A program made the position numbers and the translations under genes. The notes below the pieces were generated by a model. It did not search any database and was not told the origin of the DNA. It saw only the letters and a program-made list of their open reading frames with translations. DNA of 64,000 bases from Echinarachnius parma (lineage: Eukaryota > Echinodermata > Echinoidea > Clypeasteroida > Echinarachniidae). The DNA lies in contig JBAMJV010003375.1 of assembly GCA_037951105.1 (NCBI GenBank), forward strand, positions 1-64,000, in the 5' to 3' direction. This document shows, one piece after another, positions 1-64,000 of the stretch (positions are counted from its first letter, which is position 1; each line of letters begins with the position of its first letter).

Positions 1-894
1 TCTTGTGTTAGTGTAGGAGTGGGCTAAGTGGCATTCAATGTCAAAGGTCACCGAGTATGGATACTGCTTCCTAGGGCAATGGGAGTCATGTCATTCAACT
101 TCATGCAGCTCAAGCTCACAGACAGACAACTATATAGGAGCTCTTTATGATTTAGGGGATTCTTTTTGACATTTTAAAGGCTAATTCCCCTCCCCTCCCC
201 CCCCCCCCCCCCCTTCCCTCCCTCTCTCTCTCTCCCTCCCAATTGTTTTTGATGCAGTGCCCATTTTGCCAGGTCTCAGCATATCAACAGATTTAAAGGC
301 ATATATGCGTGGGTTATAAAGGGTAGTCAGCAAATTCCAACTCGACTCCACCGTAATCTCTCGAGGTAAACTCACGATATGTGTTGGATCGATCGAAGAG
401 AGGTTCTTCGAAATATCTGAACAAAGGCCTTCTTATGAAATTGCATGCAGCAAACAAATTTCTCACGCTATCACCTAGGCATCAAACGGCGGCACTTTGA
501 AGTCGGTTGCGGTTAAGCGTGTTATGTGATATTTTCGCTCGTAAACATCTCTGATGGATCTCCATTCGACTAGTACAAACATTCCGAACGCGACTATTTT
601 TTATGAATTTTTGACTCGGGTATTCGGAAGCGGGACAGTTTGCGATCGCTACTTATAACTGAGCCAATGGGGATTACGTACCGTGCGTAAAAGTGCGCAA
701 GATGGATCCACGCGTCTATTAACCCACGCATATATGCCTTTAATATATAAGTTTGACAAACAAAAAAAAAGAAGAAGAAAATGTAGAGCTCTAGCTGTTG
801 CAGGGAATCCAATTCAAAACCCTGCAGCTGGTGTGGATAATGAGAATTACTCTGCCTTATTCCCTCTCTCTCTCTCTCACAGACACAGGCATGT
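1..894. other. Non-coding stretch with poly-C/CT tract
   Basis: No gene is supported here. Positions about 186-240 are a C-run followed by CT repeats. About 360-720 is richer in CpG than its surroundings and could be an upstream promoter or part of a repeat, but no exon can be defined. Confidence 0.5.
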
Positions 895-978
895 GCACCT
901 ACACACACATACACATGACATACATGCACAAACGCAATCATGTGCATGCATACACACAACCACATATGCACACACACG

Positions 979-1016
<38 letters not shown>

Positions 1017-1206
1017 CACGCACACACATGCACGAATACACACATGCACACACACACAAATACAATGTATGTGCACAGTTCACTCTATCCCACATACTCA
1101 TACACATACTCTTACATATATTTACACGTACAGGCGCACACATATGCACACATATGCACATACACACACAGGCATATAGTCAAGACACACACACACACAC
1201 ACACAA
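895..1206. repeat. (CA)n microsatellite, compound
   Basis: About 310 bases of CA/CACG/CATG-rich simple repeat, preceded by a short CT run at 865-878. Long open frames on both strands here are only repeat translation (His/Thr on one strand, Cys/Val on the other). Confidence 0.9.
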
Positions 1207-3666
1207 ATGATAAAACTCATGCATACAGACACAAAACACACTCCCGCACAAACATCATCTACATCTACCCAGGAGGTTCCACATTTTGTAAAACATGTTT
1301 ACAAGGAATGGATGGATGGCGTGGAGAAAAACAAAATAGAATTGCTGCCAGTGGAATCTGGAAAACGGCTGCAAGAATGAAATTCTACATAATTGCTGGT
1401 CTGCAATAATATGGTGACGGCTGATCTCAGTGGAAAATATGTTAGGGAGCCCCCGAAATGCCCAAAAAGGGCCTCTGTAAATTGTAATAAAAGTTCAATG
1501 AGAAACACATTTGAGTGTTCTAATGTAGGAGGCTGGGTTATAAGATGCCTTTATATTATAATCAGAATATAATTTTTCCCCTGACTGATCTTTGCATAAA
1601 TTTCTCAAATGTTTGCATGGAGGCAGTTAGTCTTATCACCGGGCTCCATACTCACTTTTTGTTGCTAGTAGCCATCTCAATTTGTGATGGCCTGAAACAA
1701 AAAGTTATTGGCCCAACATTTCATTTCTTCTGTAAGCTGCAATCATTCAAAATGTTCAGTTATTGGCCAAAATTGTAGTTATGGATGCCACTTGACATAG
1801 AAGAATACAAGATTTTCTCATTTTGTAATTTGTTCAATTTTTCATTTGCTTAGGGCCTCCAAAACGTGAAATTATGATTTTACTGGCTCAAATAGGCCAA
1901 TATAAACAACAGTACATACTGTGAAGCCCTGTTATAATGCAGAGCTCTACCAAATAGTATTTTTTGATTGCCTAGTTGGGCAAGTTCCTGCGAACCTTCA
2001 GAAATAAGATGCTGTCAATTAGTTTTTGTTAATTTTTTTATTTACATATCAAAAGTGGGTTTGTAGAGCTGTGTTGTAATGCATTATGTGAGTCCATCTG
2101 GCTACATTCTTATAATGTATTCATGTACTGGGTTTGTACAGCCTGTAATGCATTCTGCGAGTCCATCTGGCTATATTCTTGTAATCCTTACCATGCAATC
2201 TGACCTGTCTGTTTTCCCCAAGCAGCAGCAGTTGGCATTTTATTGGCTCTAGTGCTGGAATTGGCTCAGCAAGTGAGAGCTGTTATTTCCCAGTGTCTTT
2301 TATCACCCTTATTATGCAGGAGAGGGAGGTATCCATCTCTTTTCCTCCAAAGCAAATCTAGCCTTGATACCAGTCTTCATGGGCATTTTCTACATTTAAA
2401 TTCAGGCGACTTCTAGGAGGTTAGTTCATTGTACTTACACTGTGCATAGATCTACTAACCATCACAGAGTTCTCTTTGAATGTTCTTATACATAATCGAA
2501 CCTGTGATAGCGGGCACCTTGCTTTACTATCAGCCACCTGTCTATAGTGGCCACTTGATTTGTATCCCATGGCTATACGTATCAACCTGTCTATATAGGC
2601 CACCTTCCTACAGTGGTCACTTTTCTGTCTCCCGTTGGTGGATGGTCATCATACTACAGGTTTTTACTATATTATCAATATTTAACTTGCATTACTTGCA
2701 GAAAGGGATGAGTGAGATTTATTCTCCCCCAAATAAAAGAGCTCTGATTCTGGTAGTAAGGCTAGCTTTAATGGTGTGATTTGCTGGAGGGTAGATTTGC
2801 ATTTGTTGAGAATAGCCTCGTAAGTAACGCTAGGCTGCTCAAAATGGAAACCACATTTAATGAGCTACATGTAGAAAGGAGTAATAGTGGCAAAGCTAGA
2901 GGGGCAGGTTGCATCAGGGGTGGGGCCGTGGGGGGCTGCTTAACCCCTGTGGAAATTACTCTCATCCCCCTAAAACCACAGACAAACAAACGATTTATCA
3001 TATTCAAATTACAATTTTGGTACAAGTACCCCATAAGCTGCCCCTCCCTGCCCACCCCCACATCTTGGTTGACTGTGACTTCTCCATAGACTAGAAACTG
3101 TATCCCCCCTTTCCTGGTTCCAACTCATAGGTAAATAATACAGTGACAAATACTCTGGAGATTATATGAACTCCTACTGTAGTACTGATAATACTTCAGT
3201 GTTCATAGCCTATTGTATTGGAACCAACAGCCTATGTATGCAGAGCTCTGTGTTTTGTTAGTATGATACATGGAACATTTAAGATGTTTCAAAGCAGTTG
3301 TCTAAAATCGATGTTCATGTCTTTTTTTACATTGTTGTTGAAGTATTATCTGCCATGCCTGGTAAGTTATTGGACTGTAGAATCAGCATTTGCTAGTAGT
3401 ACAAAAAATAACAGTAATACTATTCTGGAAGTAAGGCTACAGCTGACCCTGACATGGCCCAGGGGGTGGCTGACTACTGACCTTATGCATGTATTACAGA
3501 CCATAGACCTCAGAGTCGACCATGGTCAGACAGGTTCTACAGGTACAAATGTAGGTCCATGTAGTCTTGCATTGATTTAGTCTAGTAATGCTGAGAAGGC
3601 TAGACAATACCTGTATTAGGCAACGGTACATTACCTTTTATCTTCCCTGTAAATTAAACAAACAAT
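1207..3666. other. Non-coding, no gene seen
   Basis: AT-rich sequence with no supported exon. It contains one degenerate MITE, annotated separately at 2496-2664. The rest shows nothing I can name. Confidence 0.5.
2496..2664. mobile_element. MITE, AACCTGTCTATAGTGGCCAC family, degenerate
   Basis: Repeats of the motif CCTGTCTATAGTGGCCAC and its complement occur through the segment. It has the same architecture as the intact copies at 28255-28358 and 58848-59020, which are bounded by TACAGT...ACTGTA or a close variant. The ends here have decayed. Confidence 0.5.
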
Positions 3667-4012
3667 TTAAGGGATCTAACTTTGTTGGCATGTGCACAAA
3701 ATGGTAAATGGTTGATAATTAAACTGTATTTCTGTGATCTGATATGTCCACTGAGTGACATGTGAAAATTCCCTGGTAAATCAAAGCGATATTCCCTAAC
3801 TAGTTGCCCTGACTTTGTGCACAAATAAAATTATCCACTAGATAATTATAAATCTGAACCCTTCATTTATATCTTTATAACAGAAATTTTTAGAGACATT
3901 TGAAAAACTAAAAGCTGTTCCAGGTTTCTATTGGTAATACGAGTACATCGAGATACATGAAAACCACTTGAGTTAAAGTAAGTTGTGGATTTGTACAATA
4001 TTACTTGACCCC
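3667..4012. mobile_element. TTAA-bounded MITE, AAGGGATCTAGTAAC family, copy 1
   Basis: Begins TTAAGGGATCTAACTTTG and ends with a degenerate form of the terminal GATTTGGACAATGTTACTAA. About 345 bp. Other copies lie at 14706-15090 (inverted), 34563-34937 and 45335-45722. Non-coding and non-autonomous. Confidence 0.6.
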
Positions 4013-4139
4013 ACAACTTCACTGCATTCTAAAAAATGCTCATGATATGAATATTATTTTGTACATTTATCATCTGATTATCTGAATATGGTATATATTT
4101 GTTGATGATTTTTGAAAATTTTGTCAATGTCGGTTAAAA

Positions 4140-4256
4140 AACTGCTTGCCAGATCGGGCCACCAAAATATGACTTTCATACATTTTTGCTGGCCCGAAGT
4201 GAAATTTCACTGGCCCCGGGCCAGCGGGCCAGTGCGAGTGTCGAGCCCTGCATATG
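4140..4256. repeat. GGCCCG-rich repeat fragment
   Basis: Contains repeated GGCCCG/CGGGCC words and ends with the complement of CAGGGCTCGACACT, a hAT-like terminal word. Probably the end of a non-autonomous DNA transposon. The left end is not defined. Confidence 0.35.
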
Positions 4257-4667
4257 GAAAATATACTGAATTGAATTGAAAATTGTCAACTTCATTTTGC
4301 TTGACAATCCCTTTTTCATACCGAAGCCAGTATTATGCATTCGTGCAGTGTATATAGATTTCAACATTACAAATATTTTTCACCGCAATACCGGACCACA
4401 GAGTGCTGTGTTGCCCTGGCTGTATACTGTCAACTGCAGTCTCTGCCACTTGAGAAATCAGTGAAGTGCATATTAAAGAAGCACCCCAATGGGGGGAAAT
4501 TATGCTGAGTGCATTTGGATTTAGATTAATCTTTTACTCTTCCTCCTAGTCTGTATTTGTAGCTCTGCATTTGTACTGTACTCTGCACTGTGGGTCTCTG
4601 CCATTCCCCTGTCTGATGGTCTGATTGGCCCCATGTTCCATTTACAGTGACGTAGCTAAGCGGAGGC

Positions 4668-5052
4668 AGGGGGGGGGGGGGCGGGGGGGGGGGGGGGGGC
4701 ACGTGTCCCCAGTAATTTTACAATTTAAGCAAAACAAAACACATAGAAAATTCTGTTTAAAAAATGGAAATACAGTGTGCCTCCCAAATAATTTGCTGTC
4801 ATCATTTTCCTGCCCCAACCCCACCCCCTCCCCACCCCCCCCCCTCATTCAGTCTGACCACACTCCGCCATTGTCCATAATTTCTCTATACCTTCTCTAT
4901 CTCTCTCTGTCTTTCTCGTTCCCTTTCTCTGGCTCAAATGAGATTCTGCCTTTCCAATTTTCAATTTCATTTCCCCCTCTTTATCTATTTCTCTCTTCAT
5001 CTTTCATTTTCTCTGACTCTGTCGGTTTTCTCTTTCTAATTTGCCCTCTATA
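4668..5052. repeat. Poly-G tract and pyrimidine-rich tract
   Basis: About 4670-4700 is an almost pure G run. About 4800-5050 is a long C/T-rich tract. Open frames across them are low-complexity translation. Confidence 0.7.
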
Positions 5053-7599
5053 ATCTTAACCTATTTAAATGGCTAAAAATAGATTTCTATCATCTCCTGC
5101 TCTGCACAGCGTAATTAGCATATGGGACAGAGCACATCTGAACAACAAGATTGTACCCCTGTTTCCCAAGGACCCTAGAACCACTGGCACTGCTTTTAGT
5201 GAATCGTGGGCAGATGTGATTTGCTTGAAAAGAATGTTTGAATTGTAATTCTTTGCAGAGATTATAAATGTGCCTTACAACACACATTGCAATTTGTATG
5301 AATTTATTCTTATAAGCATCAATTTTGCTAGCAAAGAAATCAATACAAATAACAAAGACAAGACTGATGTAGCAGAAGGTTATGGTGGTAAAGTTGTGAC
5401 AGGTTTGTTCAGTTGTGATCAAGTGTGGCCATTTAGTGAATTTGTTATTGCCATTTTATCTATGAAATTAAAATTTCTTGTAGAAAGCATTTTGCAGAAT
5501 AATATGGACCGGTTAATGCCTCGGTGTTAAATATTCGCTGGAGCCTGGAGGGATTGTTATCAAAAGTATTCAAACCACCATACATATCTCCTGCAGCTTT
5601 CAATGTGGACCTGTTCAAATGAAAATTCAGAGAAATAAATCAGTATGCAGACCTGTGGCTGGGGGCTGTGGTAAAATAGCATGGTACAGTATGAATTGTG
5701 TACAGAAGTCAGATCAGACTAGCTAGGCACTACCTCCTTGGTACACACTGTATTCCAGCACAGCCACAGTATATTGCATGCATTGTGCGAGCAGTGCGTA
5801 ATTTGAGGCAGCATGCACCATTGTGTGTGCGTTCCATGTATTATGTATTATCAATGGATCCATAGCTGTTGAGTCTGTACTGTGTGTTTAGTCTGATCTA
5901 TGGTATGGTCTGTATAATATCAGGTAGTCATATCAGGGGGGGGGGGGGGGGGGGGTATGGGATCTAGGGAAGGTTTATATTCATTTGGCCTACACCGACT
6001 TGGTATGTCTCGTTTGGTCTGCCTAAAACCCCAATTTTCCAACTAGAAACTTGACCGCTAAGTCTCTAACCCCCGATATAACCACAAGTCCCGCAACCCT
6101 AACCCTAATCCTAATCCATAATCGCAATCCTAAGCCTTGATCTTCTGATTTTGCGAGCAGTCAAAAAAGGAGTATACCAAATTGATGAAGACCAAGCAGT
6201 GAGTTACCATAGGGAAGTGGCCTTTTCATGAGGACATTGCCAATTTGATTGATGCTGGAAGAACAATAACTTGACTTGTTTACATTAACGTACACTGCAG
6301 CAAGGTGCACCATGTGATAAGGCCATGCCCATGAATTCAGTAATGTGTATGTCCTATCATACCACTACCAGTATGTGAACTCAATTTGTACATGGTACAG
6401 TAGAACTCCAGGCTTTGAAATAATCATTAGCCTCCCTTCCAGTAGCTAGTGGAACAGGAATTGATTTGTACAAATTCTGGCAGATTTGTCTAAAGTACCT
6501 GTGTAATTGTAGTCACACGGAAGAGAAAAAGTAATTCTAAAGGCTAAATGAACAACACCGACTTAGTTGTTTAGTAACATTATTTGATATTAAATAAATG
6601 TCCAACATCTTGCAAAGGGTTGTGTAATTGATAATTAAACAATGCAATTAATCACCCTAACAAGTTTACGGACCTTAACAGGTCCTTAAAGGAGGGGGGA
6701 AATCCCGGCTTTGATTCAGGTTTATAGCTTTAAATATGTGCCTTTATTGATATACCACACTCTTTTTTTCAAAGAAATCCTTAAGTTGGGGAAAAAAAGG
6801 TAAATTTCATGCAACTTTTTTGCTTTATTTCGCATCGGCGTTCCATGCTCCTAAAAAAAGGCATTTATAGCAGAGCGGGAATGTGTGCACGTGTCACCCG
6901 ATTCATGACATCACATGCAGACCGCAACGCGGAGGAATGTACATTGTTTACATGCAGAGCCTATGACTTGCTTGTAAAACAAACTCGTTTTTGCTTGTAA
7001 ATTGAGGTTTTACTGAAAATGCTTAAGAATTGCTAAGAAATTAATTGTAGCAGGATGCAGCTACACATCTGAGTGTATATCGTCCATGATATAAACCTGA
7101 ACAAATGTTTGCAAATATTGAAACAAATGGAAATAATATCTCTGTGTCAACGTGAGTATTGCACTCAGCGTGTACGTCTATGACCGAGCTAAACTGCGAT
7201 TGCCTGCAGGTGACGTCACAAAGATAACGTCATTTTTTGTTCGCCCGGGACTCAGTTTTTTTACGGGGGTTCCGAAAGTGAATTTACAAGTTGATTTTTT
7301 TATTTTACCGGGTTTTCCCACGAGGAAAATATGTTTGTATTAGTAATCTTCATGAAAATCTACCTTAGATACAGTAAAACCCAATTTTGAGGCAGTTTTC
7401 TTGTCACCATACCTTTAAGTTCCATAAGCGCCAAACATTTGCGATGTGCGTCAATTCTTAATTCTTACAAAATTAATTTTGATTTTGTTTCACTTTATTG
7501 ATTTTGTTAATTTCTATAAAAAGAGTGATTTAAATAAGATATTTCACATATATTTGATTAAATTTGTACCAAACATATGTCCTTGAAGTGAGGCAAGCA
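5053..7599. other. Non-coding, no gene seen
   Basis: Contains a G run at about 5937-5955 and a somewhat CpG-rich part at 6825-7320. That part lies between TTAAAGG-like ends (about 6686 and 7414) and may be the core of an old repeat. No coding exon is supported. Confidence 0.4.
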
Positions 7600-9540
7600 G
7601 AATGATCGGTAGGGTGAAGAGACCTTTTGTGACCGGGCTTGCTCTGCAACATTATTCACACATGATTTGCAGAGCGCCAACATTCATGTGGCACGCTCCC
7701 TTTCATTTATCTATTGATCAATGTTTTTTTATGCCTCCGCCAACGAAGTGGCCGGAGGCATTATGTTTTCGGGTTGTCCGTCCGTCCGTCCGTCCGTACG
7801 TACGTCCGTACGTACGTCCGTCCGTCCGTCCGTCCGTACGTACGTCCCGTTTTCGTTCTCGCGATATCTCAAGAACCAGTTGACGGATCAATTTCAAACT
7901 TGGTATGAGTGTACATATTGGGGTGACAATGATCTGATTAGATTTTAGGGGTCATGAGGTCAAAGGTCAAGGTCACAGAACTCAATATATATACAAAAAT
8001 GCCTCGTTCTCGCGATATCTCAAAAACTGGTTGACGGATTAAATTCAAACTTGGTATTAGTGTAGATATTGGGGTGGCAATGATCTGATTAGATTTTGGG
8101 GTTCATGAGGTCAAAGGTCAAGGTCACAGTACTCAATGTATGTGTAAAAAAGCCTCGTTCTTGCGATATCTCAAGAACCGGTTGACGGATCAATTTCAAA
8201 CTTGGTATGAGTGTACATATCGGGGTGCCACTGATCTGATTAGATTTAGGGGGTCATGCGGTCAAAGGTCAAGGTCACAGGACTCAATATGTATGCGAAA
8301 ATGGCTTGTAATGGCAAAATTTCAAGAACTGAATGTCAGATTTCAATCAAACTCGGTACCTGAATGTATCATAAAGAGTTAAAGTAGCCATAAAATGTTG
8401 GGGTCATGAGATTGAGGTCAAGGTCACGGGACTCATTATGCATGCAAAAAAGCTTGTAATGCCAAAATCTCAAGAACTAAATGTCAGATTTCAATCAAAC
8501 TTGGTACCTGAATGTTTTTTAGGGAGCCATCAAAGATTAGGATCAGATGGTTAAGGTCACAGGACTCAAAATATATGAAAAATATTTAAACAAATTAAAT
8601 CAGTGCATGTTAATTTGGGCTTGATATTAAAATCGCGTGATAGCGGAGGCATAATTTTCGATTGCGCGCAATCGAAGATCCATCTAGTTACAATTTAGTT
8701 TAGGTCTGGAAATGTGATCATAAAAGCCCTTTTGAGTTGGATGCTGCATACAGTCCACATTACATGTGTGAAGCGTCAACACAAGTGTAGCATTCTCCCT
8801 TCTCTTTATGAATACATGTATCTGTTTTTAAATTTAAATATTACCCAGTTTTGTAAAGTAATTGGAAGAGGCTGCATTGTTTGTTGATAACATTACTCAC
8901 ACATGACATATGGAGCATAAACATTTAAAAGTGTATTAAACAAGCTCCCTTTTTAAAAACTCTATTTTGTTTTGTTTTGTTTACAAATTTAGATGTTTGC
9001 CAGTGTCTATAATGGAATAGACCTTTGGATGTTATGCTGCATTAGCTCCACAACATGTAATATTTATTTAGGCCTGTGTATGGTGTGCTTGACATTACAT
9101 GTAGTATGGAACTGCTACATGCTCCCTTCTTTTGTGGGTCAATATTCTAAAAACAAATGTTAATGTTACTTTGCATCTGTAGAAGTAATCAAAAGAGGCC
9201 TTTGGCTTTAAATACAAAATGCTGTATATTTGCTTGTTTTAGTCTGTGGATAACATTATTTACACATGAATTGCCAAGCATCATCAAGTGGCATGAGCCC
9301 TTTCTAACATGCGTCATTACAAGCTAAATGTAACCCAGTTTCATACTTCATTATGGTAATAATAAAAGAGGAGCCCCAAAGAGTCTACACGCTCGTATTT
9401 ATGAAGCAAACATTATTTACACATTAAATGACAAGCATCTATAATGTGGCGTGAGCAGAGCCCTTTTAAAATTGAATGTATGTTTTGAGTTAATATAATT
9501 ACTCAGTTTCTTAAATTATCAGGAAGTTAAATAGTGAACA
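7600..9540. repeat. Diverged ~170 bp tandem array, interrupted by a Helentron
   Basis: Units share the order ACATTATTTACACATGA, then GCNNCAACAAGTGGCATG-like sequence, a CTCCCTTTT word, TTACCCAGTTT, and AGAGGCCTTTGG. Copies are recognisable at about 7610-7725, 8720-8890, 8890-9030, 9030-9190, 9190-9370 and 9370-9540. They are strongly diverged. The element at 7730-8687 splits the first copy from the rest. Confidence 0.55.
7730..8687 (+). mobile_element. Non-autonomous Helentron-like element (pearl/CvE type), copy 1
   Basis: The left part has an imperfect hairpin of ATGCCTCCG and CGGAGGCAT (7731-7763), followed by a (TCCG/TACG)n microsatellite at about 7780-7847. About five ~150 bp core repeats follow, each with a GATATCTCAAGAACC word and GGTCAAAGGTCAAGGTCAC. 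The 3' end has a perfect 20 bp palindrome at 8657-8676, 8 bases before the terminal CTAG (8684-8687), as expected of Helitrons (3' hairpin plus CTRR). There is no coding capacity. Left hairpin, microsatellite, tandem core and 3' hairpin match the published layout of pearl, CvE and HINE elements. The family name rests on layout only. Confidence 0.65.
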
Positions 9541-9650
9541 GTGTAGTCACACAATATTTGTGGCGTCATACAAGACATGTTCCTCATTATGTTTAACGAA
9601 TATCTCTTTTGTTGGTTTGTTTGTTTTTCTTGTCAGGCTTCAGTTTTAAC

Positions 9651-9676
9651 CACCCCCCCCCCCCCCCCCCCCCCCA
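9651..9676. repeat. Poly-C tract
   Basis: A run of roughly 24 consecutive C residues, one of many long G/C homopolymers in the window. Confidence 0.9.
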
Positions 9677-10149
9677 TTTCCATGACTAGGAGGCCAAATA
9701 ATATATCTCTGTGAAAGTGTAACACTTGTCTAAAATTTTGTATTCAGATTTTCAGCAAAATAGCTCTGCCTGTGAATGATATGCTTGTATTTAAATACTA
9801 TGAATGCATCGTATAGTCTACAGTACAGTGTACATGTGTATTTCACTTTTCTCTTTTTTTCTTTGTTTATATTCATCTACAGATCTCAATTGAATGCCAG
9901 ATGGACTGAAGACCGAATCTCCCCTTCCATCTCTCCATCAACATATTCAAGCGTGCATGAACGACTAACTACACACAGCCTGTCAGCCTGCCTCATACTA
10001 AAGAGCTTTTCTTGCCCTGTGGAATCCCCCATCATTCAAGAGCAAACGAGTCACATGTTGGGTCTGTTATTATTAACCCACGCTTGGTATTGTGATTAAT
10101 AAAAGCGAGTTACAGCTGAGCTGAAAGGGGAGGGAGAACCTCGCTCGCC

Positions 10150-10643
10150 ATCAGTCAGAACTCAGAACCAAGAGAGAGAGAGAGAGACTTTTTGTTGTTG
10201 TCTCATTTTATCATCCTTTAATATCTTGCTCTCCAGTTTGGTATTTTGTTGCTCCTTGGATAAATCAAATGTGCTTGTGTGATTTGTCATCCAGCAGCCA
10301 GCCGCTGTTTCCATCCCTTATTCCCTCGATTGCTTCGTTAGCTCCAGGGTTGAGGGTTGAGATTCGGACACTGCATCTGCAGCGCTCCATCTGATCAGAA
10401 TCAAGATACAAGTTGGACGGGATTAAACCACTGGATGCGCGGGGAAGGAAAGGCCAGGGAGAAGAGGGAGTATTATCTAGTGAAGCTGTGGAGGGGGGAA
10501 GAGGAGAAACCCCTTACATGTTTTAGTACCTGTTCCTGTTGCCATGGAATAATGGAATTTACATAATTTGCTGCTGTGCACCCATCGTACCATACGCTCC
10601 AAATGATGCGTTGCAGTGGGTGCTGAATTCAGAGACCTTAGTG
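10150..10643 (+). other. Possible 5' UTR exon of the RAI1/TCF20-like gene
   Basis: Sequence of ordinary complexity ending in a good donor (GTG|GTAAGA, donor at 10644). A TTAATAAAAG box lies about 50 bases upstream of an initiator-like CATCAGTCAG. It is on the strand of the downstream gene, whose first coding exon starts at a clear acceptor at 19535. That implies an intron of about 8.9 kb. No long coding frame runs through it. This is an inference; nothing links the two exons directly. Confidence 0.3.
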
Positions 10644-10809
10644 GTAAGATATTTGAATCCATCTTTGATCCTCCTCAATAATTTGTTATTTCTGTCGATA
10701 GATGTAGCAAGCTAGAATATAAAAGACCATGCAAATGGCTCAAAGTGTCATTATCTGCCCACGATTGTCTTCTTGCGTGGGTTCTGATCAGCTGAAATAA
10801 ATTGGAATT

Positions 10810-10889
10810 TTAACCTGTTCCCTCCTAGATTTTGCAATAATCATAGAGTTAATGAAAGACCTACCAGGTTCCTGCGGGCAATAGGTTAA
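10810..10889. mobile_element. 80 bp TTAA-bounded palindromic MITE
   Basis: Begins TTAACCTGTTCCCTCCTAGA and ends GGCAATAGGTTAA. Related copies are at 23269-23348, 41022-41103 and 62612-62691, with degenerate ones near 23725 and 45905. The ends form an inverted repeat that starts with TTAACC. Confidence 0.6.
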
Positions 10890-11472
10890 TTTTCAACTCT
10901 AAAAAAGTACAAACATAGTACTTATTGAAAAAGGAAGAGTAAATTTGCAACAAAAAACGGCCAACTAAACACAATTTATTATTCCTAATTAGCATTTGAA
11001 ATACATTACGTAAATTATACGTAAAGGAACTTGATAGTACTGGCCTACTGGGTACTGTATTTATCTACATGGGAATTTCAAAATCTAGTAGTACTAGTAG
11101 GGAATTTGCGAAATATGCTGGTACAAATCATGCCATTTCAAAATCTGGATTGGGTACAAATCCATGTCAATCATTTAGTAGCATGTATGCAGTAACTCTT
11201 TTGTAATATGAATGATGTTTGCACCAACTCTGGTCAAGGGCACTGGCTGGCTAAGCCAGGAGGGAGGGCTTGGTTGCGTAGCAACAAAGCTATGTTCTTG
11301 TAGAACCTAACCATGCAATTAACCTTTTCAATACCACTTGCATCGTGTTCATGGAGTATTCACACTAAATGGATTTATTAATTTAAGTGCTGTACAATTT
11401 GTAAAATGTCATATTTGTGGTCATAATTTTCATAGTGTGGCAGTGATGTTACATTTATTGAACACGTTTGAT

Positions 11473-11724
11473 AAATGTGTCCGGCTTTAGTAAAACCCTG
11501 CACTTGTTGGTAAACATCAAATTTATGTAGATTTTCTTACCATTAGAAAGGCCTCGTCACAAGCTTTCATTTGATGCTTTACAAATTGGGAAATAATTGG
11601 CGAAGATATGATTGTTTCAATTTTACAATCATACGTCTTTTACACAAATTATTTTAAAATGCCCATTTCTTCGAAACATGAATTATTGACAAGTGCAGGG
11701 TTTTGCTATAGCCGGCCACATATG
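11473..11724. mobile_element. MITE, GTGACCGGCTATAGC family, copy 1
   Basis: Terminal inverted repeats of about 30 bp: left TGTGTCCGGCTTTAGTAAAA, right the complement of TATGTGGCCGGCTATAGCAA. The interior carries the words ATTGGCGAAGATATGATTG and CAATTTTACAATCATA, shared with the copies at 23918-24155 and 29623-29832. About 250 bp, non-coding. Confidence 0.75.
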
Positions 11725-11990
11725 ATGGGAATTACTGGCGCAGTACACATAAATTGACATCAAAATGAACTGTATTTTAGTTCCATTGTTGGAATTAGGT
11801 CCTGGGCATTCAGTGGTAATATTTGAGAGGTGTAACTATAATGACCTCGATCTATGAAATTCATTAGTTTTGAAACATGTACAACTGCAGACTGTACTTG
11901 TGATATATTCTGGGAGACCTTTGTCAAGTTCTGTGAAACTTTAATTATTTGAACTGTACTCTTTACTGAGGTCTGTAGAACATACAGACA

Positions 11991-12530
11991 TTAAAGGGCA
12001 ATGAAACCCAAGCAAAATGTGTCTTTCATAGTCTTGAAGAGATTAAGAGGAACAATCTCTGAAAGTTAGAGCATAATCGAGCAAGAAACAAGAAAACTAC
12101 GGCTCTTTGAAGATGTACATTTACTCCTATGGGGAACTCAAATTGGCAACACACTCTGATAAGTGTGTGGACTACTCCCCATATGTTTTGTACACAAATG
12201 TTCCCATTTTTACAGTTTTCTTCAGTCACATTTTTCCATTTCTCCAACTCATGATATGTTATGAATAAAAGCATTCTACAAAACATATGTTGAACTCAAA
12301 CGAATGGTTGACATACATTTTGAGAAAAGTGAACAAAATTTAAATTTTGTGTACAAAATGTATGGGGAGTTGTCCACAACTTTGCCAGAGTGCGTTGCCA
12401 ATTTGAGTCACTCAAAGAAATACATGGCTCTTTTCAAAGAGCCATAGTTTTCTCATTTCTTGACCGATTGTGCTCAAATTTTCAGGGACTATTCATCATA
12501 TTTAGTGTATTGGATTTCATTGTCCTTTAA
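11991..12530. mobile_element. TTAA-bounded foldback MITE, 540 bp
   Basis: Left end TTAAAGGGCAATGAAACCC is inverted at the right end as GGATTTCATTGTCCTTTAA. The inverted similarity extends about 190 bases inward on each side (for example the ATGGGGAGT and AAGAGCCATAG words and their complements). The TTAA at both ends fits a TTAA target as used by piggyBac-type elements, but no transposase is present. Confidence 0.7.
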
Positions 12531-14705
12531 TGCAGCCCTGTGGTTAATGTTAGCTTACCAGAGACACTGCAGCACTTAACCCATTCAGGACTGATTGATT
12601 TTGCTAGAACAAGTATTCTATATATATACATGTATAGACCAACGCTGGAGTATTTTTTTGACCAGTCCTAATTTGGTTAAATTATGAACTTTTTAATCAT
12701 TTGTAGGTGGCACTGTTAGAGTTAATAGCCTCAAACTCTTATTTCAAGTTGGCTGTAACATTTATTTTCTGTAGACCATACAATATTTCTTTGCAAAGAT
12801 TTGTTTTTGATACCCTCATGTAACAAACATTTAATGTTGTGGTCATTGGATAGGAAATCTAACAGTACACGCACGCAGTAAGAAAGATAGTGCTGTACAT
12901 TTACTGGCTGCAAGTATGAACAGAGCTGTTATTGTGGTTTGTATTTCTCAATGTAGTCACTTTGTACAAATTGTATCTGTTGTCCATGCAATTGGATTGG
13001 ATAGCCTATGTACATGTAGGTTACTGAGTTCTTGCAGTCATATCACTACCCTGCTATCTCTCTGTATTCCCCCTGTTTTGTCTTTCTTCTTTATTTTCAA
13101 TCACTTTCCTATTTTACTATCTTCTCTCTACCCCTCTCCCACATTTTCTATCTCTCTATCCTTCCCCCTATTTCTACTTGTCTCTCTCTTCCTGACCTGT
13201 TTTCCCCTTTTATCCCCCTTTCTCATTTTCAATCTCTTTCTTTCCATCTTGTTATTCCTCTCTTTCTAAAGGTCTCTCTCTTTCAGGTCTCTTTTTCACT
13301 TTTCTCCCCTCTTTCTCAATTCTCATAATTTCTATCTTTCTTCTGTCTATTTGTCTCTATCTGCATGTCTCTTTAGCTCTGTAGTGTAAGCAGTAGGCAC
13401 TGGCAAGAATGTGACCTGGCTGAACAAACATGACAAAATGTCTGCTGAATGCACACCAGAGATTAGGTATTAGGTAGTCTCATTCCAGGCTCTTTTAACA
13501 TTCAAGTGCAGACTCCAGTTAAATGTTCAAGTAATATGTGTGTGTCAATCTGTCCTACTTGAAGGTCACATTGTGTAACTACTGTGATGCAAACCAAATA
13601 GAGAATTATAGACATAGTACTGTACAAATGTAGAGGCCATGCTTTAGCCAGTTGGCATTCCTGTTTGTGTGGGCTCATGGTTTGCCATGCAGAGGCTCTC
13701 AAACTCAAAGACAGTCATTCAATTCAACTCGCAAATTTTGTTGATTAGCATTTTTGTTTAGCATTCTCAAAAAAGTTCAATGCAAGTATGCAACACACAT
13801 TTTTAGTGCTAGTTTCATGCAGGCAAGCTTTAAAAGTAGCCTCCGAAAAATATGTTCAATTTTGTTCTCTCTGAAGTGCAGTAGAATAGCTTGTGCTAGG
13901 CTCTTTGTAAGATTACACATGAATACAAAATGCAATTCACCTTGCAATACCTTACAGTACATGTATGTAAATTGTATAGGTAGCCAAGAATTCTAGTGTG
14001 TATCACCAGCTTATGATGTACCGTGTATGCGCCGGCCAGCAAGGCAGCAAGCCAACCAGATCTTGTATTCATTCGCTTGACATTTGGGATGCAGTCATAA
14101 TGAAAGACAAGAGATGGACATTTATTATGGAGATGAGACGAGCCGGGACGAGCTGATCAGAGAGAATCTACGGCTTTTCCGCTCTACCCCAGGCTACATG
14201 TATGACACAGCTGTACTAGAAAAGATTACTAATTACCATGAGAAAATCTGTATACTAGTACAAAAGCTTTCTAATTACTATTTTTGACAGTGTACAATGT
14301 ATGTAGTAATAACGTCGTTAAACTTGTCTGAATTATTTTGTAACAAGTAAAAGTTCTTTTTTCAAAAATCTTAAATTGTATCCAGAATATATGTCCCTTG
14401 GCCTACGATATAAAAACACTTGAATATGTCATGTGTTGATTTATAAGCGCCGTGAGTACAGATTATTACCACTGGAATTGGCAAAGCTGTTTTAGAAAGG
14501 CTTCTAGTTACTTAGTGTTACTAATACTATGGTATCAAATTGTTTGAAAGCCCATAATAATGAAATCGCTTTTAAATATAACTCTCGTAAATTTATATCA
14601 TCAATTATTCAATTGGCCAGGCAAATATTCTGATGTTTTACACAATTAAGAATGTTTGAACAATCTATCAACTATACTTTAGATCAAATTGGGGGTTTCC
14701 CCCAT
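12531..14705. other. Non-coding, includes pyrimidine tract
   Basis: About 13040-13375 is a C/T-rich tract. About 13748-13870 contains a TCATGCAGGCAAGCTT repeat also present at about 61790-61905. No exon is supported. Confidence 0.45.
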
Positions 14706-15090
14706 GTAATGGAATCCAGGGATCTAGTAACATCGTCCAAATCCACAAAACTTAATTAGAAATCTAGTGGTTCTGTCATACATGATATGTGTTGTATTCG
14801 TATTACCAATAGAAGCATGAAAAAGGTTTGGGTTTTTCAAATTTCCCTTTCGTTAAAAAGTAAATTTACAATTGAAGTGTTAAGATTTTTAACTATCCAC
14901 TGGATAGTCAAAACCGTGTTCAAGTCAGTGTAATGAGTTAGGGAATATCATTTGCATTTTTGCTCATTACTTGGCCATATAAAATCCATTTAATGTGTAA
15001 TTTTCACACAATATCAAATTAAAATACCACACATTTTACCAACCATTCATCTATTTCTGCACATGCCAACAAAGTTACTACAATCTTTAA
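14706..15090. mobile_element. TTAA-bounded MITE, AAGGGATCTAGTAAC family, copy 2 (inverted)
   Basis: Inverted relative to 3667-4012: GGATCTAGTAACATCGTCC and TGTTGTATTCGTATTACCA at the left, and GCACATGCCAACAAAGTTAC at the right. Both ends are degenerate. Confidence 0.6.
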
Positions 15091-18000
15091 ATTGCTATAA
15101 CAATCTGTGCATATTTCATTTGACTGCACTGGGGATTATTAACAGATTATTAACATTTTTACCTGGGGATAGCGTACAATGTACTCTTGTTTTTATTGTA
15201 CAGTACGTACATGTACGTACATGTACACATGCATACTGAAGTTGTCTGGGAAATGAAAATGCCAAATTGGATGATATCCATGCATGAACCTGTATATTAC
15301 GAGAACTGCTCGTTTACAAGTATGCATAATGCATGCATCTAGCTGCAATATTGAGCTCTAGGATTTAATACTATTTTGAAATTCACATTTAGCAAGCTGT
15401 TGCTTCTTTGCTAGTATGAGTCATCGCAGACCATGGAATTATTGGCTCTATAGCCTTTGCCTCTCACCATAGACATGCTCTCAGTTACTCTTCTTTTTGT
15501 TATGTTTGCTTCTTAGTATTTTGTTAGGTAACTGCAAGTCTTGGAAATTTATGTTCATTTAATGTCATTTTGACATTCACCTTATTCACATTTAGTGAGT
15601 TGTTGATTCCATGCTACATTTGTACTAGCATGAGTCATCGCAGACTGCATTTTAAAAATCACTAGTCTTACCTTCTGACTTTGTTTATCGCTATGACTTT
15701 TCTTCATGATGCATGTCACGTACATTTTTTCAGGGAAAAAATTTGCACATTTTCTTACTTGTCAAAGGCACACAATTATCAATATCTGTGTGCCAGTGAT
15801 GTCGAATATAAATATGTACATGTAGCTTGTTTTTAAGCAGCCCAATATGTTTTTGATTTTAGCAGCTGTAATCACAAAGAGATAATTTAGCTGGGTCGAA
15901 GTGAGAATGTGCACATATATTATTTCAAAGCATTGTCAGGAGAATACACCATTGATTGGCTTCCCCTGTGCAGTACAATGTTCCCAGACACATGCTGTAC
16001 TTATTTGACCTTGTCATGTTTACATGATCAACTTTTTAGTTGTTGTTTTTCCCTGCCTATTTATTTGTATAACATAGATCTATTACTTTTAGTAAGGTTT
16101 CTAAGGCTGAGGGCAATACACAAACAATGGCCTGCTGGCCTGGAGCAGGTCAAGTCTTGATTCAGGCCAGCAAGCAAAGTAAAAGTTGTGTATTTTACTA
16201 TTTTGGTGGGCTGATCAGGCAATTACCATCCAATCTAACAATGACATGACAAAATTGGAAACTATTGAATCTTGCAGTCTTAATCATGAAGGGAATAGGA
16301 TTTTGAAAGCCAGCCAGTGAATTTGACAGGTATTTTGGGAGCGTGTGAAATGGCTTTGTGCCACTAGCAAACAAATTTGTTTTGTGTGTGGAGCCCTGTT
16401 GCAATTAGTACTACATGTACTAGAACTGTGTGAACATTGGTAGTAGGTATACATTTTTTTGTACAAATAACAGTCAGGGTATACTGGCGACGCACAGACT
16501 GTGCATCGAAAAATTTGCAATTTTGGCCAGTGCGTTGTCGTTCGCTAGGTGTGCGTTGTTACTCGTTCGTCGAGCGCGCTGGACCAACACTATGCATTCG
16601 ACGTCATTCGCTGTGTGACGCATGAACGTACACAGCAGAAGGACGCCAGAGCGGCCAGACACGTGCAGAACGTGCTAGACCAACGCCAGAAAAACGTGGA
16701 GCGCTTGCTGGGTATTTATTTGTTTGTTGGGCGGCTGAGGTCTAGCGCACACCTTTCTGATTTTATTTTCCAACTTTTTGATTAATTTTCAATGCGTGGG
16801 CCGTGCGTCAGGTGAGCCTTGACAAAAGTTGGGCGCACAATGACACACTGATCTTATTTTCCAATTTTTGATGCGCGGGCCTTGCATTGCCTATGTGTGA
16901 CCGGGCAGGCCATACATGTAACATACTGCTGAACCAGAACTTGCACATTTATTAACTATTCAGTTAACCTTTCAGCCATTTGCACTGCCAAAAAACGGTA
17001 AAATTGGATGATGGTTAATTGTATTATCACATGTGCGTATGAAGTGTGAGGTATACTGTTCATGTGCACAATGAGTACTACATCCTAATTCTGTTTGAGT
17101 CCCCAAATTAAAGACATCCATCTACATACTGTACATCATGGATTGTACTAGGGAGACATGCATACATCATCATACACTACATCTTGGCAGGACTATGTAC
17201 AGTGCAGTGGAAACCTGCCCTACATTTAGTTTCACCTTCACTGGACTAGTCTGGATTTCAGACATTTGTGTCTGGTATCCATGTAGTATGCATATAACAC
17301 AACAACCAATTTTTACTTCAGATTTTTGTTTTATAAATTCAGTTGTCTACGTTTTGAGAAAGTTGGCATTTCAATATTATTACAAAAATGATTTTGCACT
17401 ATTAAATTGGTCATTATGCCCCATGAAGCAGCCCAAATTAGTTGTATCTTATTTTAAATCTATATAAAAGTAACATTTCATTTCATAATCATTAATTATC
17501 CCTTCTAGCTCACTTGAAAAGTCTGTCATTCATGAGTCCTCTAATTGGAGCCTTGATCAAAGGCTACTTGGATTCAGACAGAAATGATAAAGGAATATGA
17601 TATTCCGAACGGACAAGTCTTGTCTCTTTTCATTCTCTTATGTTATTTCCATAATTTCAAAATCTATGAAAAATTGGCTATGATTGATAAATTATGTGTG
17701 TATTGTAGTGAAATTAGAAGCCTTGTTGAGAGACTACATGTAGTTGTAGTCAGAAAGAGATGGCAGAGGAAGATGAAATTCCAAACAGACTTTCTCATCC
17801 CTTTCCAATCTCTGTAATTAGAGCCCCGTTGTAGACATATGGAGCACAATCTCCTCTGACATTTATCATTTCTAGTGGGTCTCTGCTCTACACAGACTGA
17901 ACTCGCTGGTTTCGACTTTCATCTGTTTACAACAGAAGTGAATGAAATATTATGCTAGATGCTGGGCTTGCTAGCAATGTCTTTTTTGACAAAGGAAAGC

Positions 18001-18332
18001 TGCAGCAGAATAACATGTAAAAGGCAGTTGCTCATATAACCATTTTCATTTACAAATTATCAGTATGTCTGTTGTGTCACTCTTTTATTATTATTCTCTG
18101 TGAGATTCTTGTATTAAATATAAATGCCATCTGTATACATACTGACATTACTGTACTATACAGTTCTTTAACAAAATATTTTTTGTGGGTGAACAAACAG
18201 GCTTCCTTTGTGAATTCAGTTACAAATTATTAGACCTGTAATTTTTCGCTTCTTTCTTGAAAGTTGTTGGCAATATTAAATTATACACTGTAATTGTAAG
18301 GTTCTGAATATACTGTTAGCACTAGCCCTATT
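15091..18332. other. Non-coding, no gene seen
   Basis: Probably intronic if the leader exon at 10150-10643 is real. A CpG-rich patch at about 16480-16800 gives short frames on both strands with no recognisable domain; it may be a repeat core. Nothing else stands out. Confidence 0.45.
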
Positions 18333-18620
18333 GCCGGGGTGGCTTAGCGGTTAGGGTGTCCGCCTCATGCATGGGAGGTCCCGGGTTCGAACCCAGACTG
18401 GGTCATACCAAAGACTTTAAAAATGGTACCTTCTGCCTTCTAGCCAGACACTCGGCATTTATAGAATGGAGAAGGGAAAGTTAATCACACGAGTTACCAG
18501 AGGACTAGCCCCCTTCTGTAACTTTCGCTACATTTAGTAGACGTGTGGCCTAGGGCTATTGAAACGGAGATAGGCGCCGCCTTATGTGCCAACAATTGGT
18601 ACGGGAAAGACTTTAACTAT
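18333..18620 (+). mobile_element. tRNA-derived SINE (sea-urchin SURF1-like)
   Basis: The 5' part is tRNA-like, with an A box (TGGCTTAGCGG, 18340-18350) and a B box (GGTTCGAACCC) about 35 bases further on. It is followed by an unrelated ~215 bp body ending near GGCGCCGCCTTATGTGCC and ACGGGAAAGACTTTAAC. The acceptor-stem halves do not pair, so this is not a tRNA gene. TATTGCCGGGGTG at the left recurs right after the element and could be a target duplication or the start of a second truncated copy. The SURF1 label is from memory of the family. Confidence 0.7.
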
Positions 18621-18747
18621 TGCCGGGGTGCAAGTTACAATTTATGTCGGGCAAGTAATAATTCATGTCGAGCAAGTAAAATTTGTATAATTGGTCTAGT
18701 TTGGTTGCCTGAATGGGCAACTAACATTTTTGTTCAACTAAGAGAGG

Positions 18748-19007
18748 TACCGTAAACCGGGGGGGGGGGGGGGGGGGGGGGGGGGTGACTTTGGCACCCG
18801 GGGTGACTTTGGCCACTTTTTGAGATGAATGTATTTTCATCAAGCATCACTTTTCAGAACAAATTTCTTATTGTTTCTAATGTAGTCCTATAGGATAATG
18901 TTTAGAATAAAAAAATAGTTCTGAAGATTGAGACCTGATGAAAATACATCCTTCTAAAAAATTGGCAAAAGTCAACCCGGGTGCCAAAGTCACCCCGGTT
19001 TACGGTA
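18748..19007. mobile_element. TA-flanked MITE with GTAAACCGGGGTGACTTTGG ends
   Basis: Left TACCGTAAACCGGGG and GTGACTTTGGCACCC are inverted at the right as GGGTGCCAAAGTCACCCC and GGTTTACGGTA. The ~260 bp element is bounded by TA, as for Tc1/mariner-derived MITEs. A ~25-base G run sits inside the left repeat. GGGCAAGTA repeat fragments lie on both sides (18640-18720, 19105-19150), so it may be nested in another repeat. Confidence 0.75.
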
Positions 19008-19552
19008 ATCAAAGTAAATCTCACCTAGAAACCAGTGGTTTGCAGATTGAGCTACCTAGTGCCATTAATGTGTCTTTTGTTTCACTTTTTTTTTGAGGCC
19101 AGTGATTTTTCTTGCCCAAACGGGCAAGTAGGAAAAAGGTTAATGTGGAGGCACGTTGTATTCATTTTTATGCTTGCATATCTTCATATAGGTTGCTGAT
19201 TGAAGGGGATTACTTTTTATCTGTGGTCTGTCTATAACCAATGTAACATTACTTCTTTGGCATTTCTTCATTTTCACCCTTATTATGATCAAGTTCTATA
19301 ATGGGTGATGATAATAGCCAAACAGGAAATGAGAAAACTTGATGAAACAACAATCAAAACAACAAACATGTAAATATTATAAAGCCCTTTTTTTCATTTG
19401 CAGAATATTTCATGTGCACACATTTCTTTAAAGGTGACCTTTCCTATCATTTTGTCTTGATATACTTTTGTTCCCTTTTTGAGATTAGTCATTATTTTAA
19501 GTTTTCTCCACATCTTGTTTTATCTTTGATGCAGGATCTTGAACCGTCCAGA

Positions 19553-19567
19553 TGAGCCATAGCTGAC
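19553..19567 (+). promoter_or_regulatory. Four-codon uORF in the leader
   Basis: An upstream ATG gives a 4-residue peptide and stops four bases before the main ATG at 19572. It lies in the same exon, whose acceptor is the TTTGATGCAG ending at 19534. Such a short uORF could lower or tune translation; this is inferred from position only. Confidence 0.45.
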
Positions 19568-19571
19568 AGTC

Positions 19572-22500
19572 ATGGAACCCCAGAACCAGTACTTCTACAA
19601 CCGCCCTGAGAGGCCTACTCCCATGCAGCCTCAGCAGCCAGACCAGGCCTTTGCAGTCAACAGCATGGACCAATCCAAGATGGGGCCCATGATGCGTGCC
19701 CTGACAGAGGACTTTGACATGGGAGCACAGAACTCAACCCCAAGCTACCCACAGCAGCAGGGGGTCACCAGCATGCCAGGGGGAACAGACCAACAGAGGA
19801 TGCCAGGGGGAGCAGACCAACAGAGGATGCCCTCAAACAACTTTGGCCCTGCCTCTCAGACACTATCAGGGTATGCCAGTCAGTATTCATCAGCGCCTGG
19901 CTCGCACAACTTCTTTGGGCAAGGGCATCCCACCTCGCCGCTGAACAGCGGGTTCTCGTCTCCAGGAGGGAACTACCCTCCTCCTGGGGCAATAAACAAT
20001 CCCTACCCCAGACAGATGCCTGCTTCAAGTCCTCTCGGGAGTCCCAATGGACACGGACACTCCTACCCGAGGTCTAACAGTGCTGGACCTACAATACCTT
20101 CACCGGTCATGATGCATGGTCCAGGGATGTACTCCCACAATCAGACTTCACCGGGTAACAGAACAAATGCTCCTTTTGGCTTCCCACCAACATCTCCCAC
20201 ATCACCTCATAATCACCTCAACCACCCATCGCCCCCACTCGCTTCTCCAAGCAGCATGCGACCAGGGGGAAACCTCCACAGTCCAAAGAGCGTTCCTGCG
20301 AGTTCCCCAGTTCCCTTCGCATCGCAGATGTCTCCACCGGTTTCTCGCGCACAGAGCGTACCAACTCTTCCAGGAAATACTGTGGATCACATGCCACCTG
20401 CTCCACACTTGCGCTCAAAGTCTCCAGGTTCTGCTGGCATCCACCGTCCATTTCCACAACCGATGACTCAGCCGCAGCATCTCTATCCCCTGCCATCACC
20501 AAAGGTACGTCCTGTTGATCAAACAGATGGCAGAGGGCAGTATGTGGAACTTGTGCATTCTAAGCCCTCTGCAGAACAGTGGAATCAAAGTGAGCAACAG
20601 AGAAACAATCGGTCAAGGCATAACAGTGGACAAAGGAGGGTCTCAGACCCTGGGCATTTGCCACGTTTGGAGGAAATGGTTGCCGTGCTAGGGGATTCAA
20701 ATGTGAAGGAAACTTTAGATGAGATTGTTTCAGATAAGAACCTACTGTTCAGTGAAAATGGTGCACCAGAAAAGGGCAGCATGGACAATGTAAATCAGAA
20801 CACCCATTCCGATAATAATGAGAAAAGGACTCAGAAGAATGGTGGAAGAGATTCAGACAGTGCTGTGAAGTCTAGAGAAGGACTCTCAAATGGGTTTGGA
20901 GACAGGGATGACATAGTTAATGGGAAAGATGGTCCAGTAAATGGATTGACAAATGCAAAGAGTGACGATGAACTTCCTTCTGTGAGAAAAGTGAATAAAA
21001 CTTATCCAGGAAAAGCTACCAATTCAAACAGAGGTACTGAATCATCTAAGGATGCCATTCCAGACATGCCAAACAGTACAAATACTGGGAACAGAAACGG
21101 TGCGAAAGACACAGTCTTCAAGTCCCCGGTAAGAAGGCCATCAAAACCTCAAACACCTGTTCCGACCAAAGAGATAAAAGACAATGAACAAACAATGGAC
21201 CACCCTAGTGCTTCAGAAAGTAAGTGCCAAAGTGAGAGTACATTGACCAAACATTCCCTTGACAGTGAGCCTGCGATGAGTGTGCCTTCTACTTCCACCC
21301 CAAATCCATTGGACATAAAACCTGTACCCAGGGTGCAGACACCACCTTTTACTAACCCCATGACCACACCTACCATGAAGAAGAACAGTCCTGAAGACAG
21401 TGGGAGTAGCGACTTGAAGAAGAGGAGGGGTAGGCCTCCAGGAAGCAAGTCCAGAAAGGAAGGTGAGGAGGGAGGAAAACCAAAGAGAAAGTACTCCAAG
21501 AAGAAAAAGCTTGATATGGACAATGAATCGGAACAGAACACACCGAAGCCTGTGAAATCTTTAATGAAAGGCAAAGCAGAACCTGGTGCTTCGGTTGCAC
21601 GGGGCCCAGTGTTCAGAGTGCAGGGTAGCAGTATTGCAAGCATGATATCATGTCAGGTTGTTAATGCACCAGATGAAGTGTTGAAAGAAGAAGCACTAAT
21701 AAAAGGCGGGAAGAAGAAACCAAAGAAAGACGTGAAGCACGTCAAGAGACATGGCGGCATTGTCTCTGGACACATGGGACATGCCGCCATCCTAGGCATG
21801 GAGTGCGAGAGCCCAACAGGACTCTGGGTGTGTGCGCTCTGTGGCAACCCTCCAAACTTTGGCATCCTTGGAGACCTGTATGGACCCTACCGTCCACCCG
21901 GATCAGATGCTCCGAGCTCAAAGCGGGAGCGGATGTCCAAGAGTGATCATAAACACAGAGGTGGCCATTCCAGAGACTGGCATCACATGGGAAGGGACGA
22001 TCGACGGTCCTCGGGCAGCAGGGATGGGTATGTGAATGATTTACTGTTTGAAATGTGGTTTTCAAAGAAATAGTATGAACAATAAAAGATATCAAGCCAA
22101 TTTAATGAATGTGTATTGACATTGCTTAACATTTAAAGTAACACCAAACTAAACCCATGTCAATTTTAATTATCTAAAAAAGCATCATTTTGATCACCCA
22201 ATTTCAATTCATGAGCAAATAATAATTTAGCTTGTTCGTACTAAAAAGAAAACCTTTCTCTATTTTGAAGTAGCTTTTGGTGACAATGTATTAATCTTAC
22301 TTTCCTTGGTAAGCAGCAGAAGCCACTATTCAGATAGCTGAAGCCAAAAGGGAAAGCCACTGATGGCATGACAAACCAAACTGCCTAGGAGTTCTTCTCC
22401 TTCTTCTTCCGTTTAGTGACCACAATCAACTTACTGATTATTCTGTCACTTTAATTTGGTTGTGATGTGCAGGATGTGATGTACTAGCCAGCCCGGTTTA

Positions 22501-25500
22501 CATTCTACTCTTTTTGAGAAGTAGACTAGGTTCTTAACGTGCATGAGGTGTGACTGTCTCATACACGGGACCTCCATTTATTGTCCTAACCGAGGGACAG
22601 AGTTGTTTTCCGTGAATCCTTTTCCTGCTTAGGCGGGAAGCACGGGGGAAGGCGTAACACACAACGGGAGTTAGCTCAATCAAATTTATTGCCTGATAAA
22701 ATACTCATCCGATAGTTGGGTTTTCCCAAGTTACAGGCGGTATCAGGTGAAGACCTAAATGGATAATATCTGAGCATTTGGTGATCAATGACTTTTTTAT
22801 TAATCATGTCAACGACCAATTATTTACTCTTTAATTTGACCCCTTGTATACTGCAGGAGAAGCCACTCTTCAGATAGCAGAGGCCAAAAGGGAAAAGCGC
22901 TGATGGCACGACAAGCAGAGTCGACGAAGAGTCGCAGGTGGCGTCAGGTGAAGACCTACATGGATGAGATGGGGCTGTCCATGGGGCGGAGGACGGGGAA
23001 GAGGAAGCATAGTGAGGGAGGAGATGGGATGGGGGAGATCTGGATCCATGAGGAGTGTGCTGTGTGGTCACAGGGGGTCATCTTCTTTCAGGGGGCGCTG
23101 TATGGCATCCTCGAAGCCGTCACAGAGTCAGAAAGCAAGGTATGGTGAAACATTTGAAATTAGGCTTTAATTCCAGACAATTGCAACGAGTCGTATTGTA
23201 TTACAGTATTGGAAATGTATGACAACTAATGGGCTAAAACATCTCATATACATTTATAATCGTCTGTTTTAACCCCCTGGCCATGGGAACTGAGTGGGTT
23301 GTGTACAAAGTCTATGGGGAATTCATAAACTCGTAGTGAACGGGTTAAGGAAAAAAACAGTATGCTTTAAAAGAGTCATTATTATGAATAACTTAATATC
23401 TTTCATTAGTTCCAAATGTTATTGTATCATATGTTGTTATGTTAAGTTTTTAGTGCTCATTTTATAGAATACATTATCAGAATTTCCTATCTGGAATGCA
23501 AGAATTATCTGTAAGAAAATAATACATTTTGTTGGATTTTGTTCTCACAGAAATGCAGCTTGTGCCGCGAGACTGGTGCTTCGATTGGGTGTCTGAGCAA
23601 GGGCTGTAAATATGTCTACCACTATCTGTGTGCTATTGAAGCTGGTAAGGACTGATGATGTTGGTATAACATGCAATCTCCATAGACTCATGCCCAAGTA
23701 TTTTTGGGACCAGTTTTGAAGGGATTAAAACTGTTCCCTACTAGATGTTGCTATCTCCATAGAGTAAATACTCATGTGCCTCATAGTTGAATACAAATGT
23801 TGTATTATGGTATGACATCATTCCCTATAGATAGAACCTAGCCCAAGTATTTACAGGAGTGGTCCTGAATGGGTTATATGAATACAAATGTTTTACAGTA
23901 CCAACAACCTGCTTAAATATGTGACCGGCTATAGCAAAACTATAGCAAAAAGAAATGGGCATAAGTTCTCATAATGTGTGTAAAAGACTTAAATGATTGT
24001 AAAATTTAAACAATCATATCTTCGCCAATTATTGACCAAATCGTTAGAACAAAGCGTCAAATAAAAGCATGTAATGAGGCCTTTCTTATGGTATGATAAT
24101 CAACATTTTGATTTTTACCGACAAGTGCAGGGTTTTGCTATAGCTGGTCACATATATGCTTCAATTTCATAGGTATGCAGGACACAATTTAAATTCAGAA
24201 TCTGATTGGAAACTCTTTGCAGTATGCTGTTTAGACTTGTGAGGGACTGAATGAAATTGAAAGTAGTTATTTAATTATTACATTACTTTCATATCATTTG
24301 ATTCAAGAATTGTAGCCAACTTTGCTACTCATACGTACTGCTTTCAATTCAAGGCAATCTTTATGATTAGTTTAGTTTTGCATTTTTGTACAAAATCAAT
24401 TTTGATTAGTTTCACTTATATTCCTCAAGGGAACAGTAGTAGGTTGTTGTGTAAACAGATTTCCAGTTTTGTTTTGCTGGTTGTATTTCCTTTGAAATCT
24501 ACTGGTAACAATGTAAATTATTACTATGTGCATTTGCCATAGACTCCAACATGCGATGATGTGGCTATTTTCTGTTCAAGACTGATTTTGTTATAATGTA
24601 TTTTCCATTGACCACAGCCAGAGTAGTCTCTGGATCAGACCTCGAGGGGTATGTTGGTCTCGTCACTGCATCTTCTATTTTGAAAATAGGGATTAACAAT
24701 CAAGATATTATATATTATTAGATTATTTTTTAGTATGTATTCTGATTTGGATTATTTGTGTATTTTTATTTCCACAGAATGTCAAATGCATCAAGATAAC
24801 TACTCCATGACATGTCCAAAGCACAAGGTAATGTCAACAATGACTTTTGTACATGTGACCTAACACCACAAACGACCAATAAGTCGGGAAAACTGATTTT
24901 GCTGCTTTTCATAAAACATTAAAAAAGAAGTCATAACCTTTAAAATGGTATATAATTTGTCATAGTTGGACTAAGCAAACCCTTTCAAAATGAACGCCAA
25001 AGATTTGGAATATGGCTGAAGCATAAAATAAAGGAGAAACAGGCCGCTTAAAAATATCAGTGTCCATTCAAGCTCTGTAATAATACCACATTTCTTAGAT
25101 GAAAAATAATATTAAAACATGATTTCCGAGGCTCAAAATTTCACAGAAGGTAGATTAAGATGTGCTTATTCAGAAAATACCAAAATCCTAAATCTCATAT
25201 TTTGAAATTTGTTTGGCTATTTTAGCTAATAAAAGAGAAACTACCACAGCGACTTAACGGTCAATTTGTGGTGTAAGGTCACATATGGTATTATTTTAGG
25301 AAAATGTACACTTATGCTCAAATTCTCAATGATGGGTATAAATAAAGTGTGGGTTAAAGAAACTTCAGGAAAAATAAAAATCTTAAAAAACATATCAAAT
25401 TAATATACTGTATAATATTTAAATGTATTTGTATCTAAGGTGTGGGTAGCAGAAAAAATAAAGTTAATTTTGAATATGTGCCTTATGCAAAAAGCTCCTA

Positions 25501-25978
25501 ATATTTCAATTACTTTCCAGGGACATTTGTTTTGTACTGAACCCTTAGACTGATAAGATAATGTTCAGGGGCTATTTGTGACATTGGGGAAAACTTGACC
25601 TCCCTTAACCCTGGCTTGTATCTTCCTCGAACTGAAATAGATGTAGACCATGGTTTAAACCATGGTTTGTACAAACCTCCTTTGTAAACCCGGGCCAATA
25701 GGTTTGATTTATATAGTGCGTAATATGATACAATATCATATGTAAGCACTTCATAATAAATGTGTATCTTCTTTTTCCCAAAAAATTTCTTTTCAGGACA
25801 AAAGGTCAGGATAAGGGGCAAAGTCTATGAAAGGAAGAAAAATGTGCATTCTTCTTCTTAGCCCCATGTATAGGTTTTCACTGCTCCTTTCTGCTGTGAA
25901 TTACACTATTTATGTTTCTCTGTTTTCTTTCTCATATCTTTCCAGGACAAAAAGGTGAGGATAAGGGGAGGCCCCTGA
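19572..25978 (+). CDS. RAI1/TCF20-like chromatin protein with C-terminal extended PHD
   Basis: Five coding exons: 19572-22027, 22857-23139, 23551-23644, 24778-24827 and 25946-25978. All have GT-AG borders and matching phases, giving 971 residues. Residues 1 to about 600 are Pro/Ser/Gln/Asn-rich and disordered. An AT-hook (RRGRPPGSK) lies near residue 617 and a basic stretch follows. A RAI1-like block (about 679-700, SCQVVNAP) precedes the bipartite extended [23 protein letters not shown] with Cys754 and Cys757, then exon 2 HEECAVW, exon 3 [13 protein letters not shown] and YHYLCAIEA, exon 4 TCPKHK. This order matches vertebrate RAI1 and TCF20, nuclear nucleosome-binding regulators; those are nearly twice as long. 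The start is the first long-frame ATG after the acceptor. An internal repeat [18 protein letters not shown] occurs near residue 72. Orthology to the RAI1/TCF20 ancestor is inferred. Confidence 0.93.
22315..22770 (+). repeat. Decayed copy of exon 2, split by an insertion
   Basis: 22318-22386 aligns with the first ~70 bases of exon 2 (shared words AAGCCACT, TTCAGATAGC, GCCAAAAGGGAAA, CTGATGGCA). 22738-22770 continues the same exon (TCAGGTGAAGACCTA then ATGGAT). The two halves are separated by about 350 bp of unrelated sequence containing a GGTCCCGTGTATGAGACAGT-type motif on the minus strand, likely a SINE fragment. The copy lies in intron 1, upstream of the working exon. Confidence 0.7.
23269..23348. 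mobile_element. 80 bp TTAA-bounded palindromic MITE
   Basis: TTAACCCCCTGGCCATGGGA at the left and CGTAGTGAACGGGTTAA at the right, with GGGTTGTGTACAAAGTCTAT in the middle. It is almost the same as the copies at 41022-41103 and 62612-62691 (the latter inverted). It lies in intron 2. Confidence 0.7.
23918..24155. mobile_element. MITE, GTGACCGGCTATAGC family, copy 2
   Basis: Left TATGTGACCGGCTATAGCAA and right TTTTGCTATAGCTGGTCACA form terminal inverted repeats. The interior matches 11473-11724 in inverted orientation. It lies in intron 3 of the RAI1/TCF20-like gene. Confidence 0.75.
25640..25705. mobile_element. Solo arm of the GGCCCGGATTCACAAAGC element
   Basis: Shares ATAGATGTAGACCATGG, ACCATGGTTTGTACAAACCT and a CCCGGGCC end with the right arm of the paired element at 57276-57609. 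No matching left arm was found nearby. Confidence 0.5.
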
Positions 25979-26095
25979 TGCAAAGTCTTTGAAAGAAGAA
26001 AGCGTTGCATCGTTGGACAGGAGAGGATCAGGGGAGGCCCCTGATGCAAAGTCTTTGAAAAAAGAAAGCATTGCATCGTTGGAAAGGACGAGCAA
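25797..26095 (+). repeat. Copies of the terminal exon (alternative last exon and tandem 3' UTR repeat)
   Basis: A first copy starts at 25797 after a good acceptor (TTCTTTTCAG) and would end the protein DKRSG. The annotated last exon starts at 25946 after TATCTTTCCAG and ends it [10 protein letters not shown]. After the stop, a ~67 bp unit (GGGGAGGCCCCTGATGCAAA...AAAG, then GCATCGTTGG) is repeated twice up to about 26095. All three pieces share GGATAAGGGG- or GCAAAGTCT-type words, so this end of the gene was built by repeated local duplication. Confidence 0.75.
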
Positions 26096-26715
26096 GCTTC
26101 AGACTAGAGTTTTCAGAAATCTTCTTTGTTGACAGTTTCTGCATTGTTTGTGTTTGTTTTGTACATTGTTATAGCAATATCTGTTGTAGAGCCAGAGTGC
26201 GACAGGATCTAGGTAGCGATTGTACTTAAGTTTGATGTCATTTTGTAAAATTTTTGTTATTGATGTTTATGGTGGGGCTCAAAACAGGCCAAGCCAATCC
26301 AAATTACCAAGATGATAGTCATATTGGTTCTTACTTGTTGATCTTAGGTAATATAGAGCACTGGTCGAGCTTTGTACAGTTTAGCTGTATAGTCTTCATC
26401 AATACAGTTTGAATATCAACAGAGTTCTATGTAAATCATTGTTGAAATCTGTGGGCAATGTAAATGTCTCTCTTCTTGAGTGATGCAAAAGAGTATGCAG
26501 ATTCACATAGTTTGCTGCAAATTATTGAATATTTCATCTTCTAAGATTGGTGTGATATTTGTGAGGTGCGCAAGATTAAATCTCAACTGCATACATGTGC
26601 ATGTACTTGTTGACAAGTGTAATTCTTGTATAAGGACATACTACAATAGATATATGGCTTGTTAGTATTGTGTAATATTCTTTTTACATGGACATGTTTA
26701 TGTTGGATTTGGTAT

Positions 26716-26893
26716 AGAGTATCGAAGTAGTGATGTCACATTCAATTGTTATAACATTTTTTGAAATAACTTTTCTTGATCCAAACTTTTAGTAGTGGGC
26801 TGGAGCTGGAAGATTGGCTTCTTAGCAACATTGTTTTGAACCATCACCCATAGCAATCAATAGCTGTGGCATCATACTTCAGTACTCTATAGT
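26716..26893. mobile_element. MITE, AGAGTACCGAAGT family, copy 1
   Basis: Starts TAGAGTATCGAAGTAGTGATG and ends CATACTTCAGTACTCTATA, an inverted repeat. The interior (CTTTTAGTAGTGGGCTGGAG) matches the copy at 29986-30400. Confidence 0.6.
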
Positions 26894-27400
26894 CTGTGCA
26901 GAACCTTATTTGTTTGCAACTATGGGCCTGATCACGTTATAAACAAAGTCAACCACTTATGGTACATTTACACATTGCAGGATGTCACCGATAGACTGTA
27001 AAACAGTACACAAATTGCGGTCAAAGTCAGTGAAACTAGTAAAAGAAGCACTTCTCTCTTTACCGGTTCAGATTTTGTTTAATGGATTTGATTTGAAAAA
27101 GAATACTGTAGCATTTGATTTAAGTTCCATTTTATTGATAGGTGGATATTAAGAAAGGAGCTTCCATTTTGTAATATAAGGCATGTGACCATTTACAGCT
27201 TATAGATGTGTATTCTGGCCAGATGTAATTCCATATTATTTGTATGCAGTAAAGAATATAACAAAGTAAGAATGAATATTAACAGAATCTACTTACAAAG
27301 CTTTCCACAATAACTAGGATGTGTGGCAGTGTAATAGCTTCTGTTTCACAATCACTTGCCATGCCTTCCTGTCTTTTGTAAGTCTTGTTCAGTGATGACT

Positions 27401-27544
27401 TCAGTAGCCCATCTCATAAAACTGTTGCAATTGTTGTAAGTGTCCAATTATTGTAACTACTATGGTAACAGCTGTAATGCTCCATGCTGATTGGCTGTTG
27501 ACCAAATAGTTACAATAATTGGACTACAATGAAATGGGCTACTG
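27401..27544. mobile_element. MITE with CAGTAGCCCAT ends
   Basis: TCAGTAGCCCATCTCATAAA at the left is inverted at the right as ATGAAATGGGCTACTG. The inner parts (CCAATTATTGTAACTA and its complement) also pair, so the 144 bp unit can fold on itself. Confidence 0.6.
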
Positions 27545-27914
27545 TTGTAACTTGTTGGATGTATTAAATGCAATTAATTCAAATGAGCACAGGTACATGT
27601 ACAAATGATACTTTTACTCCTTGGAAAATAAAATGATGTTGCATACAAGCTAATGTATAAGAGGATGTTTTCAAGGAATCTCTACTAATTCTGTAACCAA
27701 TATCAAAACAAAGATATGACAAAACTGCCACGCTTGTGTAATTTGTCCTGTAGAAGTCATTTCCAAAGAATCTATTATGATAAATTCAGTCTGTATACAA
27801 AACAAATGGAAAAACAAACAGAGTTATGACAAAAACTGCCATGCTTATGTAATTTGTCCTATAGGGAAGATTCAAGGACTTTGTTTGCACATTTCACTCT
27901 GGACTGGTACATAA

Positions 27915-28210
27915 TGATGTCTCAGATCCAGCCTGAGTGCATGCGTGACACATCCTCTGGCATGTTAATGCATCCAGTACCACAGACTTGGACAACACCA
28001 GTGACTAGTCCACTGTGAACAGTGATGTCTCACATCCTCTGGCATGTTAATGCATCCAGTACCACAGACTTGGACAACATCAGTGACTAGTCTACTGTGA
28101 ACAGTGATGTCTCAGATCCAGCCAGAGTTCCTTTGTGACACATCCTCTGGCATGTTAATGCATCCAGTACCAGAGTCTTGGAAAACATCAGTCACTAGTC
28201 CACTGTGAAG
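27915..28210. repeat. Minisatellite of ~80-120 bp, three units
   Basis: Three units carry CATCCTCTGGCATGTTAATG, CATCCAGTACCA and GTGACTAGTC-type words in the same order. The first and third keep an extra TGTCTCAGATCCAGCC segment that is shortened in the second. Confidence 0.85.
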
Positions 28211-28254
28211 AGGTGTGATCAGAAAGTCCCTATTGTAAAACTTGTAGTTACACA

Positions 28255-28358
28255 TACAGTCAAACCTGTCTATAATGACCACCAAATGCAAACAAGAAAA
28301 GTGGCCACTGAAGACAGGTGATCACTTTTGTTGGCCACTATAGGCAGGTTTGACTTTA
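28255..28358. mobile_element. MITE, AACCTGTCTATAGTGGCCAC family, short copy
   Basis: TACAGTCAAACCTGTCTATA at the left and TATAGGCAGGTTTGACTTTA at the right. The 104 bp unit is TA-bounded and mostly palindromic. Ends of this kind are usual for Tc1/mariner-derived MITEs. Confidence 0.75.
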
Positions 28359-28449
28359 CATGTTTTCTAGTTACTCTTTATCTAGGCAGTACTGAGATAT
28401 GTTTTCATATATTATATGTGTGCTTTTGTGGGCATTATTAACCAAACTT

Positions 28450-28645
28450 GAGGCATTGTATATGTGAGTGAGGTAGAGACTGGTTATACGATGAATGTCA
28501 AGCGACCCGTTGTCCTGATGCTGAAGTAGAACTAGGGGGAGTGATTGGACTATTGTATATGTGAGTGAGGTAGAGACTGGTTATACAATGAATGTCAAGC
28601 GACCCGTTGTCCTGATGCCGAAGCAGAACTAGGGGGAGTGATTGG
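28450..28645. repeat. ~97 bp tandem duplication
   Basis: Two near-identical head-to-tail units, each with TTGTATATGTGAGTGAGGTA and GTCAAGCGACCCGTTGTCCT. They differ at only a few bases, so this duplication is recent. Confidence 0.9.
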
Positions 28646-29622
28646 ACAATGACAAGGAACAATTAGAATCTCTGGTGGCAAATGGCAACCATCAATTGGC
28701 TAGTTAAATTACATAGGTGCCATATTATGGTTTGACAGTTCCTGGTAATTTCTGTCTTTTTAGCCTGGACTAAAGGCCATCGATGAGAATTCCGGCCAAA
28801 TAAACAAGACTTAAAGTTGTGTCATGAAGTTTAAATGTTTGCAAATACATGCAAGTTTAAAGAAACGTTTTATGTGAGTATACAGCAGAAATAGTCTAAT
28901 TGTCTATGTGAAAGTGACTACTTGTATAATGTACAGATATGAATTGCATCTGTCAAAACTGCTTTAAAAGGTACAACTGTAAAATGAAATGTACAAATGA
29001 AATGTTTTTGTTTCGATGTTTTTCTTCTTTTGTGTGACATTGAATAATTTAGTCAACCAATGGTATTAATGTGCTAGTGGTATTTACGATGTAGCAAATC
29101 ATCCTAGCATTCTATGTGTAGTAGGTATTGATGGCTTGACTAACAAATAAAGCACAACTGCTACAGCGTTTGTTTATAAACTATGTACAAAATGTATGAT
29201 ATGTACATTATCATTGAAAACAATGTGTGTTTTGTTTTAGTAAAGCATATGTCAACTTTTCTTTTTATATGTCAACTGTTTTTCTTCTGATTTTTTACAT
29301 GTGGTTCATCTTGTCTATGTTATGTAAAGTTAAAGTGGCTGGGTTGTCATGTTAGAGGGCGCTTTTCTAAAGAGTTCACTGGACAGCACCATGTTGATCG
29401 GCAAAGCATGTTCGCTACATAGCTTATAAACATGCAAGAGGATGCTCAAAACCAATCTGGTTACAAACTGAAGGCATGAATGCTTCCAATACGTAACCCA
29501 TTCCTTTGATTTTCGGTATTTGGACATTATTTGTTATGCTCTTTCTGAAAATGAAGTCCAAATTTGAAAATTCTGAAAAAGTGTTTTTATGACGTCATGG
29601 CTTCTATACTCTTATCATGTTT

Positions 29623-29832
29623 TGAAGAAATGGGCATTTTAAGTTCTCATAATGTGTGCAAAACACTTATGATTGTAAAATTGAAACAATCATATCTTCG
29701 CCAATTATTGACCAATTTGTTAGAACAAAGCATCAAATGAAAGCTAGTGATGAGGCCTTTATAATGGTATGAAAATCTACATTTTGATTTTTACCGACAA
29801 GGGCAGGGTTATTGCTATAGTCGGTCACATAT
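29623..29832. mobile_element. MITE, GTGACCGGCTATAGC family, copy 3 (left end lost)
   Basis: Matches the interior and right end of 23918-24155 (ATCATATCTTCGCCAATTAT; right end GCTATAGTCGGTCACATATG). It starts abruptly at the GAAGAAATGGGCAT word, so the left terminal repeat is missing. Confidence 0.7.
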
Positions 29833-29985
29833 GCAAGAGGATTGCATACAAGTGTCAAGCTTATGTTCAAACCAATCTGGTTATGAAGACATGGTGCTAC
29901 CTAGTGAATCTCTCAAAAAGCGCCCTCTAAAATAGACGACACTGCATCTTTAACCAATTGGAGACCTTTGTTTCCATTGACTACT

Positions 29986-30400
29986 ATAGAGTACCGAGGT
30001 ATTGATGTCACATTCTTTTGTTGTAGTATAGTAATGGGTTTAAACAACTTTGAATCAGGCTTTTGGTAGTAGGCTGAGGATGGATGATTGCCTTCTTAAG
30101 CCCTCAGCACACAGAGCCGACGTGACCCGATCCGACTGGTTTTCAGTCGGTTCAGCTCAGTATACGTTGCCTCAGGACTCCTGTTTGCCGGTCAAGAGCC
30201 AGTCCGAGAATCGGCTACGACTGAGCAAAACCGACTCGAGCCTGACTGAAAACCAGTTGCTTCAGGGTTGAGTCGGCTCTGTGTGCGGAGGTCTTTACCA
30301 ACTGCTGGGTCAGAACTCTCTGGCTTGCCTGACATTTCATATAACCATTACCCATGGCAAGGAATAGCTGTGATGTCATACATCGGTACTCTATATCTTT
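29986..30400. mobile_element. MITE, AGAGTACCGAAGT family, copy 2, carrying a nested element
   Basis: Ends TAGAGTACCGAGGTATTGAT and TCATACATCGGTACTCTATA are inverted repeats. Flanking parts align with 26716-26893, but the middle is interrupted by the unrelated palindromic unit at 30097-30296. Confidence 0.65.
30097..30296. mobile_element. Nested palindromic MITE
   Basis: Left CAGCACACAGAGCCGACGTG is inverted at the right as GAGTCGGCTCTGTGTGC. Inner GACTGGTTTTCAGTCGG and CTGACTGAAAACCAG add to the pairing. It is CpG-rich compared with its host element. Inserted into 29986-30400, so it is younger. Confidence 0.7.
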
Positions 30401-30789
30401 GGCACCATCCAGAAGGGATTACTGCTATTTAAAGATAGGGTCAAAGATAACTTTTTGTTTTGTTTTATGTCTTTTGTTAAACACAAATCAATGCTCTGTT
30501 ATTAAAAGACGAAAAAGGCATTGCAAAGTACAAATGCTTGTCATGTCTCTTTATTCTGTCATGATTATACATGTATAAATATAACCAAAGAAATCACACA
30601 CAGTACAACACATTATTAGTGTGGTTACATACGTATAATAAACTTGATTTGATTTTGCCTGGTGTGATTGATTATGATCTCTAGACACTTTACAATTAAT
30701 TTATTATCCTCCCCTCACTCCCATGTATTGAAGAAAAAAAATTAAAAAAATAAAGCAGAGGGGCACAAAAGAAAAGACAGAAGGTGCCT

Positions 30790-30826
30790 TCCAAGAGTTT
30801 GATGCCCCCCCCCCCCCCCCCCGGCG
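30790..30826. repeat. Poly-C tract
   Basis: A long run of C at about 30806-30822 in AT-rich surroundings. Confidence 0.85.
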
Positions 30827-30889
30827 CGTAAAACTAGGCAAAGCTATACCAATTCAACTTGTACATATCCATATCCACAATGTGTTATC

Positions 30890-31290
30890 TAAGAACATCC
30901 TGAGGTCCTAGTACAGTACCACCACCCACAAATAATATTCTTATAAATAACGAGTAACATTTTTAGTTGTCCATTCCACCGAAAAGTTAAGAAAAATGTT
31001 TCTACAAGAAACAAAAATATAATTAGAAAAAAGCATCACCAGTACAACATGTGTTCATGGGTCTGCCTATGGAGACTACCTTTTGTCTAGGACGAACGCA
31101 TCGTCCGTGATTCTATATGTCTCCAAACGTACGCCTGAATAGAATTGGTGCACTCGCAAATGATTGGCGCATATGTAACTATGAGGCTATAATGGTTCTG
31201 TAAGTAAGGTAACTAATTTAATTACACAAACCCTTATCACACAACGGTACCAAAACATATAATTCTGTGTTCTTTGCCTGCTGGTCCCCT
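30890..31290. mobile_element. Interspersed repeat, ~400 bp, copy 1
   Basis: Shares, in order, GTACCACCACCCA, TAATATTCTTAT, AAGCATCACCA, GGCGCACTCGCAAATG-like and ACGGTACCAAAACATATAAT words with 35310-35735, ending near CTTTGCCTGSTGGTCCCC in both. Class unknown; no coding capacity. Confidence 0.65.
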
Positions 31291-31540
31291 GTAAGTAATG
31301 TATCATATCAAGATAACATACTTCTAGGATGCTACCATATTAATCCATTCACTTTGTCAAACTTATTCAACCAAAATCAGTTGGAGGCAGTATTTTCACA
31401 TTTCTTATGTGCCTTGTATGGCTTTATGGCAACAGAAGAATGAAATGAGTTCTGACTTGTTGCCCCCCAAAACCTTGGAAAAGTGGTATAACTTGTCATT
31501 TTTACTTTCCGGGTTCCCAATATACTCAATTTGGGGGAAT

Positions 31541-31922
31541 ATGCAAATTAGGTAAATAACCCAATTATGCAAATTATATGCATTGATAGAGGTTGCCAAG
31601 GTGGCAACTAATCTGAAATAGCTTCACTACATATTTAGAACATGAATGAAAAATACTAATCTGGAATTATTGCTTAATATTAGAGGCTGTAACCACTGAA
31701 AACCAATAATATTCATAAATATGCAAATTAGGGGCAGACATCTTGGCTTTTAGGGCGTTGCTTATACGACACATGCAAATGAGCACCGTTACTGGATTCC
31801 TTGCCCTAAATTACCCTAGCAAAATCGCTTTTTATCAATATTGTACTATTCCTAGATAGAAAATGACCCCTGACCACATTTCAGAAATATGCAAATTAGC
31901 TAATTATCTGTATAATGCAAAT
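31541..31922. promoter_or_regulatory. Cluster of six octamer (ATGCAAAT) motifs
   Basis: Exact ATGCAAAT occurs at 31541, 31567, 31721, 31773, 31889 and 31915, all on the plus strand. The octamer is the classic POU-domain (Oct) site. AT-rich context and the repeated longer word ATATGCAAATTAG suggest the cluster may instead come from a repeat family. It lies between genes, about 1.2-1.7 kb upstream of the CpG-rich block at 32560-33240. Confidence 0.4.
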
Positions 31923-32559
31923 TAAACCACTTTCTCTAGCTTCGATTTCCTAGGACTTTTATTATGTTGTTCAGGGGAGTTTCCTGAACAGAATTCCGAA
32001 GAAAATTCCCATGTTGCAATTTTGCCGAGGTCAAGACCCTATATTGACCCCCCTCTCGACTCTACATCCTGACTGATGGATCCTGTTGAGTACCCAAGTA
32101 GAAGTAGAAGTTCCTCAGTGCCAGGGCATGCCCCAACCACATCCTCCACCACCCAAAATATATTTCATTGGAACACTTGAGCCTTCTTTCTGTTTAAATA
32201 TTTATATTTCTCTTTATAATGTTATAATGTTGATTTCATTGATGTGGACTTACATAATTATTATACATTTGCTTTATTTTTATTTTCGTTATTTTCACAC
32301 GAAAAGTCACTCATGCCAAAACGTTTGCATTAACGCCCTCTATCGGCCAGGTTAACTGACAATATTCAATCAAGCAGCCAAACAAGTCCCATTCGTTTCT
32401 TTTCATGTTGGTGGTGGACATATCGTTTGTCAATTTTGCTTCTATTGGACCTTCGACATCAACCAACTCGACTTCGATCGGTGCATGGAGCTGTAGTTGA
32501 ACTGATAGAGATCAGCAATGTAATGTGAGTTTCTTTCAAAATACAGAACGGGTAAATAA

Positions 32560-33240
32560 AGAGTCATGTTTAGTTCGCGCGAGGCCGAGGGTGGTGGGGG
32601 TTCAGTCGGGCCATCTAGGGCAGGGGCAGGCCTGGGCGCCGGGAGTTGCGGCGTAAGCTTGGAAGCGGTCAACGTACGCGTATAATGGTACCGTGCAATG
32701 AATTTGCAATTGCAGCCCACACAACACTACATTGTAATGCTGCGCTATACGGGAACAATGTGGGACAGTACAAATAAAGTTTGTCAAAATTTCACACAAA
32801 ATTCTTATCTTAAATTCAACAAAATCAATCATGACTGGCCCTAAAAATGATACAAGTGTTATATGAACTTACCAAAATGGTCCAAATTATTCTTCAAATG
32901 TCGAAAAAAATGGAAAATCTGCAGTTTTGGAAAATAAAAAGACTGAGAAAATCTCAGTCGTGATCCCTCTCGAAAGTGTTGCTGCTATCTGGATGACTGT
33001 CATGTATTTCCCGCAAGCTTCCCACACCACACGTGTTACCGTATCCGAATTCTGACACGGCGTATCCGAATTCTGATACGGCGTATCCGAAATCGGATAC
33101 GGCGGGCATGCTTGCAGATCGCGAGTTGGCTTGTTTTGGACAATAATAAGCGGCCTCCGCATGTTGCGGGCGGGCTTTCTTTGTTTACGATGGGACATCG
33201 AGCAGGAAGAGAAAGAAATGGAACTTATATGACGATTTTT
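32560..33240 (+). promoter_or_regulatory. CpG-rich promoter-like block with a 21 bp palindromic triplet
   Basis: CpG-dense compared with its flanks. It contains three head-to-tail 21 bp units at about 33039-33102, each CGTATCCGAA-N-TC-N-GAYACGG and self-complementary or nearly so. An ATG at 33190 opens a 17-codon frame ending at a strong donor (33241, GTAAGT) that would join the PIG-Y exon at 35974 in frame. It may hold the PIG-Y promoter and first exon; this is inference. Confidence 0.4.
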
Positions 33241-34562
33241 GTAAGTATGACTTATCATTTTGAAAATGAAATTTTGTACAATAAATCATAAAATCAGCTT
33301 CAATCTAGGTATGCAATTTTTAACTTTAGATATGCTGTTCTTTTCTCTCTGTTTGTAGTTCAAATTGTGTCCCGTAGATTTTTACCACTGTGAGCAGTAA
33401 ATGGTCCATCAGGACCATTTACAATACATTGTAGATGTGTTGCAGCCCGTTTTTCTAATAACAATAATGCAATTCAAGTCAGAAAGATTACAAAACGTTT
33501 CAGTTCTTGACTAGTAAGTATTAGTGTGAGTTGAATATATTATGCAAAGAAGTAACTTTAAGTTTAGTAGTGCCAGTGGATTTTGGACTGATTTGGAGGA
33601 ATATATAAAAATTAAGGCCCTCAAAAACTAGTCAAACTTTTTTTATTTATTTTTAAAATTTATTTATTTATTCCTGCATGTCTCACAGTAAACAATTTCG
33701 TACATAAAAAATAAACTGTCATAACATCGAAATAGAAACACACAGAGGTCGGCAATATAAGCTAGAAGCTTGAAGTGATGCCATACCTAAGATTTTACAA
33801 GTTTTACATATTCTTAAAACATAGATAAACATAAATTAATACATACAAGGAAAAAAAGTAATAAAAAAGCAAATATGAAACAGTATTTACAAGTAAAGAG
33901 AAAGACAATAGTTAAGTCTCTACAGTATATTCTAGAGCAGGAAGAATATAGCAGGCATGATAGAAAGGTACAGTCCATACTGGAAGAGAAATACGGGAAA
34001 CAGAGAGAAAAGAAGAAAAAAAAGTGGGGGAGAGCTGAGAGAGGGGGAGACAGGTGTGAAGATGCCTTTATGTAATTACTTAACAGTGACATGTTATGCC
34101 GAATTACACATACAAATATATATAGAATACTACAATACAATGTTATCGTAGGAATTCAAGACAAGGACTTTCAAAGACATGAAAGTGAAACTGGAAGTGA
34201 AACTGAAAGTCAAATAAAGTGAAACTAAGATGAAATAGACGAAAAGTCAAATCAAATTAAAACTTAGGTAAACAAAAAAGAAGTGTGCAAACCAAACTAT
34301 ATATTCTACTTTCTATTTTATCCCAGACAATTTTCCAAATAAATTAAGTTTTCTTGTAAGTTGTACTTTTAGCACACAATTCACAATCATCCTTGATGGC
34401 CTTGCATGGAAAGCAGTAAATATTCATGAACATCAATGTCGCGCAGCCCTGCCGACGCCCCTGGTTAGTTAGGGTTAGAATTTAAGCAGCAATATTCGGC
34501 ACAAAGTGATTGACGTGTTTAGTGTAATATTACAGACCCTTTTCTCTATTTGAAAGTCTTAA

Positions 34563-34937
34563 ACTTTAAGGGATCTAGTAACTTTGTTGACATGTGCAAA
34601 AAGTGATGAATGGTTGATACAATGTATATTGTTGTTATCTGATATGTCCACAGGGTATTGTGTGAAAATGGACGTTATATGGCCGAGTAATGAGCGAAAT
34701 GCAAAGTGATGTTCACAAACTCATTGCACTCACTTTGTACACGGTTCTCGCGATCCGTTGGATTATTTAACATCTGAACACTTCAATCGTAAATATCTTT
34801 TTAACGAAAGGGAAATTTGAAAAACCAAAACCTGTCCCATGATTTTATTGTTAATACGAATACAACAAGGTATGAGGGAACCGCTAGAATTTCAATTGTA
34901 TTTTGAGGATTTGGACAATGTTACTAAGTCCCTTTAA
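34563..34937. mobile_element. TTAA-bounded MITE, AAGGGATCTAGTAAC family, copy 3
   Basis: Ends TTAAGGGATCTAGTAACTTTG and CAATGTTACTAAGTCCCTTTAA are inverted repeats bounded by TTAA. The interior aligns with 45335-45722 over its whole length (GGTATTGTGTGAAAATGGAC, GAATACAACAAGGTATGA). Confidence 0.8.
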
Positions 34938-35309
34938 AGAAGATACTGTTATACTGTAAAAAGTATCACTTGGTAAGCGTTGTCGAGGGATGAAAAATAG
35001 CGTAAGTGTTGCATGTTGGTAGATTAATAGCAAATTGGTTGTAGTATAGCAAACATAATGAAGAACAGAGGACTTGTTTCAGGGCTTTAAGATGTACATG
35101 TAATGGACACCTCAAACCATTTTCCCCATGTCAAAATACCCATCCTACAAAACCAAGAAATGGATTATAGAATGAAAATGTTAAAGATCTTCTCTAAGAA
35201 AGTCATAGAATTATGTATTTATTTGAGAAATTTATATTGGAAATTCCAAAAATATAAATTAGATCTACTTGTTTAACTACTTGTTTTATTTCTGCAGACT
35301 GCAGTTAAA

Positions 35310-35735
35310 GGGTACCACCACCCAAACATAATATTCTTATTATAGAAAGGTACCATCTTTAGTATTCCATTCCTTCAACAAGTTCACAAAAATATGTTTT
35401 CAGAAAAAAATATATAATTGGAAAACGCATCACCATTCTCAACCATGCGTTCATGCGGTCTGAATTGCATAGACTATATGCGTGCAGAGCCAGAGCGCAC
35501 TGTGCAGAGCGAATGAATCATCCAGGAATCTATTGACGTACGCGTGAAAGCATTGGCGCACTCGCAAATGCTTGGCCCGTATGGAACCAGGAAATAGCAG
35601 TGGTTCCGTAAGTGGTGGAAACTAATTGCTTTTTTTATGAATTACACAACCCTTTGCAAAATGTTCTATTTGATATCACAAAACGGTACCAAAACATATA
35701 ATAATGTGTTGTCCTTTGCCTGGTGGTCCCCTTTA
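35310..35735. mobile_element. Interspersed repeat, ~425 bp, copy 2
   Basis: Second copy of the repeat at 30890-31290, same orientation, with extra CpG-rich sequence in the middle (about 35460-35570). Confidence 0.65.
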
Positions 35736-35769
35736 ATTCCTAAAAAGTAATAATCAATCCTAATATAAG

Positions 35770-35937
35770 TACCGTATTTGCTGGTGTATTAACCGCACCT
35801 TTTTTCAAAAAAAAAAAAAAAAAAAAAGGGGTGCGGTTAATACACGACCGTATTACCCGCACTTTTTTTTTTTTTTTTTTTTTTTTTAGGGGTGCGGTTA
35901 ATACACCGGAGCGGTTAATACACCGACAAATACGGTA
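35770..35937. mobile_element. TA-bounded palindromic MITE (GGTGTATTAACCGCACC)
   Basis: TACCGTATTTG and GGTGTATTAACCGCACC at the left are inverted at the right as GGTGCGGTTAATACACC and AAATACGGTA. It includes long A and T runs that pair with each other. It ends only 36 bases before the PIG-Y exon, so it lies near the branch-point region. Confidence 0.8.
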
Positions 35938-35976
35938 GTATAATATGTATTTCTAATTTTCTTATTACTGCAGGAT

Positions 35977-36120
35977 ATGGACAGTGAGGAGTCTTCCCTG
36001 TTCAGCCTAGAGGAGCCAGGATTGTTCTACTACGCAGTCCTCATCCCTCTCACCATCCCGGTCGCTGCTTTCTTTCTTCTCATCAACTGGATGGGCCTCA
36101 AGTTTTTCCAGCATAATTGA
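35977..36120 (+). CDS. PIGY: PIG-Y, GPI-GlcNAc transferase subunit (C-terminal exon)
   Basis: The exon begins at 35974 after an acceptor (TTCTTATTACTGCAG). From the ATG at 35977 it encodes 47 residues. The C-terminal part is a membrane segment, YYAVLIPLTIPVAAFFLLI, ending NWMGLKFFQHN, and matches human PIG-Y (LLPITIPVYVFF, then WTWMGIKLFRHN). PIG-Y is a 71-residue ER subunit of the GPI-GlcNAc transferase, the first step of GPI-anchor synthesis. The human protein has another N-terminal membrane segment that is not in this exon. An upstream exon is likely: a 17-codon frame at 33190-33240 ends in GTAAGT and joins in frame, but it is not hydrophobic. An AATAAA at 36190-36195 probably ends the transcript. 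Identification is firm; the start is not. Confidence 0.8.
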   Translation: MDSEESSLFSLEEPGLFYYAVLIPLTIPVAAFFLLINWMGLKFFQHN

Positions 36121-36345
36121 ATTGAACACAACTACTTGTACCATACTGCAAAATCATCTTTTCTTGAGCTTCTAAACAAAAAATTGAGAAATAAACAGGA
36201 ACGCAGCAAACAGTGTTGAGAAAGCTGGCTAGCTAGAAAATATTAGCTCTCCAGAGTTCGACATTCATCTATATAGCAATGCCCTCATAACTTAACACCT
36301 GAGATAATTGACTCCCGTAAGCTACTGTATATTGTAGGTGATATC

Positions 36346-39300
36346 ATGGGTAAACGAGGAAAGTGTGTGGTGTGTGGAACAAAATTTGAATTAAAAAAGA
36401 AGGGATTCAAACGCTTTTCTTTGAAAGCACAACTGGGGCCAAACTATGAAGTAGACGTCCTAACAGCTTTGTCAAAAATTAGGCCTGATATTGCAGCCAG
36501 TAAATATCCAGATGATGGCCATGTATGTGACTCTTGCTTCCGCTTGCTCCGTTCGACACTCCGGCAGAGAGAACAGATTGTGAAAACGGAGATTGAATGG
36601 GAGAATAGGTTTGTGAATGGCCCGTATGGGAAGCAAATACAGAAGACAAAGAAAATACAACGATCCAAGAAGAGTGCAGCAGGATCCAGAGGAACGCGCA
36701 AAAGGAAACTGGGTGAAGTCCAGAACATTTTGAACGATAAAGACAGAAAGAGCAAACGGCTCAAGTTGGAACCTACCATCTCCATACTCTGCAAAAACGG
36801 AGGACATAAGAACTACATGAAACTTGTCATTGCATACCTGTTACAGTACAGATACCACAGGGCGTTCACCACACTGGTTGCCGGATCAAAGAGAGCCAAG
36901 GAGGCATTTCTGGGAGTCCTTGAGAACCAGGTGCGGAAGGAGGTGTTCTACTACTGCAAGTCTGCGGAGACCTGTTCGGAAGAGGCATCGGTCGAGTCTT
37001 TCTCCTGGAATCAGGAATGCAAGAAGATAGAATCCAAGATGCCAACATTCTACTCGGCCTGCTACGCTGCCATGGATACAAGGAAAGGGACAGATCTGGT
37101 TAATACTGCGAATGTGAAGTAATAAGTTAAAGAAATATGTCGTCTCCCTAAATTTTTGAATTGTTTGTGCTAAGAATTTTTTAAAATTTGTATTATTGAG
37201 CATATCAAATTTAATTGATACCACAATTGAATTGATAAAATGCTGAAACTTGAATTTTCAAAACAAAAATACATTCTCTCTCAGCCTTTACAATAAGTTG
37301 ACAGATAAATCTTAAAATCTTAAAAGTCCACATGTATTAAACAGTAATCATAATCTATAAACCTAGCCTTTGTAATGACAGCAATCGGTTTTTACTCAAG
37401 AACTGCATTGATGTTAAATAAGTCCTTACTTTTGCATAGCCACAAGATAAGCAGTTATACCATGCATATATTTATTCCTGCTAAATTAAAAAAAAATTGT
37501 GTGGCACATTTGTACTCTAACACTACAGGAAAGCACTGGTTCGTCCCAGACTAGGGCTGATGATGACGCTGCCACTCTACACCAGACGAGGAAGGAAGTT
37601 TGGATTCGTGCCTCACACTCTGTCTCTGCTGCTTCATCACTATGGAAACAGTGACAAGGTACATCATTCTATAAATTAGTTAAATACAGAAGATAATACA
37701 AATTTAAATAAAACAAAAAATAAAGAGCTATCACCGTTATAATACTACTCATATTGAATGTTGTCTAACTGAAGTGTTGGTTCAATATATTTCAAGTATT
37801 TTGTTAATCTGTGTTACTTTAAAAATAATATGTAACTAAAAAACAAAAATTACATGTGTGCCTCAAGATACACTGTACAGTGGAACCTTCTTTAAAAGGG
37901 GTCGGATTCAACAAAACCCTCTTATAGCAAGGTAATTTTGCTGGTCCCAGCTCTTTATATTTCTTTGTTTGTTTACCCTGATATAATGAGAAACAAAATA
38001 TATTTCATTTTCATGGTCCCAAGGACCTCATTATAATGAGGTTCCACTGTATTTGCTTTTAAGTATATATTTTATTTTATTTTGCAAGAACATCTCACTA
38101 AGTTCAGTGCAAATTATATCAAATGGTTTCCTGTATCTTGCAGGTAATGAAGATTCTTCATCACCTGGGAGTCTGCCGTCCAAGTACTCCAGCCCTGATG
38201 ACCAAAGTTGATGAGTTGAAGAAAGACGAGGCTGAGAGGCTCTTATTCTGGGCCACCAAGAACCTGGTAGGAATCTCAGTATTCTTGTTGTTGAAAATGA
38301 CCTTGCTAAGAGTTTTTACACTGTAATGCCACAGTAAAGTTGTGACCCGGAAGCAAAAACTGGATCGGAACTGGACCGGAATGGTTCGGAAAAAAATTCT
38401 CCGGTCTTCAGACCGGACCGGAACTCGGACCGGTAACATCATGCAATCGTGCAAGCATCGCCAAAAATGCAATGTTTGGGGCTTATATTGCTCTTTTTAT
38501 ATGACAATAATATTACAAATATTGACGCTTTGATGGATTTACATATCAATCTTGACAGGAAAATAGTTACAGACTATCCAGAATTAACTCAGTTTTGCAA
38601 GAAAAGTATTTTTTTCCGAAGTAAATTGGACCTAGACATCGATCGTTTGTTCAGTCGCGCCACACGTTCACAGAAACTCAGCCCGCCAGTCGCGGGGAAA
38701 CTCAAATGTAAATTTGCCTTCAGTAAACTGCCTTCATAAAGTGGCTATAAACATGATAAATTAGCATTTTTGTGATGTATGTACACCATTTTGGTAGTCT
38801 TCTTACATGATAACATGGCATTTTAAAGCTGAACAGAATAAAAAATGACCCCCAAAACAATGACAAAACTTCGCTGAATATCGCTAAGTTTCCAGAGAAC
38901 TTTTGGGAGGTAACTTGAAATGGGCCGGCTATAATCGAAGGTTGAAGTAAGCAGCAAGTTTTCATGCTAGTGCCTGTATTGGGCCGACTCGCGTATACAT
39001 ACTTTGCATGTCTTGACGGGTCTTCGTTCTTACGCGAGATCCATCCGCGACGGTCTTTGTTCTTACGCCGGATTCATCCGCGATACGATATGGTCGAAAT
39101 TTATCGATATTTTGCATAGTTTTTTTCATTGTTTTGGGGCTCATTTTTGTTTCTGTTCAGCTTTCAAACGCCTTGCAATCATGTAGGTAGAATATCAATA
39201 CATTTAAAAATGGTACAAATTACCAAAATACGTATTTTGAGCCACTTTTTGAATGCACTGGCTCATCAGCTCGATCATACAGATATCCATCAGATCAGAA

Positions 39301-40333
39301 GTTTCCCCGGGAGTGTCGGCCTAACTTTGTGTGCACATCCGTCGGCAATATCGTTCAAATGACTAGCAATTTTGCGCATCCTGTTCAATTTCTGACTGTC
39401 AAACGAAGTAACGAACCAAGAATTTCTCGAAAATAACCACTCTTCAAAGTAAATGATATCGATTGCCCTGTTTTTATTTTAATTCTGCTAATTTTCGAAC
39501 CGATTTTGGACAATTTTCTTAATGTTTTTTCAGTCATTTGTAGCACCGGTTTTTCCACCGGTCTCAGCTTTTTCAACTTCAAACTCGGACCGGCCCGTGA
39601 CCGGACCGGAAGCCCGAGTTCGCCGGTATTCCGGTTCCGGTCCGGTCCAGGTCACAACGTTATGCCACAGCAACTCACCCTTGAATATAGGATATAGGAC
39701 ATTTGAGCAATTACTCATCTATTTGTTTTGTGAATGTCTACAGTATAAGTTGCCTTTGGTTCAAAATGTTAGTCATCTATAATGTATGTCGATCATAATA
39801 ATGTTCTTTATTATTCAAAGATAAGAATGAAAGTACCACTGTTTATGACATTTTAGTCGTATAAAATAGTTATTGCTTTGTCAATTGGTATACACAAATT
39901 ATAACTAGAGTGCTTGACATGTTTATATTAATTTCAGGGTGAAAACCTGCAACAAAGCACCATGATGAGTAGACCTACCACCAAGATGCCTTCCCGCAAG
40001 GGCAAGCTACCAAAAGCATCTCTTCCTCCTGCTGATGGTAACGCCTCGGATGAGAGTGATGATGACCAGTCGAGCGATGACGAGAATGCACCGGTCGACA
40101 ACGATGACGACGAGGGAGAGGAATCTGATGACAGCAGTCTCATGAATCTGCTTTCTTCAGATGAAGAAGATGAGGAAGAGACTGATGACGATGAGGATGA
40201 TGATGAGGAGGCGGAATGGATGGAGGTAGGGGAGGATGAGATGGTGGTGGAGGGGTGCGTGGAGGACATTGCGGGACAAGAAGTGGAGCTGGTACTGATG
40301 GAATCCTACAAAGCCTTGAAAGGGGGCACTTGA
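36346..40333 (+). CDS. Unnamed zinc-finger protein with acidic tail
   Basis: Four exons with matching phases: 36346-37118 (donor GTAATA), 37529-37658, 38144-38266 and 39938-40333, giving 473 residues. The N-terminus has a ZAD-like four-cysteine arrangement (Cys7, Cys10, Cys61, Cys64). A basic linker (about 95-145) follows, then a helical region with NGGHKNYMKLVIAYLLQYRY and, across exons 2-3, RPRLGLMMTLPLY, GFVPHTLSLLLHHYG and KVMKILHHLGVC. That part resembles, from memory, the N-terminal half of large transposon-related invertebrate proteins. The last exon is a long Asp/Glu/Ser-rich tail (about 365-440). No catalytic domain is seen. It could be a host protein derived from a transposon, or an ordinary nuclear adaptor. 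It starts 225 bases after the PIG-Y stop on the same strand. An acceptor-like TATATTGTAG precedes the ATG, so a leader exon may exist. Confidence 0.75.
37876..38051. mobile_element. TA-bounded MITE with CAGTGGAACCT ends
   Basis: TACAGTGGAACCTTC at the left and GAGGTTCCACTGTA at the right, with paired inner words (CTTATAGCAAGG, CTCATTATAATGAGG). Typical of Tc1/mariner-derived MITEs. It lies in intron 2 of the zinc-finger gene. Confidence 0.8.
38335..39662. mobile_element. Non-autonomous hAT-like element with 8 bp target duplication
   Basis: An 8 bp direct repeat TGCCACAG lies at 38327-38334 and 39663-39670. Terminal repeats are TAAAGTTGTGACC and, inverted, TAACGTTGTGACC, fitting the hAT start pattern YARNG. 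Both ends are rich in GGACCGGAAC words. Left and right interiors are partly inverted copies of each other (the CCCCAAAACAATG word and its complement). No transposase frame. A related copy enters at 63324 and runs off the window. It sits in intron 3 of the zinc-finger gene. Confidence 0.8.
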
Positions 40334-40361
40334 AAGACTTGACCGAGTAGGAGGAGAGATG

Positions 40362-41165
40362 GAGACAGGATAGAGGGAAGAAGCAGAAGAAATTGAAGGG
40401 TGCGTAGATGACATCTAAGAATAAGAGGTACAGATCGTGCTAAAATCTGTGGAGCCATTGTAGAGGTGAACTAGAAAGGTGTGATTGGTAGAGGAGGAGG
40501 GGGAGGAGGAATAGTGATATATTCCAGGAAAGAAGAGGTGGAAATTGAAGGGTGCGTAAAAGAAATTGAGAATGGTGCTAAAAGATGCCTACAAAACTCT
40601 AAAAGAGGGAACTTTGTTTTGTACCCAGGATGGAATGACTTCAAGATGATGTATGACAGGAAGATGTTGAAAAGGAACGAGGAAGAGGTATAAAGAGAGA
40701 TGAAAGTGGAAGTATTATCACTATTATGTGCCATAATACGTCTGTATGTCACTTTGGACCTGTGGGCCGAGTTTGAGGTGGAGGAGGTGTAAGTGTGTAT
40801 ACATACCTTGGTATAAGCAAGAGGGCAATAAGTGTGAAAATAAACCTCACTGACCTCCCAATTAAAGGACATTTAACAGAACACTTTAAATTGATTTGAG
40901 TAAAGTTACTGCTCCCTTCATGGAGATATGTTCCCCTCTCTGCTCCCCTGTCCGGGTACCTTGCTACACCCCGTGTGTCCTAAGAAGGGACGGAGAGATG
41001 GAGGTAGGAACAGATCAAGTATGTAAACCCCTTGACTACGGGAACCAGGTGGGTTGTGTATAAAGTCTATGAGGATTTCAGAAACTTGAAGGGAGCAGGT
41101 TAACAGGTAAGATGTGGAGATGATCCTGATCAGATTGATGCCTGCAAGGCCATGTTTAAATGGAG
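40362..41165 (+). repeat. Decayed copies of the last exon of the zinc-finger gene
   Basis: Three downstream copies of the final ~110 bases of the coding exon and start of its 3' UTR. Copy 2, about 40362-40490, shares GAAGGGTGCGTAGATGACAT. Copy 3, about 40495-40630, shares GAAGGGTGCGT and GATGCCTACAAAACT. Copy 4, about 41104-41165, shares GATGCCTGCAAGGCC. They are in the same orientation as the exon and increasingly diverged. An AATAAA at 40839-40844 lies between copies 3 and 4, so the first copies are probably transcribed as 3' UTR. Confidence 0.65.
41022..41103. mobile_element. 80 bp palindromic MITE (TTAACC family)
   Basis: Right end GGGAGCAGGTTAA and middle GGGTTGTGTATAAAGTCTAT match 23269-23348. 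The left end is degenerate (TAAACCCCTTGACTACGGG). It sits just before the fourth copy of the zinc-finger last exon. Confidence 0.65.
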
Positions 41166-41791
41166 GGCATTTATGGTATATTTATTGAATATATTAATTG
41201 CTTTCAAGTCGCAATTAGTTGTTGCAACCATGAACCTAGATGTTCATGTTGCAACTAAGATTTTTTCAAAGGGAGGAAGTGCATCCTTATGGACAATCAA
41301 AAAAGTTTTATATGATAAAATAAGAGATTTCATGGTTTTATTTTTATATCAGGGCCCCGTGAGATACACTGATTGATCATACACATTTATTACTTGAATG
41401 TATGATTAATTGTGCGATCAATGTGTAGACAGTTATTTTCAAAAAGCAAAAAGTAATGGCTCAAGAAAATGGCAATTTAGAAACTCTCTGCCATATATTA
41501 CATCCAATATTAAAAACAAATTATGTTGATGTTTTGTTCCAAGAGTTAAACTTGATCTTTCATATTGAAACTAAGTGAATGTGAAGAGCATCTTCTGGTG
41601 TAATTTATATTTTTAGAAGATTTATTACAATTTACATTTGTTGTTTTGAAGATGAATTTCATTTTATTATCGTTATATTCCTTATTAATGCATTAAAATG
41701 AAACCTGTGAGTTTGCAGGTATTGACAAACATCAGTTTGAATTGAATTTAGTTCTGTTGTGTACATTATAATTTATTTTAGTTGAAGAGCC
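41166..41791. other. Non-coding, no gene seen
   Basis: AT-rich sequence. A 74-codon frame at 41152-41376 has no recognisable domain. Repeated short words (GTTGCAACCATGAACC and ATGTTCATGTTGCAAC) form a small inverted repeat near 41220-41260. Confidence 0.4.
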
Positions 41792-42449
41792 TTAAAGGCT
41801 CCCTGAAATTCAAATGCATGTTGTCTTCAGCTTATCTGTATTAGGGTACACATTTTGTAACAATTTTACCTAAATATGTTGTGTATATTGTTTAAAATGT
41901 TTGCAATTATTTTCTTCAGTTTGCTATGCCCCACCTCTTAAAACTCTCCAAAGTAAAATTCCTCCTGTGACATATGTCAATCACTACTCAATTACTAATA
42001 CGATGAACAAATACAGGGTGGAATGCAACTTCGCCCAAGGTGAGGGCCTGCTCACAATAGCATCACATGTTTGAATAAAATTCTAACCAACACACTTTCA
42101 ATTTCGATAGCAGTTGCTATGTCAGAAAAGATAAACTATCGGGACAAGGGAGGCAGTGATAAGCTATTGTGTGGAATCATGTTATTGTGAATATGTTCTT
42201 TTTGTACTGATGTCTTTAGTTCAACTTCGTTAGCTGACCAGTAAATGACAGGTGATGGCACAGGGGGAACTCTACTCTGGAGATATTGTTTTTTCAGAGG
42301 TGGGGCATAGCAAACTGAAGAAAATAGGTAGTTGCCAAAATATTAAAAAATATACAAAACATTTAGCTAAAATATGTGCAAATTTTGATGAGCACACTAA
42401 AACAGATAAGCTGAAGACAACATGCACTTGCATGTCAGGGAACCCTTAA
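41792..42449. mobile_element. TTAA-bounded foldback MITE, 658 bp
   Basis: TTAAAGGCTCCCTGAAATTC at the left and GCATGTCAGGGAACCCTTAA at the right. Inverted similarity reaches about 160 bases inward, including TTTGCTATGCCCCACCTCTT and its complement near 42298. No transposase. Confidence 0.8.
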
Positions 42450-44590
42450 AGGTAATACAAAGTACTGGTCAAACTTTGTAAAGCTTAAAAACGTCCTGTA
42501 TAGTCTTCATGAATAGTGTGGAAATATTAACAGAGGCATTTTTGCATGATTCAACCTAAATATTTGTAATAAACAAATTAAAAAAATGAACTCCCATTCC
42601 ACTGTACCTTATGGAATTGATCTCGTAGGTACCTAAATGGGGAATACTCATTTACCAAAAAAAGAAAAGAAAAAAAAGTAAGAACAAGTACTACATTATT
42701 ACCTTTAAAAACCAAGTAGTAAAGACGACCAATATTTTGCATTGATATAAACCATTTATTACACATACATTAACATGTATCAAAGACACAAACAAACATT
42801 AAATATACATTGAGAAACAATTGAAAATAATAAAATATATAGAAACAAATGCAACAAATTAGAATTGTATATAAATTTAACATGTGGAAATCCGCATAGT
42901 GAATTACCTGAAACATGCACATAAATATTGAATTGGAATAAAATATAGGCACAATTAAAATGGAGAAATGGCTTGGAGATAATGAAGCATTAGAGTTGGG
43001 AGATACATAGCTCAATGGGAAAGGGGTAGAGGGGGTTCAAATGTATTCATTTTGTAAGCAAATGATAAACCCTAACCCTAGGTTTCTACAAGAAACGTGC
43101 ATAATATCTGAATACACTAACATAATGCAATTGGCCATGGGACCTTCTAGTAACAATTCAATGTTATTTAATTAATTATCATTTTGAACAGCACATAATG
43201 TCTGATTCTCTTATGGTAATGAAATTTATATTGCAATATTAATGCTTTAAAATGAAAGCAGGTTAATAATATATAGCATTCATAGAGCGCCATGTATCTA
43301 GGTGCCCTATTCAAAGGCGCATTATTACCCTTGGTCATCAGGTACAGTTAAAACCCGCACAATTATCTTGCGCACCATCTCAACTCCAAGGGGAGCATAC
43401 TGGCTAAATACTAGGTTAAATTAAATTTACAATCCCCAATAATAACTATTTACTCAAAATTAAATCTTTCAACACATGGTCTACTCTAATTGCTTTGACT
43501 TCCCGATATGCTTATGAAGCTTAATTGAAAGTTGGGAGACATGTAATGCCAATACTTCTCAGAATAAAGTACATATGCGTACTTGGTACTTGGTAGTTTA
43601 ATCCTCCAAAACACTCCATAGGAGTTTTAACTGGAGGTGGCGTATAATACAATAAAGAGTAAGTAGCAAACCAGTTGTAGAAATATCATGCATCTAATAA
43701 GCCAGTTCGTAATTAGACTATGGAGCTTGGGTGACGACAGAGGGCGTAGTCCGATATTCCATCAACGGGCGATCAACGTACAGTAAAGTGTATGGTAGTA
43801 TGTCATATTACCGGATAATTTTAGTTTGACAGCATAAAACAAACATTAGATGCATACAATCAAAGTGGAAATTATACGAGCAGCTGTATAAACTCATAAA
43901 GAACACATTTGATGTAAAGTATATTCAAGAATTTACCGATTTTTCTCCATATCAACTTTCTTGTAATCATCTTTCTTGTGAATGATCCAGGTGAATCATT
44001 CACGCGCAATAATGGTACAAGGCGGGCGATAAGAATGCATACCGCCCATTCGTACAATGTACCGTTCAAAATTGAACGCTTTGTTTTAGGACGCCATCGG
44101 CAAGAAAAACAGACGGGATATAATATTTCTTTCTACATGTTGCGGTCTTCAAAACAAGAAAGTCGGTAATCATTATCAATTTATATAAATTGTTGATCAC
44201 ATAAATGAAATTTTGTTTGCATTTGCTAATAAATGGAGAGAGAAATCAGACGGCAAAAACTGTTTTTGCGTTGGATAGTCCAGCAAGCGGAAGACGATAA
44301 TCTCCGCACAATGCTATGTACACCTATGTGTGTACATATCCAGTGCGTGCTAGCCAGGCCAAGCAAGGCTCGGTGAAATTATTGATCAATAAATATCATC
44401 ATTACACATGAATAATACATTCTATCAAACCGGTTCTTGTTCTATGAAATAGTACATATTATGCTATTAACCTTTGATGTGGTGAATACAAAAACGATGG
44501 GCTTATTTTGATCCTGATCCAGATTTTAAAAACGTAAACAAATAATTCGCATTCAATTGCACGTGTGGCTTCTTTGATTCTCACGATCGA
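42450..44590. other. Non-coding, repeats and a CpG-richer part
   Basis: About 43270-43440 is a repeat (GCGC-flanked, TTACCCTTGGTCATCAGGTA, CTCAACTCCAAGGGGAGCAT) also found at 52150-52390. From about 43690 CpG content rises, but no exon can be defined. A short inverted word pair (GAATGATCCAGGTGAATCATTC) occurs near 43980. Confidence 0.4.
43270..43440. repeat. Interspersed repeat shared with 52150-52390
   Basis: Both copies carry TATTACCCWTGGTCATCAGG, then CCCRCRCAA, TTGCGYR, and CTCAACTCC followed by GGGGAGCATACT. Possibly the 3' part of a retroposon; its class is not determined. Confidence 0.6.
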
Positions 44591-44595
44591 TGGAA

Positions 44596-44662
44596 TATCA
44601 GAATACCCGGAAGTAAATACGCGCATGCGCAGATTGTAACCACGAACTGGCTTATTAAGAGC
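44596..44662. promoter_or_regulatory. Promoter-like ETS plus NRF1 site pair
   Basis: An ETS-type ACCCGGAAGTA at about 44605-44615 is followed within 10 bases by the NRF1-type palindrome GCGCATGCGC at about 44622-44631. A donor-like CCAG|GTAAAT lies near 44670 on the plus strand. These two sites together are common in TATA-less housekeeping promoters of animals. No gene that it would serve was recognised. Confidence 0.45.
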
Positions 44663-45334
44663 TGCCAGGTAAATTAATTTCACATATATGTTCTTCACAG
44701 TTACATTGTTTTTATAGTTATTTTTTTTATTGTATCTTCTTGTTTAAGTTTTAATAAGGATACATTCAAACATAAATAAGAGCCTTTCATGAAAATAGGC
44801 CTGGATTCCAAAGTTCCTTGTTCAACTGTTTAGTTGTCTACCAAAGTAAAGTCATAGCCTTCCCCTTGTTTTTTTAAAAACTGTTTGTGTCAAATTTATT
44901 GGGGGCATGCCACTGTAGAAATCTTGCTATAATTCATTATCATCATCATACTCAATTTATTCTTCATCCTTACAAAGATATTTTTTTTGCAAAATCGAAC
45001 AAGTTCAGATATTTTTGCTTGGGCTAAGATGAATATCAAATAATTCCAGTGTTAACTAATTATCATCATGATACTATTGACCTCAGTCTTTCTGATTTAT
45101 TAAATACATGTACTTTCAATTATTGTAAAAAAAAAAAAAAAATGTAACATGATCATAATGAGATGGATATTAGCATCCAATGTAGCAATGCTTTTCGTCA
45201 TGATAAACCAAAGCAAATTCTAACCCTTGAGCCAGGGTTTGCTGTTATTCACAATGTAGCACAGAGAGCAATGCTTCAGTTCATGCACTTTTCTTCAGAG
45301 TAACAGGATGCTTTTACTCTCATTACTATCCACA
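44663..45334. other. Non-coding, no gene seen
   Basis: AT-rich. An ATTATCATCATGATACTATT segment near 45060 and another near 45855 weakly resemble the last CHMP6 exon. Confidence 0.4.
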
Positions 45335-45722
45335 TTAAAGGGATCTAGTAACTTTGCTGACATGTGCAAAAGGTGATGGAAGGGTTGATGCAATGTATAT
45401 TGTTGTTATCTCATATGTTCACAGGGTATTGTGTGAAAATTTCAAGTCAAATGGACATTGCATGGCCAAGTAATGAGCGAAAATGCAAAGTGATATTCAC
45501 TAACTCACTGCACTCACTTTGTACACGGTAAGAAAAACTCTGGGGGAGTTTTTCTTATCTGAATACTTCAATCGTACATATCTTTGTAACGAAAGGGAAA
45601 TTTGAAAAACCGAAGCCGGTCCCATGATTTTATTGTTAATACGAATACAACAAGGTATGATGGAACCGCTAGAATTAAAATCTTATTTTGAGGATTTGGA
45701 CAATGTTACTAAGTCCCTTTAA
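45335..45722. mobile_element. TTAA-bounded MITE, AAGGGATCTAGTAAC family, copy 4
   Basis: Best-preserved copy, 388 bp: TTAAAGGGATCTAGTAAC at the left, GTTACTAAGTCCCTTTAA at the right. Same orientation as 34563-34937. Confidence 0.85.
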
Positions 45723-46043
45723 TGGATGCTCTCAAATGTCAAACATGAAGTACACTGTTGCACTCCCCGGGGAGCATTCCTGTCTATGTGTGCAGAATGG
45801 GATGGAACCTTGCTGAGGTTAATAATTGCACCCAGTCTTGCAACAATCAGTTGATTATCATCTTGATGCTGCTACTAACACAAGCCTTTGACAGAGAAAA
45901 AATTCAACTCGTTCCCTACTAGATTTTGCAATTCCCATAGAGTTATCACAGGGTCTTTGAGGTTCCCATAGGCAACGGGTATCAGTCTTAGAATAAGATG
46001 CCAATGTTGACATAAACATCCTCCACTCTTGGTGAGCTTGTCA

Positions 46044-49000
46044 TCATGATGCTGGCACTAATTCTGGTTCCTTCTTTTCTTGTCTCCTTTCACGCTCCCT
46101 CTGCTTCTCTGTGTCATCTGTAAAAAGAAAACAAAAATGAACTAAACCCCTCAAAAAAAGTTTGGAAACTCAACTTTGATCGATTGTATAACTTTTATTG
46201 TCAAATTGTATTTGTTCCTTTTAGTGTCATTGCAATGCATGATGATTTCCCTTTAAAATGGTACATTATTTGTCATTCATTTCAAATCAGGGAATACGCA
46301 GTGCGTTTCAGAATGGAGGCCGGTCAGAAGTCAAATGTCGCAAAACGGGCCGAAAGTATTCAGTTGGGAAATTTGACTCTTGTGCCGTATTTTTTAATGT
46401 TCAGGTTGTATCGAAGATTGTAGCGTGTTCAAATGATTTAAACTTATCAAATTTGGTATCATTTTAAAGCCTATGTGTCTATCTTTTCAATACGGTTATG
46501 TCCGTAACAATTTTATTTACAGGTTAAGTATGGTACAGCTGAATATGGGGAGGGCCGAAAGGGAAATGTTGCAAAATGCATTTCTTTTTGTGAAATTGAA
46601 GGCGTTGCATCGAAAAACGACTATTGGAGGGATGTTTTAGGGTTGTAAATTGCATTATCATCAGTAAATTTAGTATCATGTGAAAGCGTGTTTATTTTTC
46701 TTTAAAATCATGTCTCACCTGTAATAATTATGCTATTGGGGTGTGTGCAGTAAAACCGGATATGGGGGTCTATAAATGGTATGAATTTAAGACCATGGCT
46801 TCTTGTTTCAAGATTCCGGTAAGATACTGTTGTATTAAGCATAACTCTATCATCATCGGAAAGCTCGTTAATTTACCTTTAATATGATGTCTCATTTGCA
46901 ATGATTATGCTGAATGTGAGTGTGTAATACAGGAAACTCACAAACTTGATGTATTGAAAATGCTTCAAATTTCTCTAAACCTACGCAAACTGGCATATTA
47001 GCGCCCTCTTCGACCGTGTAGGTATGCCCTTATTACCTCGTATCAAACGGTAGAAAGTCGACCTAACAACGTGTCATTTTGAGCCCCATACATTTAGAGG
47101 TACTACACACACCTCAAGCACATAACCACTATGAATGGGGCATTATTTCATTGACAAATTAACACGCTTTAACATAATGTTAAATTTCATAATGATTATG
47201 TAAAGTAAAGTACTAAGATATCCCCACAAAATCGTTTTAGGATGCAACGCCTTCAATTTCACACAATCAAATGCATTTTGCTTACATTTTGCTGTCGATC
47301 CTCCACAATATTCACCTTAATTGTACCTACCCGGCTTTCATAATTATTCCAAGTGAGGTGTCATTGGAAAGATAATTAAACAGGCTTTTGTCTGATACCA
47401 TATTCAACAGCATCTCTTCATTGACAAGATATTCATCGTCGAAAGAATTTGAACTTGAGAAAGACCGTGATATGGTTGTCAGACCTTCCAACTGAAGTTT
47501 GTTGGCGCATTTTGCGACATTTCACTTCTGACTTTCCCCCATTCTCAAGTATACTGCACATACCTCGTGCTCGTGATGCTTACGAATTTGGTATCATTTT
47601 AAAGAGGTATACACACCCTTTCAAGTGATACCAAATATAACCATTATGATTTCTTAATAAAATAGATATAATCGATCAAACTTGAGTTTCCAAACTTTTT
47701 TTGAGGGGTTTAGATGGATCTTCGACTGCGCGCAGTCGAAAATGATGCCTCCGCCATTACGCAATTTATTTATATCAAGCCCAAATCAACATGTACACAG
47801 AATTAATTCTGTCAACTCAATTTTGATGGTACTCTGTCTTTTAGATCTTGACGTATCACAATTATGAGCTATAAGTGACCTTGACCTTTGCCCTCATGAC
47901 CCCAAAATCTAATGACTACAATTGTTCCCTATTATACATTCAGGTATCAAGTTGGATTGAAATCTGATATTCAGTTCTTGAGATTCCCAATCTCAAGCTA
48001 CTTTTACATATAATGAGCCCTGTGACCTTTGACCTCATGACCCCCAAAATCTAATCAGTTCATTGGCCCCCCAAGATACATACATGTACCAAGTTTGGTC
48101 AGAATCTGTCACTCCCTTCTTGAGATAACGCGATCACGAGCTATTTTTGCATATATAATGAGCTCTGTGACCTTTGACCTTTGACCTCATGACCCCAAAA
48201 TCTAATCAGATCATCGGCCCCCCAAGATACATACATGTACCAAGTTTGGTCAGAATCTGTCAATCCCTTCTTGAGATAACGCGATCACGAGCTATTTTTG
48301 CATATATAATGAGCTCTGTGACCTTTGACCTCATGACCCCAAAATCTAATCAGATCATTGGCCCCCCAAGATACATACATGTACCAAGTTTGGTCAGAAT
48401 CAGTCAATCCGTTCTTGAGATAACGCGATCACGAGCTATTTTTGCATATATAATGAGCTCTGTGACCTTTGACCTCATGACCCCAAAATCTAATCAGATC
48501 ATTGGCCCCCCAAGATACATACATGACCTAAGTTTGGTGAAAATCCGTCAATCGGTTCTTGAGATAACGCGATCACGAGAACGGGACGTACGTACGTACG
48601 TACGGACGGACGGACAACCCGAAAACATAATGCCTCCGGCTACTTCGTTGCGGAGGCATAAAAAGGTGTTCAGATTGAATGCATCTTTATTATAATCGTA
48701 ACTCTGTTAAGTGCTTTATACACAACTATATTATGCACTATATAGGAATTGCATTATAATGAAAGATACATTTGAGTAATGATTCTTTCTGAAAAAAGTT
48801 TGTGAGTACATTTCACTTGGTTTAAATCCCTGTGAAAGTACAAATACTGAGAATATTTCCCCTCCAAGTGCTCTTACATTATGGTTTCATTAAAGATAGA
48901 TTGTTGGGCATAGGAAAAGATACTCACAAACTGAGAGGTTGATATAGGGCTGATTATGTGCACCATCACTTCTATTATAATTGACTACCTCTTTAATTAT

Positions 49001-52000
49001 GTAATCAAGAGCGATATATGATGGCACTCACCAACTTGTGGTAGTTCATCATCAGGAACAGCCGGGAGGTTGATCTCTGCTTCTCCTGTGATCTGAGCCA
49101 GCTCGGCCAGCACCGCATCCTCATCCTCCTCCGTCAGACCTCCGGATAGCATCTCATCAATCTCCTATAGAGGGATGCACAAGTCAGATATATGTAATTA
49201 CATATTCATCATTTACTACTAATTAATTAAGGAATGAAAATGAATAAACACCCATCCCAATTTCAGCCAGCACTGCATCCTCATCCTCCTCTGTCAGGCC
49301 TCCGGATAGCATCTCATCAATCTCCTACAGATGGATAAATATTACATATTCGTTGAAATTCACCAAAGTTACAGAACTTTAGTTCCTGAATCAACATTTA
49401 AAAGTACAAGTAAAAAATGGGGGCTAGATAATAACAATCCTTCCCAATCTAAGATTACACTGCATCCTCATATTCCTCTGTCAGACCTCCGGATAGCATC
49501 TCATCAATCTCCTACCAAGGGATAAACAAGTCAGTTATATGTCATTACACGTTCATTGAAATTTACCATACATACATAAAGAAATACCTACATACCTAAT
49601 CACTGTTTACAACTAAAAAGGGGGGTTAAATAATAAAGTCAAAGAATAAACACTCATCCCAATCTGAGCCAGCACTGCATACTCATCAATCTCCTACAGA
49701 GGGAGACACAAGTCAGACATTTCATGACTTAAAATTTACTGTACGTGCATAAAGCTACATCTACAAACCTAATCACTGTTTACAACTAAAAAGGGGGGTT
49801 AAATAATAAATTCAAGAATAAACACCCATCCCGATCTGAGCTTACACCGCATCCTCAAACTCTTCAGACAGTCCTCCAGGACAGCATCGCATCAATCTCC
49901 TTCAGATGGAACTTCCACAAAATATTGTATGAACATACTCATTACCACCTAATTAAATTCTTACAAAGGAATTATCAGGGAGGTCAAGTGTGATCATTCA
50001 TCTGAGGAAGGCTCTAGATGTTGGCCGACAAAATTTGGAGGCAGTTTGTGGCAATATTTTTAAATAATGGTACTTTGTATGCAATATCATGAATTTTCAT
50101 GCCAACAGTTTGACATGTTCATTGCTAGGAAACATGTCCTTCTACGTAGAAAAAAAAATGATATGACAATGACCAAATAGATGACAGGAAATAAATAATC
50201 ACTTACCATGATGCCCCTTCCCCCCCCCCCCCCCCAAAAAAAAAAGAAGAAACGATCCCCTTTCTTCTTATCCAACAAGAACATTCTTTCATAAATACAA
50301 ACTTGGAAGGAAAGTTTTCTACTCACATTTTGATATTCTATTCCTTCCCTCGTGTCATCCATAATCTTCTCAACATCCTCTAGTGAAAGCATCTGCAGAA
50401 TAAAATACAAGGAAATGAGGAAATAAGTAAATAGTCAGCTTAAAATCAAAGTATATATTCTCAGGGTAGACGCAACATGTCTGTAAATAATGTACATCCA
50501 AACAAAATATGAAAAGTGGTCATCATCTTCATTGCTTTCGCCGTCAACATCATCATCATCATCATCATCACCATCATCATCTTCATCTATGTCGTCGTCG
50601 TCCTCATCATCATCACCATCATCCTTGTCATCGTCGTCATCATCATCATCATAATCATCATCATCCACCATCTCCACCATCATCATCATCATCTTCATCC
50701 TCGTCATAGTTGTCATCATCATCATCATTACCTGGTGCATTTTCTTGAGGCATTCGTTGCCAACCTTCAGTCCATCAATGACCTGGTGCTCAATCTGGGC
50801 AAACTCCAGCTCCGAGGTAATTCGTTCTAGGTTATCTAGTTGATTATCTGTCTTCTGAATTAATGACTCTTGGTAGCGCTTCTTCTTTAAGAGCAGTTTA
50901 GCTCTCCTGTGAAATTTGTAAATAAAAGAAATCAGTAATGTAGATAGACATAACTTGTGTGAAGACATTTTTATTCAATTTAGCATACCAATAACTTTCT
51001 GGACCACCATCAATTAAAATTCATTTTTTGTCCTGGAGAGAATCATGCACGTTGGAATAGTTTGACTAGATAGATGGCGCAATAGAAGTGCTGGACAAGT
51101 AAGTAAGTTATGCAAAAATACTGCTGAAAACTGCTTATCTACTATAATAATGCCTGAGTAATAAAATGAGAGTCAAAATAGGACTAAATTTTCAATCCTA
51201 ATAACAAATTTAGGCCCTATTTTGACTCTCAAGTAAGTAAATTAGTAGATTGTGAAGATAAAGGGGATGGCAGGTGCCGCCACCCCCCCCCCCCTCCCCT
51301 AACCCCATCATTGGGAAAAGGGGGAAAAGGAAAGACAAACGATGATCCATGAATGAAACTACTTGCAAATATAAGTCCTTGCTATATGCCTCTGTTGAGA
51401 AGGTAGAGATCCTATCATAAATAAGCTTTTCGTGTGTTGTACCCCATTCAAACTTAATGCTCTCAAAATAATGTTGTATGGCATATACAATAATTGCTCC
51501 ATTCACAAGATGTTTCCTACAGATAACATAACAAAAACCTTTTTAAAAATGTATCAAATGAACATATTAAAACTAAAGAATATGTCTACTATCTTAGAAT
51601 TAAAAAAAATAAAGGTTATTAAACAGCATACAAAACTAAATTTACTGCATTATAAATTCAGGACATAATATGTTTCACTTACTCCTTTCTGCCATCCTTT
51701 AGTAACTGCTTTGCTAACTCCCTCTCCTTTTTCAGATTGGCTTCAATTTTCTTCTGGTACTGCTTCATTTTGTCACGTTGTTGTTTTAGTTGCTGTAAAG
51801 ATAAATAAAAAATAAAAAATAGATATTGAACTGATATCTTGATATCATCAATTCAAATGTAAGCATGTCTACAGTAAGACTTTGCCTTGACTGTCGTTCA
51901 TCTTAAATTAGGAATATTGTGATTTGAGAATAGGGCAACAATCGTTCCAACATGTAATGACCAAAACAGACAAATTTTTGAAAAAAATACTCCACATTAA

Positions 52001-52617
52001 AATGCTCACGTGGGGTTAATTAATTAGGGTGATACAAATAGCAAATCAGTAGTTAATCACATGGACAGACTTGGAAGTACTGTATCAATGGAAGAGAGGA
52101 GAGTTTTCATCCTTCATTGGATGTGTGTCACAATTTATTCATCCAACCACCAATAATAATAATAATATGAACATTTATATAGCGCAGCTACTATAAATAT
52201 ATACTCTACTGCGCTTAAATTATTATTATTACCCATGGTCATCAGGTACATTTCAAACCCACGCAATGGTATTGCGTGCTTTCTCAACTCCCGGGGAGCA
52301 TACTAACCGAGCTGCCACTGATGATGGCGCTAAGGCTAATTAACGCCCGACCATGGTAACCATTCATACACCTGGGTAGAGAGCAGCAAGTGGGGATTAA
52401 TTAGGGAAACTGCAAGAATTAGGGTCATAGTTCTACTACAAAAGTGGTGTGAAAGTCATTATCTGCTCAAATTTGACCCCGTTTTTTCTTTTACTTGATG
52501 ACAAAAAATATGAGGATTCTAGAGAAAGCAACCAAAATCCCAGTTTGATTTTACCAGTATAGCTTTGTCTTGCTCTGTAACTCTCGACTGCTTATGTCTG
52601 CCAAAAAGATTCCCCAT
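46044..52617 (-). CDS. CHMP6: CHMP6, ESCRT-III subunit (Vps20)
   Basis: Six coding exons on the minus strand: 52617-52555, 51792-51683, 50906-50732, 50392-50327, 49164-49032 and 46117-46044. Phases join cleanly to give 206 residues (human 201). It starts MGNLFGRHKQSRVTEQDKAI, so Gly2 is the myristoylation site. QLKQQRDKMKQYQKK and LLLKKKRYQE form the basic core helices, LSLEDVEKIMDDTREGIEYQ follows, then the acidic EIDEMLSGGLTEEDEDAVLA. INLPAVPDDELPQ fits the MIM2 motif that binds the VPS4 MIT domain, and the protein ends ELVPAS (human ELVAAS). CHMP6 acts on endosomes, linking ESCRT-II to ESCRT-III assembly. The start exon has an acceptor at 52673, implying an untranslated first exon (see 54891). 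The last intron (3 kb) holds two nested transposons. Confidence 0.97.
46143..47712. mobile_element. TA-flanked foldback DNA transposon, 1.57 kb, non-autonomous
   Basis: TA target duplication at both ends. Terminal repeats AACCCCTCAAAAAAAGTTTG and onward match for about 40 bases with only a few differences. Much of the interior is also inverted: AGTCAAATGTCGCAAAA pairs with the 47510 region, and GAAATTGAAGGCGTTGCAT with the 47240 region. The whole element can therefore fold into one long imperfect hairpin. No transposase frame. TA flanks suggest Tc1/mariner or a similar superfamily. It interrupts the 3' terminus of the Helentron-like element next to it. Confidence 0.85.
47711..48661 (-). mobile_element. 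Non-autonomous Helentron-like element, copy 2
   Basis: Minus-strand copy of the family at 7730-8687. The 3' hairpin is a perfect 20 bp palindrome at 47721-47740, next to the terminal CTAG whose TA was used by the neighbouring transposon. Four to five ~138 bp core repeats carry GTGACCTTTGACCTCATGAC and CAAGTTTGGTCAGAATC. A (ACGT/ACGG)n microsatellite is at 48586-48616. The left hairpin is GCCTCCGGCTACTTCGTTGC and onward to 48660. It lies in the last CHMP6 intron. Confidence 0.7.
49165..49910 (-). repeat. Tandem array made from CHMP6 exon 5 and flanking intron
   Basis: Four extra copies of the 5' part of exon 5, with acceptor-side ends near 49326, 49513, 49694 and 49906. Spacing is about 160-210 bp, all in gene orientation and upstream of the working exon. 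Each is followed by the same intronic tail (GGGATGGGTGTTTATTC, then AACCCCCCTTTTTAGTTGTA). The copy ending at 49326 keeps the acceptor and an open frame EIDEMLSGGLTEEDEDAVLA before running into the tail. The outer copies are more decayed. Confidence 0.85.
50219..50240. repeat. Poly-C and poly-A run
   Basis: A C run followed by an A run in CHMP6 intron 4, less than 90 bases from exon 4. Confidence 0.85.
50519..50731. repeat. (CAT)n trinucleotide array at the exon-3 donor
   Basis: About 210 bases of CAT/CGT-type repeat, directly after the donor of CHMP6 exon 3 (donor at 50731-50730). On the minus strand it reads (GAT)n. Asp-rich and His-rich frames here are repeat translation. Confidence 0.9.
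52150..52390. repeat. Interspersed repeat shared with 43270-43440
   Basis: Longer copy: ATTTATATAGCGC, a TTATTATTATTACCCATGGT word, GCAATGGTATTGCGTGC hairpin, CTCAACTCCCGGGGAGCATA, and TAACGCCCGACCATGG. It lies in CHMP6 intron 1. Confidence 0.6.
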
Positions 52618-53339
52618 CGTATGTTGATTAGTGGAAGCCTGTAAGAATGCTGGAGATTTATCTGTGGATACCTGAAAATAAGAAGGGATAGGGACAAACA
52701 TTTTTAATTTTTATTAAATCACAAGTAGACGTGGTTTATTTCAATACTTATTATATCATGCATCACCAGCATCTGTGCCCTGCATATTACATGCCACCTG
52801 GTAAGGTTAGCTATGGAGAGCAATGTTAATGTAGCAGTAATTAGTGCCGAGATATTGGCGCGCTGATGCACCCAATGACCCGATATTGAACCATTTACTT
52901 TATTTGTCAATCCATTTACCTGATTTGTCAATGTGAAAGTGGCATCTTTTTTTTTGTCATAGCCTTTAGAGCCACCATACATCTACCCAGTATATTATCG
53001 TTGCTAATTTCAATGGCTAACTTCAGTTTTACAGCTCATAAATGTGATTAATATACAGCGATGTGTGCATTGAAAACCATACTTATAAATTTGTTAAAAA
53101 TGGCTCAAATTTTGACAAATATGTTACAATAGACCATTGTGGGATAATAAAACAGTTCAGTGAAAGGTACCTGGCAATTTCCTTGAGTTTAAATTAAGCC
53201 TTTTTAAGCGGACTAAAAAGTGCCCAGTTTTGTAAGTGCATTTTAACATTTGAAATAACTTCACTGCAGCACCATTTTCAATTGCTTACCATGTTTTCCC
53301 AAATTTAATATTGCAGTCATGAATACATGCAGCACTACA

Positions 53340-53905
53340 ACAAGCCTCCACACTAACTTTTTTTTTGCCCGGTCGGGCAAGTAAAATCATGTTTTTTTCA
53401 AATTTGACTTGCACGAATAGAAAACTTACTTGCCCGAAAATGAAAAACAAAGAAAAACATTAAAAATATCATATTCTCTAAAGTCTAAACTAGTGCAAAT
53501 GTATTGATTATTTTATTGACTAATACTCCTAACAATTTAGCTTCATTTTACACATCATTTTGGTAAAATTACGGAACTAATTTTGACTCGTTTGTCGTCC
53601 GAAAAAGATATTAAACTAGCGCAAATTACATTGATTATTTTATTGACTAATATTTCTTACGACCGAGCTTCTTTTACGCACCCTTTTTGTAAAATTACGG
53701 AACTAATTTTGACTCGTTTGTCATCCGACAAAGTCATTAAACTAGCGCAAATACATTGATTATTTTATTGACTAATATTCCTAACAATTCAGCTTCATTT
53801 TACACATCCTTTGGGTGAAATTACATAACTAATTTTGACAACTAAGATAGACAATTTACGAAATTTTACTTGCCCCAGGCGATCGGGCAGGGCAGGCAAT
53901 CAGGC
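53340..53905. mobile_element. GGGCAAGTA element with a three-unit tandem core
   Basis: Outer parts carry GCCCGGTCGGGCAAGTAAAA and, inverted, TTTTACTTGCCCCAGG. Between them are three ~124 bp units starting near 53483, 53608 and 53732 (AAACTAGYGCAAAT, GATTATTTTATTGACTAATA, TTACGGAACTAATTTTGAC). The left end CAAGCCTCCACACTAAC resembles hAT-type termini. It lies between the CHMP6 leader exon and exon 1. Confidence 0.6.
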
Positions 53906-54890
53906 ATATATGTTTGTTTTCGGAATTCTACATTTTAACACATCATCATAATCTCAGAGACTCGGTCAATATTCATGATATTAGTATTACAGATATGATT
54001 GAGTAACCCCCGCATCGGCACACTAACACATTTCCGACAGTTTAAGACTTAAAAACTGTACACATTTCTTGAAATTGTACTCACACATTGAGAAAATAGT
54101 GCAGATTCCGATGCGATGATCAGATTTGCGATGTATTAATTATATTTTGAGATAGCGCCTTCGAACGCGCGCGTGGTTTTTTGGCTTCACAAGTTCGAAG
54201 TGTTTTTAATACCGGCACCCCCTCAACTCTCGTTGACAATGCACGCAACTCCAAATTTCTTGTGCGATGCTAATTTTATTGGCATCATTTCACAAATTTA
54301 CTCGTAGCGGACGATCCACGCATTATTTCTCCTCAAAATTTCGACCAGTTTAGTTTTTAAGGGTAGCGCGCATCATCACATGCGCGATTTTTCACAACAC
54401 GCGCAAAAACAAATATTACGCGGTGTGCCGATATTAAAAACAGTGCCGATGTGTAGTACACCTACCATACATACAGTGTAGCTTCAAAAAAGAAGTTCAA
54501 TTTAATTTTCATATTCCATCTTTTCTTTTTCCACAATATAAAAACAAATCTACATACTAAACTGAGATAATTGCTACTAAATTCTGCATCACATGATTAT
54601 ATATTAAGCACCTCTATCTCATATCCTCCTCGATGTAGACCATTTTGTTAAATAAACAGAAGCTCGGCAATAGAGTTACCGATTTCCGACACGGAGCCAA
54701 CACCACGTCAAAACAAGTTAGTGGGACAATGCATAATCGTACACCGCCGATACGACACCGGCGCCTTTACCGGTATATTTCCTATGTAAAATCTACTAAA
54801 TAAAGTTATTAAATAAGATGAACACGATATATTTCATGTAGGCCTATACATTCAACATTCTAAATAACTTTTAAGACATAATAATCTTAC

Positions 54891-54960
54891 CAGAGCAATC
54901 AAAGTATGTGCAGTGTCAGTGCAAGTGACGTCGGAATTTCCGGGATTCCCCTTACGAATT
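54891..54960 (-). promoter_or_regulatory. Probable CHMP6 promoter and untranslated first exon
   Basis: On the minus strand, GATTGCTCTG is followed by a strong donor (GTAAGA, 54890-54885). Just upstream is a CRE-like TGACGTCG and a GGAATTTCC word within a CpG-rich zone (about 54100-54990). It would splice to the acceptor at 52673 before the CHMP6 start codon. This placement is inferred from the signals. Confidence 0.4.
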
Positions 54961-55119
54961 GTGCATAAACAATATTAGCAGCCGCGCCCCATCAGCTGAT
55001 CCGAAATTTAGGATTTGTGTGGTCTCAGCTCTGGATCGGAAAGGTGGAACAGCCGATATTGAGCTGAGGGGGAGGGGGTACATATTTATAGTGCCAGGTA
55101 TAGGGAGAACCCCCGGAGA

Positions 55120-55145
55120 ACCCCCCTGGGGGGGGGGGGGGGGTT
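55120..55145. repeat. Poly-G tract
   Basis: G run at about 55127-55143, close to the CpG-rich zone upstream of CHMP6. Confidence 0.85.
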
Positions 55146-55599
55146 GCAGATTGAACTTCATCTTTGTCTGAACACGAAGGTCCACAATACTTTTGAGCAT
55201 ATATCTATATTGTTACTTTTCAATCAAACACCTATGCAAATGGCATGCCAACTTTAGTGTCATCACATTGTATTATAATTCTACCTGTTGAGTTTCATCG
55301 CACATTAATACATTAAATTTGTTTTCATCTTTATGGCTTTATCTAATTCTAACCCAAGAATTACTAGTGAAACTGCCCTGATATTCCTCATAATTGTTTT
55401 TATTTTTATATCAGTTTCATTTTGTAAACAAATATGTGCATAATATAATTGTTATTTATACAGCCTACACAAATAGACTCACAAAGTCACACAGAACAAA
55501 CTGTTTACAAATACATGTCAAACATTCATACCAAAGCTCACAAACAGTCAGAGTACATAGTCATATAGTAGGCCATCCTACTTCTGGAGACAACTATTG

Positions 55600-55816
55600 T
55601 GCCTCACACACAAACAAACACACTCACACGTCTGCACACACACACACACAAACTTACATGCATGAAGAAACATACACACACACACACGCATGTACACACA
55701 ATATGCATAAGTACATAAACACACACATATCTGTATGCATGTGCACACATACACACACACACACAAACACAATTTGTGGAGGCCCGTGCCCCCCCCCCCC
55801 CCCCCCCCCCCCCCCA
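55600..55816. repeat. (CA)n microsatellite followed by poly-C
   Basis: Compound CA-rich repeat from about 55600 to 55775, then a C run of about 28 bases interrupted by nothing, to 55815. Confidence 0.9.
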
Positions 55817-57275
55817 TGCCTCCTTTTTATTTAACTATACTCCGGAGTGACCACTTTCTTCACCTACAAAGTTTAAAAGTAGAAGAAGAGCAAATAACTA
55901 GATTCTGTAGATCAGATATATCTCCACCCCATCAAGAACGGACGTACACAAAAAAAAGTGTCTGTGAAATGTTGAGATTTTTATTCATTTACATATTTAC
56001 AATATATGATAATAATGTACAATTGTTGATATTTGTTAACATCATCCTTCTTTTTAGATTGACATTATCATGTCCATAAAACACAAATTCAATAATGTCA
56101 CACCACATAAAATGATCTTGCTTACCAATAATAAGCTTTTGAAGTGTAACAAAATGGTTTTAGGACAGTTATTTTAACAAAAAAATACATGAATGGTTTG
56201 GGATAGAAGTAAGGAAAACAGGAAAATACAATATAAAATGCTTATAGCTGCTGATTTTGATAGATTTCAAAAACCTACCTAAAAAAAGAAATAGAAACAG
56301 AAAATAAAATATTCTAGAGTCTCAACAAGATTGAAATTCTAATGAAGAGACTAACTACATGCACACACACAGATGTGAATGATTTAGAAAGCCTACAATA
56401 TCTTCTTTCTAAAATGCCATTTAGTAATTTGAACCCTTTGCAATATTCAATTTGAATACTATAATTGATTTCACTGCCATAAGTCTATTTAAGGTTGTTG
56501 AGAATAAACTGTATAAAACGAAGTGTAGTGTTTTAAAACCAAATTGTTCAACTATGATCACCACTTTAGATGGTTGATTATTTGAAGAAGACGTTATTAT
56601 CAAACTACATTGGATTGTCAAAGGTTCATAGTTCATCTGGTCAAGTTTCTATGCGATATTTTCAGCAGAGATATACACACAATACAAATAGCAGGGCTCA
56701 AAATTGTCACAATATATTTCTATTACTTACTGAAATCAGTATGCAGAGACATGGCAGTTATATTGTGTTATCATCATTAGCTATGTCTCAATTACATTAA
56801 TTATTCAACATCTTACAAATAATATTAATATTAATAATTATAATTATCATAGTGCTTCAAGCAACTGACAGGTAGGCCTACATAACTTTTTGGAAAGAAG
56901 AGAAAAGCAGTCTCTCAAATTATGCAAAATTAAATAGTCTCATGATTTTCTTGATTTCACTTCTTCAGAATGAAATACACAATACATCTGATAGCATATA
57001 TACTATAGTATCCCAAAGCCTAAAGGGACCTTGACATTGACAAGTGAATGATTTTGAGTGAAAATATTTCTTCTTATCTTATTACAAGCTTTCTTTTGAG
57101 CAGCTGATGAGGAAGCTTGACCAAGCTAGATACAACAACTTGAATGTCAGGGTAGCTCATGTTATTGAGAAGAATCTGACAGAAGATTGCTACAGGACAA
57201 ACAAAACAAGTGAAATACCAATTTCCATGTTGGACAGACAGCTGTAGAACTCTTCACATATATGTCAGAGACACT
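55817..57275. other. Non-coding, no gene seen
   Basis: AT-rich sequence between CPSF4 and CHMP6. Nothing beyond short runs was recognised. Confidence 0.5.
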
Positions 57276-57609
57276 GGCCCGGATTCACAAAGCAGGATTG
57301 CAGGAGGTTTGTACAAACCATGGTTTATCCATGGTCTACATCTATGGAGTGCTGCTCATATACAAGTAAAACAATTTATAATTTATAATGATATGAATGT
57401 TAGTGCTTGCTAACCAGCAAATTTCACCATGTGAGAAGACAAACATTTCTTTGGTGCATTTTGTAAATGTGTACCACCAACATTGTTAACAAGTAAGGAG
57501 TTTACATTCTTTCTCCATCAGTTTACAAATGGCACTCCATAGATGTAGACCATGAATAAACCATGGTTTGTACAAACCTCCTACAAACCTGCTTTGTGAA
57601 TCCGGGCCA
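57276..57609. mobile_element. Inverted-repeat element with GGCCCGGATTCACAAAGC ends
   Basis: Arms of about 78 bp (57276-57353 and 57531-57608) are inverted: GGCCCGGATTCACAAAGCAG against CTGCTTTGTGAATCCGGGCC-like sequence. Both contain the palindromic ATGGTTTGTACAAACC. ACT flanks both ends and may be a 3 bp target duplication, as for PIF/Harbinger elements. A solo arm is at 25640-25705. Confidence 0.75.
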
Positions 57610-57670
57610 CTAAGTTTGTTGTTGTTGATACTGCTGACATTGTTGATGATGTTGCTGTTGCTGTTTTTGT

Positions 57671-58030
57671 CGTTGTTGAATGTCTCCAAAAGTGTTTCTT
57701 GGCGACATCAGATAGTAATTGGGACAGTGGTCGCCATTTGTTATTCAACCCTTTTTTTTAGCTGCCATCAAGGAAGTATTGAGCTTTTCTTATCCTTTCA
57801 TAAACATGGGTCACATAAAGAATCCTTGAAATTTTTCTTGCAAGACCGCTAAGAAAAAACTCTTGCAGTAAAAAAGACAAAGAAATCTCCAGGATACTGC
57901 TGATATTGTTGATGATGTTGTTGCTGCTGCTGTTGTATTGTTGTGGTTGTGGAATGTCTCTAAGAGCATTGCTGAAGAAAGCTAGCTGGCCCTTAGGGCA
58001 ATAGTTGGAAATTGTAATTCTACACATTCT
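57671..58030 (-). repeat. Two decayed downstream copies of the CPSF4 last exon
   Basis: On the minus strand, about 58020-57890 repeats TTGCCCTAAGGGCCAGCTAG, CAGCAATGCTCT and a CAG/CAA-rich tail. About 57780-57630 repeats GGCGACCACTGTCCCAATTA and a CAA-rich tail. Both align in order with the working exon (58323-58183) and lie beyond its stop. The shared GGCAGCTRAAAA word marks the upstream edge of each unit. Confidence 0.7.
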
Positions 58031-58182
58031 TTTCAGCTGCCAACAAGGAATTTTCATAAATGTGGGTCATGAATTACTAAATAGTCCTAGGAACATGTCT
58101 TGCATGACAGCTCAAAATACAACTCTTGCTGACAAAATAAAGAAATCTCTGAGGTGGGTAGAAAACCCTTGGTCTCCAAGTG

Positions 58183-61100
58183 TCACTGATGTTGCTGTTG
58201 ATACTGCTGATGATGCTGCTGCTGTTGTTGTTGTTGTGGTTGTTGGCTGCCATCGAGAGCGTTGCTGAGGAACGCTAGATGGCCCTTAGGACAGTGGTTG
58301 GCAAAATGCCCCTTCTCTCCGCACTGTAGGAAAACATTGAAAAATAACAGGAACTTAATCAACAATAATTAAAATTTCTCTGAATAAATAGCTGAACCTA
58401 TTGTTGTTTTCACTCAAGAGCATTGCTGGGAAATACTAGATGGCCATTGGGACAATGGATGGCAAAATGGACCCATTTCTACACACTGCAGGGAATTGGG
58501 AAACAAAATATATTAAATGAAAAGGAATATCAAAGGAATGGATACAAATTCAGATGATAATTGATAGAAAACAAGAAAAAAGACATTAGAATCGTCTTTG
58601 GCAGCATTAAACAAAACAATATGTGTGTAATTTTTGTTTTCAGCAAAAGAGTAAGATATATAACAAATCTGCATGACCAGATAATTTGAAGCTTTCATAA
58701 CTTGACCTTACTTTCAATTAAAACAAAAACAACAGCAGCAGAGAGCACATCAAAAATTCCTTCTAATAATGAAAAACATTTTCACACTCCTCATCATATC
58801 TGGAACTTTGAAGGAATTTGGTTCTAATCTTATGCCATGTTTGTGTATACAGTCAAACCTGTCTTAGTGGCCACTTGTTTATAGCAGCCAACCTACCCAT
58901 ATTGGCCACATGATCCCCTGCAGAGAAAAACAATGGAATGAACCTGTCTATAAAGGTCACCTGTCTACAGTGGCCGCTCTTACTTCCTTTCGGTGGTCAC
59001 TATACAGAGGTTTGACTGTATTTGAAGAAAGAGCAGCATAGCTTACCTTGTAACAAGTAATGTGGTCATAGTTCCTTGGACCTCTATTGTACCCAGACTT
59101 GTTCTGGTAAGATGATGTGGCTGATGATGATGATGTATCTGTGCTGCCCTGCTGTGCGTTTGTGTCTGCATTCCCCAGTACGCGGATACCGCCTTGATTC
59201 TGTTGAAAGAAAACAAATAAAAAAAAAAAAAAAAAAAACACATTTTCTACAGTGAATAACTGGCTTATTATGCATAATGTCATTGTAGTTTTTGTGTAAT
59301 AGCTCTGCAGTGTTTCTAGACTTGTACTGATAGAAAGATGATGATGACACTGTGCTGCCTTCTTGTGCGTTTGTGTTTGCATTCCCCAGTACGCGGATAA
59401 CACCTTGATTTGATTGAAAAACAATGAAAACAAATACAAAACTGAATTATAACATTTTCTATAGTGAATGACTGACGTAAAAAGCAGTTGTAGTTGCTGT
59501 GCAGTAGTTATCTAGTGTTTCTAGACTTGTGCTGATATAATGATGATGATGACACTGTGCTGCCTTGTGCATTTGTCTGCATTCCCTAGTACTCGGATAC
59601 CACCTCGATTCTGTTGAAAAAGACGGTCAAAACAATTCAATGAAAATCTGCAATGAAAACATTTTTGTGAATGGAAGGCTTAAAAAGCCTAAGAAAACTA
59701 AGAAATTGGAAAAGAAGCTTAGAGTCACAGAAAGAGCAATGGAGAGGATTATGGTAAGGGTTACAAGAAGAGACAATGAGGACAATGAGGACTTAAGAAA
59801 GAAAACAAATGCCAGGGATATCATACAGGAAATAAAAACAAAGAAATGGAGATAGGCAGGCCACTTTGCAAGACGTAAAGATAACAGATGGACACATAAT
59901 ATAACTAATAGGACACCAAGAACACAAACCAGACGAAGAGGCAGACAGAGTAGACGTTGGATGGATGACATCAAAGAATTTGGGGGTGTTACATGGATGC
60001 GACAAGAACAAGAAAGAAGAAGATGGAATGGTGATGAAGAGGCCTCCTTCTGCAGTGGAGAGACATAGGCTAGATAGAACATTACAATAACTAAAATGAA
60101 GTACATAATATCTTTCAAAACGGAAGTATAGATTTTCCTGAAAAATATGCACTCTATAATGAGAAATGTAGAATTTAGTCGAGCCTACAAGGAAGACAAA
60201 TGTTGAAACACACTTGACTTTTTATCATACTGAAGTTTAATAGTAGAAGATAGCAATCTTACTCTGTCTAAAGATTGTTTCTGACTGAAGGGTGTTGGCC
60301 TGGTTGTTGGTGGTGCTGGAGTCTGATAGGACCCATACTGGTTGTTTGGGCAGTGAATCGCCTTGTGACCCGGCTCCCCGCAATTGTGACATGTCAGCTT
60401 TTTGATCGAGATATCCTTTGTCTCACCAGGCATCGGGAGGTCAAAGGTCGGACTGATAATGTGTAAAATTAGGAAAGATCAAATTAATACATTTGAAAAT
60501 GCGATAGCTTTACTTTTGCGCTCATCAGAGTATTACCCTAGAATGAACAGAAAACCACATTATTTATATAGTACCAAATATTAAATTAATTTGATAAACA
60601 TCATTTTTGAATTGAGAAACTCAACAACCATAAGTAATGCAAACAATTTAAAAACCATAAGAACAACACAATGAATACCCTATAAACAACAAGCATTTTG
60701 TGCATCTTTTCTCTTGTTGCTATTGTTTACTCAATGTCAGGAGATTAGCACCTTTGCTTGGGATGATGGACAAATTTCAGAAAATTGGTCCATCCTATCT
60801 GATATTTAGCACAAACATGTACCATCCCTTTTATCAATACAAGACGTTTCAAAAGCAAGATCAACTAATCTGCAGCCTTTTAATGTCACCATGAACAGAT
60901 GTACAGTTTACACCTATGATCTTATCAAAATAGTCTACTTTTCTTCATTTTTTTTGCTAATTTACTAATATTTCTAAGCAAACAGTGGCATGGGTGCAAT
61001 AAACAGCTCCTTTTTTTTTAGTTTGAAAAGAGATGTAATTTTGCCAGGTCTTCACAAAGTTTATACTGAAATGATCTAGTCATAACAACAATGATACTTA

Positions 61101-62974
61101 CTGCACAAATTTACAGCTGGATCCTTCTGGACAGAAGCCTATTAAATAGTTGGGGCAGTACACTCTCCGCACATGACGGTTCTTACAGTTTGGACCTGGA
61201 ATAACAAAAATGATAAGATACATTTCAATGCTTACCACTAGTATGTTGCATAACTACAATCTTAACAGTGACATTGATATGATTTGCAACACAAGTAAAT
61301 AATATCAATTGATAAAATCATAATTGGACATTTTGGTTAATTTTTATAAAGATTTTGTGCAACATTACATTTGAAATATCCATACTGCTAACTACATGTA
61401 TATCTTGGTGTGACATTACAATAATGTGAAAACTTTTGTTTGATATTTTTAAAGCCTGATTGCAATGCAATATCAAATCAATCACAATTAATTAATAACT
61501 TTGACATTATTTCCAAGTCATCGGTCATATTTGAGGGTCCTTCCTAGCAAGTATTGTTATAATACAAGGACTGCCAACATCAATATAATTCAGGGAGATT
61601 TCAAACAGCAATCAGGGAGAACTACATAATTGTTTGTCGGGATGTGGAAAGATAGATCTGTAAATTGTTCAGGCAGACTCCTGTGGAATCAGGGAGATTT
61701 GGTAGGACCTGTCTGTAATATTCAACCCTGTCTTGCAGTCAGGGTCAGTGAACAAATACATGTGGGGCTCGGGGCAAAATCGCCCCTGAAAATCATAAAA
61801 GAGCCCCTGAAAATTTGCATCTCGAGTTCAATGCAAATCAAATGTTGGAGTGTCATTTTCATGCAGGCAAGCTTGAAAAAGAGCCCCCGAAAAAATAAAT
61901 TTGATCTTTCCCCCCCCCCCCCCCCCCCCTGGTCAGGATCAGTGTAAGGGTTTGGCGAATCTATTCAGCATGAACATATTCTATATATCTATCTAGCCTA
62001 TGTCTCTCCACTGCAGAAGGTACATATTACCGATCCTCAATCTTCCCATTTGATCCCTCCATCTTACCATGTTTGCAGAAGCCTCTGTCGTACCAGGGAC
62101 AGTCTTTCTTCTTGCTGTCAGGGTCAATGTGAAGGAAGGGGCAATCTTTGTTGCTACACATACCTGGTAGTGAGTGAACAAAACATTTGGTAACAAGAAG
62201 GAGAAATGCTTTTATCCTTTATATCTTACACATTAAAAGAACATGTCATTTATTATAATTAAAAACTATTTTATTCCCTTTTCAGATCCTTGTTTACCCT
62301 GTACTTTGCATACTTTATTATATTTTGCAGGGGAAAAAATATGTGTTCACTTACAAACTATAAATAAATATGTCATCTACACTAGCTTAATCTACACCAT
62401 AATTTGGATGTATGCTGGTTTCTGCTTCAATAGCCCTCATTCAGTAATAGAAACATTATTTAATTAAATCAATTAATTTATTCAAATGTAGAACTTTCTA
62501 ACCTTCAAGTTTAAAAACAGACTTGCATTAATTGCAGATTAGATTGGAGGGTTTGTGAAGAGTATTGAACAGTTAATAATTGGAGATGCATCTATCTAGG
62601 TTGATATCCATTTAACCCGTTCACTACAAGATTCTGAAATCTCCATAGACTTTGTACACAACCCACCCGGTTCCCGTAGTCAACGGGTTAAGTATGCCTT
62701 AATCTTTGCAAAATAAAATACAACTTCAATATCATTGAAACTTGTTTCAGTTGGAATGTTATATTCTCACCAAATTTGGCAAAGAAGAAGCACTCGGGCA
62801 TTTTGCTCATGTCAAACTGGTGGAGGAATTCACACTCATCTCCCTTCTTGCAGAGCCCTCTGAGCCAATGCTTGCACACCACGGCCTTGTCTCCCTTGAC
62901 ATGTCTGAATGGACACAGCGCAGCCTTCACACAGGAATGATGTTTGTAGAACTGGCAGACACCTGAATTGGACT
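58183..62974 (-). CDS. CPSF4: CPSF4 (CPSF30), pre-mRNA 3'-end processing factor, 5' end outside window
   Basis: Six minus-strand exons: 62974-62771, 62163-62068, 61195-61102, 60452-60263, 59199-59047 and 58323-58183. Phases agree, giving 291 visible residues. Five CCCH fingers are complete: [76 protein letters not shown] and [19 protein letters not shown]. Two CCHC zinc knuckles follow ([14 protein letters not shown] and [14 protein letters not shown]), then KGHLAFLS and a Gln/His-rich tail. Human CPSF4 has one knuckle and no Gln tail. The family binds the AAUAAA signal within CPSF through the second and third fingers. About 35 N-terminal residues lie in an exon not found here; the DNA from 63324 to the window end is transposon. 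Identification is certain. Confidence 0.97.
58418..58492 (-). repeat. Decayed upstream copy of the CPSF4 last exon
   Basis: Aligns with 58323-58250: acceptor CCCTGCAG, then TGTGTAGAAATGGGTCCATT against TGCGGAGAGAAGGGGCATTT, then CCATCTAG and CAGCAATGCTCT. The acceptor looks usable. The frame no longer encodes the zinc knuckle. Confidence 0.7.
58848..59020. mobile_element. MITE, AACCTGTCTATAGTGGCCAC family, full copy
   Basis: TACAGTCAAACCTGTCTTAG at the left and AGAGGTTTGACTGTA at the right, TA-bounded, 173 bp. Internal TGTCTATAAAGGTCACCTG and TGTCTACAGTGGCCGC show it was made of repeated units. It lies in the last CPSF4 intron. Confidence 0.85.
59210..59232. repeat. Poly-A run near the CPSF4 exon acceptor
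   Basis: A run of about 20 A (T on the transcribed strand), just upstream of the acceptor of the penultimate CPSF4 exon. It may serve as its polypyrimidine tract. Confidence 0.75.
59330..59615 (-). repeat. Two decayed copies of the penultimate CPSF4 exon
   Basis: Copy B, about 59405-59330: its frame begins [20 protein letters not shown] and closely matches the working exon [20 protein letters not shown], but the acceptor AG is lost. Copy C, about 59614-59525: acceptor TTTCAACAG is intact and the DNA matches (GTATCCGAGTACTAGGGAAT), but the frame is disturbed after GNAD. Spacing is about 205-210 bp. Both lie upstream of the working exon in gene sense. Confidence 0.8.
59640..60072 (+). mobile_element. 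LINE 3' fragment (RTE/jockey-type reverse transcriptase tail)
   Basis: The plus strand encodes the C-terminal tail of a non-LTR reverse transcriptase: [23 protein letters not shown], then [31 protein letters not shown] and [13 protein letters not shown] replaces the usual Trp codon after KKWR (59852-59854), and the 5' part of the element is missing. It ends at CTGCAGTGGAGAGACATAGG. It sits in a CPSF4 intron, antisense to the gene. Confidence 0.75.
60073..60262. other. CPSF4 intron, nothing further seen
   Basis: Short AT-rich intronic sequence between the LINE fragment and the exon 60452-60263. Confidence 0.4.
61630..61930. repeat. Repeat fragments and poly-C in a CPSF4 intron
   Basis: About 61790-61905 contains TCATGCAGGCAAGCTT and GAGCCCCCGAAAAA-type words, shared with about 13748-13870. 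It is followed by a C run at 61911-61929. Intronic, non-coding. Confidence 0.5.
61988..62022 (-). mobile_element. Very short LINE 3' end
   Basis: The minus strand reads CTGCAGTGGAGAGACATAGG followed by CTAGATAGATA, the same 3' end as the LINE fragment at 59640-60072. It is an extremely 5'-truncated copy about 45 bases downstream of the CPSF4 exon 62163-62068. Confidence 0.6.
62612..62691. mobile_element. 80 bp TTAA-bounded palindromic MITE
   Basis: TTAACCCGTTCACTACAAGA at the left and CCGTAGTCAACGGGTTAA at the right, with ATAGACTTTGTACACAACCC inside. Inverted relative to 23269-23348. It lies about 80 bases downstream of the first visible CPSF4 exon, within the intron. Confidence 0.75.
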
Positions 62975-63323
62975 CTAGATATCAAACAGGGGAAAATGTG
63001 AAGTGTTATATTGGGGACTATTTCTCAAGCCTTGGTTAGACGGGTTACACTCAATCATGCTACACCTTCTTCTTCTTCCAATCATGTGCAGCTTCAAGCT
63101 TAAGAAATTACACATTGTTAGTGCATGTGCGGAACATGTGTTTATTTTTTTAATTACCCAGTGTGCCAAGTTCCTAAACAAATATTGCCTTAATTTGCTA
63201 TCAATTAGTTACAAAAGGAGCATTGATTTGCCATTGTCATGCATGTCGTTAAGAATATAACAAAGAAACTCGACAATAAAAAACCTAAGGCTAAGGACAT
63301 ACATTTTTTTGCATATTATTTAC
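62975..63323. other. CPSF4 intron, nothing further seen
   Basis: No N-terminal CPSF4 exon could be found on the minus strand here. Confidence 0.4.
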
Positions 63324-64000
63324 TAAGGCTGAGTCGGTTCGGTCGATCACACCGGTTACCGACCGTTTCAATCGGGACCCGGTTTCGTTATATCGGTAAC
63401 GGTGCCCCGAAAAAAAAAAAATTAAAAAATAAAATGTTAAAAAAGAAATTAAGATTATCACTTAATGTAGCGGAATTCAAGTAAAAACGGGGCAATTGAT
63501 ATCATTTACTTTAAAGAGTGGTTATTTTCGAGAAATTCTTGGTTCGTTACTTCGTTTGACAGTCAGAAATTGAACAGGAAGCGCAAAATTGCTTAGTCCG
63601 ATACTCCAGGGGAGTTGTCTGATGGATCTTCGTATGATCCAGCTGATGAGCCAGTGCATTCAAAAAGTGGCTCAAAATACGTATTTTGGTCATTTGCAAC
63701 ATTTTAAAATGTTTTGATATTCTACTTACAGGATTTCATGGCGTTTGATAGCTGAACAGAAACAAAAATGAGCCCCAAAACAATGAAAACAATTACGCAA
63801 AATATCGATAAAAAACGGCTGCATGTATGGCGGATGAATTAATATAGCTCCGTCGCGGAAGGATCTCGCGTAAGAAAAACTCCCGTAACCTGCACGCAAA
63901 GTATATTCTTGAGCGATATGCATGAAACAGCGGCTCGAAGTTTCTGTTTCTGTGAAACGTGTGGCGTAATGCTGAACCAACGATCGATTTCTAGGTCCAA
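63324..64000. mobile_element. hAT-like element, second copy, cut by the window end
   Basis: Starts TAAGGCTGAGTCGGTTCGG, with GGTTACCGACCG inverted-repeat words like the GGACCGG-rich ends of 38335-39662. Further in, it matches that element in inverted orientation: GAGAAATTCTTGGTTCGTTA, TGAGCCAGTGCATTCAAAAA, GAGCCCCAAAACAATGA. It runs off the window before its other end. Confidence 0.75.

Follow-up and report, generated by a model that had tools for sequence, protein, structure and literature searches.

Decayed copies of exon edges in four Echinarachnius parma genes probably reflect ordinary tandem duplication that stays recognisable longer at exons

Introduction

Two described processes come closest to the arrays reported here: tandem exon duplication (for which the available part of PMC9741552 cites Kondrashov and Koonin 2001 and Letunic et al. 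2002) and internal gene duplication, with intron gain by tandem duplication (Gao and Lynch 2009, as cited in the available part of PMC4974935). The arrays belong to these known processes, and a literature search on decayed exon copies as such found nothing. They lie in a window of 64,000 nucleotides from the echinoid Echinarachnius parma (contig JBAMJV010003375.1), in which several genes carry head-to-tail relics of their own exons. Our analysis points to ordinary short head-to-tail duplication throughout the window as the probable source, with the surplus at exons arising mostly from the longer time over which copies remain recognisable there.

Results

Gene content of the window

Four genes with introns are present in the window, which is animal DNA, and 21 coding exons were placed in them by reading frame and splice sites. 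A few ends in this exon list are off by 1-3 bases; as no donor was placed for it, exon 1 of the fourth gene was extended to its stop codon, and the last exon of CHMP6 (from 46117) was chosen by eye among six candidates.

19572 to 25978, plus strand: RAI1/TCF20-like gene, with a PHD-like zf-HC5HC2H Pfam match over the joined exons
36346-40333, plus strand: fourth gene, not assigned to a family, with a large first exon
52617 to about 46045, minus strand: CHMP6, with a Snf7 Pfam match (E 2.5e-41) over the joined exons
62962-58183, minus strand: CPSF4, matching solved CPSF4 chains (E 2.3e-88)

A Vps20 fragment is also present among the solved-structure matches of CHMP6, and the 5′ part of CPSF4 perhaps lies outside the window. 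The names CHMP6, CPSF4 and RAI1/TCF20-like are assignments in line with the Snf7/Vps20, CPSF4 and ePHD matches. The fourth gene had been called a zinc-finger gene, a name that finds no support in exons 1-3 (342 aa), which have no Pfam match at E ≤ 0.01. A search of Rfam at gathering thresholds found nothing. Within CHMP6, a long degenerate TCA/TGA repeat (50544-50728) starts a few bases from the exon 3 donor; within CPSF4, a 33-bp perfect inverted match joins two introns (60046-60078 / 61988-62020).

Six exon-linked arrays in four genes

Self-BLAST and a Smith-Waterman scan against shuffled sequence reveal six exon-linked arrays across the four genes, with copies that are local, decayed and on the same strand as the exon that they resemble. 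Same-orientation exon copies in all four genes, as originally predicted, are thus well above chance, and the predicted spacing of about 100-210 bp is corrected to an observed range of 66 to 540 bp. The arrays hold few copies (2-5), mostly old and diverged, and most of the detached copies (hereafter orphans) carry disabling changes, namely stops, frameshifts, deletions or a lost acceptor. All six consist of direct-orientation homologous exon copies inside the same gene, as in tandem exon duplication, and matches cross exon starts into introns, as in internal (tandem) gene duplication; the CHMP6 and ePHD copies end inside the exon, before the donor, and are therefore not complete exons with both splice sites. 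No copy examined by self-BLAST or the Smith-Waterman scan matched two consecutive exons.

In CHMP6, the array lies upstream of exon 5:

49032-49164, minus strand: functional exon 5, placed by frame and AG/GT
49259-49324, minus strand: orphan c1, 59/66 identities with exon 5, in frame, acceptor retained
49446-49511, minus strand: orphan c2, acceptor kept, in-frame stop
49654-49693, minus strand: orphan c3, acceptor kept, internal deletion
49832-49898, minus strand: orphan c4, frameshift

These four orphans start at 49324, 49511, 49693 and 49898, with spacings of 160, 187, 182 and 205 bp, and self-BLAST aligns 49103-49685 with 49263-49857 (E 1.4e-68). The copied unit comprises some intron, the acceptor and about 66 of the 133 bases of exon 5, excluding the donor. 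Over 66 sites, c1 differs from exon 5 at seven (1, 0 and 6 at the three codon positions), and six of the seven differences are synonymous; this excess is suggestive of constraint, and some of the changes may belong to the functional copy. No strong donor was seen in c1 by eye. The comparison of c2 with exon 5 gives 7 synonymous and 5 nonsynonymous differences, plus stops.

CPSF4 contains two arrays, one at a linker exon and one at the last exon:

59047-59199, minus strand: functional linker exon, whose C-terminal part aligns to solved CPSF4 chains
59311-59410, minus strand: linker orphan c1, acceptor AG lost
59516-59610, minus strand: linker orphan c2, acceptor kept, gaps breaking the frame
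58183-58323, minus strand: functional last exon, with the second zinc knuckle and the stop
58404-58485, minus strand: upstream orphan of the last exon, frameshift
57617-58011, minus strand: two downstream copies of the last exon, 66-84% identical in matched pieces

The two linker orphans lie upstream of the exon, starting at about 59410 and 59610, and 59126-59485 aligns with 59337-59688 (self-BLAST, E 1.3e-62). Linker c1 differs from the functional exon by 4 synonymous and 6 nonsynonymous changes. Similarity is weak past about 112 of the 153 bases, which leaves unsettled whether the original unit included the donor. The downstream copies of the last exon start at about 58011 and 57750.

Two further arrays belong to the RAI1/TCF20-like gene:

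22857-23139, plus strand: functional ePHD exon, placed by frame and splice sites
22284-22374, plus strand: first piece of the ePHD orphan, covering the exon start and about 33 bp of the intron before it
22734-22764, plus strand: second piece of the ePHD orphan, 359 bp apart from the first
25946-25978, plus strand: functional last coding exon
25797-25840, plus strand: orphan 149 bp upstream of the last exon, stop-codon bases deleted
25951-26088, plus strand: 66-bp tandem repeat that begins in the last exon and extends into the 3′ UTR

The 359 bp that separate the two ePHD pieces (22375-22733) have no similarity to the exon and may be a later insertion into the orphan; self-BLAST found no further copy of this segment inside the window. 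The copied unit comprises some intron, the acceptor and about 118 of the 283 exon bases, excluding the donor, and the orphan differs from the functional exon by 2 synonymous and 5 nonsynonymous changes and contains stops. A further array, 23627-24638, touches exon 3 of the same gene weakly (74%); it is counted among the seven arrays of the rotation test below and not among the six.

The sixth array lies at the end of the fourth gene:

39939-40333, plus strand: last exon, placed by frame and splice sites
40374-40422 and 40526-40614, plus strand: two decayed downstream copies of the exon end, after the stop

Other repeats in the window

Two arrays with units of about 144-151 bp, at 7853-8582 and 47861-48579, are inverted relatives of each other and fall within an inverted 1-kb match at 72% identity (self-BLAST, 7726-8686 / 48664-47711). 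The 7853 and 47882 arrays belong to one repeat family and seem to be repeats internal to a single dispersed element, as opposed to independent minisatellites. The minisatellites at 27915 and 28455, which had been cited as intronic, are located beyond the stop codon of the RAI1-like gene, and the one at 53483 is situated 5′ of the start codon of CHMP6; intronic status is not shown for any of them. A sequence of roughly 80 bp occurs in three copies that are 79-87% identical (self-BLAST; 23269-23348, 41026-41103 and 62612-62691), all non-coding and within or near three of the genes, and is probably a small dispersed repeat.

Exons are not enriched overall, and small exons are in nominal surplus

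The original prediction had raised copying coupled to transcription, splicing or repair as one possible cause of the exon copies, and a comparison of exons with introns as the way to judge it. Within the window, a direct local copy at p < 1e-3 (Smith-Waterman against shuffles) was found for 5/49 exon pieces and 75/463 non-coding pieces. Excess masked sequence excluded 20 of 532 pieces, 19 of them non-coding; the one excluded exon piece is the last exon of CPSF4, itself duplicated, so that 5/49, and 5/23 for small exons, miss a known positive. Restoring it gives 6/50 against 75/463 (Fisher p = 0.54) and, at p < 1e-5, 6/50 against 49/463 (p = 0.81). Local inverted copies were found for 0/49 exon pieces and 47/463 non-coding pieces.

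Rotating the exon map leads to a similar picture. Seven of 24 arrays touch an exon against 4.86 expected (p = 0.18), and 6/18 against 3.51 at p < 1e-5 (p = 0.09), with three pairs spaced more than 1200 bp apart omitted from the array count; counted by exon, 7/21 are touched against 4.65 expected (p = 0.14), and 6/21 against 3.26 at p < 1e-5 (p = 0.05). The two large exons yielded no copies in 26 pieces. For the 19 small exons alone, 7 are touched against 3.51 expected (p = 0.03), and 6 against 2.41 with the p < 1e-5 arrays (p = 0.014). The proposed comparison of exons with introns, confined to this window, therefore comes out divided: small exons are in nominal surplus, and over all exons there is none. 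The small-exon surplus is 2.0-2.5 fold in the raw counts and nominal, the subset having been picked after looking at the data.

Counted by piece, with the restored piece included, small exons give 6/24 against 75/463 at p < 1e-3 (p = 0.26) and 6/24 against 49/463 at p < 1e-5 (p = 0.04). Against a background thinned of exon-linked arrays, the figures are 6/24 against 53/441 (p = 0.10) and 6/24 against 30/444 (p = 0.007), respectively; the thinning intervals were set by hand and favour the case for exon preference, which is why all non-coding pieces were compared as well. The six matched exons lie nearer to gene 3′ ends than random picks (p = 0.009 overall, 0.012 within genes), in a test whose trend was named beforehand and whose details are post hoc; it covers six exons in four genes, one of which, CPSF4, is perhaps truncated by the window. 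The predicted concentration near the 3′ ends of the genes therefore holds nominally, at p of about 0.01 and for six exons only, and we regard it as a hint.

Detectability accounts for much of the exon surplus

In a simulation whose functional copy is assumed to evolve at 15% of the neutral rate, a constrained-neutral pair can be detected for 1.57-1.58 times longer than a pair of neutral copies. With a gain of 1.58, about 5.5 and 3.8 touched small exons would be expected, where 7 and 6 were seen. After this correction, the piece counts for small exons give p = 0.30 (p < 1e-3) and p = 0.037 (p < 1e-5), and the per-exon counts p = 0.14 and 0.012. We consider the small-exon surplus, itself nominal, to be explained largely, and perhaps not wholly, by detectability.

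As a masked control, the functional exons were hidden and arrays found from unconstrained sequence alone, with 1114/1278 tiles scored; in the array list, 7853-8258 was merged with 8282-8545, and 22 arrays became 21 and 33 became 32. Arrays lying within one period of an exon then number 6/21 against 5.66 expected, 9/32 against 10.0 at a looser threshold and 6/26 against 7.4 with periods up to 400 bp; for small exons only, the same three settings give 6/21 against 4.29 (p = 0.22), 8/32 against 7.85 and 6/26 against 5.65. These counts score nearness rather than membership of the exon in the unit and are diluted for that reason (one of the six, 23655-23876, matches weakly), and with 21-32 arrays they carry little power and are compatible with a two-fold preference. 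Without the one-period extension, 4/33 array spans touch an exon against 7.6 expected, and 2/22 against 4.4, counts that are biased low because a masked exon cannot join the span.

The functional-orphan pairs themselves are consistent with one-sided decay. With the copied exon part picked by eye, 8/9 pairs show higher identity there than in the adjoining intron. Exon and intron identities are, respectively, 0.85/0.77 and 0.84/0.70 for the CPSF4 linker, 0.78/0.62 for the CPSF4 last exon, 0.86/0.65 for the ePHD exon, 0.95/0.65 for the last RAI1-like exon and 0.89/0.70 for CHMP6 c1; CHMP6 c2 (0.82/0.79) and c3 (0.80/0.79) are marginal, and c4 is reversed (exon 0.78, intron 0.80). Whole-exon alignments that include the tails agree in 4/6 pairs, the reversed ones being CHMP6 c2 (0.66/0.75) and c3 (0.54/0.67). 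Exon identity from orphan to orphan (CHMP6 and CPSF4 linker), at 0.77-0.91, is not clearly below the 0.78-0.89 from orphan to functional exon, which shared orphan history may explain.

Discussion

Of the causes originally listed, better detectability at exons fits best, given the simulated gain of 1.58 and the lack of preference once exons are masked. The reading that we consider probable can be set out as follows. Short head-to-tail duplications would build up in coding and non-coding DNA alike, presumably by replication slippage or unequal exchange, and some duplicated units would overlap an exon edge by chance. Where a unit carries the acceptor and the exon start without the donor, the downstream copy would remain functional and the upstream one become an intronic orphan, because the remainder of the exon adjoins the downstream copy alone. 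Where a unit takes in the tail of a terminal exon, additional copies would land after the stop codon; the fourth gene, CPSF4 and the RAI1-like gene all have copies of the terminal exon in that position. Such layouts should alter mRNA or protein little and could persist, whereas an additional exon copied whole would be spliced in and probably purged by selection. With one copy fixed by selection, a pair would diverge more slowly than two neutral copies and stay visible for longer. Exon-linked arrays would thus look special because selection holds one copy constant. The 3′ bias is not required by this explanation.

Preferential copying of short exons with their acceptors, through a mechanism coupled to transcription, splicing or repair, would account directly for small exons being touched at 2.0-2.5 times expectation, for the 6/21 exons touched against 3.26 (p = 0.05) and for the 3′ bias (p of about 0.01). 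Yet over all exons the per-piece excess is absent (5/49, or 6/50, against 75/463), the association disappears with exons masked (6/21 against 5.66), small exons included, and detectability accounts for part of the surplus. Matches, moreover, continue beyond the exon start into the intron and, in CHMP6 and the ePHD exon, stop inside the exon, so the breakpoints ignore exon boundaries. A special exon-copying process is therefore unsupported, and we judge it unlikely. Local retrocopies, made from spliced RNA and inserted nearby, would fit the ePHD exon and the last RAI1-like exon, where similarity is strong in the exon part only; but intron is included with the exon part in the CPSF4 linker and CHMP6 units, no copy examined matches two successive exons, and the copies sit head to tail beside their source. 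Retrocopying is thus almost certainly not the origin of these arrays. Assemblies are known to be error-prone at tandem repeats, and copies could in principle be errors from merged haplotypes. However, divergence between functional copies and orphans amounts to 5-22% for exon sequence and 20-38% for intron sequence, far more than is usual between haplotypes, and disabling changes differ between copies, which makes assembly error extremely improbable.

Some copies might instead be working alternative exons, with CHMP6 c1, in which 6/7 differences are synonymous, the acceptor is kept and the frame is open, as the best candidate; tandem duplicated exons used as alternatives are known, according to the available part of PMC9741552. 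Against this, CHMP6 c2 (7/5, with stops), CPSF4 linker c1 (4/6) and the ePHD orphan (2/5) look unconstrained, and c1 itself has no strong donor by eye; we hold such use to be very unlikely. A related and decidedly speculative idea, to which we give little weight, is that short tandem duplications overlapping small exons build up toward gene 3′ ends in this genome, and that the orphan exon starts left behind, with an acceptor and no donor, could form a reservoir for new alternative exons in which CHMP6 c1 would already be under coding constraint.

If ordinary duplication with unequal visibility is indeed the explanation, the pattern would be an observer effect, in which selection preserves the traces of old duplications at exons for some time after those in other DNA have faded. 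Tallies of decayed exon copies would then exaggerate any preference for exons unless unconstrained sequence alone is scored on both sides. Conversely, a small-exon surplus that held genome-wide under the masking control would represent a real mutational or selective pattern.

Comparison with known systems

Like the minisatellites of the window, with units of 66, 82, 97 and 126 bp, the exon-linked arrays consist of head-to-tail units of similar size; unlike them, they have only 2-5 copies, most of them old and diverged. They share with tandem exon duplication, as presented in the available part of PMC9741552, direct-orientation exon copies adjoining an exon in one gene. The exons in that part of the article are retained as alternatives, whereas the copies here are mostly partial or broken. 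The potato RdRp case, in the available part of PMC4974935, involves a unit with upstream intron and a 3′ splice site that resembles the units described here. The potato case involved the activation of a cryptic donor and the birth of a new intron; in the arrays of this window, by contrast, a donor is not evident by eye and the copies look unused.
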